Below, piece by piece: positions 1 through 64,000 of a stretch of 64,000 bases of DNA (within the stretch, counting starts at the first letter, position 1; each line of letters opens with the position of its first letter). A program made the translations under genes and the position numbers. The notes beneath the pieces are model-generated. The model worked only from the letters and a program-made list of their open reading frames with translations. It was not told the DNA's origin and did not search any database. The stretch lies in assembly GCA_009829735.1 (NCBI GenBank), contig CM020619.1, positions 10,592,375 to 10,656,374 on the forward strand. The letters run 5' to 3'. Origin of the DNA: Pyropia yezoensis (lineage: Eukaryota; Rhodophyta; Bangiophyceae; Bangiales; Bangiaceae).

Positions 1-416
1 GGGTGCTGCGTCGTGGTATGGGAACGACGGCTGTGACGACGTCCATGATGCTGACGACGGTAGTCGAACGGCGGGCGACGACGGCCCCACATCTCGCGGG
101 GTCTGCCTCGGCTGTGATCACGAATTTCGGGGCAGAAAATGGGAGCAGGTCGCTTACTGTAATGTCGGCTTGGTGCCGGCCGATCGATTCAGTGTCGACT
201 GACGAATGCATGGATTCGAGCACTTTTTGGAAAGAAGTCCGAAGCGGCCGGCAATCCGGGAACGTCTGCAAAGATTGGCGACCGCCCAGGGACAGACCGC
301 CAGGAGGGAGTTCCTTCCCTCACAACTTACTGCCATCGGACCGCACGACCAATGGCGCCCGTGCAGCAAAGATCTCTACAGTGCGGTGCGTGTCGCGTCA
401 CGCACGGTTTTAGTGG
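1..416. other. Left-edge spacer, nothing recognised
   Basis: This stretch lies upstream of the transposase gene. Short open frames exist on both strands, but none shows a recognisable domain. I did not find a terminal inverted repeat of the transposon that should flank the gene on this side, so its left end may lie outside the window. Confidence 0.4.
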
Positions 417-473
417 ATGCCCTGGTGGATGCACTGCATCTGCTTTGCTTTGCGCTCCGTCACGGCTGCTGCG

Positions 474-1508
474 ATGTTCTCTGAGCAGGAGAGACTGCAC
501 GCACTCGGATTGTATTCCGAAAAATACAACCAGGAGGAGGTGGCAGACATCATCGGCTGCTCGCCCCGGTCTCTGCGCCGCTGGGTTGGCCGGTGGGAGG
601 ACGCGGGGACAGTGTGGCAGAGTGAGGAGCGTGAGAACGCGCACTTTGACGCCGCCATCTTCTCGTCTCCGCTCGCTGCTGCTGTGAAGCACCTCGTAGA
701 GGCAGAACCGGCTGCGTTCCTGAAGGACCACGTCAAGCTTCTGAAGGAGCTGAGAAGCATGTCTGACGAGTACGCCGACGTCCACGCCAGCGCCGCCACT
801 GTCTACCGTGTGCTACGCTACCATGGCTATACGCGGAAGAAGATTGAGAGGCTGTTCCATGAGCGCAACCTGAACAACCAGCGGCAGTTCGCGCAGACCA
901 TGAGCCAGATTCCAATGCGGTGCATCGTCAGTATCGACGAGACGCATAAATCGGGTGAGGACTCGTACAGGAAGTACGGCAGGTCGCAGCGCAACAGCTC
1001 GTGCGTGCTGCTCGACCGAGACCCACGTACCATTCCGAGGACGAGCACGATGATGGCGGTCAGCGCCAGCTCGGGTGTTCTATGGATGCAGACGGTGGTG
1101 TTGGGGCCTGCTCAAAACTCGGATGACTGGCGGCTGTTCCTGGAAGACCTGATGCAAGTGGAGGCGATAGGGAAGTACCAGCCCAACCTGCCGTGGGACC
1201 TGCAGCCGGCCAACAGCGTGCTGTTGTTCGATAACGCTGGCATCCATGACCAGCAAGGGGACGACTTCCTGCAGGAGAATGGCGTGTACTACATCAGGCT
1301 CCCCGCCTACTCCCCCAACCTTCAACCTATCGAGGGGGTGTTCAATGAATTGAAGAGGCACATCCGCGACCTTGTGTACTTTGACAGTCGGTATCAGGAC
1401 AAGCCTCGACGGTTGCTGGCCGACGCGGCGATGATGCTGACACACGCGCAAATCATGGGACAGTTCGTGCGAGTGCAGATGAACATGGATGCTTTGTTGC
1501 TGCAGTAG
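474..1508 (+). CDS. IS630/Tc1/mariner-superfamily DDE transposase
   Basis: This is a cut-and-paste transposase of about 344 residues. An N-terminal helix-turn-helix (residues ~5-45, with EEVADIIGCSPRSLRRW) would bind the transposon ends. It is followed by a DDE_3-type catalytic core with three expected metal ligands. The first Asp is in VSIDETHK, the second in LLFDNAGIH, and the Glu is in YSPNLQPIEGVFNELK. By direct count 33 residues separate the second Asp from the Glu (DD33E); Tc1 has 34. The frame is open from an ATG at 417, but similarity to the related copy at 45-46 kb begins near the ATG at 474, so I prefer 474. The ORF is uninterrupted and all catalytic residues are present, so it may be active. 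It is convergent with the zinc-protein gene at 1807-3957. Confidence 0.88.
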   Translation: MFSEQERLHALGLYSEKYNQEEVADIIGCSPRSLRRWVGRWEDAGTVWQSEERENAHFDAAIFSSPLAAAVKHLVEAEPAAFLKDHVKLLKELRSMSDEYADVHASAATVYRVLRYHGYTRKKIERLFHERNLNNQRQFAQTMSQIPMRCIVSIDETHKSGEDSYRKYGRSQRNSSCVLLDRDPRTIPRTSTMMAVSASSGVLWMQTVVLGPAQNSDDWRLFLEDLMQVEAIGKYQPNLPWDLQPANSVLLFDNAGIHDQQGDDFLQENGVYYIRLPAYSPNLQPIEGVFNELKRHIRDLVYFDSRYQDKPRRLLADAAMMLTHAQIMGQFVRVQMNMDALLLQ

Positions 1509-1527
1509 ACAGCCGCAGAACGGCTGT
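1509..1527 (+). terminator. Stem-loop directly after the transposase stop
   Basis: ACAGCCG and CGGCTGT form a perfect 7-bp stem around a CAGAA loop, starting at the base after the stop codon. It could stabilise or terminate the transcript, or be part of a transposon end. The remainder, up to 1806, shows nothing recognisable. Confidence 0.3.
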
Positions 1528-1806
1528 TGCACACATAGAGATAAAAAAAGAGATCTGGCGTCACTGGCAAGACGGCGATGACCGCGCATGCATTCCATTC
1601 TCCTGTGCCTGTAGTGGCGGGCGCCTGCTGTTGGGCGCCCTCCCTCCCCAGCCACTGCGCACGCTTAGACCACCGCGCAAATTCTAACACACACCCTCGC
1701 CGCGTGCAAAAGCACATCACATGCGAAGTCCGCGACGTGTACGTCACCGACGCAGGCTCCGACGTCTTCGCGCCCACACCTTCATGCCGACGCAGTGCAT
1801 TGACGG

Positions 1807-3957
1807 CTACACTTGTGACCTGGGCTCGAGCGCAGTACCAGGAGTAAGACCGCCGGGTGTACGATCATAACAGGCAGCGGGAGTGGCAACGACCTCGAAG
1901 GCAGGAGCAGCTGCGGGCACAGCAGACACAGCAGCCCCAGAGACTTGCACACAAGCAGCAGCAGGAGTGGGACCGCCGGGTGTCCCATCACAAAACGCGG
2001 CGGGTGCGGCCACGACCTCAAAGGCAGAAGCAGCTGCGGGCACGGCAGACACAGCAACCCCAGAGACTTGCAGACAAGCAGCAGCAGGACCACCGCCGCT
2101 CACCGGCTGCATCGGTTGGGAGAAATCCCCAACACGGCGTACATTCACGCCAGGGCCGAGACCACCATAGGCAAGGGAGTGGTCGGGCGTCTGGCCGTAC
2201 ATGGGCGTCGCTCCAACACGACCTCCGCTTGGAACGGGTGCTGTGACAGGTGCACGTGCAGCGCGACCGCCACACAGGTTGGAGTTTAACCGCTGCACAG
2301 GGAGGGCAGCAACCGGTAGACTACCTGTCGCAACTGGAGACCCACCCAACTCACCGAAGACCACAGGCCGCCCGAAAACACCCGCGCCAGCAGGCTGCAT
2401 CACAGCTGCTGGGCCAGCCGAGGGCGGTGCACGTACACTCGTGTCATCCGCGGCAGCACCGCCCGCAATCGCATCTTCTCCGACCGGCTCAGTAGATGTG
2501 TGAGTTCCGCCACGTCTACCGGTGGATGACTCTGCGTTGACGTCGACAGGGTCGGCATCGTTGACAGCAGGACGCCCACGAGGCGGCGGCCGAACGCGAA
2601 TAACAGGTGGGAGTGACTGTGTATCGGCGTGACGCTCTGCAGCTGCCGCTGCCTGTGCATGGACTTTTACAATGCCACCCGCCACGCACGGCAGGTACAT
2701 CTCCCTCATCATCGGCGGAAACTTGTTGCACAAGAACTCCGCAATGTGAGCTGCGGAGTACTGCCCGCATGACATGACATACCCGCGCAAGCCCAGCTTA
2801 AGCGCCGCCTGTGTCACCATATTGCGCACGTCATCGTCCGTTTCCTCGACGGGTAGCTGACAGGCGGCGACGAGAACAGCTTCTGCCAGCCCCGTCGGCG
2901 TCAGCGATGACAGGGGGTGCCACTCAATGGGCGTCAACAGCGCCGAAAACCGCACCCAAGAGCCCGTCGGCCAGCTGCGTCCCCCGTCAGCAGAGCCACT
3001 GGAGTCGGACACCACGTGCACATCGTTGTTGTTGCGAGTGCCCTTGCCCTTGCGACTGGGCGACCGTGTCGCGGGCGAACGGCCAGACGGTGAGTGAGCG
3101 GACGGTGTCTTGTGTGACGATCCGGCGCCGCCACGCCCACCAGAAGCAGTCCCTCGTGCCTTGACTATGGCACGCGCTGCGGATGACGTCCTTGTCTTAC
3201 GTGCTGCCAGATGCGCCATCAGCTCCCGCCTCGTCTGCGGTAGAACAGCTTTCCTTGACTGGACGCGTCGGCTGTCTCCGCCTGTGCTGGAGCTGTCACG
3301 TGAGTCGTCCTTCCCGTCCATGTCGCTGAAGCTGCCTTCTTGTTCGTAAGCTGCCGCTGCGTTGGCGCCGACGGCGCCGCGCTTGCGGTGGCGCCGCACA
3401 CTGTCAAAATTGGCTCGATTCTTGTCGCTGAGGACGGACGCCTTTGATCGCCGCGCGTCCATCAAAGCCACAGTTTGATCACCAGAAACACCTCCGTTGT
3501 GAACGTTGGCTCGCAGTGTCGACGTCATAGCAGCGTCACGCGCCTTGTCTACCGCCGCTCTCGTCGCCGCGTTCACCGTGTTCTCCACGATTTGCTGCAC
3601 GTCCGTGTTCTGCACGTGCTCGCAGACGAAGTCGTCCACATTGAGCCCGGGCTGGTAGTCGGAGCGGGTGATCTTGCCATCCTTCATGCGCCAGCGTAGC
3701 GGGTTGTACTTCTGCGTGCTGTTCGCGTGCCCCTTCTTGTGGCACACCGAGCACGTAATGTGATGCGAGCAATTGCCAGACAGGCAGGGCGCCGCGACGT
3801 GGTACTCGCTGGTGCTCGGCAGCAGTGATCGGCACTCCATGTCGTTGAGCGGGCAGTTCTTCGCGTTGTGCCCCGTCGTGCCAGTCTTGAACCTGAACCG
3901 ACATATGCTGCAGGTACGGTACGTCGTGCTCTTGTCCGCCGACCCTCGCCCACTCAT
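1807..3957 (-). CDS. Cys/His zinc-binding protein of unknown function (paralogue of the gene at 25.1-26.8 kb)
   Basis: This is a single open frame of about 716 residues from an ATG at 3957. Residues ~15-35 hold a Cys/His cluster (CSIC, then KTGTTGH, then NCPLND). A second cluster at ~65-85 holds CSHHITCSVCHKKGH. Together they look like a pair of zinc ribbons or knuckles. The middle (~180-330) is Ser/Arg/Lys-rich and probably disordered. Residues ~345-460 form a helical domain with DVRNMVTQAALKLGLRGY. The C-terminal third is Pro/Ala/Gly-rich and ends in two ~41-residue repeats. The gene at 25.1-26.8 kb shares the order of both Cys/His clusters and the helical domain. I do not recognise the family; nucleic-acid or chromatin binding is only a guess from the zinc motifs. 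It may belong to a mobile element, since a transposase gene is next door. Confidence 0.65.
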   Translation of the reverse strand: MSGRGSADKSTTYRTCSICRFRFKTGTTGHNAKNCPLNDMECRSLLPSTSEYHVAAPCLSGNCSHHITCSVCHKKGHANSTQKYNPLRWRMKDGKITRSDYQPGLNVDDFVCEHVQNTDVQQIVENTVNAATRAAVDKARDAAMTSTLRANVHNGGVSGDQTVALMDARRSKASVLSDKNRANFDSVRRHRKRGAVGANAAAAYEQEGSFSDMDGKDDSRDSSSTGGDSRRVQSRKAVLPQTRRELMAHLAARKTRTSSAARAIVKARGTASGGRGGAGSSHKTPSAHSPSGRSPATRSPSRKGKGTRNNNDVHVVSDSSGSADGGRSWPTGSWVRFSALLTPIEWHPLSSLTPTGLAEAVLVAACQLPVEETDDDVRNMVTQAALKLGLRGYVMSCGQYSAAHIAEFLCNKFPPMMREMYLPCVAGGIVKVHAQAAAAAERHADTQSLPPVIRVRPPPRGRPAVNDADPVDVNAESSTGRRGGTHTSTEPVGEDAIAGGAAADDTSVRAPPSAGPAAVMQPAGAGVFGRPVVFGELGGSPVATGSLPVAALPVQRLNSNLCGGRAARAPVTAPVPSGGRVGATPMYGQTPDHSLAYGGLGPGVNVRRVGDFSQPMQPVSGGGPAAACLQVSGVAVSAVPAAASAFEVVAAPAAFCDGTPGGPTPAAACVQVSGAAVSAVPAAAPAFEVVATPAACYDRTPGGLTPGTALEPRSQV
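1848..2093 (-). repeat. Two tandem 123-bp repeats inside the CDS C-terminus
   Basis: Two direct copies begin at 1848 and 1971 and preserve the reading frame (41 codons each). They encode an Ala/Val/Pro-rich unit with the pattern QVSG..VSAVPAAA.AFEVV. A degenerate start of a third unit follows at about 2088. Frame-preserving periodicity supports coding on the minus strand. Confidence 0.6.
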
Positions 3958-4009
3958 GATGTGAACAGAGCACAGTGGTCGCAACAAAAGAGGAGGCAGA
4001 ACGGGACAC

Positions 4010-4815
4010 GAATCAGCACACCACCAACAGCGACACCCTCACATGTGGGAAGGGCGCAAACAGCGATAGGCAGGGGCGGCCGGGCGGAACGGCCGGGCAC
4101 GACCAACAGCGACACCGTCACACGTGGAAAAGGCGACAACAGCGACACCGTCACACGCAGGAAGGGCACCGACGGCGACGGGCAGGCGGTGGCCGAGCGG
4201 AGTGGCCGGGCACGACCAACAGCGACACCGTCACACGGGGAAGAGGCAACTACAGCGACACCGTCACACGCAGGAAGGGCACCGACGGCGACGGGCAGGG
4301 GGCGGCCGGGCGGTGCGGACGGGCACGACGAACAGCGACACCGTCACACGCAGGAAGGGCACCGACGGCGACGGGTAGGGCGCGGCCGGGCGGTGCGGAC
4401 GGGCACAACGAACAGCGACACCGTCCCACGCAGGAAGCGCACCGACGGCGACAGGCAGGGGGCGGCCGGGCGGTGCGGACGGGCACCACGAACAGCGACA
4501 CCGTCACACGCAGGAAGGGCACCGACGGCGACGGGCAAGGGCCGGCTGGGTGGTGCGGACGGGCACAACGAGCAGCGACGCCGTCACACGCAGGAAGGGC
4601 ACCGACGGCGACAGGCAGGGGGCGGCCGGGCGGTGCGGACGGGCACCACGAACAGCGACACCGTCACACGCAGGAAGGGCACCGACGGCGACAGGCAGGG
4701 GGCGGCCGGGCGGTGCGGACGGGCACCACGAACAGCGACACCGTCACACGCAGGAAGGGCACCGACGGCGACGGGCAGGGGGCGGCCGGGCGGTGCGGAC
4801 GGGCACCACCAACCG
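4010..4815. repeat. 80-bp minisatellite array
   Basis: Unit boundaries (GGGCAC followed by A/G/C ACG) recur at 4321, 4401, 4481, 4561, 4641, 4721 and 4801, which is exactly 80 bp each time, with a few substitutions per unit. To the left (4010-4320) the repeats are older and irregular, including a ~33-bp insertion. Since 80 is not a multiple of 3, a reading frame passing through rotates through all three unit frames. The long open frames here are therefore not good evidence of a protein. The array lies just upstream of the start of the minus-strand zinc-protein gene, in its probable promoter side. Confidence 0.85.
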
Positions 4816-5597
4816 CGACAGAGTCACAGGTGGGGCGTGGTTCGGTGAGCTCGAGGAGAGCCAGACGTTGCACGTGGGGTATGAGCACGGAGAGGGCGCG
4901 AGCCGTGGCGCGAGCACAGGAGCCAGAACAGGAAAAGACATACAAACGGGTTGCGGCCGACGAATGCGCCAGAACCCGAGCCGATCGAGACAGGCCGCTC
5001 GCTCAATATCACCGTCACGGGACGTCGCGATCTGCGCCTGCAATGCGCTCGCATTGGTCAATTAAATGAGGACCAGTCCCGCGATCGAGAGGGCCACGTG
5101 TGACTGCTGGTTGCGTCGAAGGTTGCGTTCCCACACCGATGTGGCCATTTTTGGGAAAAGCACCATACTCAACCCTCATTCCGCCATGGGGGACCGCAAC
5201 CCCGCCAGATTGCGTCCCTGGGGGGGGTCCCCCGCGGTCCCCCCAGCATAGCCGGTCCCCCCACGTTAGGCTAACAAACACGCCTCTCATTGGCTCACGC
5301 TGGGTGGCTCGTCAGCTAACCCCCTGTACTTCCTCCCCGACTCTCTTCCCACCCGCCCCCTTGCTGTCCTCTGCCCGCTCGCTGCACCCCCCCCGCTCGC
5401 TCCCCCCCCCCCCCCATCGCTGCCCCCTCCCCTTATCGCTACCCCCATCCCTTCGCTGCTCCCCCCAACCACGCTGACCCCCCGCCCCCTCCCTTCTTCC
5501 CTCTCTTTTTCGCCCCACCCCGACGGGATCGCTGCCCGTCCCCGTGCCAAGAAGCACGCATCCCCCCCACCCGCTCCTGACGTCCGCGGCGCTCGCA
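4816..5597. other. Spacer with strongly pyrimidine-rich strand (about 5320-5560)
   Basis: No gene is recognised. The right half is almost pure C/T on the plus strand, with runs of C up to 14, immediately upstream of the start codon at 5598. Such a tract is compatible with a pyrimidine-rich initiator region or non-B DNA. No TATA box is obvious. Confidence 0.4.
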
Positions 5598-6770
5598 ATG
5601 GAGCCGGACGAAGAGCAGCCGGGCGCCGGCCCTCAAGACGAAGGACCGCACGGACCACGCGCAGACGCCGACGACGCCCTCCCGCCCGGAGATGGCGCCG
5701 CGTCGGGCGACCAGGCCGACCCGCGGGAGTTGGCCGAGCTGGAGGCGGCCGTGCACCTCAAGCAGCGGCGCCTCCGCGGGCTGCTCCGCCACGTGGGCGA
5801 GGCGCGGGCGCGGCGCCCGCAGCTGCCCGACGGCGCCGCGCTGGACGCGGCCCTCGCCGGACTGACGGCGGCGGCGGCCGCCGCAGCCGGGGCGCCGCAC
5901 GAAGTTGCGCCCACCACCGACTGTGCGGTGGCGGCGGCGGGCGCCGCCCTGGAGGCGGCCACCACCCCGGCGGTGGCGGGCGCGACCGCGTGGGTGGACG
6001 CGCACGACCCGTTGGACGACGACGGTCTTTTGGCGCAGCGGGCGCGGCGGGCGGCGTCCCTGATTGGGAGCACCTCCCGCGGCATGGCGCGGCGCGGTGT
6101 AGAGGTGGAGGACCGCCGCGGGGCGGCGCCCGGCGGCCGCCCCTGCGCCCGATGCCGCCAGCGGTCGCACAAGACGGGGGCGGCGACGTGCCCGGCCATG
6201 GCGCTGTTTGGCGTCAAGAACCCGCACGCGTACGACCGCGGGGAGGACCCCGCCGCGTCCGACCCGTACGCCTGCCGGGCGACGGTGACATCGTCGGTGA
6301 TGGTGCCCATGGCGGCCGTTCTGCGCGCCCTTCCCGCGACCCCCGACGGAACGGCGCACGCCGTCCTGCGCGGCGGGTTCCTCGCCACCGGCGAGCACCA
6401 CACGCAGCTGCACTTCACGCTGACCCTGGTGTGGCTCAACACCGTGCACACCCTCTTTGGCGCCGTCAAGGCGGATGGGTGGGCGGCGGCGCTGCCCGGC
6501 TCTGCCCAATGGGGCGAGTACTGGAACTGGGTGGCGTACGCGGTCTGCTGCCGCGGCGCACACGGCGGCAGCCTGCCCGCCGGCGTGAAGTGCGGCAGCT
6601 GCGGGCGGGCGCGGGACAACACGCTGTGCGGGCCTGCTGCGCGTCGGCTGTTGCTGTCTTACCCGGCGTTGATGGACGCCACGCGCAACGCCATGGACGC
6701 CAAGTCTTTCTGCGTCAAGGCCCAGTCCCGCGGCAGCGCCTCCCGTGTCCGCACCTCCAGAGCAAGTTGA
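5598..6770 (+). CDS. Hypothetical zinc-knuckle protein
   Basis: This is an open frame of about 390 residues from the ATG at 5598. Residues ~1-175 are acidic to Ala-rich and probably helical or disordered. Residues ~185-205 hold CARCRQRSHKTGAATC, a CX2CX4HX6C zinc-knuckle-like motif. A second pair, CGSC then C, lies near residues 340-355. Between them is a Trp-containing folded-looking region (LVWLNTVHTLFG, YWNWVAYAV). The last ~35 codons are the exact complement of the TPR coding sequence of the convergent NB-ARC gene. The natural C-terminus has therefore probably been replaced or extended by reading into that gene. I do not recognise the family. The RxRxxKTG...CP pattern recalls the first cluster of the protein at 1807-3957, but that is weak. 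Confidence 0.5.
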   Translation: MEPDEEQPGAGPQDEGPHGPRADADDALPPGDGAASGDQADPRELAELEAAVHLKQRRLRGLLRHVGEARARRPQLPDGAALDAALAGLTAAAAAAAGAPHEVAPTTDCAVAAAGAALEAATTPAVAGATAWVDAHDPLDDDGLLAQRARRAASLIGSTSRGMARRGVEVEDRRGAAPGGRPCARCRQRSHKTGAATCPAMALFGVKNPHAYDRGEDPAASDPYACRATVTSSVMVPMAAVLRALPATPDGTAHAVLRGGFLATGEHHTQLHFTLTLVWLNTVHTLFGAVKADGWAAALPGSAQWGEYWNWVAYAVCCRGAHGGSLPAGVKCGSCGRARDNTLCGPAARRLLLSYPALMDATRNAMDAKSFCVKAQSRGSASRVRTSRAS

Positions 6771-9700
6771 TAACACCCCAACGCCGCCTCCACGTTGTCC
6801 AGGTTGTCCCCACCAACGCGGTCACGGTAGGCGTTTCCGAGGTTGTTCTGCGATGAGGCCCACTCCCGCGGCGCCGCTTCACGCGTCCGCACCTTCAGCG
6901 CGAGTAGGTGGCACTCCACCGCCAACTCCTTGTTGGTCACCCCGTCCCCGAGAACTCGACTGCGGTACGCAATGCCAAGGTTGTCCTGAATCATAGCCCA
7001 GAACCGCGGCGCCTCCTCGCGCGTCAGCACCTCTAGCGCCAGCCGGTAGCACTTCACCGCGTCGTCCACGTTGGTCGCCCTGTCCCCGACAACACGGTCC
7101 ATATACGCTTGGCCCAAATTGTTCTGCGTCAAGGCCCAGTCTCGCGGCGCCACTTCCCGAGTCCCCTCCAGCAGCGCCAGCTGGTAGAACTTCAAGGCCG
7201 CCTCCATGTTGTCGGCCTTGTCTCCAACGACGCGGTCAAAGTACGCGACGCCCAAATTAATCTGCGTGACGGCCCATTCAAGCGGCGCCGCCTCCCGCGT
7301 CAGCACCAGCAGCGCCTTGTGGTAACACCCGATCGCCGCCTCCACATTGCGCGCCCTGTCCCCTTCCTCGAGATTGGAATACGCAATGCCCAGGTTAATG
7401 TGCGAGAAGGCCCAGTCCCGTGGCGTCGTTTCCCGCGTCCACACCCGCAGCGCCAGCAGGTAGCACTCTACAGCAGCCTCCACGTTGGCCTTCCTGCTCC
7501 CGCCGACGCGATCAAGGTAGGCGCGTCCCAGGCTCACGCGGACGCCGGCCAGCTTCCCTGGATGCTGGTGCACCTCATGAGCGACGTCTCCTACAACAGC
7601 GAGCAACGCCGCCACCACAATCTCCAAGTCCTCTTGATACGCCTGCGGCAAACCTTTGCGCTCGCGAAAAGCTGGCCACCCCGACTGTGTTAATGATACC
7701 AGTACACCAACGTTGCCACTAGCCTGGGCGTGGCGGGCCACGTTATCGAAGATGTAGTCATCGTCTGGTAGTTTCTCCAGTTTGTACAGCACGACACCGC
7801 CGACCGCCTCACCACTGCTCGTGCTCTCTACGTAGTCGTTCAAGAGCCGGCTGTGTGTGTCACGGAAGCTAGAACCCAGCAAGCACTTGGCATACCCTGC
7901 CACGACGGGATGTAGAATAATCGCCGACACCTCCGTTCCACGCCCCACCGAGCGCACCAGCCCGGCGTCGATCAGAGAGTCCACCATCGCACCCACGATG
8001 CGCCGCACATGGACGCAATCCGCATTCCGGACACGGTCCGCCACAGGTACGTCCGCAACAGCTCCAGTGTCCAGCAGCGGACGCCATAACCGCAACAGCA
8101 CGTCTACGCCGACCTCCACGCTGGCAGGTAAAATGCCAAGTGCTCGAAAAGCCATCCGGCTTGCCTCGTCGGGCAGCAGGCCTAGGCTCGTGTCGAGCGT
8201 TGCACGAACGGACGGCCGCAGCCCCAGGCCACCGTCAGGCCGCACGAAGTCTGGCTCCATCCACCGCTCCTTGAGCGCGTGCGCGACCCGCCGCCAGGCG
8301 CCTCTGCGTCCAATCATCGAGCCTATGATATTCAGTGACAGCGCGTGCCGCCCCGTTTTCTCCACGACCGGCCGCACCCAATCATTCTCCTCGGAAGCGG
8401 AAAACGGATTCCCTTTCATCCTCACATCTCGGGACATTGCGTTGGCTAGCAGCAACCGGCAGTCCGCATCAGGGAGGCCGTCAATGGGGACTGACTCGGA
8501 ACCCACTGCTGAAGCAACAGCCTCAGACCTCGTGGTGAACAGGATCGGGGTGGCCAATGGCACCACGCGCAGGAGCTGCCGCAGCAGGTCGACCTTGGTG
8601 ACCAACACATCGTCGATGACCACCAACCACTCAGCCGAGTCATCCGCTGACGCAGACTGCACGTGACCCGCCGCAATGCTCACCACGTCACCCCCAGGTG
8701 GAATGGACAGTAGCCTCCGGGCAACATCGTGCCCACAAAAGCGAGCAGTCAGCCCCACGACCGCGTCCACCAAGGTCTGTCTGGAGGACGCATCGCCCAG
8801 CTGCACCCACACGCTGCCCCGCGGGAAAAGGTCGCGCACCTCTTCGCAGATTGCCACCCCGGCGCACGACGTCGTCTTGCCGCTGCCCCCAATACCAGTG
8901 ACACCCACTCGCGGGGCCATGCCGCCGCGGCCGCGGCGGTGCACGTAGTTGCGTAGAGTGCCGAAAAGAGCGTGCTCAACACGATCCGGCTTGGAAACCC
9001 CAGGCACGTAGCCCAGGTCCGGAGCACGGACGTCGAGGCGGGCATCGAGGTCCTCTACAGTTGTGGCCTCGGATGGCTCAACACGGCCATTCCGTTCTGC
9101 AACTGTCTCGCTCAGCGCAGCAAACCCGTCTGCAACATTCTCGCTCAGCGCAGCAAACCTTTCCATCACCGCGTAGGTGCACTCATTGGTCTTGACCAGC
9201 GCGAGCAGGTCCCTGTGAATCACATCCAAGTCCGCCTCCCACCCGCGCACGACCTCGTCCGGGCCCGTGACCGCACTCCTGATGGCACTTTCAAAATACG
9301 ACGCCTCAACTTCCCCCAGTAGGGCCTCGGTGCGATGAAGTACATCACACAGCGGCTGCGTGAGGGCATCCACCCAGTCCGCCTGAGGGCACGACAAAGC
9401 CTTGGCGGTGCACCCCACAGCTGCGATAAGGACGTCCGCACACCGGTCCGTCACAGCTGCCCGAACGGCATCGCGCTCTCCGGCTAGCACGAACAGCGCC
9501 CCCACTTGGGCAACAAAAAGCGCGAGACAAAGCGCAGGACCGACAACTGGGACCCCGTTGACCTGATCAACCGCGTCCCCCATCCTCATAGCGGTGCGCG
9601 CGGCCGCATTGGGCAACGCTAATAGCCAATGCGCAGCCACCCGGCGATACCGATGCCTGCACGAGTTGTGTCCCGTCGCCCCATCTCCGGACACGGCGTC

Positions 9701-10471
9701 GCCTCGGGAAAGAGAAAAATAGCGCGACAAGACGGAAGACTGCAGCGCTTGCACCGCAGCCACCGCATCACCGTCACGCATCACCAATGGCGACAACAAG
9801 GCCGGCCAGGGGCATAGCAGCGACTCGCCCGCAGCTGCCCACGCAGCAGCCACCGCCGCGGAAGAAGCTTCCAGGAGTAGCGCGACATGGGAAAGTTCCT
9901 CGATGCCAGGGGTGGATCTCCTCCTCTTCCCTTTCAAAATGAGAAGGCGTTCGGTGTGAACAATGCCAGCTGGCAACTCATCGTCTGCCTGCGCCAATCG
10001 CAGCACCCCAGCCCCCCGCTCCAGCCGCACGCACCAAGGCCTCCGCGACTGAAATGCCTTCACAGTCGTGGGCACCTCATCCGCCGGCTTGGCCCACAAT
10101 ATGTAAACAAATCGGCCCAGACAGGCGTGGATGCACGGGCGGGCACTGTGTGTCCACACCTTTGAGTTGACCGGCACGACCTTGAACAACGCAATCGGGG
10201 ACTCACCTGGACCCGCGAGCGAAGGATCCGACGTCGCACCTCCGATGTCCCCTCCCGGCGGTGCATCGTGCAGAGCTTCAGGGGCGCCGTCCACATGGCC
10301 GGGCACAGGATCAGGGATGCGGGCACCCTCGCCAGTGTTCCCGTCTTGCCCCGCCACTTGCCCCTCAGGCGGCACACGGGCATTACCACTACGGGCATGC
10401 CCCGCGAGAAGAATGGGGTTCATGGCGCCTACGCGGCGCCACCACCGCCGCCAAGGGGTCATGGCGCCCAC
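6659..10471 (-). CDS. NLR-like STAND protein: N-terminal region, NB-ARC NTPase, TPR array
   Basis: One open frame encodes about 1,270 residues. Residues 1-100 are Pro/Gly-rich. Residues ~100-215 form a conserved block also kept in the pseudogene at 13.5-15.1 kb. Residues ~300-355 contain PVVGPALCLALFVAQVGA plus a charged helix, similar in style to four-helix-bundle (HeLo/MLKL-NTD-like) death domains; this is inference. The NB-ARC module has a P-loop GIGGSGKTT (~527), a Walker B WLVVIDD (~617), a sensor ILFTTRS and a HALSLNIIG motif where plant proteins have GLPLA. From ~973 there are six 46-residue TPR-type repeats and a degenerate seventh. Known STAND proteins of this layout act as ligand-gated oligomerising switches in immunity or cell death. 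The ligand is unknown. The start sits at one of two nearby in-frame ATGs (MGAM...VGAM). Confidence 0.85.
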   Translation of the reverse strand: MGAMTPWRRWWRRVGAMNPILLAGHARSGNARVPPEGQVAGQDGNTGEGARIPDPVPGHVDGAPEALHDAPPGGDIGGATSDPSLAGPGESPIALFKVVPVNSKVWTHSARPCIHACLGRFVYILWAKPADEVPTTVKAFQSRRPWCVRLERGAGVLRLAQADDELPAGIVHTERLLILKGKRRRSTPGIEELSHVALLLEASSAAVAAAWAAAGESLLCPWPALLSPLVMRDGDAVAAVQALQSSVLSRYFSLSRGDAVSGDGATGHNSCRHRYRRVAAHWLLALPNAAARTAMRMGDAVDQVNGVPVVGPALCLALFVAQVGALFVLAGERDAVRAAVTDRCADVLIAAVGCTAKALSCPQADWVDALTQPLCDVLHRTEALLGEVEASYFESAIRSAVTGPDEVVRGWEADLDVIHRDLLALVKTNECTYAVMERFAALSENVADGFAALSETVAERNGRVEPSEATTVEDLDARLDVRAPDLGYVPGVSKPDRVEHALFGTLRNYVHRRGRGGMAPRVGVTGIGGSGKTTSCAGVAICEEVRDLFPRGSVWVQLGDASSRQTLVDAVVGLTARFCGHDVARRLLSIPPGGDVVSIAAGHVQSASADDSAEWLVVIDDVLVTKVDLLRQLLRVVPLATPILFTTRSEAVASAVGSESVPIDGLPDADCRLLLANAMSRDVRMKGNPFSASEENDWVRPVVEKTGRHALSLNIIGSMIGRRGAWRRVAHALKERWMEPDFVRPDGGLGLRPSVRATLDTSLGLLPDEASRMAFRALGILPASVEVGVDVLLRLWRPLLDTGAVADVPVADRVRNADCVHVRRIVGAMVDSLIDAGLVRSVGRGTEVSAIILHPVVAGYAKCLLGSSFRDTHSRLLNDYVESTSSGEAVGGVVLYKLEKLPDDDYIFDNVARHAQASGNVGVLVSLTQSGWPAFRERKGLPQAYQEDLEIVVAALLAVVGDVAHEVHQHPGKLAGVRVSLGRAYLDRVGGSRKANVEAAVECYLLALRVWTRETTPRDWAFSHINLGIAYSNLEEGDRARNVEAAIGCYHKALLVLTREAAPLEWAVTQINLGVAYFDRVVGDKADNMEAALKFYQLALLEGTREVAPRDWALTQNNLGQAYMDRVVGDRATNVDDAVKCYRLALEVLTREEAPRFWAMIQDNLGIAYRSRVLGDGVTNKELAVECHLLALKVRTREAAPREWASSQNNLGNAYRDRVGGDNLDNVEAALGCYQLALEVRTREALPRDWALTQKDLASMALRVASINAG
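6681..7560 (-). repeat. Six 138-bp (46-aa) TPR coding repeats plus a degenerate seventh
   Basis: Each unit reads close to NLGxAYxDRVxGDxxxNVEAAxxCYxLALxVxTREAxPRDWAxTQ. The 46-residue periodicity and TREAxPxxWAxTQNNLG spacer are typical of bacterial, especially cyanobacterial, TPR proteins. The array is in frame throughout and ends with a truncated unit at the stop codon. TPR arrays of this sort usually bind a protein or peptide ligand. Confidence 0.85.
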
Positions 10472-10523
10472 GCGGCGCCACCAACCAGCGCGTGTGGAGG
10501 CTAGGAAGACCAGCAGCCGCGGT

Positions 10524-10531
10524 GTGACGTC
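10524..10531. promoter_or_regulatory. Palindromic CRE/bZIP site upstream of the NB-ARC gene
   Basis: TGACGTCA lies 53 bp upstream of the start codon at 10471. It is the canonical CREB/ATF and plant bZIP palindrome. It is also present at the equivalent place in the second duplication copy. Confidence 0.45.
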
Positions 10532-11987
10532 ACGCCTCCAGATATCAGGGGGGCGGTGGCCGGGAGGGAGCGAGGGAGACCAGCCCCGGCGCCACGAGGG
10601 AAGGACACGGTCGGGACCACCGACACACGTGAGGACGGAGGGCGAGGGAAACCCGCAGCCGTGACAAGGGACGACTGCGACGGATCCCGCTCAACGCGGG
10701 CAGGGATGGGGGGCGAGGAAAGACCAGCAGCCGTGCCCAGGAGGAGGCTGCGTTGGAGCGACGCAAGCCCGTGGGGTGGGGTGGGACACAAGACAGACCA
10801 GCAGTGGTGCGCAACGCCCGTCGGCAGCCCGGCGACCCCTTTTGTACCCGGCCGCCTTGGGCGGGAGTCACCCCGCACGGCAGCAACGCAGTGCGGCAGC
10901 ACACCCCGAGGCGGCCGGGGCGGCGGCGGGTGCCCCGTGGCGGGTGCCGTGGGGCGGGGGGGGGGGTAGACAGGCCAGCCGCTCCGCACCCACGGGGGGC
11001 GCCCCCCCCCCCCCCACCGCCACCCTCATTTGGAAACCGCCGCTGCGCGCGCAGGGGCCAGCGTGCACAGCAATGCGGCCACCACGATGGAGCGTGTCGG
11101 GCGGGGGGGAAGGAGGGCGGGGGAGGCAGCTGCCGCCGCTCGCCAGCAATCCACAGCCTCGTTGGGCACACATCACAGGAAAAGGGAGGGTGGGCGGGGG
11201 GGGGGGGGGGAGGAGGCCAGGAGACCGGTGCAACCACGATGAGTGGGAAGGGGAGGGGGGAGGAGCGGCGGCAAGGCGGCCACCACTGCAAGCGGGCGGT
11301 GGCGCTCGGCAATGGCGGGTCACAACAGCAATGGTCGGTGCACCAATGGTCGACGAGGTCGCTCGCTGGCACTGGCGTGTCTTACCCTGACGTTGGGGGT
11401 TGATCGACAGGCGAGGCGGCTGCCAATCGGGCTGCGGGTGTGTACACTGGCGTCGTGCGGAGAGGTCCTTCCAAAGGCAGCGATCCTGGTCATTGCCGCG
11501 GATCTTGTCAGGCGAGGGATGCCACGCGCTCCCCCCCGCCTCGACCCCCTCCCTGGTCCCTACCTGTGCAAGCCCCCGCCCGCCATCCCGGCCACTGGCC
11601 TTCACGGACAAGACAGCCACTCGCGGCAGTGGGCGCGTGGGGGCTCCCACTGGGGAGGCACCCCCCCGCCCCCCGCGACGACCCCTGGGAGGCGCGAGGG
11701 GGGTGCACCGGTGGGGGGCGCGCGCTGGCCGGCCGCACATGACGGCGCCGCCCAATCGACGCCCTGCCCCCAGTGCCGGCCACGTCGGCCGCGACGTGGA
11801 CACGAGGACGGGTGCTCGGTGGCCTCCCCCGCACTCCTCCCCAGCGCCCAGCTGCTCTGCTGTTCCAGGTTGCCCGTGCGCAGGCAGCCCCCTCGCAACT
11901 GCAAGTCACGCAGCTCGTCCAGTGCGCCGCCTCGGTTGCCCGCACAACCTCGTCACCCCCCGTCTCCGCTCAGCCAGCACAACACCC

Positions 11988-12348
11988 CTATAGCCGACGC
12001 CGCTTGTCACGCGGCTCCCCCTCCCCCCTGTCCTCACCCTTTGTGGCCCCCACCCCCTCCACCCCCTCCCTCGCAACCGCAGCCACCGCGTCCACCACTG
12101 CCAGCACATCCCGCACATGGCGGGGCAGGCCCGCCCGCTCGCTGCCGGCGGCGGCGTCACCACCCCCCCCACCCCCACCACGGGGGGGAGCCTCGGGCCC
12201 TGCCATGGACTCTGGCACGTACGCCCGGCGGACGCCGTCACGGCCGACGCGCCCGCCGCCGCCACCCCCACCGGCGGCCATGTAGTCGGTGACAAAGTCG
12301 GCGTGGCCGACGCCGTCGTAGAGGAGCAGCCGCGGGGGGGGGAGCACC
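11988..12348 (-). pseudogene. 3' fragment of ICME-like esterase gene
   Basis: This is identical to the last ~120 codons of the complete gene at 16588-19067, including the segment with RLLLYDGVGHADF, which carries the catalytic His. At 12348 the similarity stops abruptly and unrelated sequence follows. It has no Ser nucleophile or N-terminus, so it is a stub left by the duplication breakpoint. Confidence 0.8.
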
Positions 12349-13337
12349 CACGATGGACTCAAAAGACTCCCCGCCACCGTTGCGGTCCAGCGCACATGGA
12401 CGACCTTGGGAGCACCCCCCCCCCCCACCCGCCCCCATGCCCCCATTGGCGGATCGCGGGTGCTTCGCTCACAGCCATCATGGTGGCATGATGGGGCGCG
12501 TCGAGGGAGGGGCGTGTCAGGGGGGGGGGCGTGTAGGGGGAGGGGCGTGCCAGGGAAGGGGGGGGAGGAGGTGGGGGCGGGGGCAAAAGCCGCTTGCCAG
12601 CGAGCACACGCTGTACATGATCTTCCATCGTTGGACGAACACAGGCAGGGAGTGCGGAACACAGGGTGAAGGCCTTGAGGAGGTGCGGGGGGGGGAGGGG
12701 GGTGTCCCCAGTGCGGCCGCCTCTGGGGGGAGCCGCCACGGGCGCGCCAGGGCGAGCGGGCGGTGGCGCGCGGTTGGTGGGGGCTTGACCTGAAGCACAC
12801 AACTGGTGCACGAATGTGTGTGGGTCGCAGGCGAGGCGGCTGGCGAGTACTCGAGTAGGTGTGGGCTGCCAGATTCTCGTGACAAGCACCGTGTCATTCG
12901 TGCCGCGGATCACCTTGTCATCATGACATGGCTGCGTGATGCAGCCGCGGATCCGGTATCCTGTCCGCAACAACAGACACGCGCGCCCCCGCTCCCTATC
13001 TCCCCCCACTGCCCAGCATACTGCAGCTCCCACTGGCCATCCCGCGGCCACAGGCTCACTTTAGCGACGATAGGCGCTCGTGGGGAAGGGGTGGGAGAGG
13101 CTTTCGCCCCCTCCATGATGGCGGCACCCGACAGGCGCCGCGCCACATGTGGCAGACACGTTGGCCGCTACGGCCACGGGCGCAAGATGGGGCACGCCTC
13201 TCTGCCCAGCGCGCAGACACACCACTGCCCAACGGGTCTGTGAACAGGATGCCGGCGCCCCCCCCAACCAAAGACAGGCAGCTCGCCCAAGCAGCCGCCT
13301 CAGTGGCGGCATAACCTCATGTTCCACCCCCCCTCCC
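12349..13337. other. Low-complexity spacer with an older duplicated flank
   Basis: No convincing gene. The region is rich in G and C runs. About 12820-12930 resembles 11410-11510 (the GGCGAGGCGGCTG segment followed by CATTSTGCCGCGGATC), which suggests an earlier, diverged duplication of the same NB-ARC upstream region. Confidence 0.35.
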
Positions 13338-13490
13338 CGCAGCAACCGAAGGGGGGGTCGCAGCGGCTGCGGGTGGTGCTGGGGGGTGGGGATGGGGGGG
13401 GCGGGTGGGTGGTGCACGAGGTGTTGCCACCGTAGCGGGGGGGCTGAGGAAGAGAGTCAGCTTCAGCGGTGCGTGCGTGCGTTGGGCTTG
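13338..13490 (+). pseudogene. Captured 3' end of the DUF3598-like gene
   Basis: The sequence matches, in inverted orientation, the last ~35 codons and adjoining 3' flank of the gene at 22353-23633. The C-terminal segment (RLRVVLGEGG...VVHEVWPP) is recognisable but mutated, and similarity continues past the stop codon. It is a dispersed fragment, not a functional gene. Confidence 0.55.
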
Positions 13491-13549
13491 AAGGTGAATC
13501 GTCGAAGGTGTTCGCTGAAAGAAAAATGAGCCATCGCCAGGTCAAGTGA

Positions 13550-15071
13550 CCAGTGGACAACAGACAGCTGAGGCAGAGCCATTCCCCATCATTGTTTTTC
13601 ACGGAAGCCTCGCACGTAGCCGCCCACGCAGGGGGCACCGACGAGGAAGAAGCTTCCAGCAGCTGTGTGACATGGAACAGTTCCACGATGCACGGGGTGG
13701 ACATCCTCGTCTTCCCTTTTAACAATGTTAGACAGTGCAGCTCAGGCACCTACGGGGTGGGAGCTCGATGGAGCACTCACTCCGTGAAAACCAGGACGAC
13801 AGTTGTGTGCGGACTAAAGGAGAGGGACAAGAGTGCACTTGGGACCGGGAGAGGAACCCGGGGAGGTGCGGGAGAAGGACCGTTGCCCGAAAGGGTGGGG
13901 GTGACGTGGGAGCGGACCACCGCATCGGGGCGCGTGCGAGAGGGACGACCGCGCTGCCAGACCCCCAGCGAGAGCCCTGGCGAGACGCGCTGGGGGCAGC
14001 GGACGGCAGAGGTCCAAGCGGTACCCGAGAGTACAAGCATGGCTGCCACCGTGGACTAGCCGCGGAGGCAGGCGACGGTGGTAGATTGTTTTCTGGAGTG
14101 TCTTGATCCGACACCTGGGCACGCGCGCGCACTACCGCGGGTGTGTCGGTTCTGAGAACAACATCAGCAGGCGCTCGATGGGGATGAACAATGACAGCGG
14201 CCGACGCATTGTCTGCCTGGGCCAGCCGCAGCCGCGAGTTTCTTTACACAAGTGTACACCATAAAGACAAGTCAAAAGTTCATGCAACGACGCACACTCC
14301 CAGGTGTAGCGTATCACCAGGACAATCCTTTCAGCAGTACCCCAGCCCCCTGCTCCAACCGCACGCACCATGGGTGCGGCGACCAAAACGCTTTCACAGT
14401 CGTGGGCACATTATCCGTCGGCTTGGCCCACACCACGTCAGCCGAGCGGTCCACAGAGGCGGTGTGAATGATCGGGCGGCGGTTGCGTGTCGACAACTGT
14501 GAGCAGGCCAACTCCACCTTGCAAGCCGCAATCGGGTACTCACCTGGACCCGCGTCCCCGAGGCGAACGCTGCAGCCCCGACGAACCCTCCCAGCTGCTG
14601 CAGCACTCACTCCACCGGTCCAGGCTGCTGGCCTGCGGGGGCGCCATCCATTTGATGAGGCGCAAGATCGGGAACGCCGGCGCCGGCGCCAACCTTCGTG
14701 CCGTTGACAGGGGCCAACTCCGCACCCTGGACGGCCCCTTCCCGCAAAACCTTCGCCGGACCATGCTGCTGGGCTGCACGGGCGACATGTATGGGAACTG
14801 GAACAAGGACCGGGACGCGGGCGCCCTCACCGACCTCCATGCCGTTGGCAGGGGCCAACTCCGCACCCCGTATGTGCCCGCCCAGCACCTGCTCCACCGG
14901 TCCAACGTGCGGAGCTGCGGGGGCGCCGCCCGGATGGCCTGGTACAAGAGCAGGGACGCGGGCACCCTCGCGATTGTTCCCGCCTTGCCACGCCACTTGC
15001 CCGCCGGGCCGTACATGGGCGCCGCCGCCACGGTCATAGCCCACGGGCCGCCAAGGGGTCATGGCGCCCAC
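13550..15071 (-). pseudogene. Eroded N-terminal remnant of a second NB-ARC/TPR gene
   Basis: The start codon at 15071 is exactly 4,600 bp from that of the intact gene, and MGAMTPWR begins both. The Pro/Gly-rich segment is expanded into about three repeats containing GAELAPxNG. The conserved block follows in other frames, with WAKPTDNVPTTVKAF and CVRLEQGAGVL near 14330-14440, IERLLMLF near 14165, and a match to ELSHVALLLEASS near 13620-13680. Stops and frameshifts interrupt it, and an unrelated AT-richer piece sits near 14230-14310. Nothing corresponding to the NTPase or TPR modules remains. The promoter side is nearly identical to that of the intact gene, so it may still be transcribed. Confidence 0.75.
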
Positions 15072-16948
15072 GCGGCGCCACCAACCAGCGCGTGTGGAGG
15101 CTAGGAAGACCAGCAGCCGCGGTGTGACGTCACGCCTCCAGATATCAGGGGGGCGGTGGCCGGGAGGGAGCGAGGGAGACCAGCCCCGGCGCCACGAGGG
15201 AAGGACACGGTCGGGACCACCGACACACGTGAGGACGGAGGGCGAGGGAAACCCGCAGCCGTGACAAGGGACGACTGCGACGGATCCCGCTCAACGCGGG
15301 CAGGGATGGGGGGCGAGGAAAGACCAGCAGCCGTGCCCAGGAGGAGGCTGCGTCGGAGCGACGCAAGCCCGTGGGGTGGGGTGGGACACAAGACAGACCA
15401 GCAGTGGTGCGCAACGCCCGTCGGCAGCCCGGCGACCCCTTTTGTACCCGGCCGCCTTGGGCGGGAGTCACCCCGCACGGCAGCAACGCAGTGCGGCAGC
15501 ACACCCCGAGGCGGCCGGGGCGGCGGCGGGTGCCCCGTGGCGGGTGCCGTGGGGCGGGGGGGGGGGTAGACAGGCCAGCCCCCCCCCCCCCACGGGGGGC
15601 GCCCCCCCCCCCCCCACCGCCACCCTCATTTGGAAACCGCCGCTGCGCGCGCAGGGGCCAGCGTGCACAGCAATGCGGCCACCACGATGGAGCGTGTCGG
15701 GCGGGGGGGAAGGAGGGCGGGGGAGGCAGCTGCCGCCGCTCGCCAGCAATCCACAGCCTCGTTGGGCACACATCACAGGAAAAGGGAGGGTGGGCGGGGG
15801 GGGGGGGGGGAGGAGGCCAGGAGACCGGTGCAACCACGATGAGTGGGAAGGGGAGGGGGGAGGAGCGGCGGCAAGGCGGCCACCACTGCAAGCGGGCGGT
15901 GGCGCTCGGCAATGGCGGGTCACAACAGCAATGGTCGGTGCACCAATGGTCGACGAGGTCGCTCGCTGGCACTGGCGTGTCTTACCCTGACGTTGGGGGT
16001 TGATCGACAGGCGAGGCGGCTGCCAATCGGGCTGCGGGTGTGTACACTGGCGTCGTGCGGAGAGGTCCTTCCAAAGGCAGCGATCCTGGTCATTGCCGCG
16101 GATCTTGTCAGGCGAGGGATGCCACGCGCTCCCCCCCGCCTCGACCCCCTCCCTGGTCCCTACCTGTGCAAGCCCCCGCCCGCCATCCCGGCCACTGGCC
16201 TTCACGGACAAGACAGCCACTCGCGGCAGTGGGCGCGTGGGGGCTCCCACTGGGGAGGCACCCCCCCGCCCCCCGCGACGACCCCTGGGAGGCGCGAGGG
16301 GGGTGCACCGGTGGGGGGCGCGCGCTGGCCGGCCGCACATGACGGCGCCGCCCAATCGACGCCCTGCCCCCAGTGCCGGCCACGTCGGCCGCGACGTGGA
16401 CACGAGGACGGGTGCTCGGTGGCCTCCCCCGCACTCCTCCCCAGCGCCCAGCTGCTCTGCTGTTCCAGGTTGCCCGTGCGCAGGCAGCCCCCTCGCAACT
16501 GCAAGTCACGCAGCTCGTCCAGTGCGCCGCCTCGGTTGCCCGCACAACCTCGTCACCCCCCGTCTCCGCTCAGCCAGCACAACACCCCTATAGCCGACGC
16601 CGCTTGTCACGCGGCTCCCCCTCCCCCCTGTCCTCACCCTTTGTGGCCCCCACCCCCTCCACCCCCTCCCTCGCAACCGCAGCCACCGCGTCCACCACTG
16701 CCAGCACATCCCGCACATGGCGGGGCAGGCCCGCCCGCTCGCTGCCGGCGGCGGCGTCACCACCCCCCCCACCCCCACCACGGGGGGGAGCCTCGGGCCC
16801 TGCCATGGACTCTGGCACGTACGCCCGGCGGACGCCGTCACGGCCGACGCGCCCGCCGCCGCCACCCCCACCGGCGGCCATGTAGTCGGTGACAAAGTCG
16901 GCGTGGCCGACGCCGTCGTAGAGGAGCAGCCGCGGGGGGGGGAGCACC
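15047..16948. repeat. Segmental duplication, copy 2 (1,902 bp)
   Basis: This is the partner of 10447-12348. Its left end contains the start codon of the NB-ARC remnant and its right part is the 3' coding end of the complete ICME-like gene. It therefore records the original order: NB-ARC gene, spacer, esterase gene, all on the minus strand. The opposite site to the CRE at 10524 is at 15124-15131. Confidence 0.9.
15124..15131. promoter_or_regulatory. CRE/bZIP palindrome, duplicated copy
   Basis: TGACGTCA lies 53 bp upstream of the remnant's start codon at 15071, identical in position to the site at 10524-10531. Confidence 0.4.
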
Positions 16949-19067
16949 GTCGCCACTTCCGCCGCCGCCGCCGCCGTGGGCGTCACGCCGGGGGTGGTGG
17001 GAGTGCAAGTAGCGGCAGCCACAGCGGCGCGAAAAAAGGCGGCGGTTGAGTGCCACGGCACCACCGCGTCGGCGCCCGAGCACTGGAGGAAAAAGGGGGG
17101 GAGGTGGCGGCGGCGACCACGCGCCGCCGTGGCCCCTGGCGGATGACCATTGCCGGCAGCAGCAGCGTCGGCGGCAGCGGTGGCCGCGTCGGTGGAGGCT
17201 GTGAGCTCGGCCGCGGCGGCCGCAGCAGCGGAGAGGGAAGAGGTAGAGGCGGCGGCGGCGGCGGCGGCGACAGTGGCAGAGGGGTGGGGGTAGCCGGCAC
17301 GGGAGGCAAAGACGTCGCCCTCGAGGTCCAAGCCGAGCAGCGCCGCCTCGAGGGAAGAGTCACATGCCGCCGCGACCGACGGCCCCGCAGCTGCCGCGGC
17401 GGCCATTGTCAGCCGCGGCGTGCCGTCCCCCCCCGCTCCCGGCGCCCCCCCGTCGGCAAGAGCAGGCACCCCAGCCGCCGAGGCCGGCGCCGTCGTCGCC
17501 TCTGCCGCCGCCGCCCGCAAAAGGCGCGTCGGGGAGAAGCGGTCAAAGTGGGCGCGCCCCCCCGCGGCGGGCTTCATGGTGCTCACCTCTGACACCCCCC
17601 GCCACGCCTCGTACGCGTAGTGGTCGGCAATGTCATAGACGCCCGCCGAGCCTACAAACGCGGCCGGCAAGGGCATTGCCGCCACCCCCCCCGCCGCCCC
17701 CCCCCCGACAGCCCCGCCGCCCACAGCAGCGCCAGCACACACACGTGCGCCCCCGAGCTGTGCCCCCACAGCAGCAGGCGCCCCCCCCCCGCCAGCCTGG
17801 CGGCCGCCACTGCCCGCACCACCGCCGCCACATCCGCCGCCTGCTGCGCCATCCCCCCCGCCGGCCACACGCGCGTCGTGGCAACCGCGACGGGCACGCC
17901 TGTGGCGGCCACCACCGTCCGCGCCAGCAGCCCATACTGCCAGGTGTCACCGCTGCCCCAAGCGCCGCCGTGCACAAATACCACCGCCACGGGCCAGCGG
18001 CCGCCGTCGGGGGCGGGGGGGGGGGACGCCCCCGCGCCTGGTGTGTACCAGTCGTACCGCTGGCGGGGGGAGGCGGTGCCGTAGAGGTTGTTGGGTGTCA
18101 GCTGCAGGCCAGGCGCCACGCCGGCAGCGGCCGCAGCGGTGGCGGCGGCAGGGGTGGCAGCAGGGGTGGTGATGGTGGGGGTGGCGGCGGCAGCGGCGGC
18201 GGCGGCTGCGGCATTAGCGGCGGCGGCGCCGCGCCGCGCCGCGACCCACCGGAGCGCCAGCAGGCGGCAGCCCAGCGGCACAGACGCGGCGGTCGACGCG
18301 GCGGCAGACGCCAGCAGCGCCGCCGCGTATGCGCCAAACGCCACCCGCGAGCGGGCAGACGGTAGCGCCCGCGCCTGCGCAACGAGCCGCGCCAAGCCGC
18401 CACCGTCGCCGCCGCCACCGTTGCCGTTACCGCCGTCGCCGTCACCGTCGCCGTTGCTGCCGTCGCCGTTGCCGCTGCCATAGCTGCCACCGACCTCGCC
18501 GCCCCCGCCAACGCCAACGACCGCCCCATTGCTGCCGTGACAGCCCGCCCCATCTCGCGATGCCGCCGCCGCCTCCGCCGCCGTCGCAGTCGCCACCGAT
18601 TCCTCTGTCTCTGGCGGGTCGGCCGGCGGTGGCTCCCGGCGGTCACGCCGGCCAGCCGACGCCGCCGCCGCCGGGGTGACCGCGTCTCGCATGGGGGAGC
18701 GCCACCCCTCCCCCCGCTCTTCGCCCCCGTTAACCTCACCACGGGCCATCCGCACCGCCACGCGGCAGGGCGACGGCGACGGTGGCGGCGGCGGCCGGCG
18801 TCTGCGGCGGCAGAGGCCACCAGCCGTCGTGGCGCACGGCGCCGCCTGTATGATCGTCGGGGCCGCCGCGCCGCGGCCGCCGCCGCCGCCTCCCGAAAAG
18901 GCCTGCGCGGCAGGAGTCCGAGCGGCAAGGGCGGTGCTGCCGCAGCTGCCGCCGCCGCCACAGGAACGCGGGCGTCGGGCACCCCGCGGGGGGAGGGCGG
19001 CGGCGGTGCTGGTGAGCGGCGGTCCGACAAACGTAGCGGCGACGCCCGCTGACCAGCGCGGGCTCAT
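16588..19067 (-). CDS. Isoprenylcysteine methylesterase-like alpha/beta hydrolase (apparent frameshift in poly-C)
   Basis: The N-terminal frame runs from the ATG at 19067. It has a Ser/Gly/Ala-rich region, then a hydrophobic Ala-rich segment near residues ~235-270 (probable membrane anchor), then YDWYTP, VVFVHGGAWGSGDTWQYG (oxyanion HGG motif) and GHSSGAHVC (nucleophile elbow, Ser near 17755). At the C8 and C10 runs at 17685-17706 the frame changes. The second frame continues with FVGSAGVYDIADHYAYE, FDRFSPTRLL, LQCSGADAVVPWHST (acid residue) and YDGVGHADF (His), and stops at 16588. The order and spacing match plant isoprenylcysteine alpha-carbonyl methylesterase (ICME), which reverses methylation of prenylated proteins at ER/Golgi membranes. 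The frame change is either a homopolymer sequencing error, a short intron, or a real mutation. Ala/Gly-rich insertions enlarge the protein well beyond the usual ~400 residues. Confidence 0.7.
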
Positions 19068-19833
19068 GGGAGGGGGCCGCAGCCCCTACCGTGGAGGGGG
19101 GATGAACGGGAGGCGGCGCGACGTCACGGGCGGGGAGGGGAGTGGGGAAGGGTCAGGCAGGGAAGCCGCCGCTGGCCATCGTCTCCCACGGTGGGTGGTG
19201 GGTCGCGCCCCCACCACGCCTTGTGGGAGCGGCTTCGGCGGACACGTGTCCGGAATGTGGCCACGTGCAGCGAAATCATACTTTTCATCCCCGACGTTTG
19301 TTTCCGTCGCCTCGGTGCCTTGTCTCGCCCCTGTTGGCTGACGATCATCGTTGATGGCGGAGGGGAGTTGGGCGGGAGGGGCGGGGGGGGGAACGTCGGC
19401 AACGGCGGCGGCGCGACAGCGACGCCGCCGCCGCCGCCGTGGCCATCGCCGACGACTGTGGCGCGGGGGCAAGGCCGGCCGCGGGAGGGTGACCGATGCG
19501 TCAATGGCTACTGCATCCGCATCCACCCCGACATGCAAGGCGCCCACAGCGGGGCCACCGGGGGGGGTAGCGCAGGGGGCGCTTGCCATTGCAACCACGG
19601 TCGCTGCCATCGCAACCACGGTCGATGCGGCCCCCTACTCTCTCCTGCGGCTACATCAGAGCAGTTGCACGCCTACATGAGCTGGGATGGCGCGACGCGC
19701 CGATACAGTCTGTATGTACAACCAAATACAAGCAAGTCGGTTTGGCCTGGAAAACGCAACCGCCCCCTTCCTCTCCCTCTCCCCGCCCCCCCCCCCCCCC
19801 AGCCAGCCGCTACGGCGGGCGAGCGGGCGCGAG
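19068..19833. other. Intergenic spacer
   Basis: This region is the 5' flank of the ICME-like gene and the 3' flank of the Myb-like gene, both on the minus strand. Open frames here are low-complexity and have no recognisable domain. A GACGTCA core occurs at about 19120, some 50 bp upstream of the esterase start. Confidence 0.4.
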
Positions 19834-20515
19834 CTATTGCCACATCACCAGACGATCCTGCTGGCTCATCCGAAACGCCTTGCGGTACACCGCCTTGCCC
19901 GACCGACCGTCAAAGTGGTTGGCCCCCCAGGCGGCCCAGGCGGCCACCGTCTCTGGCCGCCCCTCCGTGTCCATCAGCTCCTTTAAGCGCCGGCAGTCCT
20001 TCTCCGTCCACTCTGGGCCATTGAGACAGTCACGGAACTTCCTTGGCGCCCGCCGCGACGACGCCCCCCCCCCCGCCGAGCGCGCCACAGCCGCCGTCGC
20101 CGCCGGCGTCGCCGGCGTTGCCGGGGACAGCCCTCGCGGGCGCTTGCGGGATGACCCGCTCGGCCCGGCGGCCGCGGGCGACTCCGCGGAGGCCTCAACC
20201 AGACGGGATGGCTGCCACCGGACGGGCCGTAGGTTGCTGTGGCCCGCCGGCTGGGGGCGGGGGATGGGGGTGGCGCCGCCGACAGGAGCCGCCGTGCCGG
20301 CAGCGGCGGCCGAGGAGGACGCGCCGGCGATGGAAGAGGTGCGGCCGTCACCGCCATCGCCCGAGCTCCCGCGCCGACCCGAGCGGCGGGAGACGCGCGC
20401 GAGGCTGCCACCGCGCTCGCTGCCGCCAACGCTGCTGCCGCCGTCGTCGTCAGAAGTGTCCTCGTCGTCAGAGCTGATGACCACCACGTCCGCGTCGTCG
20501 CTGTCGGCCGACTCA

Positions 20516-20547
<32 letters not shown>

Positions 20548-21381
20548 GTCACCGCCGCCACCAACAGGATTGCCACCGCCGGCACCGCTGTAGCCGTTGA
20601 CGCCGCCGCCGAGGTTACCGCCGTCCAAGACGCCGCCGCCACTCTCGCTGCCGCCACCGCCGTCGTCCCTTTCGCTACCGCCGCCTCCTCCAACGCCATG
20701 GGCGTTGCCGCCAGAGCCGCCACCGCCACTTCTAGCGCCGCCGACGCCGCCGCCAACCCTGCCGCCGCCGCTACCACCACCGCCACCACCGCTGCCGCCG
20801 CCGCTCACCGAGGGCGCCTGCCATGGGGCGCCAACCCGACTCGCCGCGGCGCCCCCACCCACCCTCCCCGCCACCTCGGCTTGGACGACCGCCGCCGCCG
20901 CCTGGACGGCGTGTTCATCCGCGTGGGTGGTGGCAGAGAGACGGCCGACGAGCACTGGCACGGCCCCACCCGCCGGGGTGGTGCCCTCGAGCAGCAGCCC
21001 CGCCTGCAGCAGCTCCCACGCGGCGGACCGTGCGGCGAGCCGCAGCAGCACCGCCGCGCGGGCGGCCGTCAGCGGCGGGGAGGCGGCGGCCGGGGCCGCC
21101 ACCGCCCCCCCGCCCCCCCCCTCTCCAGAGGCACCGGTCCGGGGTATGGCGGCCCCGTTGGCCGCCCACACCGCCGCGTCGGCGGCGGCGAGCGCCCACG
21201 CGTCCGCCTCGGGGAGGGGCGTATCGGGGGGGGGGGGCACCGCGAGCGCCGCGTTGGGCGGCAGGCCCTCGACCAAGCCCAGCTGCTGGAGCGTGGCAAA
21301 CAGCTGCAGGATGATGGTCCGGAGGGGGCGCAGCCGGTCGGCAGGGGGGGGGGGCGGGGGGGAAAGTGCCACCGCCGCCAT
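19834..21381 (-). CDS. Myb/SANT-like DNA-binding protein
   Basis: About 515 residues from the ATG at 21381. The N-terminus (~10-150) has amphipathic, mostly helical sequence (LRTIILQLFATLQQLGLVEG, then an Ala-rich stretch). Residues ~215-400 are Gly/Ser-rich with an acidic VVISSDDEDTSDDD patch. The C-terminal ~60 residues carry WTEKDCRRLKELMDTEG followed by WAAWGANHFDGRSGKAVYRK. This is a single Myb/SANT-type repeat with the regularly spaced Trp residues and the GRS turn before the third helix. A role in chromatin or transcription is likely from the domain. Partners are unknown. The low-complexity middle is typical of the neighbourhood's composition. Confidence 0.6.
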
Positions 21382-21989
21382 GGGTGCACGCTTGCCGGAA
21401 AGGGGGGGGAAGGGGGGCAAGGGGGGCAAGGGGGGAGCGTGGCGGGCGCCGGGGCGCTCTATCGAGAGAGCGGAAGGCAGGGGGAAAAGAAACGAACGCG
21501 GAAAACTCCAGCGGATGAACCGCGGGGGTGGCCAGGGGAGGCAAGCGGGCGTCGTGGTGGGAGCAAAGGAGGGGGCGCGACGAGCGTCGATTGGGGAGCG
21601 ACGCGTTCCGACGAGTTGCGACGCAGACCGTATTCGCACCGCGCCCTGTCCACCCCCCCACCCCCTCCGTCGCCCTGCTCTCCGCAATGCACGTAGGACC
21701 CAGCGTGGACCCTACCCGCGCCAAGCAGGTGCGGAAGGGGGAGCCGCAGGGAGCCCCTGCTGCAAGAGGGAGGTCACGCCTCTGCCCCAAAGGCGCAGAC
21801 GCGCCGGGGCCAAGGGACACAGGGGTCGTCGCGCCTGCCGTCCCGAGAGGCCCCTACACGCAGCTCGATGGGGCCCCAACCCGACACGCCGGGTGACCCC
21901 TCAGTGCTCTCTCCTGCAGGGTCTCCGCGGGCGGGATGTTCTACCTCTGGCTGATGTGCACCCCCCCCAAACAGCCCCAGCGGGGACGT

Positions 21990-22042
21990 GTCGATCAATA
22001 GTCCCCAATCAGCCCGCAAAAGTGCGACAACCAATCCCCAAT
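21990..22042. promoter_or_regulatory. CCAAT-box cluster
   Basis: CCCCAATCAGCC occurs twice, about 37 bp apart, with an ACCAATCC between. CCAAT is the NF-Y target. The cluster lies ~610-660 bp upstream of the Myb-like start codon. Confidence 0.35.
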
Positions 22043-22158
22043 CAGCCGGCCAAGGGAATGTTGCACCAGACGGAAGGAGGTGGCGAGTCCGCAGCTGTCT
22101 GCAGCCATTCACCTCCCTCACCGGGACTGCCAGGCCACCCCACGAGATTGATCCGCGA

Positions 22159-22175
22159 CACGTGGAGTGACGTCA
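22159..22175. promoter_or_regulatory. Adjacent G-box and CRE palindromes
   Basis: CACGTG (22159-22164) is followed four bases later by TGACGTCA (22168-22175). Both are bZIP/bHLH targets. They lie near the 3' end of the DUF3598-like gene and distal to the Myb-like gene. Confidence 0.35.
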
Positions 22176-22352
22176 CGGATCATCATCATCTGAGTCGCAC
22201 ATTTCCCATTGAGAAAACCACGATGAGGGACGGAAAAATCTCAAACGTGTTCGATGTCGATGGCGCTGAGACCAGCCGTGTGTGTTTTTCTTTTACATGC
22301 GACGCATCCCGCGTGAGGCCGAACGTACCTCTGGAATCCGACTATCTCTCCT

Positions 22353-23633
22353 TCACACCCCCCGCTGTGGCGGCCACACCTCGTGCACCACCCGCTCCAT
22401 CCGCCCCCCCTCCCCCAGCACCACCCGAAGCCGCTGCGGCCCCCCCTCCCCCCGGATCGCCGCAGACCCAAACTCCACAACCCCCCCCGCCCGCACGTCC
22501 TCGGGGACGATGAGGTAGAGCCCATCCTCCAGCGCCGCCGCCCGGGTGGCGCCCCCCCCCGGCCGGCCCGCGGTGGGCACCCACCCTATCCCCTCTACCG
22601 ACCAGGTAAGGGGGCGGCGTTCGCTGCCGTCCCCACCACCATTATCCTCGCCGCTGCCCACCCCCTCGGTGGGGGGGACCAGCGCGGTGATGGTGGCCCT
22701 GCCGGTGGGGAGGGTGGCAGCGTCCACCCCCATGGGAGGGAGCCCCCCCGGCGGCCACGCGTCCACCGGCACTGCCGGAGCCGCAGGCGGGGGCAGCGGC
22801 GGCAGCGCCGCCACCCGCCCCCGCGGGTCGGTCCAGGCCCCCGCGTCCGCCTCGCGGATCATGCTGCGGAGGACGGGCCGGCGCGGCGCGGCGATCCCCC
22901 CCCCCCCATCATCCCATTGGAGAACAAGGGCCCACGCCGGGTCCTTGTGAGCGCGCAGGAACAGCTCCATGCACCCGTCCATGCGGGCCCCCCCCGGCGC
23001 CCCTCCCGGCGGAAGGACCCCCCCGCCCCCCGGTGCCGATAGGCCGCTGGGGAAAGTCCAGACGGCCCCCCCGGGCCCCGCCGGCACCACTCCCATCTTG
23101 CCCAGAGGGGGCACGGTCGCAAGGCCACCGGGGGTCAACGGAGGGGGCGGGTACGTCCACACCTTTTCGTCCAGCCCGTCGGTGGGCCGGACGACGGGGC
23201 GGGTGAAGGTCACGGGGCCCGTGCCCGGGGCGTGGAGGTTGACCTGCGTCACCGTCTCGCCGGCAGCCGCGGCGGCGTCGGCGCCGGCAGCGTCGCTGCC
23301 GTCGGCACCGGCGCCGGCGGCGCCCGGCGACGGCGCCTTGCCCCGCGACCACAGCCGCACCCCGCCGGCAGTGCGGGCGCGGGTCACGGCGGCGGCGGGG
23401 GCGGCAAGCGCCACCCCCAGCGCCGGGGGGTGAGCGTAAAAGCCCCACTCCCCCGCGTAGCCATAGAAGAGGCCGTCGCGGGGGCGGGTGGCGGTGACGG
23501 GGCGGGTGGCGGCGGCGAGGAGGGGGGTGGCGTCTGCCGGCGGGGGGGTCTTCAGCAGGTCCCCAGGCGCCGCAGCAGTGGTGGGGGCGCCAGCGCCCTC
23601 CTGCGGCGTCGCCGCCGCCGGGGTGTCGGCCAT
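22353..23633 (-). CDS. Hypothetical protein, possibly DUF3598/lipocalin-like
   Basis: About 426 residues from the ATG at 23633 (MADTPAAA). After an Ala/Pro-rich start come beta-rich segments: GLFYGYAGEWGFYAHPP, VTQVNLHAPGTGPVTF, MDGCMELFLRAHKDPAWALVL, VEGIGWVPTAG and LEDGLYLIVPEDVRAGG, ending with RLRVVLGEGGRMERVVHEVW. The last part resembles the C-terminal strands of the DUF3598 family found in cyanobacteria and algae: a DG-hydrophobic-P segment, then an arginine-rich strand and a closing strand. I rate this assignment as tentative. No signal peptide is evident. A degraded copy of its 3' end lies at 13338-13490. Confidence 0.45.
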   Translation of the reverse strand: MADTPAAATPQEGAGAPTTAAAPGDLLKTPPPADATPLLAAATRPVTATRPRDGLFYGYAGEWGFYAHPPALGVALAAPAAAVTRARTAGGVRLWSRGKAPSPGAAGAGADGSDAAGADAAAAAGETVTQVNLHAPGTGPVTFTRPVVRPTDGLDEKVWTYPPPPLTPGGLATVPPLGKMGVVPAGPGGAVWTFPSGLSAPGGGGVLPPGGAPGGARMDGCMELFLRAHKDPAWALVLQWDDGGGGIAAPRRPVLRSMIREADAGAWTDPRGRVAALPPLPPPAAPAVPVDAWPPGGLPPMGVDAATLPTGRATITALVPPTEGVGSGEDNGGGDGSERRPLTWSVEGIGWVPTAGRPGGGATRAAALEDGLYLIVPEDVRAGGVVEFGSAAIRGEGGPQRLRVVLGEGGRMERVVHEVWPPQRGV

Positions 23634-24115
23634 GGCGCAAACGCGGGGTGTCGGCGGGGGAGCGGGGCAGGCAGGCGGGGGTGGCGATAAAGGCGGCAGC
23701 GGTGGTGGTGTGGGGCAGGTGCACGGGACTGGAGGGCTGTGGGGAGCCCATGCACTCCCGGCCTTCGTACTGTATGCATGTACAGTACTGTACACTCCCC
23801 GCAGCAACCCGCATTGGGGGGGGGGGGGCGGCAGCGAGGGAGATTCCCTCAATGCACCACTCATCTACGGGTTTGACCCCAGCCGCGCCTCGAAGCCAGC
23901 AGCGTAGGTCGCGTGCTGGCACCCCCTCTCCCGCACTACTGTACTGACCACAGGACCTACATATTTTGCGCGCCGGTTTCCACTGCGGTTCTGGGCTGGA
24001 GCGAGGTCGACTAAAGGTGGATTCCATATATATGGCTAGGCCGGTCAGAAAAGCGAAATAAGTTCGTCGCTAATGATCGTTTCGAGCTGAAACTTTTTCA
24101 CAGTACTCCTTGGTA
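23634..24115. other. 5' flank of the DUF3598-like gene
   Basis: No ORF of note. It holds the GTAC palindrome cluster described separately, a run of 12 G at about 23817-23828, and an AT-rich stretch with TATATATGG near 24026-24034. Confidence 0.4.
23767..23794. promoter_or_regulatory. Cluster of four GTAC cores in a 16-bp palindrome
   Basis: TGTACAGTACTGTACA (23779-23794) is a perfect palindrome containing GTAC at 5-bp spacing three times, with a fourth GTAC at 23767. It lies ~135-160 bp upstream of the ATG at 23633. GTAC is the core bound by SBP-domain/copper-response factors in green algae and plants; whether such a factor exists here is unknown. Confidence 0.35.
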
Positions 24116-24232
24116 TTGTGCGTCCCGTAAAAAGTGGACGTGCACAGGTCGTGCAGTGTGGGTTTGATTGGTCCAGTGGCCGATATTTGACATGATCACG
24201 ACACGTGCACGTCTACTTTTTACGGGACGCAC
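24116..24232 (+). mobile_element. Stowaway-type MITE, copy 1 (117 bp)
   Basis: Terminal inverted repeats of about 28 bp begin GTGCGTCCCGTAAAAAGT at both ends, with one mismatch. The element is flanked by TA at 24114-24115 and 24233-24234. The short size, lack of coding capacity and TA duplications mark a non-autonomous Tc1/mariner-type element. Confidence 0.75.
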
Positions 24233-24234
24233 TA

Positions 24235-24351
24235 TTGTGCGTCCCGTAAAAAGTGGACGTGCGCGGGTCGTGTAGTGTGGGTATGATTGGTCCAGTGGCC
24301 GATAATTGACATGATCACGACACGAGGACGTCCACTTTTTACGGGACGCAC
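24235..24351 (+). mobile_element. Stowaway-type MITE, copy 2 (117 bp)
   Basis: Same orientation and same length as copy 1, with a handful of substitutions. It shares the TA at 24233-24234 with copy 1 and has another TA at 24352-24353. The pair therefore stands head to tail without spacer. Confidence 0.75.
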
Positions 24352-24415
24352 TATATATGTCTCGGGACTGTGCCGTTGAAGACGGCTCTTCAAACTAGCA
24401 TGCAGCGTTGGTATA

Positions 24416-24530
24416 GTGCATCCCGTAAAAAGTGGACGTGCACGTGACGTGATCATGTCAAATATCGGCCACTGGACCGATCAAACCCACACTGCACGAT
24501 CTGTGCACGTCCACTTTTTAAGGGACGCAA
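24416..24530 (-). mobile_element. Stowaway-type MITE, copy 3 (inverted)
   Basis: This is the reverse complement of the same family: the interior reads as the inverse of copy 1 (ATGTCAAATATCGGCCACTGG). It is more diverged at both ends. A related terminal sequence (TTGTGCATTCCCCAAAAAGT) begins at 24536 without a visible partner. Confidence 0.7.
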
Positions 24531-24535
24531 GATAT

Positions 24536-25113
24536 TGTGCATTCCCCAAAAAGTAGCTCATGCATGTTGAGGTGCGCAACATGCAAGGTAACATGTTTCG
24601 CACACCATTACAGCACGATGTCAAATCTACAAGCTGTACTCGTATCAGGACCGTACAGATCTGGAACATGGAAATGTACACTAGTAGATTTTACTTATAT
24701 ACTATTGCACATCCAAGAACCAACCAAACCAATGGCAGGAGATGTCTAGTTTCTTCGCTAATTGGTTGCCATTCCAGCGAACGGCTGAACAGGGACGTCG
24801 GACGTCGGCCACCGTTATCGATACCACCGTCGTCGTCACCGTCTTCTTCCCGCCGGGCGTCCCCGTCACGAGGGCACCCCCACCAGCCGACCTCGGCGCA
24901 TGCTCCACCCTCCAGCACCAATCACCCCAATCACCTTCCCACCCACTCCGCACCCGATTGCCAACGCGCTCCGGCCAATAGAATGAGCCATGAGACAGGT
25001 GCGTCATGGTGGGACTCATTGCTGGGAGGCCATTGGATATGAGTGGGACGCTGGTACCCTGCCGCATCGCATGATCTGCGCGTGATGCAATTAATTCTGA
25101 CAACGCTCGGGTG
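24536..25113. other. Spacer upstream of the zinc-protein gene
   Basis: It starts with an orphan MITE-like end. The rest is AT-richer than the average here and contains several ATTGG/CCAAT motifs (24760, 24918, 24973). No gene is recognised; part may be 5' flank or a 5' exon of the next gene. Confidence 0.35.
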
Positions 25114-26770
25114 ATGCGGCATGCCAATGTTTTTTTTTTTATGTGTTGGATCTGGTCGAACAACGCAGCAGATGGTGCTCCCACCTCTCCCTCTCCCGCC
25201 CATGTGCCCAGTATCGGCCATCCAGACGCAGCGGCCAGCGCTGCTGTGACAGGCCCAAAGACACCTGCTTGCGGGGCGTGTGGCCACCAGAAGATTGGTA
25301 CCCACGGCAAGGGGCACTATTTTGGGCAGTGCGCTCTGGTGGCGGGAAACCTGCAGTGCGTGAGCTCTTTGATTGCTGGCCACTTTTTTTACACCGGGGC
25401 GCAATGCCAGAACCAGCACTGCGTGTGCCGTATGATGTACGTTCATATGTGTATACTTTTTTTTCGTGCGGCGGTTGGATGAGGGCGCATGGTGAGACAT
25501 CGCTATAGCAGCGTTTTGACCAATTCTTTTTTCTATGCACTGGGTACGCTTCTCTGTTTCTTTTTTTTTCAACTGCCGTTTGTGTTCGCTCGTTGTGACA
25601 TTTTATTGCTGTTGCCTGCTGTGCTTTGGCGTAGGTGTCCCAAGTGCCGCCGTCCGGGGCACACGCAAAAGACGATTGCGCTGGACCCCAGACTTTTCAA
25701 GCGCGTCATCTCAGAGAAAGGCGTCTCCTTCAACAAGAAGGGACACAAGCGCCTGGAATATTCCAACTATGTTTGCCAGGGCTCTACGCCGGCGTTCTTC
25801 CTCGCAGAAGTGCAGAGGGTTCGAGCAATGTACGCTGAAAAGGACGCGGCGCTGAATCAGACGGCCAGCGAACGGGCGGGGCTCGTGTCGAACATTGTTG
25901 GAGCGGTCGCGCCCGTCACCACGACGGTGGCTACCCTACGTTCTCTGGGGTCTTCGGCGTCTGGGTTGGCGATGCCCAATTTCGTGGCCATTGGCGAGCA
26001 GGCGCGATTGGCCGACACTGGGCTCTCCGCCTGTGCCTCTGCGCTGGGTGGAGCCATGTCGGCCGCCACCGGCCGCTCCAGCGGCATCACCGACGATCTT
26101 GCGCCGGCAGCGGCCCTGGCGAAAATACGCGGCGCCGAAGCCGCCGCCCAGCGGGTGGGAGCGAAGCGGCTGAGCCAATCGGCGCTGTCTCTCTCATCCC
26201 CCAGTGGTTCTCACCGCATGTATGTTGATTTTCCTTTCCTTTTTTTACTTGTGGTTGAAGGAGGGAAGGGTCTGATGGAGTTGCCGCGCGGACAGGACAC
26301 TGACTGTTGCGACCGGGCTGCTATATATTTATTTCCGCTGGCTTTGATTGTCTCCACGGTGGCTCTGTCGACTTGGGCTGTTTTATCTGCCTGGCGATTG
26401 GCATGACATCAGAGCGGAGCGTCGGGCACAGTACAACGCTGAGATCTCGACAACGGCGGTAGGGGTCGAAATTCCTCCCGTGGCGCCTCCCCCTGCTCGT
26501 CTGCGACTGTCACCCGCAGAGGCCGCCATGGATCTGACAGAGTTTATTTTCGGTGACGAGCAGAGCGTGGAGCGAGTATCTTTTTTGGCCGTGGTGACGA
26601 CCGCCGCAGCCAAGTTTGGTATCCGTGGGTCGACTTTGAGTGGGTCGGGTGACGTTGCTCGATTGACAAGCCAGCTGCTTAATGGTGTGGACGAGACGGC
26701 CGATGCTCGGTCCAGCTATGAGGCGAGTTGTAATGACTGGATCCGCGCACTGCGCGAGAAGAGCACGTGA
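25114..26770 (+). CDS. Cys/His zinc-binding protein, intron-containing paralogue of the 1.8-4.0 kb gene
   Basis: I infer three exons. Exon 1 (from ATG 25114 or 25141) carries CGACGHQKIGTHGKGHYFGQC and CQNQHC. It ends near 25426, before a T-rich intron whose acceptor is GCGTAG at about 25634. Exon 2 (~25635-26219) continues with CPKCRRPGH, an FNKKGHKRLEYSNYVC segment and an Ala-rich helical stretch. It ends at a consensus GTATGT donor. Exon 3 (~26410-26770) encodes a helical domain with TTAAAKFGIRGSTLSGSG and ends in WIRALREKST. Phases match at both junctions. Cluster order and the last domain align with the 1807-3957 protein (VTQAALKLGLRGYVMSCG), though this protein is shorter (~420 residues) and lacks the Pro-rich tail. 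Function is unknown. MITEs lie directly upstream. Confidence 0.55.
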
Positions 26771-27009
26771 GATCGGGCGCTCGTGGCTGTTTCTGCGTTT
26801 GTTACTTCTTTTTGATTGGTCCATCTTATCTCTTTTTCCTTGCTTTCGATCGATACACTCTGTGACCAATGACTTTTCTTTGCCTGTATTTCCACTTGAG
26901 GGCACATGGCTCATCTACGAGCACTGACAGGCAACGGCGGTCCGAAGCGGCGAGGTGGACGGACAGCGTCCGACTGGCTGCTTTAAAGGGCACCGAATAA
27001 ACGGCTGTG
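26771..27009. other. 3' flank of the zinc-protein gene
   Basis: T-rich sequence (26800-26890) compatible with a 3' UTR. No ORF of note. Confidence 0.3.
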
Positions 27010-27186
27010 ATTGGCGGCAGCCGACGGAGAGCGGCCACGCCTGTGCCAACACGTAGGCGGCACGCGGTGGCAACGCGGCAACGGTTGGCGGCGGCGGTCT
27101 CGGCGTTGCTGGCGGTGGTACGTGTGGCGGGGGGGGGGCGGCAGCTGTCGGCGGCAAGGGCGGCGGCCGAGCGCGCGTCGGCGGGC
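27010..27186. repeat. Left part of a ~360-bp GC-rich repeat unit interrupted by element A
   Basis: This stretch matches the ends of the units at 38060-38260 and 38430-38632 (GGCAGCTGTCGGCGGC, then GAGCGCGCGTCGGCGGGC). It stops exactly where the LTR begins, so the retrotransposon split the repeat. Confidence 0.75.
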
Positions 27187-27549
27187 TGTAGCAATATGGT
27201 CGGCCGTATTGTGACCCTAATATTAGGGGGACTACTTCTAATCCTTGGCTTTCAATTTGAGAGTCCGTACTGGTCACGGTATCTATAAGTTACGTATGAC
27301 CAGAGGGACTTGCATCTTGGGGTGGAGGGTAGTTAGTAGTGTCTCCGAGGGTTTATAACGAGGGGGCCGGCGGCGAATCCACCGCCGGCCAAGGCAGAAC
27401 AACAAACCCCTCCCACTTGGGCTCCCATCTTGGTTCCGTGGCTTGCGCTCCAAGGACAGCAACCTTGGCCTCCCGGTGACGTTGGTGCCGATCCCCCTTG
27501 GTGAGTGTTCCCTGAGAGTGGACGTGCGACGCATTCCTATTGTGCTACA
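27187..27549 (+). repeat. 5' LTR of element A
   Basis: 363 bp bounded by TGTAGC...GCTACA. A TATA-like TTTATAACG lies at about 27351. It is followed by a perfect 9-bp-stem hairpin (GGCCGGCGG, 8-nt loop, CCGCCGGCC) at 27365-27390 that could lie in the R region. Confidence 0.93.
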
Positions 27550-27550
27550 T

Positions 27551-27567
27551 TGGTGGAGCAGCAGGGG
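27551..27567 (+). promoter_or_regulatory. Primer-binding site of element A
   Basis: TGGTGGAGCAGCAGGGG begins one base after the LTR. It would pair with the 3' end of a tRNA ending CCCCTGCTGCTCCACCA, that is, a tRNA whose acceptor arm starts GGAGCAG. Element C carries the identical 17 nt. Confidence 0.75.
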
Positions 27568-27774
27568 ACGGGTTTCCGTCACCCTTGTGGTGACGCCGTC
27601 TTCGGCCCTGGCACACGGATAGGGATCCGGTCCTTTTCTTGTACTCGTGGTGTTGCGACCTGATCGATTGTGTTGAGTTTTTACCTTTGGCTGTGATCTA
27701 CTGTTATTCTCCCCATTCTACCCCCTCGCTCTCTTATTCGTGGTGATAGTTACGTCGGTTGACTGATTGTGACT

Positions 27775-29958
27775 ATGTCTACCAAAGAGACGGGGAACGT
27801 TCAAGATGACGGATCGGCGTCGACGCCGACTCCGGAGGTGACTACGGGAACCGGGATCGGGAACCCGATCGACAACATTGAGATGCCAATGCTTTCCGGT
27901 GCCGGATCGACGTTTGGCACGGCTCGGACGGCAGGAGGCGGGGGCCCGCCTCAACTGTCATCGACCGACCTCACTCCGCCGCCTCCTTCACCAGGGGATT
28001 CCCTGATGGCATCATTGGCCCGCATCGAGGCCCTGTTTTCCGGACTCGACGCTCGTCAAGAGCGGACGGAGGACGCAATGGCAGTGTTGATGTCAACACG
28101 CCACACGACGGGACCCCGTCGTGTTCCTCCCACACCGGTACGGTTTGAACCGGCCGGACTACTTTCGGAGTCTACCGGGGTCGACCCCGGCGCATCAACT
28201 CCCGGACAGCCCCCGGACACAATGGGGTATGGATCCGACTCTTCGGCAGAGTTGGAACGGAGTCACACGGAGCGATACACTCGGAGCACCCGAAGCGGAC
28301 TCCGCGGACACGACCCGGCGGATACTTACGCCGGTGGAGAGTCGGTTATTGGGGGAGGGGGTACCCTCTCACAGTATCCCCACGACGAAGGAGGCCAGGC
28401 AACTCGGGTTCCCGAGGTGCCGACGCCTGAAGTACCATCTTCAGTGGTGGAAGCTATGACCGCGCAGGTAACTGCGAGCCTACTGAAGCGGATGGAATCC
28501 GATGAGTTTGCTCATCAACTGGCTAAGCGACTGGATATCCAGGACGCTGACACGGAGATCGTCAACGAGGTCTTCCGGTCGGTTCTTACTCCGGAACGTT
28601 ATCGTTTGGAGGACCGCTCTACCACCGTATCGGAATCGATGCGTAATACGTCGCATCGGGCGATCCGCTCTATGCAGACCCTTATGAAGGGAGTCCCTAT
28701 GTTCGGGGGGCCGAACGGACGCCCGTTGGCGGTCATCGGCTTCTTGACTAGCTTCAAGGCAGCCGCGGACAAGGCCCTCGTTAACGAGGGGCTGGCCCTG
28801 GAGATCCTCCCGTTCTTTGTTGATGAACGGGTGCGAGGCATCCTTCGCCAGGCATCCCCGATGCCGGGAATGAGGGTTGCGGCCACCCCCATGGATTACC
28901 GTGGGATTCTCAAGGAGCTGCTGAGCAGTTACCTCAGTGAGGACAAGTGCGAGGACCACTACCGGGCCCTGCGCACTGCCACCGCCCAGAGCTGGGAGGA
29001 TGAGGAGATGTTCGGACGTCGGATTCAAGAGCTCGACTACGAGCTGGGGAAGCTCCTCGGAGAAGGGGAGCTACGGGCCATCCTGTTCGCAGGAGTACCC
29101 AACTACGTGCGGATATCCGCACGGGGCGCCAACACGGCACGGACGAACCTCAGTCGACTGATGCATATGTGCAAGTCCCTGGGGGACACCTACCGGGTGC
29201 TTCACCCGGAGTGTGCCCTTGCCTCAAAGCCCAAGGGTGAGGGGAGCAAGCTCAATCTTACCCCGGTACCGAGGCAAGACAAGATGGAACGGAAGGCCGC
29301 ACCGGTCCTGGTGGCTACCGAGTACGCCCCCACGGGCGAGGAGGAACCACTGGTTGACCAGCAGGGCCACCTGCTGTTACCGGCTACGCCGGTGATCGAT
29401 GAGCAAGGTACGGTAGCGTACATCGCTCCGGTGGGGACCCAGTTCCAGGTCAGCGAGGGCACGGGACGTCGCGTCCCGTACGTACGGACTACGGGGTACT
29501 CCCCGGTGACGGGTAACCCTCACCAACCCTTTCCAACATGGGCGGTGCGCACGGAGGCACCTCCGCAGATTGCGGGCCGACCCAACCGGTTGGGGGAGTC
29601 CATGTTCCGGTTGACCCAAGGACCCAAGGCCTACCAGGGAGCAGGCACTCGGGCGCCCGAGGGAGGCAACCGCAGCTACGAGGCTACCCCGATGCGAACT
29701 CAAGGGGGGACCGGCACGTCCGGATGTATGTTGTGTGGGGATCCCCAGCACTGGGTGTCTTCCTGCCCACTCATCCCCGAGGAGTCTCGGAGGGCAGCGG
29801 CGCAACGCAAGGCATCCACCGGGGGGTATCCCGCCAGAGCACCCGGACCCGCACCGGGTAGGCAGCCAGCTCCAGGTGGAATACTAGCCGTCGAGGAGGC
29901 ACCTCCTCAGCCGGATGTCCCGGAGGACAGTACCCGGCCGAGCACGGGAAACGAGTAA
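27775..29958 (+). CDS. gag: Gag polyprotein of element A
   Basis: About 727 residues from the ATG at 27775. The N-terminal ~200 residues are Ser/Thr/Pro-rich. The central ~220-480 region is the capsid-like retrotransposon Gag domain (helical, with VIGFLTSFKAA and WEDEEMFGRRIQELDYEL). After a basic and Pro-rich linker, a zinc knuckle CMLCGDPQHWVSSC (CX2CX4HX4C) near residue ~645 would bind the RNA genome. The frame ends NE-stop just after a GGGAAAC heptamer, so most ribosomes make Gag and some continue into Pol. The leader from PBS to start is ~210 nt. Confidence 0.88.
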   Translation: MSTKETGNVQDDGSASTPTPEVTTGTGIGNPIDNIEMPMLSGAGSTFGTARTAGGGGPPQLSSTDLTPPPPSPGDSLMASLARIEALFSGLDARQERTEDAMAVLMSTRHTTGPRRVPPTPVRFEPAGLLSESTGVDPGASTPGQPPDTMGYGSDSSAELERSHTERYTRSTRSGLRGHDPADTYAGGESVIGGGGTLSQYPHDEGGQATRVPEVPTPEVPSSVVEAMTAQVTASLLKRMESDEFAHQLAKRLDIQDADTEIVNEVFRSVLTPERYRLEDRSTTVSESMRNTSHRAIRSMQTLMKGVPMFGGPNGRPLAVIGFLTSFKAAADKALVNEGLALEILPFFVDERVRGILRQASPMPGMRVAATPMDYRGILKELLSSYLSEDKCEDHYRALRTATAQSWEDEEMFGRRIQELDYELGKLLGEGELRAILFAGVPNYVRISARGANTARTNLSRLMHMCKSLGDTYRVLHPECALASKPKGEGSKLNLTPVPRQDKMERKAAPVLVATEYAPTGEEEPLVDQQGHLLLPATPVIDEQGTVAYIAPVGTQFQVSEGTGRRVPYVRTTGYSPVTGNPHQPFPTWAVRTEAPPQIAGRPNRLGESMFRLTQGPKAYQGAGTRAPEGGNRSYEATPMRTQGGTGTSGCMLCGDPQHWVSSCPLIPEESRRAAAQRKASTGGYPARAPGPAPGRQPAPGGILAVEEAPPQPDVPEDSTRPSTGNE
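29946..29952 (+). promoter_or_regulatory. -1 ribosomal frameshift heptamer GGGAAAC (element A)
   Basis: In the gag frame it reads G GGA AAC, the X XXY YYZ pattern, two codons before the gag TAA at 29956-29958. Pol is open in the -1 frame from 29862 onward and has no suitable ATG at its beginning. About 20 nt downstream CGGGGT can pair with ACCCCG around an inner GCTGGGG/CCCTAGC stem. That spacer is longer than usual. Confidence 0.75.
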
Positions 29959-32900
29959 GAGGAAGGACGACACGGGGTCGCTGGGGTAACCCTAGCAAGC
30001 CACCCCGGACTGCCGCGGGGAAAGCCTCACGGAGAGCGCGGTTGAGCCGACGCCGCATCAACCCCCGGGCACACCTTCCGGCCCCGACGACACGGCGTCA
30101 GGGGATTGATGACCAACCACCAAGGTTGGGAGGAGAGGACGGGAATCCCCGTCACATGGAACCAGACAAGGGCCCTGTTCAGGATGCCCGAGTTACACCG
30201 GATATTGGTGTGGGCCACGTGCTGTTCACCTTGGAGAACTTCAAGGTATCAGCCACACTGGGGGTTGACCCCCAGTCGACCCGATCGTACTACCCTGTAC
30301 TGGATACAGGGGCTGGACCCAACCTTATCCGGAAGGATACCCTCCCGGACAAGTGGCTTCCGCGAGTCAGAGTGACTCGAGGACCCACCATCAAGGACGC
30401 GAATGGTCGCCTCATTCGTACGACCGCAGCGATGTCGCTGCGGGTTACCATCGGGGAACTCACCACGGAAGTCGACTTCCTGGTGTGTGAGACCCTATCT
30501 GTGCCCTGCATACTGGGGTGCACCTTCATCAACGTTCACGTGGATGCAATCCGGCCAGGCCGGAGGACCGTCGAGCTTCAAGAAGCCGACGGGACGAAGC
30601 GAGGACATACGGCTATCGTCAGGGACCTGACGCTACAAGGGAGCCACGTTAACGTGGCTGAGGTGTACGCAAGCGTCGAGCCGAAGACACTTCGGTTGGC
30701 CAAGCGAACTCGCTTTGAGCCGTTGTCGGAGATAGTCCTCCCGGTTATCTGCGACCTCGCAGGCATCTGCAGAGTCCGGTCCAACCTGCGGACGTACAAG
30801 CGCCATGGGTTGACCATGGCCAACGGTCTCATAGGCCTCCCAGCAGGAGGGTCGTCCCTCCTGGTGATGGCGAACTATCGCCGTAAGGCAGTCACCCTCC
30901 CAAAGGGAACTATCCTCGGGATTGCCGAGCCCTACGAAGGAGATATCCTTACCCCTGACAAGGAAGGTCAAGTGGAACCACTTGAGGTGCTGGCGGCCGC
31001 CGAGACCACCGAGCGACAGCAACCCGATGACGGGAAGCCTAACCCATCGGCGGCTCCGGCGGACATGCCGCCAAAGGACCAAGAAGCACTGAAGGCCCTG
31101 GCCGAGGCTGACCTCGACCACCTTCCCCCTTCGGTAGCCGAAGGGGTACGACGGATGCTAAGAAAGCATGACGTCATGTGGACAGGCGGGGCCTTGGGTA
31201 CCATTGGGGCAACCCAACATCGTATAGACCTGGTACCAGGCGCACGACCCGCCCGGTCACAACCGCACCGAGCGGGACCTATGCAACGAGAGATCGTTGA
31301 TGGAGAAGTGAAGAGGATGAGCGAAGCGAAGGTGATACGACCTTCGATGTCGGAGTGGGGTGCCCCAGTCGTTATCGTACCGAAGAAGGATCAAACCCCT
31401 CGGTTTTGCATCGATTATCGACGCCTCAACTTGGTTACCAAGAAAGACTCATATCCTTTACCAAGGATGGATGAATGCATCGACTCCCTGGGGGAAGCTA
31501 CGGTGTTTACCACCATCGACTGCAATGCCGGATACTGGCAGATCCCAGTGGCGGACGAGGATATCCCCAAGACGGCGTTCGTCTATCACAGTGGCGTGTA
31601 CGAGTTCCTAAGGATGCCCTTCGGATTGTCCAACGCCCCCGCTACATTCCAGCGGGCTATCGACATTATACTGTCGGGGGTGAAGTGGCGTAACTGCCTA
31701 GTGTACCTCGATGACGTCATCGTCTTCTCGCGTAACATGGATGACCATGTGCAACATGTTGACGAGGTATTCACCCTCTTGAGGGACGCCGGGGTCACCC
31801 TGCGTCTGAAGAAGTGCGCCTTCTTCCAACAGACGGTCGAGTATCTGGGCCACCAGATAACCCCTGGTAAACTAGGGGTACTCAAAGCCAATACCCGGGC
31901 ACTCCGGGATGCCCGGTTCCCTAACACCCAGACGCAGCTCAAGAGCTTCCTGGGAATGTGCAACGTATACCGACGGTTCGTCAAGGACTTCGCTCGGATA
32001 GCTAAACCGTTAACGGTTCTTACGAGCAGTACCTTGCCCAAGGTACTCCAACCCCCTTCGCCTAGCGAAGAGGAGGCAATCGAGTCGCTGAAGCGAGCCC
32101 TACTATCTCCGCCCGTCCTTGCGTTACCGCACAGACGGGGTACCTTCGTCATCGATGTCGATGCGTGCGACACCCAAGTGGGATGCACCCTGCTACAGGG
32201 AGAGACGTTGATCAGTTCCGATAACGTTATCCCGGACCTACGTCCGGTAGGGTACTTCAGCCGGACACTCAACCCGGCTGAGCGTAACTATAGTGCCACC
32301 GAGCGGGAGTGCCTCGGGGTTATATGGGCAGTGCAACTGCTCCGTCCATACCTGGAGGGCTCCAGGTTCATCGTGAGGTCCGACCACGAACCCCTACGAT
32401 GGCTCCTCAACCTTGGTGACAAGGATTCCGATAGCCATGGGAGGCTAGCCCGATGGAGGCTGAAGATGGCCGAGCATGACTACCGCACCGTGTATAAAGC
32501 TGGGTCAACCCACCACCTCGGAGACGCGTTGTCGCGACTCGATACACCAAGCGGGGATACCCGACAAGTGGACGAGGACATCCCGGTGGTCCCGGTGTGC
32601 ATGGTGGGTAACGCTACCCAAGGTATGGTTGACCATACCATGGCACACCGAGCATGCCCACTGACCCTCGCGGACTTCCGCGAGGCACAAGCCAATGACG
32701 ACGACTGTAGACGCCATCGCGCTAACCTCCTGGCCGGCACGGCCGGCATCTTCTCCGAGAATGAAGACGGACTCATATACCGGCGGGCACCCGCCGATGG
32801 ACGACATCAAGTCGTGGTTCCCGTGTCCTTACGGAAAGCCGTCATGGAACGAGAACACGAGAACCCTACAGCCGGACACCCGGGGGGTTCACGTATGTTC

Positions 32901-34133
32901 GCAGCAATGCGAAGGTTCTTCTACTGGCCAGCAATGGCCGTCGACGTGGTCGACCACGTAAGGGGATGCCACCCGTGCGCACGGAATCGCATGAGTCTGC
33001 ATAGGCGGGCATCCGCTATGAAACTGTTCCCCCCGGATGGACCCAACGAGCAAGTCGCTATCGACATACTCGGACCGCTTCCGGTAACGGAAGAAGGGAA
33101 CAGGTACATCCTGGGCATGTCGGACCGCTTTACTAAGCTGTCACGGGCAGTAGCAATCCCGGACGATGCGGCCTACACCATCATGAACGCAGTGGTTGAC
33201 CACTGGATCAGTGCTTGCGGAGTAATGAAGCAACTCCTCTCCGATAACGGAGCAAACCTTACGTCAGCATTCTGCACTAAGGTCCTGGGCATGTTCGGTA
33301 TCGAACCACGTCGGGCATCCGACTACCACCCGCAAACCAACGGGCAAGTGGAGCGGTTTAACCGCACCATCGTTAAGATGCTACAGTGCTACGTGGCCGA
33401 GCACAAGAACACTTGGGACAGGCTTCTGTCCGTACTCACCCTGGCATACAATGCCAGGCCACATCGGAGCACAAACATCGCCCCACTGGAGTGGGTCATG
33501 CCACTAGGCGTCCGTAACCTGACGCTGCCACCCGGCAGGTGCACCCGGTATGATACACCGAAGGGCCGACCGGCCGAACGCATCCACCTAGCTTGGTTGG
33601 CCAAGCTATCGTGGATGATTCCTAAGCTCAAGGGTTCCCTTGACCGTACACAACTTCGATACAAGAAGAACTTTGACGCCCGGTTACGGGTGCGCAACGC
33701 AACCCTGGTAACAGGTGACTGGGTCTACATCAGACACCAGAAGTTCCGAGGGAACAAGCTTATGCAACCGGTCAAGGGACCGTACCAGATCTTACACAGA
33801 GATGATCACTCTGTCATACTGCACTGCGATACGGAGATACAACGCATCAACCTCAACGATGTGACACCTGCTCCGAAGCCGGAACAGCCTCAGCCGGTAC
33901 CGGCTGGGTTGCTACATGAAGCTCTTACAACCCACCGGCCAGATGACCCGGTGGGACCGGATGGGATTCCATACCAAGTAGAGAGCGTGGTCGGACACAC
34001 CGACCCGGACCTACCAGGACCCTGGTACGTCAAGGTTATGTGGGTCGGATACGACTCACCCACCTGGGAACAGGCGGCGAATATACCCCGCCAACTCCTC
34101 ACGCCTTACATGAGGCGACGACGCCTACTGTAA
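29952..34133 (+). CDS. pol: Pol polyprotein of element A (PR, RT, RNase H, IN, chromodomain)
   Basis: About 1,393 residues after the frameshift. In order: an aspartic protease with VLDTGAGPNLI (~116); reverse transcriptase with RFCIDYRRLN (~485), FGLSNAPATFQ and the catalytic YLDD (~583); RNase H with VIDVDACDTQVGC (~730), TERECLGVIW and RSDHEPLRWLL; integrase with a zinc-binding HPGG...CHPCARNR region (~970-1010), and a core with AIDILGPLP, LLSDNGANL and HPQTNGQVERFN giving the D, D, E triad. The C-terminal ~50 residues (WYVKVMWVGYDSPTWEQAANI) form a chromodomain, which in chromoviruses steers integration to marked chromatin. No stop or shift interrupts it. Confidence 0.93.
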   Translation, partial: RVRGRTTRGRWGNPSKPPRTAAGKASRRARLSRRRINPRAHLPAPTTRRQGIDDQPPRLGGEDGNPRHMEPDKGPVQDARVTPDIGVGHVLFTLENFKVSATLGVDPQSTRSYYPVLDTGAGPNLIRKDTLPDKWLPRVRVTRGPTIKDANGRLIRTTAAMSLRVTIGELTTEVDFLVCETLSVPCILGCTFINVHVDAIRPGRRTVELQEADGTKRGHTAIVRDLTLQGSHVNVAEVYASVEPKTLRLAKRTRFEPLSEIVLPVICDLAGICRVRSNLRTYKRHGLTMANGLIGLPAGGSSLLVMANYRRKAVTLPKGTILGIAEPYEGDILTPDKEGQVEPLEVLAAAETTERQQPDDGKPNPSAAPADMPPKDQEALKALAEADLDHLPPSVAEGVRRMLRKHDVMWTGGALGTIGATQHRIDLVPGARPARSQPHRAGPMQREIVDGEVKRMSEAKVIRPSMSEWGAPVVIVPKKDQTPRFCIDYRRLNLVTKKDSYPLPRMDECIDSLGEATVFTTIDCNAGYWQIPVADEDIPKTAFVYHSGVYEFLRMPFGLSNAPATFQRAIDIILSGVKWRNCLVYLDDVIVFSRNMDDHVQHVDEVFTLLRDAGVTLRLKKCAFFQQTVEYLGHQITPGKLGVLKANTRALRDARFPNTQTQLKSFLGMCNVYRRFVKDFARIAKPLTVLTSSTLPKVLQPPSPSEEEAIESLKRALLSPPVLALPHRRGTFVIDVDACDTQVGCTLLQGETLISSDNVIPDLRPVGYFSRTLNPAERNYSATERECLGVIWAVQLLRPYLEGSRFIVRSDHEPLRWLLNLGDKDSDSHGRLARWRLKMAEHDYRTVYKAGSTHHLGDALSRLDTPSGDTRQVDEDIPVVPVCMVGNATQGMVDHTMAHRACPLTLADFREAQANDDDCRRHRANLLAGTAGIFSENEDGLIYRRAPADGRHQVVVPVSLRKAVMEREHENPTAGHPGGSRMFAAMRRFFYWPAMAVDVVDHVRGCHPCARNRMSLHRRASAMKLFPPDGPNEQVAIDILGPLPVTEEGNRYILGMSDRFTKLSRAVAIPDDAAYTIMNAVVDHWISACGVMKQLLSDNGANLTSAFCTKVLGMFGIEPRRASDYHPQTNGQVERFNRTIVKMLQCYVAEHKNTWDRLLSVLTLAYNARPHRSTNIAPLEWVMPLGVRNLTLPPGRCTRYDTPKGRPAERIHLAWLAKLSWMIPKLKGSLDRTQLRYKKNFDARLRVRNATLVTGDWVYIRHQKFRGNKLMQPVKGPYQILHRDDHSVILHCDTEIQRINLNDVTPAPKPEQPQPVPAGLLHEALTTHRPDDPVGPDGIPYQVESVVGHTDPDLPGPWYVKVMWVGYDSPTWEQAANIPRQLLTPYMRRRRLL

Positions 34134-34583
34134 CAACCCAACCGACACCGACTTCGGCTGTTGGGGGGTGAGGCTTATACCTACTGAGTAGGGTGTCACA
34201 TGGACTCGGCAAGACTTAGGTTCATTAAGTTGGAGCGGACTTAGGCAAACTAAGTAAGCTACTGACTTCTACAAGTTTACTTGAAGGAGATGACTAACTC
34301 CGATAATCTCAAAGTAACCTAAGGCTTACACCAAGGTAAACCTTCAGCCAGGAGGCAAGTGACGAACCAAGAAGGTTGACCTTCATCAGTATTAACCAAC
34401 CAGGATGGGTTGGGGGAGGCGGAAAAGAACCGAGGCAAGCCACGACTAAGTCAAACGGGGTACTCCCCAATGGCAGGCATTGGTATCATGCAAACGCCCC
34501 AGCGGGGGATGAGTTCATACTCACTACTACCCGGCTACCATAAGGGTTACCGGGGCCCTCTCCCTCACAAACAATAGCACTCC
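34134..34583. other. 450-bp spacer between convergent pol and the antisense ORF
   Basis: This is the least GC-rich part of element A and lacks coding frames. The two genes run towards each other into it, so it probably holds both 3' ends. Several short inverted repeats occur, for example TTACCTTGG/CCAAGGTAA-like segments near 34335. Confidence 0.45.
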
Positions 34584-36953
34584 TCAGTGGGTAGACCCAC
34601 TGCCCGAGGGAGGCCACTCACGCGTAAGCGCGTATACCTCCGTGCTCCACCGGTCGGCAATCTCACGACGGTCAATCACCCGAGTTACCTCGGTGCATAG
34701 CTGGACGAGGGTGCTGCGGCCAGCCTCCACGTCCTCCAGAGCTGTCTGGAGGCGGTCAAGCACACCACCGAAGCAACGCGCTGACCCAACCAGCGCAGCA
34801 CCTGGGGGGATATCCCCCCAGCTAAGAGAGAGACCCTCCCGCATTGCGCGGGCAACAAGGGCGTCAACGCCCTCATACCAGAGACGGGGACCCCCTTCAT
34901 GCATGACAGGGGCGGGAGGTGACACTGGCGCAGCCAGAGGAGTCATAGGAGCCGACACGGCCACCACCGGAGCCGGTGGCGCCTGATATGAGGCCCGGTA
35001 GGACCCCACCGAAGGGGCTCCACCGTAACCCCGGCGGGGCTCCGCCCGACGACGGGACACCTCACGCTCCCCACCCGCAGAGCCCCACTCTCGGGGACGA
35101 CGACCAACCGCCGCCGGTATCCGGTTACCGAACCACGGGGCAAGGGCCTGAAGAGGGTCATGGATAACCATGGGAATACCCAGGTCAGCAACAGCCTCGG
35201 TGGACGCCAACCCATGGCAATTGGGCTCACCCGGCTGAGTACGCCGGATACGCAACGAGTGAAGAGGCAAGGGGGAAGCCCCAGCCTGCGGGTCCCGGTA
35301 CGGGGGAAGGGCCAACACCCCAGCCCAGTTCACGGCATCGTGAACAGCCAGCAGGGCCTCGAACTCCCGGGCCAACCCGGTCTTGGCGGCTATCAGGTCC
35401 ACGCCCAACTGCGCGATGTGCCGACGGACACATGTCGGAAGATGAAACAGGCGCCCCTGCCGGCGGACGGACAGCAAGAAGGAGGAAGCCTGCCCGAGGG
35501 TAACCTCAAGGGTGAAGGTACCCTGCAACGGGTGGACCGGCCGGGAGGCCAACACACTCCCGAAGTATCGGAGACAGGAGCCGGTGTCAAACCGGAAAGC
35601 AGGGGCGGGTTCCCACCCCTCCTGCCACAGAGGCGGGCGCACAGGAGTGTATACCGGCGCACGACCGTTGCCGGTCTGCAACGCACACGTTATATCGGTG
35701 CGGAACGCATCCGCCATGACACCATGGTTACGTCGCCAGCTCGACGCCGACTTCAAACCCGACATAGGCGGGTAGGGAGCCGTCAACGACAGATACGGGG
35801 ATACCCCCGGGTAATAATCAAAGTCGGGATACCGACCGGTATCGCCCACCGTCTCCCCAAACGCAACCGGCTCCGCCGCCGCCGCAATCCCCCGAGCACT
35901 AGCCGGGTAGTCAACCTCCCGCGGCAACGCGGGAGCAATCAGGTCGCATACCCCGAAGGCGGGGTCGAGGTAGACCTCACCCCGTCCCACCCGGGTGCGC
36001 CAGAGCTGCGCATGCCGGTCGTCCGGCTGACTCAGGATCCAATGGTGTTCCACACGCACCGCGTTCGGCTGGTTGACCAGCCGCACCAACTCCCGCTCCC
36101 AACTCGGGTCCACCCTGACGCGGCGGGAAGTCCCTCCAGAGAGACGCGATTGGTGGAAGTCCACCCTCATCCGCCCAGCGGACTCCATTGACTCTTGCAC
36201 AGTCATGCCTCGAACCCGAGCCACCAAGTCGGACATCGACATGGCGGGTTGACCCGCCGCCACGGCGACGCCGCCACCCAACGGGGCAACTCGGGCAGGA
36301 CCAGGAGGAGTCGGGGGCGCCGGGGGATGCCCCACCGGCAGATGGGCCGGCGCCGAAGGTGCACGAGGCCGAGGAGGAAGAAGAAGGGCGGGCGCCCGCC
36401 CGGAGTAGCTCCCGGAGTCCACTGCCATCGGGGTAGAAGACTCTTGACCATCACGCGTCCGCGGCACCGCGGGCAGAGCATCGCCGCCACCCGGGCCCGA
36501 CGAGGGTACCACGGGGGCAGCACGGGTAGACCCGCTACCCGCCGCAGCGGACACACCAACCGGGCGGGCACCCGCGCCGTCTTGACCCGCCGTACCGGCC
36601 GGGGTGCCGCCACTACCATCCGCCACGCCGGCGACACCGTCTTGAGGTAGATCCGCGCCGGCACCGGCGACAGAAGCCATCCGGGCCGCCGGAGGAGTAG
36701 CGGTAGAGGCCACCGCTGCACGCGGTTGTCCGCCACCCGACGGAGCCGTCGAGCCGCTACACACGAACGACAACCCGCCCGGCGCGCCTTCCGGGGCCAC
36801 ACGAACGGTCACCCGGTCGTCCTCGTCCTCCGACGAGCTCGCTAAGAAGCACTCGGCGGCGGTGGCAGAGACGGGAACGTCGTCCACCATCACCTCTTCC
36901 TCCTCCTCAAGCAGGAGGTCGTCCTCGCCCCCGGGTACCTGGGGGTCCGACAT
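34584..36953 (-). CDS. Antisense accessory protein of element A (aORF)
   Basis: This is a 789-residue frame on the strand opposite to gag-pol, from a true ATG at 36953 to a stop 450 bp from the end of pol. Residues 1-60 are acidic (EDDLLLEEEEEVMVDD and SSSEDEDD) and ~60-250 are Pro/Ala/Gly-rich. Residues ~255-560 look folded. The segment ~460-545 (LRYFGSVLASRP, SFLLSVRRQGRLFHLP) aligns with the antisense proteins of elements B and C. After another Pro-rich stretch the C-terminal ~90 residues are helical and include IADRWSTEV. It is not Gag, Pol or an obvious Env: there is no signal peptide, fusion segment or membrane anchor. Antisense ORFs in this position are known in some plant Tat-lineage Ty3/Gypsy elements; homology to those is untested. 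Its promoter should lie in 36954-37543 or the 3' LTR. Confidence 0.72.
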   Translation of the reverse strand: MSDPQVPGGEDDLLLEEEEEVMVDDVPVSATAAECFLASSSEDEDDRVTVRVAPEGAPGGLSFVCSGSTAPSGGGQPRAAVASTATPPAARMASVAGAGADLPQDGVAGVADGSGGTPAGTAGQDGAGARPVGVSAAAGSGSTRAAPVVPSSGPGGGDALPAVPRTRDGQESSTPMAVDSGSYSGRAPALLLPPRPRAPSAPAHLPVGHPPAPPTPPGPARVAPLGGGVAVAAGQPAMSMSDLVARVRGMTVQESMESAGRMRVDFHQSRLSGGTSRRVRVDPSWERELVRLVNQPNAVRVEHHWILSQPDDRHAQLWRTRVGRGEVYLDPAFGVCDLIAPALPREVDYPASARGIAAAAEPVAFGETVGDTGRYPDFDYYPGVSPYLSLTAPYPPMSGLKSASSWRRNHGVMADAFRTDITCALQTGNGRAPVYTPVRPPLWQEGWEPAPAFRFDTGSCLRYFGSVLASRPVHPLQGTFTLEVTLGQASSFLLSVRRQGRLFHLPTCVRRHIAQLGVDLIAAKTGLAREFEALLAVHDAVNWAGVLALPPYRDPQAGASPLPLHSLRIRRTQPGEPNCHGLASTEAVADLGIPMVIHDPLQALAPWFGNRIPAAVGRRPREWGSAGGEREVSRRRAEPRRGYGGAPSVGSYRASYQAPPAPVVAVSAPMTPLAAPVSPPAPVMHEGGPRLWYEGVDALVARAMREGLSLSWGDIPPGAALVGSARCFGGVLDRLQTALEDVEAGRSTLVQLCTEVTRVIDRREIADRWSTEVYALTREWPPSGSGSTH

Positions 36954-37531
36954 GGTGAAACCAGGGTAGCAGGGGCGGCCCGTCAGACAAGCCGTCGACG
37001 GCTACGACCCGGTACGGTGGGACAACCGGGACGAGCCAGGGAAGCGCGGGCACCCGCGCTTATGACCACAACCGGCCACGAAAAGCGCCGCAGGCACGCG
37101 GGTCGACCCGCGCTCCACGAGGCTACGAACGCGCTCCACCCAGGCACCTGGGCGGGCCGGGGCCACACCCCCGCACGGGGCAACCAAGAGGGGTTCACCC
37201 GGAAACCGCCCCCGCGAAAAGCGGGAGCGGCCGCCCCCATTCACTCGGTAACACGAGAGGGGCTCCCCTGCCACCAGACACCTGGTGGCGGATCCGCTTG
37301 CACCACCCCTCGGAAAGGGGGGTCGTGAACAGAAACCCGCATCGGGAAATTAACGGTCCGGAAAACGGATCGTGTGTGTACCACACAAAGGGGGGCACCC
37401 CCCTCAGACAACCTCGAAAAGGGGTGTCTGTCGCGACAGGGCGCAAAGCCCCACCCGACTGGTAAACGGTCACGCGACCCACTTACATTCGGTAACCCGA
37501 ATGCAACTCGACCCGAGGACGGGCCGAATCT
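36954..37531. other. Leader of the antisense ORF in element A
   Basis: This is a 580-bp non-coding region between the antisense start codon and the PPT. It is GC-rich with short direct repeats (CGCGCTCCACxxxGGC-like near 37115 and 37130). I see no clear TATA box. Confidence 0.35.
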
Positions 37532-37543
37532 AAGGGGGGGATA
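37532..37543 (+). promoter_or_regulatory. Polypurine tract of element A
   Basis: AAGGGGGGGATA directly precedes the 3' LTR. It is the expected primer for plus-strand DNA synthesis. Confidence 0.7.
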
Positions 37544-37906
37544 TGTAGCAACATGGTCGGCCGTATTGTGACCCTTATATTAGGGGGACTACTTCTAATC
37601 CTTGGCTTTCAATTTGAGAGTCCGTACTGGTCACGGTATCTATAAGTTACGTATGACCAGAGGGACTTGCATCTTGGGGTGGAGGGTAGTTAGTAGTGTC
37701 TCCGAGGGTTTATAACGTGGGGGCCGGCGGCGAATCCACCGCCGGCCAAGGCAGAACAACAAACCTCTCCCATTTGGGCTCCCATCTTGGTCCCGTGGCT
37801 TGCGCTCCAAGGACAGCAACCTTGGCCTCCCGGTGACGTTGGTGCCGATCCCCCTTGGTGAGTGTTCCCTGAGAGTGGACGTGCGACGGATTCCTATTGT
37901 GCTACA
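37544..37906 (+). repeat. 3' LTR of element A
   Basis: 363 bp with the same termini as the 5' LTR and seven substitutions. The 9-bp hairpin is intact at 37722-37747. Confidence 0.93.
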
Positions 37907-38760
37907 CGAGCGCTTTGTGGCGGGGGTGGGGGGGGGATCGGGGGGGGGGGGGGGGGCGCTCCCGCCGTCGTTGCCGCAGGCCCCGGCGGTGAGCGCGACC
38001 CTCCCAGCGCCGCGCCTGGGGCCGGCGCCGACGCGGCGGGGGGCTCCGGCGGCCTGCTCGCGGCCGCTGGCGCCCCCCCCGCTAAGCACAGGGGGGCTGC
38101 CGTCGGCGGCGGGGTGGCGACCGCGACGGCGGCGCGCGGCGGCAAGACGACAACGGTCGGCGGCGGCGGTCTCGGCGTCGTGGGTGGAGGCGCGTCTGGC
38201 GGGGGGGGGGTGGGGCAGCTGTCGGCGGCGAGGGCGGCGGCCGAGCGCGCGTCGGCGGGCGCTTTGTGGGGGGGGTAGGGGCGGGGTCGGGGGGGGGCGG
38301 GGGGGGGGTCGGCGGTGGGTGGGGGGGGCGCTGCCGCTGTCGTTGCCGCCGGCCCCGGCGGTGAGCACGGTCCGCCCTGCGCCGCGCCTGGGGCCGGCGC
38401 CGACGCGGCGGGGGGCTCCGGCGGCCTGCTCGCGGCCGCTGGCGCCCCCCCCGCTAAGCACAAGGGGGCTGCCGTCGGCGGCGGGGTGGCGACCGCGACG
38501 GCGGCGCGCGGCGGCAAGACGACAACGGTCGGCGGCGGCGGTCTCGGCGTCGTAGGTGGAGGCGCGTCTGGCGGGGGGGGGGTGCGGCAGCTGTCGGCGG
38601 CGAGGGCGGCGGCCGAGCGCGCGTCGGCGGGCGCTTTGTGGGGGGGGGGGGGGCGGGGGTCGGGGGGGGGGGGGGGGGGGGCGCTCCTGCTGTCGTTGAC
38701 GCCGGCCCCGGCGATGGGCGCTATACCCTCTTCACCACGGATGGCGCCGGGGGCCGGCGC
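37907..38760. repeat. GC-rich tandem repeat, units of ~350-370 bp
   Basis: The landmark GCTTTGTGG recurs at 37912, 38261 and 38633. Units contain long G runs, CTGCTCGCGGCCGCTGGCG and CGGCGCGCGGCGGCAAGACG. The third copy is incomplete and grades into other sequence at 38760. The same repeat lies left of element A. Open frames here are low-complexity and I do not call genes. Confidence 0.8.
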
Positions 38761-39839
38761 CGACGCAGCCTAGGGCTCAGGTCTGGTGGAGCGGGGTAAG
38801 GGGGAGGGTCGTGGAGTGCGAGTGGTGGATGTGTTCGCGGGGGGGGTATTTTTTTCAGTGTGTGTTTGAGGGCTGTGGGCGGGAAAGACGGAGGGGAGCT
38901 CTGCAGGGAGGGCAGCTCTCTGAGCGTGGGGGCCGCTGACTGCGTGGGCAGTGCTTTTGAAGTCTTCGGTTGTGGTTTTTTTTTGCGCGGTGCGGAGGAC
39001 CTCGGGGGCTTCCTCGTCGATGACGGGGGAGTGTGCTTGCTTTTTTCGGCAGGCGCATCAGCCTCGCCAGCGCCCCCACCCCCAGCTGCCGCAGCGCGCC
39101 CGCCACAACCAGCCACGGGCGCCGCCGCCGCCAGCCGCGCGACCGCCCCCACGACCACCGCCGCCGCCGCCACTGCCTCGTCCCGCGCCGACGTACCCGG
39201 CGCCGCGGCCGCCGCGGCGGCCACCGCGCCCGCAAGGCCTTCAAGCAGCGCCCGCGCGACGGCGGCCACCCCCCCCCCCCCCCCCCCCCCCCCGCGGCGG
39301 CGGCCGGTACCCCCCCCCCCTCCCCCCCGCGGGGAGGGCCGCCGGTGCGCTGCCGGCGCCGTCGCGGAGGCCGCCCGTTGAGGGTGGCGGCGGCGGTGGG
39401 GGCGGCGCGGCCGGCGGCAGCGCGTGGGCGCGGGGGAGGGTGATGACGCAGCCGCCGGCGCCACCGCCACCGCCGCCGCCGCCGCCCTTTTGCGCGACCG
39501 CCTCTGGAGGCAGCACGACGGGCGGCAAGCCGACCGCCGCGGTGATGGCCGCGCCCGCCGCGGCGGCGGCGGCAAGCCGCCGGGTCCACCCCCCCCCCCC
39601 CCCCCCCCCCCCCCGCGGCGGCCCCCCCCCCCCCCCCCCCCCCCGCGTCGGCCACCGCGTCCTGCAGCAGCGCCGCGAGCGCCGCCAGCAGCGCGCACCC
39701 CGCCAGCGACATGGCCGACCGCACCGCCGGCGCCAACCGCGCCGCCGCCGCGGCGGTGCCGGCGAAGGCGGCCGCCGCCGGTCAGCCAGCTGACGTGCCG
39801 GGCGCGGCGGCAGCGTCGCCGGCGGCGAGGCTAGCGGTC
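38761..39839 (-). other. Poly-C-rich region with a possible frame-broken secreted/membrane ORF
   Basis: From the ATG at about 39712 on the minus strand, MSLAGCALLAALAALLQDAVADA looks like a signal peptide. Homopolymer runs of 15-25 C (39271-39292, 39590-39615, 39626-39645) then shift the frame. Ala-rich hydrophobic segments appear in the other two frames, and one continues to a Lys/Pro/Ser-rich tail ending near 38721. A real gene whose frame is lost in miscounted homopolymers is possible. I see no family similarity. Confidence 0.22.
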
Positions 39840-42800
39840 GCGGGGGGGCGGCGCCAAGCGTAGATGGGCACCGCCCCCCACAGGAAGACTGCGCCACCAA
39901 CAGGAAGGGGCTGCCGGCGGCGGGGGGGCGGCGCCAAAAAAAGGCGCCGCCCAAAAGAGAGAAACGGTGCTGCCGGCAGCAGGCGGCTGCCGTCGGCGGG
40001 GGGGCGCCGACAAACCTGTATGGGCGCCGCCCCCAACAGGAAGACCGTGCCGCCGACAGAAGGGGGCTGCTGGCGGCGAGGGGGCGGCGCCCATAAAGCC
40101 CAGGAGCCGCCGAAAAAAGAGAGACGGCGCCGCTGACGGGGGGCCGCTGCCGGCGGCGGGGGTGCGGCGCCAAACCTAGATGGGCGCCGCCCCCAACAGA
40201 AGGACCGTGCCGCCGACAGGGAGGGGCAGCTGGCGGCGGGAGGGCGGCGCCCAAAAAGCACAGGTCCCGCCCAAAACAGCTTGACGGCGCCGCCTGCTCC
40301 AGGCGGCTGCCGGCAGCGGAGGGGCGGCGCCCGAAACACACAGGCGCCGCCTAAAAGAGGTTGACGGCGCCGCCGTCAAAAGGCGGCTGCCGGCGGTGGG
40401 GGGGCGGCGCCAAACGTCGATAGGCGCCGCCCCCCACAGGAAGTCCGTGCTGTCGACAGGGGGGGGCTGCTGGCGGCGGGGGGGCGGCGCCCAGAAAGCA
40501 AAGGCGCCGCCCAAAACAGGCTTACGGCGCCGCCGGCTGCAGGCAGCTGCCGGCGGCGGGAGGGCGGCGCCAAGCGTAGATGAGCACCGCACCCCACAGA
40601 CAGACAGTGCCGCCGACAGGGGGGGGCTGCTGGCAGCGAGGGGGCTGCGCCCAAAACGTCTGAGAGCCGCTTAAAAAAGAGTGACGGCGCCGCCGACGGG
40701 GGGCGGCTGCCGGCGGCGGGGGGGCGGCGCCCAAAATACACAGGCGCCGCCCACAAGTTTCCGAAGATGCCGCCGGCAGCAGGCGGCTGCCGGCGGCGGA
40801 GGGGCGGCGCCAAACGTACATTGGCGCCGCCCCCCACAGGAAGACCGCGCCACCAACAAGAAGGAGCCGCCGGCGGCGGGAGGGCGGCGCCCAAAAAACA
40901 CAGGCGCCGCCCACAAATTTCCGACGATGCCACCGGCGGCAGGCGGCTGCCGGCGGCGGGGGGGCGGCGCCAAACGTACATTGGCGCCGCCCCCCGCAAA
41001 AAGACCGGGCCGCCGACAGGGGAGGGCTGCGGGCGGCGGGGGGGCGGCGCCCAAAAAACACAGGCGCCGACTGAAAAAGGCAGACGGCGCCGCAAGCAGC
41101 AGGCGGCTGCCGGCGGCGGGGGTGCGGCGCCAAGCGTACATTGGCGCCGCCCCCCGCAAAAAGACCGGGCCGCTGACAGGGGAGGGCTGCGGGCGGCGGG
41201 GGGGCGGCGCCCAAAAAACACAGGCGCCGACTGAAAAAGGCAGACGGCGCCGCCAGCAGCAGGCGGCTGCCGGCGGCGGGGGGGCGGCGCCAAGCGTATA
41301 TTGGCGCCGCTTCCCGCAAAAAGACCGGGCCTCCGACAGGGTGGGGCTGCGGGCGGCGGGGGGGCGTCGCCAAAAAAACACAGGCGCCGCCCACGAATCG
41401 CCGACGATGCCCCCGGCAGCAGGCGGCTGCCAGCGGCAGGGGGGCGACGCCAAACGTAAATGGGCACCGCCCCCCACAGGAAGACCGTGCCGCCCACAGA
41501 GGGGGGCTGCTGGGGGCCGGGGGTCGGCGCCCAAAAAACACTGGCGCCGCCCAAAAAATGACAGACGATGCCGCCGGCAGCAGGCGGCTGCTGGCGACGG
41601 GGGGGCGGCGCAAAGCGTAGATGGGCACCGCCCCCCACAGTAAGACCGCGCCACCAACAGGAAGGGGCTGCCGGCGGCGGGGGGGGGGGCGGCGCCCAAA
41701 AAACACAGGCGCCGCCCAAAAGAGAGAGACGGCCCGGCCGGCTGCAGGCCGCTGCCGGCGGCAGGGGAGCGGCCCCAGTCGTAGATGGGCGCCGCCCCAA
41801 ACCGTAAGACCGTGCCGCCGTCAGGGGGGGGCTGCTGGCGGCGGGGGGGCGGCGCCAAACGTAGGTAGGCACTGCCCCCTACAGAAAGACTGGGCCGCCG
41901 CCAGAGGAGCGGCCTCTGGCGGCGGGGGCGCGGCGACCGAAGAAGCCCAGGAGCCGCCCAAAAGAGAGAGACCGCGCCGCCGACGGGGGGCGGCTGCCGG
42001 CGGCGGGGGGGCGGCGACAAACCAGTGTTGGCGCTGCCCCCAACAGACAGACCGTGCCGCCGACAGGGGGGGCTGCTGGCCGCGGGGAGGCGGCGCCCAA
42101 AAAGCACAGGCGCCGCCCGAAAAAGGCAGACGATGCCGCCGCCAGCAAGCGGCTGCCGGCGGCGGGGGGGCGGCGCCAAGCGTAGATAGGCACCGCCCTT
42201 CACAGGAAAACCGCGCCACCAACAGGAAGGGGCCGCCGGCGGCGGGGGGGCGGCGCCCAAAAAACACAGGCGCCGCCCAAAAAAGGAAAACGATGCCGCC
42301 GGCTGCAGGCGGCGGCCGGAGGCGGGGGGGCGGCGCGCAAGATCCACAGGCGCCGCCCAAAAGAGGGAGACTGCGCCGCCGGCAGCAGGCGGCTGCCGGC
42401 GGCGGGGAGGCGGCGCCAAACGTAGACTGGCGCCGCCCCCGACCGTAAGACCGTGCCGCCGACAGGGGGGGGCTGCTGGCGGCGGGGGGGCGGCGCCAAG
42501 AAAGCACAGGCGCCGTTCACAAAATGCCGACGATGCCGCCGGCAGCAGGCGGCTGCCGGCGGCGGGGGGGCGGCGCCAAACGTAGATACGCACCGCCCCC
42601 CACAAAAAGACTGGGCCGCCGACAGGGGGGGGCTCCTGGCGGCGGGGGCGCCGCGCCCAAAAAGCACAGGCGCCGCTCAAAAGAGGTAGACGGTGCCGCC
42701 GACGGGGGACGGCCGCCGGCGGCGGGGGGGCGGCGCCAAACCTGTATGGGCGCCGCTCCCAACAGGAAGACCGTGCCGCCGACAGGGGCGGGGCTGCTGG

Positions 42801-44515
42801 CCGCAGGGGGGCGGCGCCCAAAAAGCACAGGCGCCGCCCAAAAGAGAGAGACGGCCCCGCCGGCTGCAGCCGGCTGCCGGCGGCGGGGAGGCGGCCAAAG
42901 ACGTAGATGGGCGCCGCCCTCCACAGGAAGACCGTGCCGCCGACTGGGAGGGGCTGCTGGCGGCGGGGGGGCGGCGCCCAAAAAACACAGGCGATGCCCA
43001 AAAAAAGACAGACGATGCCGCCGGCAGCAGGCGGCAGCCGGCGGCGGGGGGGCGGCGCCAAACGTAGATACGCACCGCCCTTCACAAAAAGACTGAGCCG
43101 CCGACAGGGGGGGGCTGCTGGCGGCGGGGGCGCCGCGCCCAAAAAGCATAGGCGCAGCCCAAAAAAGGCAGACGGTGCCGCCGACGGGGGGCGGCCGCCG
43201 GCGGCGGGGGGGCGGCGCCAAACCTGTATGGGCGCCGCCCCCAACAGGAAGACCGTGCCGCCGACAGGGGCGGGGCTGCTGGCCGCGGGGGAGCGGCAAC
43301 CAAAAAGCACAGGCGCCGCCCAAAAGAGAGAGACGGCCACGCCGGCTGCTGGCGGCTGCCGGCGACAGGGGGGCGGCCAAAGACGTAGATGGGCGCCGCC
43401 CCACACAGAAAGACCGTGCTGCCGAGAGGGGGAGGCTGCTAGCGGCGTGGGGGCGGCGCCCGAAAAGCACAGGCGCCGTCCAAAAGAGGTAGACGGTGCT
43501 GCCGGCAGCAGGCAACTGCCGTCGGCGGGGGGGTGGCGCGAAACGTAGATGGGCGCCGCCTCCTACAGAAAGGCCGTGCCGCTGACCGGGGGGGGCTGCG
43601 GGCGGCGGGGAAGCGGCGTCCAAAAAAAACAGGCGCCGCCTTACAAGGGCAGACGATGCCGCCGGCTGCAGGCGGCTGCCGGCGGCGCGGGGGCGGCGCC
43701 AAGAGAGCACAGGCCCCGCCCAAAACAGGTATACGGCGCCGCCGGCTGAAGGCGGCTGCCGGTGGCAGGGGGGCGGCGCCAAACGTAGATGGGCGCCGCC
43801 CCCCACAAAACGACCGGGCCGGCGAGAGGGGGGAGCTGCTGGCGGCGAAAAGGCGGCGCCCAAAGAGCCCAGGAGCCACCCAAAAGAGAGAGACGGCGCC
43901 GCCGACGGGCGGCGGCTGCCGGCGGCGGGGGGGCGGCGCCAAACCTGTATGGGCGCCGCCCCCAACAAAAAGACCGTGCCGCCGACAGGGGGGGGCCGCT
44001 GGCGGCGGGGGGGCGGCGCCCAAAAAGCACAGGCCCCGCCCATAACAGCTTGATGGCGCCGCCGGCTTCAAGCGGCTGCCGGCGGTGGGGGGGCGGCGCC
44101 CAAAACACACAGGCGCCGCCCAAAAGAGCGAGACGGTGCCGCCGGTACCAGGCGGCTGCCGGCAGTGGGGCGGCGGCGCCAAACGTCGACAGGCGCCGCC
44201 CCCCACAGGAAGACCGTGCCGCCGACAGGAGCGGGGCTGCGGGCGGCGGGGGGGCGGCGCCCCAAAAACACAGGCGCCGCCCAAAAAAGGCAGACGGTGC
44301 CGCCGGCAGCAGGGGCCTGCCGGCGGCAGGGGGGCGGCGCCAAACGTAGATGGGCACCGCCCCCCACAGTAAGACCGTGCCGCCGACAGGGGGGGGCTGC
44401 CGGCGGCGGGGGGGCGGCGCCCAAAAAGCACAGGCGTCGCCCGAAAAAGGAAGACGGTGCCGCCGGCAGCAGGCGGCTGCCGGCGGTGGGGGGGCGGCGC
44501 CAAACGTAGACAGGG
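39840..44515. repeat. 160-bp G-rich satellite, about 29 units (dimer of 80-bp halves)
   Basis: Each unit has two half-units sharing CTGCYGGCGGCGGGGGGGCGG followed by CGCC. One half continues AAACGTAGATGGGC, the other CAAAAAGCACAGGCGCC. For example, half-unit starts fall at 42393, 42473 and 42553, 80 bp apart. The whole array is strand-asymmetric (G-rich on plus). Every half-unit offers four or more G runs, so G-quadruplexes are possible at a regular 80-bp spacing. The minus strand is open for up to ~900 codons in single frames. Because 160 is not a multiple of three, such frames rotate through all unit frames and are probably a composition effect. Confidence 0.88.
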
Positions 44516-44925
44516 GCCGCCCTCCGGCCGCGCTCCCCGCCCGCCGTGGGCGCTTCCCCCCCCACCCTTGCTGCCGGCCGCCGCCGCAGCGGCTCCTCCG
44601 TGTACGGCTGCAACCATTCGTCACACAGCGGCCGCGGCGGCAGCAGGTGCAGCGCCGTGCCCGTAGCGGCGTCGACCAGCTCGGCGCAGCCGTCGGCGCT
44701 GGCGGCCGTCGCCGCCGCTCTGCCCCCGGCCAAGGCAGCCGCAAGGGCCCTGATTCGGCCCCAAGCCTTTGATCGTTGCCAGCCACAGGTCGGCTCTTGT
44801 CCGACAGTTTGCCATTCGATGCCAAGAGACGTCGCCGGGCGATCGAATACCCTCACATCGCCCAAAAAACCAGAGCGAAGACAAGAAAACGATGCGATGT
44901 CAGTAAAGGAAAATAGTCCCAGCAT
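44516..44925 (-). CDS. Hypothetical unique-sequence exon or gene start beside the satellite
   Basis: From an ATG at 44925 about 135 codons of non-repetitive sequence read through to the satellite. The segment RIRALAAALAGGRAAATAA...CAELVDAATGTALHLLPPRP and CDEWLQPYTEEPLRR looks more protein-like than the surrounding DNA. Beyond 44515 the frame continues into satellite repeats. It may be a gene fragment, an exon, or chance. No family is recognised. Confidence 0.25.
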
Positions 44926-44975
44926 CTTGCTCTTCTAGGGTGAAAGAGAGAACAGCAATTAAAACGATGCAGATG

Positions 44976-46064
44976 TCAAGGCGGCCCCAGCTGACCAGGA
45001 AAGGCCAGAAACACGCCCTCCAATGGCATCCCTTCCCCAGTCATCTCGGGGAGGTTGCGCAGCACCTGCCGTCGCGCCTCGCGATAATGGCCTTGTATAG
45101 ATGATAAATAGATAGAAGAAAATGCGAGAACATGAGCAATACGATCAGGCAGCAGCGGATGCCAATACACCAAGCTGCGCACTCCATGCTTGAGGTCCTT
45201 AAAAACAGGCTCAATGGCAGAGAAGTCGGGTGAATAAGAAGAGAGACGGATACGAGCGACCCCGTTCTCTTCAAAAATCCCATCCGCAAACGCAGTGTGA
45301 ACAGAGGCGTTATCGTAAACCACCACGCAGTCACTGGGCTGCTCTGACCAAGGCAAGCCAGGGTGATACGCATTCATTCTCCGCACAAGGCTGGTACAAA
45401 ACAAAACAAAATCATCACCATTCAATGCAGGGGGAACATCGTTAACAAAGAGCTCCGAAATACCACGAGTATACGATATGGCCACCGTGGAAGAGAAGCG
45501 CGCGCGGGCCCGAGGGTCCGGCGCAAGCGCTTCCAGAGGTCGACCAATGGGCGCCCCGCCGCGCCGGCGCACCATGGCCTGACCAGCCACGTGCGTTTCG
45601 TCGAGGACGACAATGCAGCGATCTGGTACTTGGCGGTACAACCGACAAAAAGCCACCCTTAACGCCTGCGACCTCTCCAGCGCCAGTCGCTCGACCTGCT
45701 TCACCGAAAATCCGATCTTGTTCAGCATCCGAGATAAAGTGCTTGTCAACACTGGCCAGCTCTGCTCCCAGCCAGGAAGGTCCGCCAGCTTCCCGAATAT
45801 TGCCTCCATTTCCCAAAGAAACATTTCTGGGTGGGACCGCACCAGGGTGTTCAGCGCCGCCTAAAACTCTGGATTGAAGACCGAGGCGTCCGCATGCCTG
45901 TTGTGGATGACATCATCGTTCCACGGGGAGCCGTGGCGCTGGAAATTGGCCCACCATTGCTTCGCAGTTGCAAGCTTCCACCCGACGTGCTCCAAAATGG
46001 ACGCCCATGATTTTCCTTGGCGCCGGTTCTCGATGACCTGCCATCGGATAGCAATAGGGTACAT
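44976..46064 (-). pseudogene. Second DD33E transposase, interrupted by one in-frame TAG
   Basis: The N-terminal helix-turn-helix (from ATG 46064, with GKSWASILEHVGWKLATAKQWW) and the catalytic part are in the same frame. They are separated by a single amber codon at 45861-45863, at about codon 68. The core keeps VVLDETHVAG, VVYDNASVH and YSPDFSAIEPVF, with 33 residues between the second Asp and the Glu, as in the copy at 474-1508. Upstream of the core, LNTLVRSHPEMFL aligns with VKHLVEAEPAAFL of the other copy, so the reading frame through the TAG is homologous. The catalytic residues are intact. The break is recent, or the TAG is read through or removed by splicing. No terminal repeats were identified. 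Confidence 0.8.
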
Positions 46065-47332
46065 GCTTGAATGGAGGAGGGACGCTGAACGCGTCAGCGC
46101 CGACACCCAATGTCCACGAGTTGACTTGGTCTGGCGACTGGGCCAGGAACCGGCCACGACCGCCAGCGACCGAACTGGACCTACTACGGATTTTCTTCAA
46201 ATTCCCAATTTGCAAAATATACAGCGACATAATGTTAATAAATTCTAATAACCGTCGCGCTCGCCCCAGCGCGCGGTTTGGCAGAGGCTGTGCTGCGTCA
46301 CACGGGATCCGACGTCCAACCCGCAGGAAGTGCTCTTCCTGGGTGGTCACGAAGGGCTCCGTGGAAGGACGAACCGGCCGCGCGATCTCCACGGAATGAA
46401 GCATCCTGCTCACGGACAGAGTGGATTGACGCCAGGTCAAACAAGGCACTTTCAGCCGCTCACTTCGCAGCCTGCCCCAGGGCGCCCTGAGACGCGGCAG
46501 AAGCGGGTCGCGTGAGCCCAGTGCCTTGGATTGTTTTGGATGCAAACACGCGTTTCGGGCCCAAGTGGCCAATCAGCACCGGTGAGCCCGGTGCGACGAG
46601 GACTGCTTTGAGTCTTGCTGCCTTTTCTACGCGCTTAGTTCTTTTCAAAAGCATGTACATGCGTACATCGGCAAGATGAGATATAAAGATATATTTTTAG
46701 TACCAGTCAAAGACTGAGAGGCGTCACGCAAGGGCCACATCAGCACGTGCATCCCAAGCACAATCCAGGCGGCCCTGGAGGTCCTGCAGTCGCAACAGCA
46801 ATGGACGGCGCGATCTCAGCCGAGGCTGATTTTCTGCCGGTCAGTCAGCACACAGCTCTGCTCCTGCTGGCCTCACAGGCATCACTGAAGCCCGGCGGCC
46901 AGGCAGGCACATGGTTTTTCTCGGGCGCACAACTGCGGCAGGAACTGGTGCACGATCGGCCTCCCTCCCAAGGAAGTTTCTGTCCGCTGGACCGGAGAAA
47001 GGTTCTGAGCTACACAGAGCGAGCTAGGGTCGCGCCCGTCCTGGGTCTTCATGTTTTTTTCGTTCCGGGCCAGACACGAACAGAGCACCCCACTCCCTGG
47101 GTGGTGTGCTGTCGCCTGATCTGGTCCCCATTCTTCCATCTCTTGGGCAATGTTCCGCTGCTCTTGCAGGGACACGGGGTTGGGACGTGAAGCCATCTCG
47201 CGATCGATATGGTGCAGCGAATGAGAGTCACCCATTGTGCACGAGTGCTCACGAATTGCTTGAAAATTTACAGCTTCCACGCACGTGCCAAGCATGTGGT
47301 GTACACGAACTGCACGTTCACGACTGCGACAC
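46065..47332. other. Spacer, no gene recognised
   Basis: Open frames (for example 46747-47190) show no domain, and their composition resembles non-coding flanks. AT-rich patches occur at 46200-46250 and 46670-46710. An ATTGTGCACGAG sequence at 47233 may be a decayed MITE end. Confidence 0.35.
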
Positions 47333-47356
47333 GTCTACTTTTTGGGGGATGCACAA
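47333..47356 (-). mobile_element. Orphan MITE end
   Basis: TCTACTTTTTGGGGGATGCAC with TA immediately after matches, in inverse, the terminal sequence seen at 24536 (TTGTGCATTCCCCAAAAAGT) and is related to the MITE ends at 24.1-24.5 kb. No opposite end was found nearby. Confidence 0.5.
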
Positions 47357-49419
47357 TATGGCAGACGTATATGCACCTTGCTCTTGTTGCAGCTTCACGG
47401 ATTACGGTCATCCGCCTCTGAGTCGCATGACATTGACAATATCATGATAGTCACTTGGGGGGCTACTAGACCAATGGCATGTGCGACTTATGCCAATCGA
47501 TCGGGCGGGACATCCAAGCGCTCCCCTCCTTGCGACGAGAGTGCCCCCTGTCGCGCCTGTGGTAGCAGAGCAGTGGGGACGCGTCTTCGAGGAACGTCTG
47601 TGGCTCTCATGACGGCGGCGGCTGCGCTGGAGGCGACCTCTCCCGCAACAGCGGCACCCGAGGTGGCTGCAGCGGCTGCGACGGCCCAGCCGCCGCTGAT
47701 GGTAACAGCGACGAGCGCGTCGCCCAAGCATCCACGGGCCGCCCACGCCCAGCAGGCATCGGTAGTCCGTGCGATAATGACGGCGGTTGCGCCGATAGAA
47801 AAGGCTGCAGCGGGATCTCGTCGCGATTAAAGCTGTGGGACTGGGGGGCGGGGGGGGGGCGCGTGATCTCGCGACGATTGCAGCTGTCAGGAGGGGGGGG
47901 GGGGGGGGGGAGGCAAGGGACGGTATATAGCGGTGCTCCTGCGGCGATCTGTGGCGGGAACGGAAAAATAGTGGAAGGGCGCACCACCCACAGCACCCTG
48001 TTGCTAGGATGGGGGCTGGGAGGTGGCTACCAGTGCCTCTCCGTCGCGAAGGTGGGGGGGGGGGATGCTCCCCTTGGCTGTGTCGGGTAAGAAGACAGGA
48101 GCGCGCGTCCTACTGACTAGCTGGTAGGGGGGGGGTGTGAGCGAATGGCGTGCTAAGCGAGAAGAGAAAAGCGACGTGGAACCTCTCTTATCCCTCCTCC
48201 TCATCCTCCAAACCTTTGGAGCCTTCGCCGCTGGCCCCACTATCTCCACTCTCTGATCCCTCCGAGTAGGAGTTCACATCGGCCGCCTCCACACTCTCAA
48301 GCTCCCGCAGAAGCCCCACCGCTCGGGAAGCGCCTGTAGAGGGCGTAGCAGGGCACCTGAGGGCGGCACGCAGGGCGCCTGGGGCGGGCGCAGCCACGCC
48401 TGGTCAGCATTGCCAAAGTATGAAAAAAAGGCGGGCATTCACCAGAGGACTATTCACAGTCGCATCGACTCAGCACTCGACTCAAATGGACTTCCATATG
48501 CAGCGACTCAATGGAGCCACAAAGCGACTCAGGCCTGGCTTGAGTCTGAGACACCCTCATGGAGGTTTATCAGATTCTGAGCCTGGGTCACATCCCTGAG
48601 ACGGGAATTTTGTGTTCATTCCATCCAACGGCGTGCCGCCGCGGCGCGCTCCTCGCCCCCCCATAGCCGAGACGCTCGCCGGCGACGCGCACACAGCTCG
48701 CTCTTGTCTCACACACGCGGGCCGCAAGGTGAGCTACCCTCCGTGCTGGAGACAGCCGTTTGACGTTGCCGCCCCCGCCTGCCCGCCAGTGACACGCTGC
48801 GCCGCGCCTCCGCCGCCCCTCGCCCACCCTCTAATCCCACCTTCTTCGCCTCCCTGTGGTATAAAACTCGATCCTCTCAGACACGTGTCAATATCCCTCG
48901 GGGGAAAGGGACAGGTAACACAGAAAGGGGAACTACGAGAATGGTATGCCTGTTGCCTCACGTGCCTGCTCGCAGAGCAAACAGATACGCACGGTAGTGC
49001 ACACGGGGAAGAGGAAAGCAAACGCGCAGTTGTCTTTTTCCTGAGGGCGCGGGCCAAGGGCGCCTCGCTGTCCCTCTTAACGTGCATCTGGGGGAGCCTC
49101 GGCACGTTGGCCAGGTAGCCCCCCCATAACCCCGAGTGGCCCCGACCCGAGTCTAACCTCGTCAGGTCGGGGGCCACTATCACTACTAATTCTATTCCCA
49201 CTCACTAATCTCACACTCAAATTCTCTCAAATCAAGTCCCTCACAAGTATGCAAAAACCCATCAGCAATCCCTCTCTCACGTGTGGATAGCGTAGTCCAC
49301 CGCATCCCAGTGCCGGGCACGGGCCACGGCCGCCAACCATCACCACACGGCGGGCGTGTTCTGGCACCTGGTGCCCTCTGGTTGTAGTCCCGGGTCGGCG
49401 CCAAGTCGGGGCCAGGGAT
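47357..49419. other. Spacer with regulatory-looking repeats, no gene recognised
   Basis: It contains G runs near 47840-47910 and 48055, an acidic reading frame at 48188-48397 (minus) with no family similarity, the GACTCA cluster at 48466-48547, and a TATAAAA at 48859. The right part (roughly 48.9-49.4 kb) probably includes the 3' LTR of element B, but I could not place its outer end. Confidence 0.35.
48466..48547. promoter_or_regulatory. Cluster of five GACTCA/TGAGTC hexamers
   Basis: CGACTCA occurs four times and TGAGTC once within 82 bp. This is the half-site core of AP-1/GCN4-type bZIP factors. No gene start is recognised nearby, so a role is uncertain. Confidence 0.3.
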
Positions 49420-49609
49420 GCTACATAGCTCTTTCCCTAGTCCGGCACGTCCTCGGGCCGAACCAGGTGCCACCGTGCACAGCCTCGAGCACGTCCACAC
49501 CGGTGCCGAGGTCGAGCGTCTTCACCCTGGTCACGATCACCTGCTCCGGTTCTCTGCCCCCCTTCTCTCCTTCACCTTTGCCCTCTCGTTCCCCCGGAGT
49601 CTGGACGTC

Positions 49610-51727
49610 ATGTCCAGTTCCGAGATCCAAGCTGGGCCCGTGGTTCCGGCGGCGAGTGTTGCGGAGGAGAACTCGGGTAGTCGCGCCCCTCTCCTGCCTC
49701 CGGTTCCTCGGGTGTCGATGTCGGCGCCGGTCGCCACGGCGGGGACGGATCGGGTTCCCCCGGCTTCTGTGATGCACCCGGTCGAGACCCCCCCGGTGGG
49801 TCTCCCGGAGATGCTTCTTGGGCAGGACCCTCTGGCGGCCCGGCGTTACTCCACGGTGGTCGGCAACGCCGGCGCGGCCCAGTGCCAGCAGGATTGCTTG
49901 GACCTCTGGCGCAAGGAACTCCAGCGCGGGGTCTTGACAGAGATGGATAAGTCTCGTCTTCACACGGCGGACCAGATGCGCCTGGCACAAGACCGCTCCC
50001 ACAGCTTCTCGGGTTCCTCCTGGGTTGCTCGTCTGGAGGATCTCCCCTTCGCGCTGGTGCTGGATCTGCCCATGACCGAGCGTCGCGTGTCCGCGTCCGT
50101 TCTCCGGTGGCCGGAGGAGGAAGGGTACGTCCACCGGGCGCTCAAGGTCTGGGACGAGGCGCTCAAGGGGTCGGGGAGCCTGAACTGCGACCCCCGTCCG
50201 AGCATGGTCGCTCTGGAGCCGCCTTTCCGGACCCGGAAGTACTCCAAGTTGTCACCGGCACGGGAGCAAGGCGAGCGACGCGGCCGTCAGCGTGACTTTC
50301 TCGTGAGCTGCAACCATCAGGAGTTCTGGAAGCTGGATAAGGCTAACCGGGCGGCGTACTACCCCAAGGTCATCCCGCAGCAGCAGGAAGTCGAGATCCC
50401 GGTCGGGTTTGCTCCTTCCAGCATCCCCTTCACCTGGTCATTCTTGGACGCCTTGACTCAGGCGTCGATCAAGGGCTTCTTCCACTCGATCCCGTACATG
50501 ATGTACACGTCCGAGATGACAGTCTTGGCGGCCAACCACTGGCTTCACGAGGTCTTGGTGTCCAACCGGCTTTGGTTTCTCCCTGACCTCCTGATGGTCT
50601 GGATTGTCGACAAGTTGACCGTCGACTTCCTGTGCAGCCAGGACGAAGAGTACAAGGGGCTCTTCCAGGCGATGATTGACTTCCGGCGTCTGGTGCCGGT
50701 GCATGACCGGAACTTCTTGAACGCGATTGCCGACCAGAACCGCCCGCGTCGGGATGGCTTCGGCTGGGCGCAGGTGGTCTACCAGTCTTCTCCGGCCAAG
50801 GTGCAGCTGGCGACGCCGCTTCCGGCGTGGCCGCAGCTAGGTAGCTTTCCTGCCCCGGCCGCCCTTGATCTTCTGCCAGTTGGGCCGCCGGTGCAGGAGT
50901 CGGGATGGGCCGCGGCGGTCGGTCAGGCGTCTGCGGCGGCTGCGCTTCCTCCTGTTGCACCTGTCGCCCCGGTGGCCTCGCCTGAACCGTCGCCGGCGCG
51001 TTCACGCCCTGTTCCGGCTGTGCCGGTACTTCAAGCTCCTCCGGCACCGCGCCTGTCTGCGGCGAGTCTGGGGGTGACCGTGCGGTCGCCTACCACTCCG
51101 GCCGCTCCGCCTCGGACGCCTTCTTCCAACGCCGGCGGCGCTGTGCCTCCGCTGGAGTTGGGTACTCCGGTTTCGGGGGCCGTTGTGGACCGTCCGGTGG
51201 TGTCATCCTCGGGGCGGTTCGACATTCCGGCGCCGACTCTGCGCCTTACGCGCTTCCGAGTGCCTGACTGGTACCTGATCCAAGGTGGTCCGACATGCGA
51301 CCAGTACGACGTCGGTATGATTGAAGACCAGCTGGGTCGTCTTCCGGTGCTGGTTGAAGGCGTTGGGTCCTCCCTGGTGCTGGGTACGTACGCCAGCGTC
51401 TTGAACAACGTGGTTGACCGGGTGTTTGCTTGCGCGGACAGCGGCCAGATGTCGAACAGCCCGGTGGTTGGCGAACTTCTGGCGACCTTGACGCGGCATG
51501 GCTTGGCCCAGCAGTGGTCAGAAACCTTCACTGGCTTCCAGGGGCGCCGACGGGCATATCTGGATGAGCGGGAGCCCCCGGCAACTACCGGTACTACTCC
51601 GATGGCGTCATACCGGGATGCACCGCGCCCACCGCACTACGTCATCCCGCCTTCCTCCGGTTCCCGTCGTGCCGCGGAGGCAGCGCTGGAGGACTCTCCC
51701 GGGGCACAGCGTCCGCGCCGGGAGTAG
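49610..51727 (+). CDS. Antisense accessory protein of element B (aORF)
   Basis: About 705 residues from the ATG at 49610 (MSSSEIQAG). An earlier in-frame ATG at 49418 lies in the LTR/PPT region and is unlikely. After a Pro/Ser-rich start, residues ~60-400 look folded. The segment from AAYYPKVIPQQQEVEIPVGF through LAANHWLHEVLV, LWFLPDLL and FRRLVPVHDRN (~255-370) aligns with element C's antisense protein. Then come a long Ala/Pro linker (~405-530) and a helical C-terminal domain (DWYLIQGGPTCDQYD, LAQQWSETF) that resembles the C-terminus of element A's (IADRWSTEV). The frame is open although pol of the same element is broken. It stops 145 bp from the pol stop. Function unknown. Confidence 0.75.
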   Translation: MSSSEIQAGPVVPAASVAEENSGSRAPLLPPVPRVSMSAPVATAGTDRVPPASVMHPVETPPVGLPEMLLGQDPLAARRYSTVVGNAGAAQCQQDCLDLWRKELQRGVLTEMDKSRLHTADQMRLAQDRSHSFSGSSWVARLEDLPFALVLDLPMTERRVSASVLRWPEEEGYVHRALKVWDEALKGSGSLNCDPRPSMVALEPPFRTRKYSKLSPAREQGERRGRQRDFLVSCNHQEFWKLDKANRAAYYPKVIPQQQEVEIPVGFAPSSIPFTWSFLDALTQASIKGFFHSIPYMMYTSEMTVLAANHWLHEVLVSNRLWFLPDLLMVWIVDKLTVDFLCSQDEEYKGLFQAMIDFRRLVPVHDRNFLNAIADQNRPRRDGFGWAQVVYQSSPAKVQLATPLPAWPQLGSFPAPAALDLLPVGPPVQESGWAAAVGQASAAAALPPVAPVAPVASPEPSPARSRPVPAVPVLQAPPAPRLSAASLGVTVRSPTTPAAPPRTPSSNAGGAVPPLELGTPVSGAVVDRPVVSSSGRFDIPAPTLRLTRFRVPDWYLIQGGPTCDQYDVGMIEDQLGRLPVLVEGVGSSLVLGTYASVLNNVVDRVFACADSGQMSNSPVVGELLATLTRHGLAQQWSETFTGFQGRRRAYLDEREPPATTGTTPMASYRDAPRPPHYVIPPSSGSRRAAEAALEDSPGAQRPRRE

Positions 51728-51872
51728 TACTTGGAGGCAAGGAGGGTGAGAGTCTTGGGAGAAGCGAGGAGGGAAGAGGCGGAGAGAAGGGTTGCTCGAG
51801 CGGGTGTTTGTTTTCCTTGATTGTTCCATGCTTGCATTGCGTGTTTTCCTTGATATACCCGATCCCTTCTTC

Positions 51873-54800
51873 TCAATCCTCTTGTTCCGCATCCGTTGCG
51901 GGTGAGCTCGGCTCGTCCTGAGGGTCTTGATCGGCCCCGTCCTCTTGGTCCTCCTCCGAGTCCGACTCCAGGATCTTGCCGGCTCTGGCCACTGGAGTGC
52001 CCTCTATCCCGTTCCGTCGCGTGTAGGCACAGACATCCGCGATGGGTAGCCGGTTTGAGGGTTCCCAGGTATCATCTGCCGGGTTAAAACCGAACCAGCG
52101 TACTCGCAGGTACAGGCGTCCGTCTCTCCAGGCATGGTCCACAAACTTGACGTAGACATATTCCCGACCTTCTTTTTGGCATAGCCAGGGTACTGCGGCC
52201 CGCTTGCGCCGGGTCAAGTCCCGTTGGGTTGGCGGTGGAGCTCGGGTGACATGGTCGCTGCTCACGCGGTACGGGGAGCCATCCACGTCTAGAAGAAAGG
52301 TCCAACCGTCCGTATTCAGGATCTCATAAGGTCCATCCGTCTTCGAGTCCAGCTTCCCCCGGGTCTTGCTATGGTTGTCCACAAAAACCCAGTCGCCACC
52401 ACCCAGTTCCTTGTTCTTTTCCCGAACGCCCTTGTCATAGCCCCGCTTGTATCGCTCCTGGGTCTTCGAGATTGACTCCTTGACTCTTGGGAGCAGGAGC
52501 TTCAGTTGTTCCAGGAACTCATCCTTTGCCTTGGGACCTGACTTCAGTGCAGGCTGGAGACCATCTGGTATTCTTTCCAGGGAGAAGTTGGTCAGCCGCC
52601 TTGGGGTGACAAAGTCGAGTGGGGCGACTCCCGTTGTCCGGTGAACTCGGGAGTTGTAGGCTAGAGTGAGGACAGCCAGGAGCTCGTCCCAGTCTTCTTG
52701 GTGCTCCTCCACGTAGTGCCGTAGCATGTCTACTAGGGTCCGGTTGAATCGTTCCACCTGGCCGTTCGTTTGAGGGTGGTACGTCGTAGTGTACAAGTTC
52801 TTGATGCCCATCAGGTCACAGACTCCTTGGAAGAACAGGGATGCAAACTGGGGACCGTTGTCGGTTAAGACGGAGTCTGGAGGGCCGTAGGCAGCTATCC
52901 AGTACTCGCAAAAGGCTGACGTGACATCCAGAGCCGTGATGGTCCTCAGCGGGATTGCTCGAGTGAACTTGGAGAACCGGTCACAAATGATGAGCAGGTA
53001 TATGTTGCCACTGGATGTTTCAGGTAGGGGCCCCAGGATGTCCATGCTTAAGCTTGCAAAGGGCTCCGCCGCAGGGAATAGGCGTAGCTTAGAAGTCTTC
53101 TTCCTCTGGGACAACCGGTTCCTTGCACACGAAACACAAGCCTCCAGGTACTTATGGACGTCACTGGCCATGGTTTCCCAGTAATAGTGCATACATCCGA
53201 TTGATACCAGGATGTACGGCCTGGGGAGACGAGTGCTCCAGGCGTAGGATGTCAGCTCGTAGGCCCCGGGGTACGTAGACTTGAGTGGCCCCATCGAAGG
53301 GTGACACCCGTACTAGGAGTCCGTCCGTAGACTCGGAGAAACGACTGTTCCGGTTCAGGTCCATTTAGTGGCGAAGCTCCAAGCATTGAGGATCCGTCAG
53401 TTGTGCCTCCAGCATCCGGTGAATGGTCACCGGTTGATGAGCTTCAGGTGTCTCATACAGGGGAGCGTGCCAGCCACGTCCGACATTCGGGAGGATGAAG
53501 CAAGGTATTTCCTCCGGGATAGGACCGGTATCGGCTGCAGGAGTCTCCAGCCGGGACATGGTGTCGGCGCAGTGGTGCTCCCTCCCTGCTCTGGTGCACA
53601 CCTTGTACTTGAACTCCGAAAGGCGTAGGCACCACCGGGCGACCCTTACTTGACTGCTGTCCATGCATAGCAGCCACCTTAGGCTGGCGTGGTCCGTCCG
53701 GATGAGGAACTCTTGTCTTTCCAGATATGGCCGTAACAGGAAGCAAGCCCAGACGACTGCCAAGCACTCGCGCTCGGTCGTGGAATAGTTCTTCTCAGCT
53801 GGAGTCAAGACGCGACTGTAGTAGCCTATCGGGAGAAAGTGCCCATCAGGTTGCCGCTGGAGTAGTGAGCACCCCACCTGGACGCCACAGGCATCCGTCT
53901 CCAGAACAAACTGGCCCTCCCGCTTGGGTAACGCCAGTACTGGAGTGGTGGTCAGGCGCTTCTTGAGCTCTTCGAAGGCCGCGGTCTGCTTCTCGTCGAA
54001 CACCGGGAGTTGTGCGGGAAGCTTCTTGCTGGTCAGCTTGGTCAGTGGCCGGGCAATCAGAGCATAGTCCCGTACGAACCGGCGATAGACGTTGCACATA
54101 CCGAGGAAGCTCTTGAGATCCGTCTGGGTTTTGGGTTGCCGTGCATGCCGGAGGGCCTTGATGTTCTTCTCATTGACTCGGAGCTCCCCCGGACTCAGCA
54201 CATGCCCCAGATACTCCACCTCAGTCTCAAACAGGTGACACTTCTCGGCCTTGAGGGTAACTCCAGCCTTGGACAGGAGGGCCAGGACCTCCCGAAGGTG
54301 CTCCAGGTGTTCCGCTGGGGTCTTGGAGAAAACGATAATGTCGTCTAGGTAGACCAAACATGTTCTCCACCTTAGCCCGGACAGGATGATGTCGATGGCT
54401 CCTTGGAAGGTCGCCGGAGCATTGGTGAGACCAAAAGCAAGACGCTTGCACCGGAATAGTCCCAGGTGGCACGTGAAGGTGGTCTTGTCCTTGTAATCGT
54501 CAGCCAGAGGGATCTGCCAGTAACCGGCATTACAATCCAGCGTCGAGAAGAGGGTGGCATCACCAAGAAAGTCGAGGCAATCATCCATCCGGGGTATCGG
54601 GTATACGTCCTTGACTGTCATCTCGTTCAGGCGCCGGTAGTCAACGCAGAAACGGAAGGGACCGCCGGTTTTCGGGACGACTACCACCGGGAAAGCCCAC
54701 TCGCCATCAGACGGCTCGATAACATCCATCTTGAGCATCTCGTTAACCTGCTTCTCTATCTCATCCCGGCGATGAGGTCCGGCCCGATATGGTTGCTTGT

Positions 54801-55407
54801 GTACTGGCTTAGCTTCCGGCTTGAGTTGAATCCGGTGTAGAGTGGCGTCCATCTTGCCCAGCTCTCCCGACCACAGGTGCCGATATTCCTGGAGAAGCTT
54901 CTCCAGTGCCTCCTTCAAGTCGGGAGGGACATTTTCTTGCTTGGCCTTCGGTATCCCGGGTGGTGCTTGTTCGGGTTTCGGAGTAGCGCTGCCAGCCTGC
55001 TCTTGCTTCGGAGGTACGTCTAAGGCCGTCAAGTTGGATGCCAGTTCTTGTTGCAGGTTCAGGAGGTCTTCCTTGCTCATAGCACGGGCGGATCCCCGGT
55101 AAGGCTCTGCTGTACCAACTCGGGTGCCCTTGGCGAGGGTTATTGGCTTCCGGCTCACGTTGACGATTAGCACCGAGAACGGGGTGTGCCTTTCTACCTT
55201 CTTGTGATGTCCGTGGGCCAAGTATAGCCGGTGTTTCACCAGAAATTCCTTACGTCCGTAGATCAGGCATTGACCTGCAATCCGGGTCGTTACTAGAACC
55301 TTGGTCTCCGAGCGAGGAGGTAGGAGCACCGGTTTGAAGAGAGTCAAGGTAGAGGGTGGGATGCGTTCCCTCTTGCTCTTGGCTACACGAACCTTGGCGT
55401 CCAGATG
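51873..55407 (-). pseudogene. pol: Pol of element B, truncated by the gap and broken
   Basis: The visible part starts after the protease. Reverse transcriptase has FRFCVDYRRLNEM, FGLTNAPATFQ and YLDDIIVF, and RNase H has VLETDACGVQVGC and RTDHASLRWLL. An in-frame TAA at 53365-53367 then interrupts the linker before the integrase. A frameshift near 53175-53195 follows, just at the integrase zinc region (HPGINRMY / YYWETMASDV). Integrase continues with SMDILGPLPE, VLTDNGPQFAS and HPQTNGQVERFN. A chromodomain (YLRVRWFGFNPADDTWEP) and an acidic tail follow. Both lesions lie within about 200 bp, so this copy cannot make full Pol. Confidence 0.88.
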
Positions 55408-55907
55408 NNNNNNNNNNNNNNNNNNNNNNNNNNNNNNNNNNNNNNNNNNNNNNNNNNNNNNNNNNNNNNNNNNNNNNNNNNNNNNNNNNNNNNNNNNNNN
55501 NNNNNNNNNNNNNNNNNNNNNNNNNNNNNNNNNNNNNNNNNNNNNNNNNNNNNNNNNNNNNNNNNNNNNNNNNNNNNNNNNNNNNNNNNNNNNNNNNNNN
55601 NNNNNNNNNNNNNNNNNNNNNNNNNNNNNNNNNNNNNNNNNNNNNNNNNNNNNNNNNNNNNNNNNNNNNNNNNNNNNNNNNNNNNNNNNNNNNNNNNNNN
55701 NNNNNNNNNNNNNNNNNNNNNNNNNNNNNNNNNNNNNNNNNNNNNNNNNNNNNNNNNNNNNNNNNNNNNNNNNNNNNNNNNNNNNNNNNNNNNNNNNNNN
55801 NNNNNNNNNNNNNNNNNNNNNNNNNNNNNNNNNNNNNNNNNNNNNNNNNNNNNNNNNNNNNNNNNNNNNNNNNNNNNNNNNNNNNNNNNNNNNNNNNNNN
55901 NNNNNNN
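55408..55907. other. Assembly gap (500 N)
   Basis: Exactly 500 undetermined bases, a conventional placeholder length. The real sequence must be longer: it should contain gag, protease and 5' LTR of element B, plus the 3' LTR and the first part of the antisense ORF of element C. Confidence 0.95.
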
Positions 55908-57270
55908 GTTTCCTCAACAGTCTGCTGCCAGTAAGGAGCAGTACTATCCGAAGAAGCCCGAGTGGTGGCCTCAAGTTGAGGTCCCCTACGGGTTCCCGGC
56001 GTTGTTGCCCCGGTTGCTTGACCACTTCGGCTCCGTCATGTTGACGGCTGCCCCTGATCACCTGGTGTGGGCCATGTTGGCCACCCAGTGGCTCCTCGAG
56101 GTCATGTCGACCTGGGTGTCCTGTGTTCAGCGGCGGGGGATGCTCTGGCATCTCCCCCTCCGGCTCATCCAGGGTTTGGAACAGCTCGCCCCTCAGCTAG
56201 TTGCTGAGGGGTGCTCATCAGGACAACTCACTCTACTTGAGGAGATGCTCCGGCTCCATAAGTTTATCGAGTGGGAGAGCATTGAGCACAAGTTGCGCCG
56301 CCCCACTCGTGGGCCCAAGGACGATGGCGCACTTCGCCAGTTCGTGTGGGTCGCTCGTGAACTTCACGACGGCCGTGTGGTCCTACGAGAGGGGTTGGGC
56401 ATCGGGGACTACCCGTATGCCCCGGGGGTGGATCGCCACACTGCGCCACCCCCGGACAAGCCCATAGTTATGGCCGTGCCGTCCTATGATGACCACATGA
56501 CTCAACCCACTGCGAGAGCCCCAAGTCGGGGTCGCAGTTACACCCGGGTACCGCCACCTCGGCGGGCCCCTCCGCTTCCTCCGGTTCCTTTCCAACCTCA
56601 CGGGAACATCCCGATCAGCGTGGCCGTGGAGTCTTCCACCCCGGTGTCCCCCAACTTGGGGGCCACCCTCCTGACGGTATACCCCAAGTTGGTGTTGCCG
56701 CCCAAGCCTCTAACCTCAGAGATGATGATCACCACGTTGGTGCGCACCATTTCCTGGTTGGCCGCGTCGACCGCAACCCTACAGAGTTCCGAGACTCCTC
56801 AACTTGAGGAGCGCGTTCGTACTGCAGTAGCGACCGCGAGTTGCGAGTCGGTGGCGGAGTTTATGACAGCCGAGTTGGCTCGTATTGGGGCTATTATGCC
56901 CCAGCCAGCCCCACTTGGGCGTGGCAAACGTCGCGCGAGCCGGGCATACTCGCCTCCTCGCCGTCGTCGCCGACACTCTCGGCGCTCTCCCTCCGTGTCG
57001 GAAGACGAGTTGTCTTACTCCGTCTCGGAGTCCTCTACCCCGTCGGAGACGGAGTCTGTCCAGCGTCTGCGTCGCAAACTTGCGCGCAAGACCAGGCAGA
57101 AGAGTGGCCACGGTCGGCGCCACTTGCGCGACCGTGAGGGGCGCGACGGTTCCGACTTGGAGCCGCCGCCCCCTCCAACGAGTGGAGACCGTTATCGGCG
57201 TGGGTCTCGCCGCTCGCCTCCACGGGAGGAGGAGGGCCGTGGAGTGGGAGAGTCTAGCATGCGTGCCTAG
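55908..57270 (+). CDS. Antisense accessory protein of element C (aORF, N-terminus in gap)
   Basis: About 453 codons are visible, running out of the gap to a stop 111 bp from the pol stop. The segment EQYYPKKPEWWPQVEVPYGF, LDHFGSVMLTAAPDHL, LATQWLLEVM, RRGMLWHLPLRL and LRLHKFIEW aligns with element B (YYPKVIPQQQEVEIPVGF...LAANHWLHEVLV...LWFLPDLL) and element A (LRYFGSVLASRP...RRQGRLFHLP...VHDAVNW). After a Pro-rich linker comes a helical segment (~56690-56900). The C-terminus is strongly basic and SR-like (RRRRRHSRRS, RRKLARKTRQKSG), suggesting nucleic-acid binding or nuclear localisation. The basic tail is absent from A and B. Confidence 0.75.
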
Positions 57271-57381
57271 TTGGCAGCTGCCTTTTTTGTGAGAGTGTGA
57301 GGGTTAGGGCTGTAGTTAAAAGCCACTCTGCGTACCACTTCGACTTGAAGCACTCTCGTGGCACTGTTGCTCGGCCTTCCC

Positions 57382-60300
57382 TCACGTTGAGGGAGGGCTG
57401 TTAGGGTCTATCTCATTCCGGGCACAGTACGCCCGGACCTTCTCAGCAGGAAGGTCCTCCACATACTCCCATGTATCGTCCTTGGCTTTGTAGCCAAACC
57501 AACGCACCCTCAACATGAGGCGGTCAGTGTCTTCATCCCATCCGTGGTCGATGAACATATCGAACACGTACTCCTGCGGGCCCTGCTTGGCCGCAGGCAG
57601 TGAGGGGAGGCGCCACGACTCCAACGCACGTGCCCAAGCTGGGTCGCCTGCAGGCGGTGGTGCAACTTTGACCACGTCCTGTCCGTTCACTGTGCGGACC
57701 CCATCGTCACTTTCGATGGTGAAGCGCCGCCCATCAGTACGAAGGACCTGGTACGGTCCCTTCGTCTGGAATACCAGCTTACCCCCAGTTGGGGTGTGCG
57801 AGTGTACCAGCACCCAGTCACCCTGCTCGGGGACATGCTTAGCATTGCGCACCTTTTTGTCAAAGGTACGCTTGTAGCGCTTTTGTGCTTTGTCCATCTC
57901 AGCCCTGACTTTAGGGATGAGGTGCTCCAGCCAAGCAGCGAACTCCGCCTTACTCTCAGTAGGAGTAGGCGTACTGCCACTATCCTCCCCAGTTGGGAGC
58001 GACCGCCGCACGGCAATAGACCGCACACGACGGGGGGTCACAAAAGCGTGGGGTACTTCCCCTGTAGATGAGTGAACCTGCGAATTGTAGGCAGTAGTAA
58101 GGATAGAAATGTATTGGTCCCACGTCTTCACGTGCTCACTCACATAGTGGCGCAGCCGCCTAACAATAGTTTTGTTGAAGCGCTCCACCTGCCCATTAGT
58201 TTGTGGGTGGTAGGGGGTGGCATAGTTTGCCTTAACCCCCAACATATCCAGCACTCCCTGAAACAGTACAGACGCAAATTGCGGTCCATTGTCCGATAGT
58301 GTACTATCTGGGATGCCATACGCGGCAACCCAGTGATCTAGGAAGGCTGACACGACCGACATGGCCGTGATCTCTGCCAGTGGGATCGCTCGCGTAAGTT
58401 TCGTGAAGCGGTCACAGATGACCAGGAGGTACTGGTTGCCTTCCTCGGTCACTGGCAGTGGCCCAAGGATGTCCATCGCCAACGCGGCGAAGGGCTCCTT
58501 GGCCGGGAACAATAGCATAGCCGTACTAGGCCGCCGTTCCATCAGACGGTTCTGTGCACAACTTGTGCAGGCAGCCACCCAACTGTAGATGTCCACCACC
58601 ATGGACGGCCAGTAGTACCTGGTCCTCAGGGTCTGGTACAGTTTACTAGGCCCCGGGTGTCCACCCGTGGGAGCGTTGTGCTCCCTCTCAAGGATACTGT
58701 CCTTGAGGGAAGCGGGGACGACAAGTTGTTCAGTCCCCTGGAATACCCCCCTCCTCATGAGGAGGCCATCATCTCCCAGAAAGAAGCGCGTCTCAACCAC
58801 CGTATCCAATGTATCCCTCTGCGACTTGCAGAAAGGATCCTCGGCCTGGGCCTTCACCACCTCGTCCAGGGACAGGGGCAAGTACTTCTTGTTCCCTGGC
58901 GCCTCGGGGTTCAACGCCTGACCCGAGCGCGTGACTACCCCCACGATGGGGATGTCCTCATCGACTGGGTTGGTGTCCAGCCCCTCGGTGGGTACCCGAG
59001 AGAGGCCATCGGCAAGGGCATGTTGCCTGCCAGGTCGGTACTCAATGTCAAAGTTGAAGGGTGCCAGTCGCACCCTCCACCGGTTGAGACGAGTGTTCGT
59101 ACAGTCCGTCTTGAAGATAAACTGCAACGCGCGGTGGTCACAGCGGATGAGGAACTTCTCACCCTCTAGGTAGTGACGAAGTGACGTCACCGCCCATACC
59201 ACTGCGAGTCCTTCCAACTCGGTGACTCCGTAGTTCTTCTCGGCCGAGTTCAGCCCCTTACTGAAGTATCCCACCGGCAAGTACTCCTTGTCCGGCTGCT
59301 GCTGAAGCAACACACAACCAAGTTGGTCGTAGCTAGCGTCCACATCCAGGATGTAGTGGCCTCCCAACCTGGGAATTGCCAAGATGGGGGGCTTCAGCAG
59401 AAGGTCCCGAAGAGCCTCAAAGGATTCCTGCTCCACCCGACTTGGGGGAGGCAGGTTCTTCGGTAGCGTTGAGCTCACTAGCTCATTCAACGGCTTCGCC
59501 ACCTTGGCGAAGCCCTTGGTGAAACGTCGGTACACGTTACACATCCCGAGGAAGCTCCTCATCTGGGTCTGGGTCCGGGGGTACTGAGCCTTACGTATGG
59601 CCCTCAAGTTCTTCTTGTTAACACTGAGACGCCCCGGACGGACAACATGTCCCAAGTACTCCACCTCTTGAGTGAAGAGGTGGCACTTACTCGCCTTCAG
59701 TGACAAACCGGCGTCAGCAAGTAGCTTGAACACCTGGCCAAGATGGCCAATGTGTTCCTCCGGACTTCGGGAGAACACAATGATGTCGTCTAGGTACACA
59801 AGACAGATCTGCCACCGTACTCCGGCCAGAATCATGTCCATAGCGCGCTGGAAAGTTGCCGGCGCGTTACACAGACCAAACGGTAGGCGCTTGCACTGGT
59901 AGGTACCACAGTGACAGGTAAAGGTAGTTTTATGCCTGTCCTCCGGGGCAATGGGAATTTGCCAGTACCCCGCGTTACAGTCCAGGGTATAGAACACGTT
60001 CGCCTCCCCCAGAGAGTCCAGACAGTCATCCATCCTAGGTAGGGGATAACTGTCCTTCACCGTGCTCTCGTTGAGCTTACGGTAGTCGATACAAAACCGG
60101 GGGGTCCCATCAACTTTGGGGACTATAACCACCGGACTCGCCCACTCGGCGTTGCTGGCCTCGATCACATCGAGGGCCTCCATGCGAGCAACTTGCTCCT
60201 TAACGAGGGCCCTTGAACGGGGTCCTCCCCTATACGGTTGTTGGCGTATAGGGGGTGCACCGGGCTTCAACTCGATCCGGTGTTGGGTAGCTCTCATGAG

Positions 60301-61368
60301 TCCCAATTGACCATCCCACAACTTGTGATATTGGTCCAAGAGGCGTTCAACTTGAACCCTCAACCTGGGGGGAACACCCTCCATGTTCACATGGGGCCGA
60401 GGAGAGGTGGCCGACTTGGCTTGATGCTTCTCCTTTCCGGACTTCGGGTCGCTACTTGCGCCCGCGTTGAGGGTGACCGCTACTACCGGTCCCTCATGTT
60501 GGTCGATATAGCCGAACTTGGCTCCCGACTTGAAGTACTTGGGCGTCGGACTCAGGTTCATCACCTGGATCCTCCACGGGACTCCGGCTTTGGAGTCCAT
60601 CGTGCCAAGGGCAACAGGCACTTGGTGCTTGCGAGCAAGACGGGGGTTAGGGTGCACCAACCCGTTCCCCGAAAAATCAGTTACAACGTCAACGTGCGCC
60701 ACCGCGTTGGGGGGCAACGTGACTTTGCGGGCTAAACGCAGGGTAGCAGTAAACCCTTCCCTCACAGAGCAAACAGGCTTCGACTGTGAGACTGTCACAG
60801 GAGCCACAGACTTTCCCTTACCAAGGATGGGGATAGTCTCCCCATTCATCAACTTGACCCAGTACTCGGGGCCACAGATCAAAGGCACTTGTGTTACGAC
60901 ATAAGGGGTACCCAGAAGCAGGGGTACCGATATATTCTCAACTACACCATAGGTCACGTCGACCTCATGGGTCCCCAACCTAGTTGGTAGGGTCACGGCA
61001 CCAACGATGGGAAGTACCCCACCATTGATGTCAATCATATGGTCAGCCTTGGACCTCCAGCGTTGGAGCTTCACCTCCTTTGGTAATAGCGACTTGCGTA
61101 TCAAGGAGGCTCCTGACCCGGTATCAAGCACGATACGGGCACAACAGGCGCGGCCGGGGGCAAGTTGCACCCGTCCAGCCACCTGGAAGTTCTCACCCGT
61201 CAGCACCGCGATGACCCGACGTGGGTTTACGTTCTTGGGGAGTCCTACCCGAGGTGGGCGGACTCCCTTAGGTCGCCGCAGTATCCGGCACGGTTGGTTC
61301 GTCCTCCTGGCCCACTTGGCCGAGGCTGCCGTTGTGAGCTTCGGACGGCCAGCTCCAACGGTCATTCG
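57382..61368 (-). CDS. pol: Pol polyprotein of element C (PR, RT, RNase H, IN, chromodomain)
   Basis: About 1,328 residues counted from the frameshift. An ATG at 61365-61363 overlaps the gag TGA as ATGA. The protease has IVLDTGSGASLIRK (~81). The RT has FCIDYRKLNESTVKD and YLDDIIVFSR (~526). RNase H has YILDVDASYDQLGC (~676), TELEGLAVVWAV and RCDHRALQF. Integrase has HPGPSKLYQ...CTSCAQNR, AMDILGPLP, TLSDNGPQFAS and HPQTNGQVERFN. The C-terminal chromodomain has LMLRVRWFGYKAKDDTWEYV. No interruption is seen, so it is probably functional. Expression should be by -1 frameshifting at 61368-61374, with stop-start reinitiation at ATGA as an alternative. Confidence 0.93.
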   Translation of the reverse strand, partial: RMTVGAGRPKLTTAASAKWARRTNQPCRILRRPKGVRPPRVGLPKNVNPRRVIAVLTGENFQVAGRVQLAPGRACCARIVLDTGSGASLIRKSLLPKEVKLQRWRSKADHMIDINGGVLPIVGAVTLPTRLGTHEVDVTYGVVENISVPLLLGTPYVVTQVPLICGPEYWVKLMNGETIPILGKGKSVAPVTVSQSKPVCSVREGFTATLRLARKVTLPPNAVAHVDVVTDFSGNGLVHPNPRLARKHQVPVALGTMDSKAGVPWRIQVMNLSPTPKYFKSGAKFGYIDQHEGPVVAVTLNAGASSDPKSGKEKHQAKSATSPRPHVNMEGVPPRLRVQVERLLDQYHKLWDGQLGLMRATQHRIELKPGAPPIRQQPYRGGPRSRALVKEQVARMEALDVIEASNAEWASPVVIVPKVDGTPRFCIDYRKLNESTVKDSYPLPRMDDCLDSLGEANVFYTLDCNAGYWQIPIAPEDRHKTTFTCHCGTYQCKRLPFGLCNAPATFQRAMDMILAGVRWQICLVYLDDIIVFSRSPEEHIGHLGQVFKLLADAGLSLKASKCHLFTQEVEYLGHVVRPGRLSVNKKNLRAIRKAQYPRTQTQMRSFLGMCNVYRRFTKGFAKVAKPLNELVSSTLPKNLPPPSRVEQESFEALRDLLLKPPILAIPRLGGHYILDVDASYDQLGCVLLQQQPDKEYLPVGYFSKGLNSAEKNYGVTELEGLAVVWAVTSLRHYLEGEKFLIRCDHRALQFIFKTDCTNTRLNRWRVRLAPFNFDIEYRPGRQHALADGLSRVPTEGLDTNPVDEDIPIVGVVTRSGQALNPEAPGNKKYLPLSLDEVVKAQAEDPFCKSQRDTLDTVVETRFFLGDDGLLMRRGVFQGTEQLVVPASLKDSILEREHNAPTGGHPGPSKLYQTLRTRYYWPSMVVDIYSWVAACTSCAQNRLMERRPSTAMLLFPAKEPFAALAMDILGPLPVTEEGNQYLLVICDRFTKLTRAIPLAEITAMSVVSAFLDHWVAAYGIPDSTLSDNGPQFASVLFQGVLDMLGVKANYATPYHPQTNGQVERFNKTIVRRLRHYVSEHVKTWDQYISILTTAYNSQVHSSTGEVPHAFVTPRRVRSIAVRRSLPTGEDSGSTPTPTESKAEFAAWLEHLIPKVRAEMDKAQKRYKRTFDKKVRNAKHVPEQGDWVLVHSHTPTGGKLVFQTKGPYQVLRTDGRRFTIESDDGVRTVNGQDVVKVAPPPAGDPAWARALESWRLPSLPAAKQGPQEYVFDMFIDHGWDEDTDRLMLRVRWFGYKAKDDTWEYVEDLPAEKVRAYCARNEIDPNSPPST

Positions 61369-63308
61369 TTTCCCGCCGACTTGGCGTCCGAATCTGAGGG
61401 CGGGGAGGAAGACGACGAGTCCGAGGACGACGTGTCCGCCTCCTCCGCCGAGGGTGTGGCGACCGCGACGACCGGTCGAGACCCACCCTCGCGGCGTGAA
61501 CGTACTTCGCTCGTAGCCGACTTCTTACTCGCATTCCTAACAAGTTGTTGGATGCGTTTACTCAACTTGGGGCAGTCATATGCCCAGTGTCCATCGGAGT
61601 TGCAGTTCCAACACCGATGGTCAGTTCCCGGAGGGGTCTTCCCAACTGGGGAAGACGAAGAGGTACCCTGGGAAGTTCCCACGGCAGCTACCACCCTCTC
61701 CTTGCGGATTCGGCGTGCCTCTCTCAACTCTCTGGCTTGGCGCGCCTCCTCCCGTTCCTTGGCCAACTCGGCCTGACGCTCCTGGCGTTGTTCCTCCCGC
61801 AACTTGCGGTAGGCCTCGCCTCTGCGATAGGCGAACCTGGCCAACTCGGCCAGGGTCGCCCGGGCAGTGTTATGCTCCCGGGTCTCCATCCGGACTGACC
61901 AATGGAGTCCCTCCACAAACCGACTCTTCACCACAGCTTGTGGATGAAGAAACCCACAAAGATTGTTGAGCTGACGGACTCGCTCCGCAAAGGACAACTC
62001 GTCCTCCGCCTCTTCCTGATGGGCTTGCGTAAACTCCTCGACTTGAGAAGCCAACGCTGCCTCATCAACCATGGCTCTCAACAACCAGTTGACGAGCTCC
62101 AAATAGGACGTCACCTCCCCAGCGCCTCCACTTGAGGAGCTGGGCATGACGGACATAAGTTCTGTCCGCAGGTCTCCCTTCGTAAACTCCTGTAGCATGT
62201 AAAAAGCCATGCCTTCACTTATGGCATTGTCGTCACAGGCTTTTGTGAAACGACGTAGGAACTCAAAGACACGGAGGGGGGGAGTTCCATCCCACTCCGC
62301 TCTGTGCCCAAAAGAATGAAGTGCATTCTTCTTGGCACGGCCCATAGCTCGGGCCTGGTCAGGACCATACGCCACCGACTTGTTGTGGAGGGCGTAGGTC
62401 TCACAGTCAAAGATCCGCTGGTAGACCGGGTTGGCTAGCTGAATCTTGGGCGGCACCTCACGTTGAGGGAACAGCCGCTGTGGCACTGGGGTAAGTCCAC
62501 CCTCAGTGCCTGTAGTCTGGTACGGCGAGCTTGGTGTAGCCGCCGGCGTTTCCGAGGGGAACTCCCCCGTGAAGGGCGTACGCCCCACCGCGTATGGTGT
62601 GGCTCCCTCGTTGGGAGTCACAGGTGTCGCCCCCAGTTCGGGGCGACCCGAGGTAGGCGTCAGGAGAGATTCCCCCTGCGCCTGTGGGCTCGAAAGCACC
62701 AATCCGGTCTGGACATTAAGGCCATCTGGCAAACTCGCCACAATTTGATTCAGAATAGTATTCGTCATCGTGACCACCAGGTCCGGCAAAGTCTGCCGCA
62801 ACACATTGGTCGCCTCCCGACGGACAGTTTCCTCGAGGAGGGGATTGACGACTCCAGTTGAGTCTCGGTCCGCCTCCGGGAGTCCACCTGAGGGGTAACC
62901 ACGTTCCTCAGGGGTTTCAACCGGGGGCCTGGGCGCGAGCCCATCACCGACCAACGGAGGTCCGCCGTCCTCCGAAAGCCTAGTTGGCGACGGCTCCAAG
63001 CCAAAGTTGGCTCCAACCCGAGTGGAACCCGCGGGGACAGTCCTCACCCCTTGGGACGTTCCCGTTGAGTATACCACACGGTGGCCAGACTTCGGCCCAC
63101 CCACATCAGAAGTGTCACCCGAGTGAACTCCCGACTGAGTCGGGGTGGCCTGTTGCCCGCCTGCACGTCCAGTCCTGCTGGCTTGAGGGACCTCCAGTCC
63201 CTTTGCGTCCCCAGGTAAACCCACCTGTGTCTCACCAGTATTCAAAGGCACTGAAGTACGTGCGTCACCCGTGTACTCCCCGGACGACGGGGGGTCCGAG
63301 CTAGCCAT
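61362..63308 (-). CDS. gag: Gag polyprotein of element C
   Basis: About 648 residues from the ATG at 63308. Residues ~1-250 are Gly/Ser/Thr/Pro-rich. Residues ~290-460 form the capsid-like domain (LRVFEFLRRFTKACDD, ELSFAERVRQLNNLCGF). A highly charged coiled-coil-like stretch follows (REEQRQERQAELAKEREEA). The zinc knuckle CWNCNSDGHWAYDC (CX2CX4HX4C) comes next, then an acidic/Ser tail. The protein ends GNE-stop, like element A's Gag, because both end over the same GGGAAAC site. Confidence 0.88.
   Translation of the reverse strand: MASSDPPSSGEYTGDARTSVPLNTGETQVGLPGDAKGLEVPQASRTGRAGGQQATPTQSGVHSGDTSDVGGPKSGHRVVYSTGTSQGVRTVPAGSTRVGANFGLEPSPTRLSEDGGPPLVGDGLAPRPPVETPEERGYPSGGLPEADRDSTGVVNPLLEETVRREATNVLRQTLPDLVVTMTNTILNQIVASLPDGLNVQTGLVLSSPQAQGESLLTPTSGRPELGATPVTPNEGATPYAVGRTPFTGEFPSETPAATPSSPYQTTGTEGGLTPVPQRLFPQREVPPKIQLANPVYQRIFDCETYALHNKSVAYGPDQARAMGRAKKNALHSFGHRAEWDGTPPLRVFEFLRRFTKACDDNAISEGMAFYMLQEFTKGDLRTELMSVMPSSSSGGAGEVTSYLELVNWLLRAMVDEAALASQVEEFTQAHQEEAEDELSFAERVRQLNNLCGFLHPQAVVKSRFVEGLHWSVRMETREHNTARATLAELARFAYRRGEAYRKLREEQRQERQAELAKEREEARQARELREARRIRKERVVAAVGTSQGTSSSSPVGKTPPGTDHRCWNCNSDGHWAYDCPKLSKRIQQLVRNASKKSATSEVRSRREGGSRPVVAVATPSAEEADTSSSDSSSSSPPSDSDAKSAGNE
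61368..61374 (-). promoter_or_regulatory. -1 ribosomal frameshift heptamer GGGAAAC (element C)
   Basis: It reads G GGA AAC in the gag frame, two codons before the TGA. Six nucleotides further (GAATGA) a stem begins: CCGTTGGAGCT pairs with AGCTC-A-CAACGG (11 bp, one bulged A) around a 10-nt loop, at 61361 down to 61329. Loop GGCCG can also pair with a downstream CGGCC, giving a possible pseudoknot. This is the textbook layout of a -1 frameshift signal. Confidence 0.82.
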
Positions 63309-63408
63309 GTTGGCTGACGATCCGTATGACACGGTCCAAGACCACCGTTCCTCTGAGACAGAGGGCCCCCTACACCCGGGTGCACCCGGAGGTAAAGTTT
63401 ACCTCTGT

Positions 63409-63425
63409 CCCCTGCTGCTCCACCA
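63409..63425 (-). promoter_or_regulatory. Primer-binding site of element C
   Basis: The plus strand reads CCCCTGCTGCTCCACCA, the complement of element A's PBS without a mismatch. It lies two bases from the LTR. Confidence 0.8.
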
Positions 63426-63427
63426 AA

Positions 63428-63896
63428 TGTGGCAAAAACCACAAGCACACACGGCACCCAAGTTGGGGCGGTGTGCTAGGGCTGCCTCCCGTGTCGGGGG
63501 AACCGGAAGAAGTGCAAGTCGCACACACTCTGTCCCTGTTGTGGGGCAAACCCCCCACGGACAAACAAGAGGATGGTGTGTGGTCCAACAGTTTCTTGGT
63601 CGGGACGGGGACGCAGGGCCAAGCCCCGCTGTCCCTCCCCTTATCCCCCCAGGGTCCACTCAGAATCTCGCCACTCAGAATCTCCCACCCCAGCACCTGC
63701 CCACCGGGCCACACGAAAATTCAAGACGATAAATGCAGAAAACCCTCAAATCCAAGTTGGATTTACTACTAAGCTAACTATCCCAAACTTAGGGAATATG
63801 GACCCAAATGCAGGGGGAGGAACGGATCAGGCTAGTGGCCTGCCGCCCCTTGCATGGCACGTGTTGCCCCCCTACCTGGGGGTCAATACTGCCACA
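63428..63896 (-). repeat. LTR (5' LTR of element C)
   Basis: 469 bp delimited by TGTGGC and GCCACA next to the PBS. No second copy is visible in the window, so the outer border is inferred from the inverted terminal hexamers. Outside it, the sequence ACCCCCCCAACCCCCC is the complement of a purine tract. Confidence 0.65.
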
Positions 63897-63912
63897 CCCC
63901 CCCAACCCCCCG
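63897..63912 (-). promoter_or_regulatory. PPT-like tract outside the LTR
   Basis: On the minus strand this is G-rich (GGGGGGTTGGGGGGG) and abuts the LTR on the side where flanking host DNA would be expected. It looks like the polypurine tract of another element in the same orientation. Confidence 0.45.
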
Positions 63913-63918
63913 GTCGCC

Positions 63919-64000
63919 ATGGACGCCCTGCCCTCTAGGATCGTGGACTTCCTCAACGTGGCGGCGAGCGTCGACTCCGACCTGCAAGAGCCTTCCCACG
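63919..64000 (+). CDS. Start of a further ORF, possibly the antisense ORF of the next element
   Basis: An ATG 22 bp beyond the LTR opens a frame to the window edge (MDALPSRIVDFLNVAASVD). The position and orientation are those of an antisense accessory ORF behind a 3' LTR. Only 27 codons are visible, so this is tentative. Confidence 0.35.
   Translation, partial: MDALPSRIVDFLNVAASVDSDLQEPSH

Follow-up and report, generated by a model that had tools for sequence, protein, structure and literature searches.

The window, a 64,000-nucleotide stretch of Pyropia yezoensis DNA, carries three Ty3/Gypsy elements, referred to here as A, B and C. Element A is bounded by direct repeats, a 5' LTR of the form TGTAGCA...TGCTACA (27187..27549, +) and a 98.1% identical 3' LTR (37544..37906, +), and its flanking 5-mers, CGGGC and CGAGC, form an imperfect target duplication. 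Directly inside its 5' LTR maps a putative primer binding site (27551..27569, +), a motif found in the same position in L040, a copy of the C family. Then follow a gag-like ORF (27769..29958, +) with a weak zinc knuckle (E 0.072, under the cut-off) and a pol gene (30042..34133, +) for protease, RT, RNase H and integrase, in which the Pfam families RVT_1, RT_RNaseH and Integrase_H2C2 scored above their cut-offs and rve and protease under theirs. Elements B and C are read from the other strand. Pol B consists of an integrase end (51873..53294, -; Pfam rve 5.7e-12) and a remaining piece in a different frame (53365..55407, -) that ends at a run of Ns. Element C has a pol gene (57382..61365, -; Pfam RVT_1 and rve above cut-off), a gag with a zinc knuckle (61362..63332, -; PF00098, 1.9e-5) and a 469-bp 5' LTR (63428..63896, -) matching L040 at 99.0%; L040 itself has its 5' LTR at 1280-1748, an LTR pair that is 98.9% identical and a perfect GCCAC duplication. 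Chromo matches at the C-terminus of pol fell under the curated cut-off in both C (E 0.0016) and B (2.4e-4), and none was listed for A.

In addition, each element has one long ORF (aORF) antisense to gag-pol, convergent with pol and ahead of the 3' LTR; the positions given for these ORFs in an earlier note on this DNA are confirmed, with the starts of B and C refined. aORF A (34584..36953, -), which belongs to a version of the gene that we call type 1, encodes 789 aa arranged as an acidic N-terminus, a P/A/S/G-rich segment, a conserved central domain (residues 435-545; 35319..35651, -), a P-rich linker and C-terminal helices (approximately residues 714-777; 34623..34814, -). aORF B (49610..51727, +) has 705 aa counted from the ATG at 49610, which is internal and corresponds to residue 65 of a frame open from 49418; its central domain occupies residues 281-406 of that longer frame (50258..50635, +). 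As the same note had remarked, this frame is open despite the broken pol, whose pieces (51873-53294 and 53365 onward) are in different frames. The start of aORF C is hidden by an N gap (55408-55907), leaving 453 aa readable from 55909 (55909..57270, +); in other copies the protein has 647 aa from its ATG. Its central domain (55942..56283, +) is delimited by the A-C and B-C BLASTP segments. The aORF stop and the end of pol that faces it are separated by 450 bp in A, 145 bp in B and 111 bp in C.

The window is GC-rich and contains 75 ORFs of at least 200 aa, several of them in low-complexity arrays. Since DNA of this kind yields many spurious ORFs, length alone is no proof of a gene, and the case is carried by dN/dS and by homology. 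Between aORF A and a second version of the gene in the same family (type 2), dN/dS was 0.290 over 779 codons (95% bootstrap 0.236-0.347) and 0.183 (0.123-0.249) over residues 240-560, third positions holding 51% of the changes; values so far under 1 between diverged copies uphold the earlier proposal of a selected protein. Two more type-2 copies gave 0.29 and 0.34 in those of their pieces that are open. Other reading frames in the same comparison gave at least 1.1, except for the antisense register in which third positions coincide (0.41). Across 30 A loci pN/pS was 0.58, with 0.66 in one antisense register and 0.93-1.18 in the other frames, and the ratio for eight B sequences was 0.31; both sets were picked by protein similarity and these ratios are therefore biased low. 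Purifying selection acts on the aORF, as measured in family A.

BLASTP of the sequence pairs matched A with C over 115 aa (6e-9) and B with C (7e-5), the values with full-length C being 1.7e-9 and 5e-7, respectively; direct comparison of A with B yielded no convincing match, the best value being 0.017 and the alignments patchy or of low complexity. A fourth family, D, matches C strongly (1e-46) and B (2e-8), A (1e-5) and type 2 (2e-7) significantly, thereby tying A, B, C and D into one protein family. We further counted how many of 2000 shuffles preserving local composition scored as well as the real sequence. None did so for a profile of C and D against either B or A (0/2000 each), the matches that define the central domains of aORFs A and B, nor for the A profile against C (0/2000). 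B was matched by C (18/2000) and by an A+C profile (3/2000), was not found by the A profile alone (373/2000), and was matched less well when A was included with C and D (11/2000). The C-terminal profile of A matched B (2/2000) and the C-terminal part of B matched A (26/2000); the former did not find C (829/2000) and found D weakly (76/2000), the latter found neither C (425/2000) nor D (381/2000), and the C-terminal part of C found none of A (425/2000), B (1558/2000) and D (235/2000). The earlier note had described motifs and a central segment common to A, B and C. Its quoted motifs are present, save that the spacing of LA..WL.EV differs by one residue between B and C; the common segment is clear for A-C and modest for B-C, and is not significant in direct A-B comparison; profile similarity goes beyond what composition yields, decisively for B only once D is included. 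Judged from these alignments, the antisense ORFs of A, B, C and D encode one homologous protein family.

In the genome, the best-match lists comprised at least 57 matches to aORF A (38 of the 57 without a stop), at least 58 to aORF B (42 without a stop) and at least 76 to P0010, a near-twin of aORF C (74 without a stop). When copies were fetched through pol DNA instead, all 10 A copies and seven of eight C copies showed a recognisable aORF, intact or not, so that the ORF is not missing from most of the family members sampled, though many copies are broken: it was clearly intact in four of the eight C copies and in one of the ten A copies, a sample that leans towards broken and divergent copies because it was chosen from pol copies lacking a listed full-length aORF match. 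Five proteins of Pyropia vietnamensis are 32-52% identical to aORF A (best 8000 candidates scored), and protein database searches with B and with C each returned one near-identical protein and nothing further. An unrooted integrase tree places A, B, C and D apart from six other Gypsy loci with a support of 1.000, and the fetched 3' regions of these six yielded no aORF match better than E 0.065. In this red alga, the antisense gene belongs to a single group of Ty3/Gypsy families, the four having in common the central domain, the antisense position and a single integrase group. That we are dealing with chance long ORFs, of which this GC-rich window has so many, is refuted to near certainty by the cross-family and cross-species protein homology and by dN/dS. 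It is also very improbable that the antisense transcript is a regulatory RNA, for instance a source of dsRNA or siRNA, and the ORF incidental. The available portion of PMC7264820 considers such a role possible for the antisense ORFs of plants, and the transcripts of pol and aORF, which converge, could share their 3' ends, but three observations argue against it: constraint on codons in the frame of the aORF, homologous proteins in diverged families and the related proteins of P. vietnamensis. We hold with high confidence that the aORF is a genuine third gene, placed after pol and ahead of the 3' LTR on the strand opposite to gag-pol, that its products form one protein family and that the gene of family A is subject to purifying selection and exists in two deeply diverged versions.

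Antisense genes after pol are described for flowering plants and a fungal element in the available portions of PMC7264820 and PMC11963269, which call their role unknown. The plant Tat/Retand aORF-3R genes (Grande gene23, RIRE2, Retand ORF4 = TRP28, PF04195) are located between pol and the 3' LTR as here, and so is the antisense ORF of the non-plant Gypsy element Boty of Botrytis/Sclerotinia, compared by description alone (both from the same portion of PMC7264820). Whereas Tat-type elements have angiosperm hosts and a backbone without a chromodomain, those studied here reside in a red alga and show no PF04195 match, weak chromodomain matches at the pol end of B and C, and two aORF types on one backbone. 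PF04195 (Transposase_28) had no genome match at E ≤ 10, in a search whose prefilter passed no candidate and which was run without a plant genome as positive control; in eight aORF proteins neither PF04195 nor any other Pfam family was found at E ≤ 10. Membership in the plant TRP28 family is thus unsupported, and the lack of Transposase_28 together with the weak chromodomain match ending pol in B and C keeps these elements from being filed with plant Tat/Retand or fungal Boty, despite the matching layout. Asked earlier whether this is a new algal family or a distant relative of the plant one, we find that the aORF looks like a separate red-algal family by sequence. HTLV-1 HBZ and other antisense retroviral regulators are likewise encoded near the 3' LTR, and act in the nucleus (PMC11963269, available portion); as regards the bZIP domain of HBZ, the eight algal proteins gave no Pfam match, and a crude leucine heptad pattern is absent in A, type 2 and C and present in B and D. 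A red-algal family with no detected sequence link to the plant and fungal ones, present in several element families, under measured selection and existing as two cassettes, suggests multiple origins of such genes and a function that the element needs.

Env-like third ORFs (Athila, Bagy2 and similar) also follow pol, on the same strand as gag-pol, unlike the aORF. No 19-residue Kyte-Doolittle window exceeded 1.54 in A, type 2, B, C or D, indicating that none has a transmembrane stretch; the absence of Env hallmarks noted earlier therefore holds, and Env was rejected on orientation and this profile. A duplicate gag was rejected because the comparison with the gag ORFs of A and C showed no similarity. 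A structural protein more broadly, either Env-like or a second, capsid-like particle component, would suit the env position between pol and the 3' LTR and the mostly helical AF2 prediction for the central domain, which is of low confidence, but is quite unlikely given these results and the lack of a structural match. Both AF2 models are of low quality (mean pLDDT 38 and 48), the C-terminal segment of A being the sole part with a block pLDDT of 70-83; Foldseek returned 0/120 matches at E ≤ 0.001 (best 0.28, low-confidence model), and the best matches of a PDB profile search had E-values of just 1.3 and 6.2. N-termini are acidic in A and type 2, and basic clusters occur in C, D, B and type 2; a simple rule finds none in A, so that a nuclear signal common to all is not established. 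The arms of the protein are acidic or rich in P, S and A, its central domain and a C-terminal segment are predicted to be helical, and most families have basic clusters. It would thus be a nuclear accessory factor for the element that encodes it, most probably controlling LTR transcription or silencing, or nuclear steps before integration. We propose this regulatory role tentatively, by analogy also with the Grande antisense protein, which is nuclear and transcribed from its own promoter (PMC7264820, available portion). The promoter for antisense transcription would lie either in the LTR or in the 340-590 bp that separate the 3' LTR from the aORF start codon; a promoter scan upstream of aORF A, with a bacterial model not meant for this organism, found no promoter-like site.

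Family A provides a new observation: two deeply diverged aORF versions, about 71% identical in DNA, lie between flanks that are 87-100% identical. Compared with one type-2 copy in 150-bp steps, element A has a divergent island of 61-85% DNA identity (34241..36940), spanning most of the pol-aORF spacer and nearly the whole aORF; outside it, identity to that same copy is 89-99% in pol and, on the other side, between 36941 and the LTR, 87-100%. Among 11 copies the types are discrete, with identities of 89-97% among type-1 copies, 94-97% among type-2 copies and 70-78% between types. The island is likely to be an exchangeable cassette, recombination being the simplest reading; template switching between copies expressed together, or gene conversion between them, may have swapped the aORF versions. 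Faster evolution of the aORF itself, through diversifying selection or a local mutation hotspot, would agree with a protein less conserved than the adjacent pol (dN 0.225 vs 0.022), and pol beside the island is 93% identical vs 98% in the RT stretch, so that some of the divergence extends beyond the aORF. Such an origin is nevertheless unlikely, since dS is also more than three times higher in the aORF (0.775, 0.678-0.903) than in adjacent pol (0.234, 0.178-0.296; intervals non-overlapping), the noncoding spacer inside the island is 61-73% identical compared with 87-100% in the noncoding stretch just outside, and the types are not graded. On balance we favour the combined explanation of a third gene that encodes a nuclear accessory factor and is exchanged as a cassette.

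VANC proteins of VANDAL transposons offer a comparable logic for an anti-silencing factor that would free its own family from host silencing. An exchangeable, fairly fast-evolving, element-encoded gene and the many near-identical copies in the C list would fit such a factor; no sequence or structural link was found, and we consider it doubtful. Equally speculative is the idea that the antisense gene serves as a recognition module that elements can exchange. The factor encoded by each cassette would then suit particular LTRs or a silencing pathway of the host, and an arms race with the alga would drive the swapping of cassettes by recombination, in the way that viruses trade genes for host range or counter-defence. 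As two cassettes occur naturally on almost the same element, their functions can be compared directly, with the antisense gene as the sole difference.

Element A of the window (contig positions 10592375-10656374) is delimited by LTRs at 27187-27549 and 37544-37906 (98.1% identical), which start with TGTAGCA and end with TGCTACA and are accompanied by an imperfect 5-bp target duplication; between them lie gag, pol (RT, RNase H and integrase) and, at 34584-36953, a long ORF antisense to gag-pol (aORF). Elements B and C are consecutive and both on the minus strand, separated by a 500-N assembly gap (55408-55907) that conceals their junction and the start of the C aORF and, we infer, the C 3' LTR and the gag and 5' LTR of B. 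In a second C-family copy (L040), the LTRs are 469 bp long and 98.9% identical, the flanking duplication (GCCAC) is perfect and a 647-aa aORF lies ahead of the 3' LTR. The aORF thus lies within the LTRs and belongs to the element itself. A motif common to A and C immediately inside the 5' LTR is probably the primer binding site. GC-rich sequence at 37909-39175, partly a 372-bp tandem repeat, adjoins the outer side of the A 3' LTR, and a stretch 95.6% identical to it (L040:23-1281) lies just outside the 5' LTR of the C-family copy, on another contig; both elements may favour this repeat.

The layout matches that of antisense ORFs in plant elements (PMC11963269, PMC7264820) and in a fungal element (PMC7264820), whose function is described as unknown. 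Among the titles and abstract openings listed for algal and red-algal cases, none mentions a red-algal retrotransposon with an antisense ORF. We regard the aORF as a new protein family in a varied form of an already known layout.

Direct pairwise comparison of the aORF proteins relates A to C (6e-9) and B to C (7e-5), with nothing convincing between A and B. Among the 3' regions of seven further Gypsy loci from the integrase list (3.6 kb each, from 900 bp past the H2C2 motif), one, L067, contained antisense ORFs, which matched the tail of B weakly by BLASTP (0.002, 51 aa). Two other copies of the same family, designated D, have open antisense frames of 668 and 665 aa (L068 and L069); in L067 the aORF (positions 441-2056) is broken up by repeat-like, low-complexity sequence. 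Family D matches C at 1e-46, B at 2e-8 and A at 1e-5 by BLASTP, and at 2e-7 a diverged aORF found in other A-family copies (type 2, that of the window's element A being type 1). A profile of C and D scores B at 30.8 bits, type 2 at 22.3 and A at 20.6, with none of 2000 local shuffles as good in each case; the A+C+D profile is weaker against B, 11 of 2000 shuffles being as good. The named relatives of aORF A in a protein search were from Pyropia vietnamensis only, and the host is accordingly taken to be a bangialean red alga. Three P. vietnamensis gene models (P0005, P0006 and P0008) are without internal segments found in a fourth (P0004), a pattern that would arise if gene prediction had placed introns within the ORF.

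In the six other loci (L061-L066), searches for the aORF yielded nothing better than E 0.065 by tblastn, 0.075 with the A+C profile or 0.21 with the C+D profile; these loci represent about three lineages, their integrases being 96-97% identical in pairs (L070/L072, L071/L075 and L073/L074). An unrooted integrase tree splits A, B, C and D from these six with a branch support of 1.000, C and D being nearest and A outermost among the aORF families; integrase identity is 38-64% among the four and 25-29% between them and the six others. The four families suggest that a common ancestor already had the aORF, which was then inherited along with pol.

Within the searched genome (107.5 Mb in 11 contigs, three of them large: 43.6, 34.3 and 29.4 Mb), the aORF has at least 57 matches for A, 58 for B and 76 for C, of which 38, 42 and 74, respectively, are without a stop among the matches listed; D has at least 70 rows from 69 copies, 59 of the rows listed being stop-free. 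These lists overstate intactness because they include only the best matches, and pol DNA was used as query to avoid this bias. Among 40 A-family pol copies (97-100% identity), 15 are accompanied by a full-length aORF match from the list no more than 600 bp from where it should lie, nine of these being without a stop (the window copy included), and in one further copy the match is 652 bp off. Ten of the remaining 24 copies, which have no listed full-length match, were examined: the aORF was recognisable in all ten (in one over 77 aa only), most being broken, one clearly intact and one cut by the end of the examined piece. In eight C copies, mostly near the top of 40 pol matches, it was recognisable in seven and intact in four.

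Five of the ten A copies are of the window's type (90-96% protein identity over the main matches) and five of type 2 (59-64%), one of the latter, L045, matching over 77 aa only (71%). At the DNA level, type-1 copies, counting the window's own, are 89-97% identical to one another and type-2 copies 94-97%, and copies of different type are 70-78% identical. For two type-2 copies the comparison spans just 1.5 kb or 0.36 kb, and one pair of different type gave no match. Along one type-2 copy compared with the window in 150-bp steps, identity is 89-99% in the integrase, 61-85% across 34241-36940 and 87-100% from there to the LTR; by BLASTN its 93% pol match stops at 34245 and a 93% LTR-side match starts at 36900, inside the first aORF codons. 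Between window A and type 2, dS is 0.775 (0.678-0.903) for the aORF and 0.234 (0.178-0.296) for adjacent pol (462 codons). Faster protein evolution alone is insufficient to account for this island, since its noncoding DNA is as diverged as its coding part and noncoding DNA outside it is not. The simplest account, drawn from the one fully read copy, is cassette exchange by template switching or gene conversion, an unexpected feature. The two types stand at about the same distance from four P. vietnamensis proteins (identity 45-53%) and resemble one another more closely (67% identity in aligned residues), so that their split seems to have arisen within the lineage of this species.

Between window A and type 2, dN/dS is 0.290 (0.236-0.347) over the aORF and 0.183 (0.123-0.249) over residues 240-560. 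As controls, the +1 and +2 shifted frames and two antisense frames yield ratios of 1.1 to 1.8. In the remaining antisense register, which shares its third codon positions with the aORF, the ratio is 0.41. Adjacent pol stands at 0.095, and the aORF is thus constrained, albeit less than pol. The ratio is 0.42 (0.27-0.68) between D copies L068 and L069, and 0.34 (0.06-1.4) between window C and another C copy, a pair too similar for judgement. Two biased sets gave a pooled pN/pS of 0.58 (30 A loci) and a ratio of 0.31 (eight B sequences).

No Pfam family at E<=10 was found in eight aORF proteins; searches also gave no relative of solved structure and no transmembrane stretch. Two AF2 models were poor: in the first (mean pLDDT 38) C-terminal helices alone reach 70-83, and in the second (mean 48) the central domain is modelled as four helices and a hairpin. 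The proteins have P/A/S/G-rich arms; A and type 2 have an acidic N-terminus (18 acidic residues among the first 60 in A, 16 in type 2). Basic clusters occur in B, D, type 2 and C, the last with an RS-like tail, and A has none by the rule used. Expression is probably from the 3' LTR side, given the stretch of 590 bp in A and about 340 bp in the C copy between ATG and LTR, where the two A types share 87-100% identity. According to PMC7264820, the antisense gene of maize Grande encodes a nuclear protein and is preceded by a promoter of its own. By analogy we favour a nuclear accessory regulator as the aORF product, whose candidate targets would be the LTR, element RNA, the integration complex or the silencing machinery.

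Elsewhere in the window, a 1.9-kb direct repeat (10447-12348 and 15047-16948; 99.7% identical, 4.6 kb apart) could be the pair of long LTRs of a further recent element. Coding is likely spurious in a P/R-rich, repeat-like stretch packed with overlapping long ORFs (39200-44800). A 288-aa ORF on the minus strand (44976-45842) presumably resembles, by motif, a Tc1/IS630-type DDE transposase.
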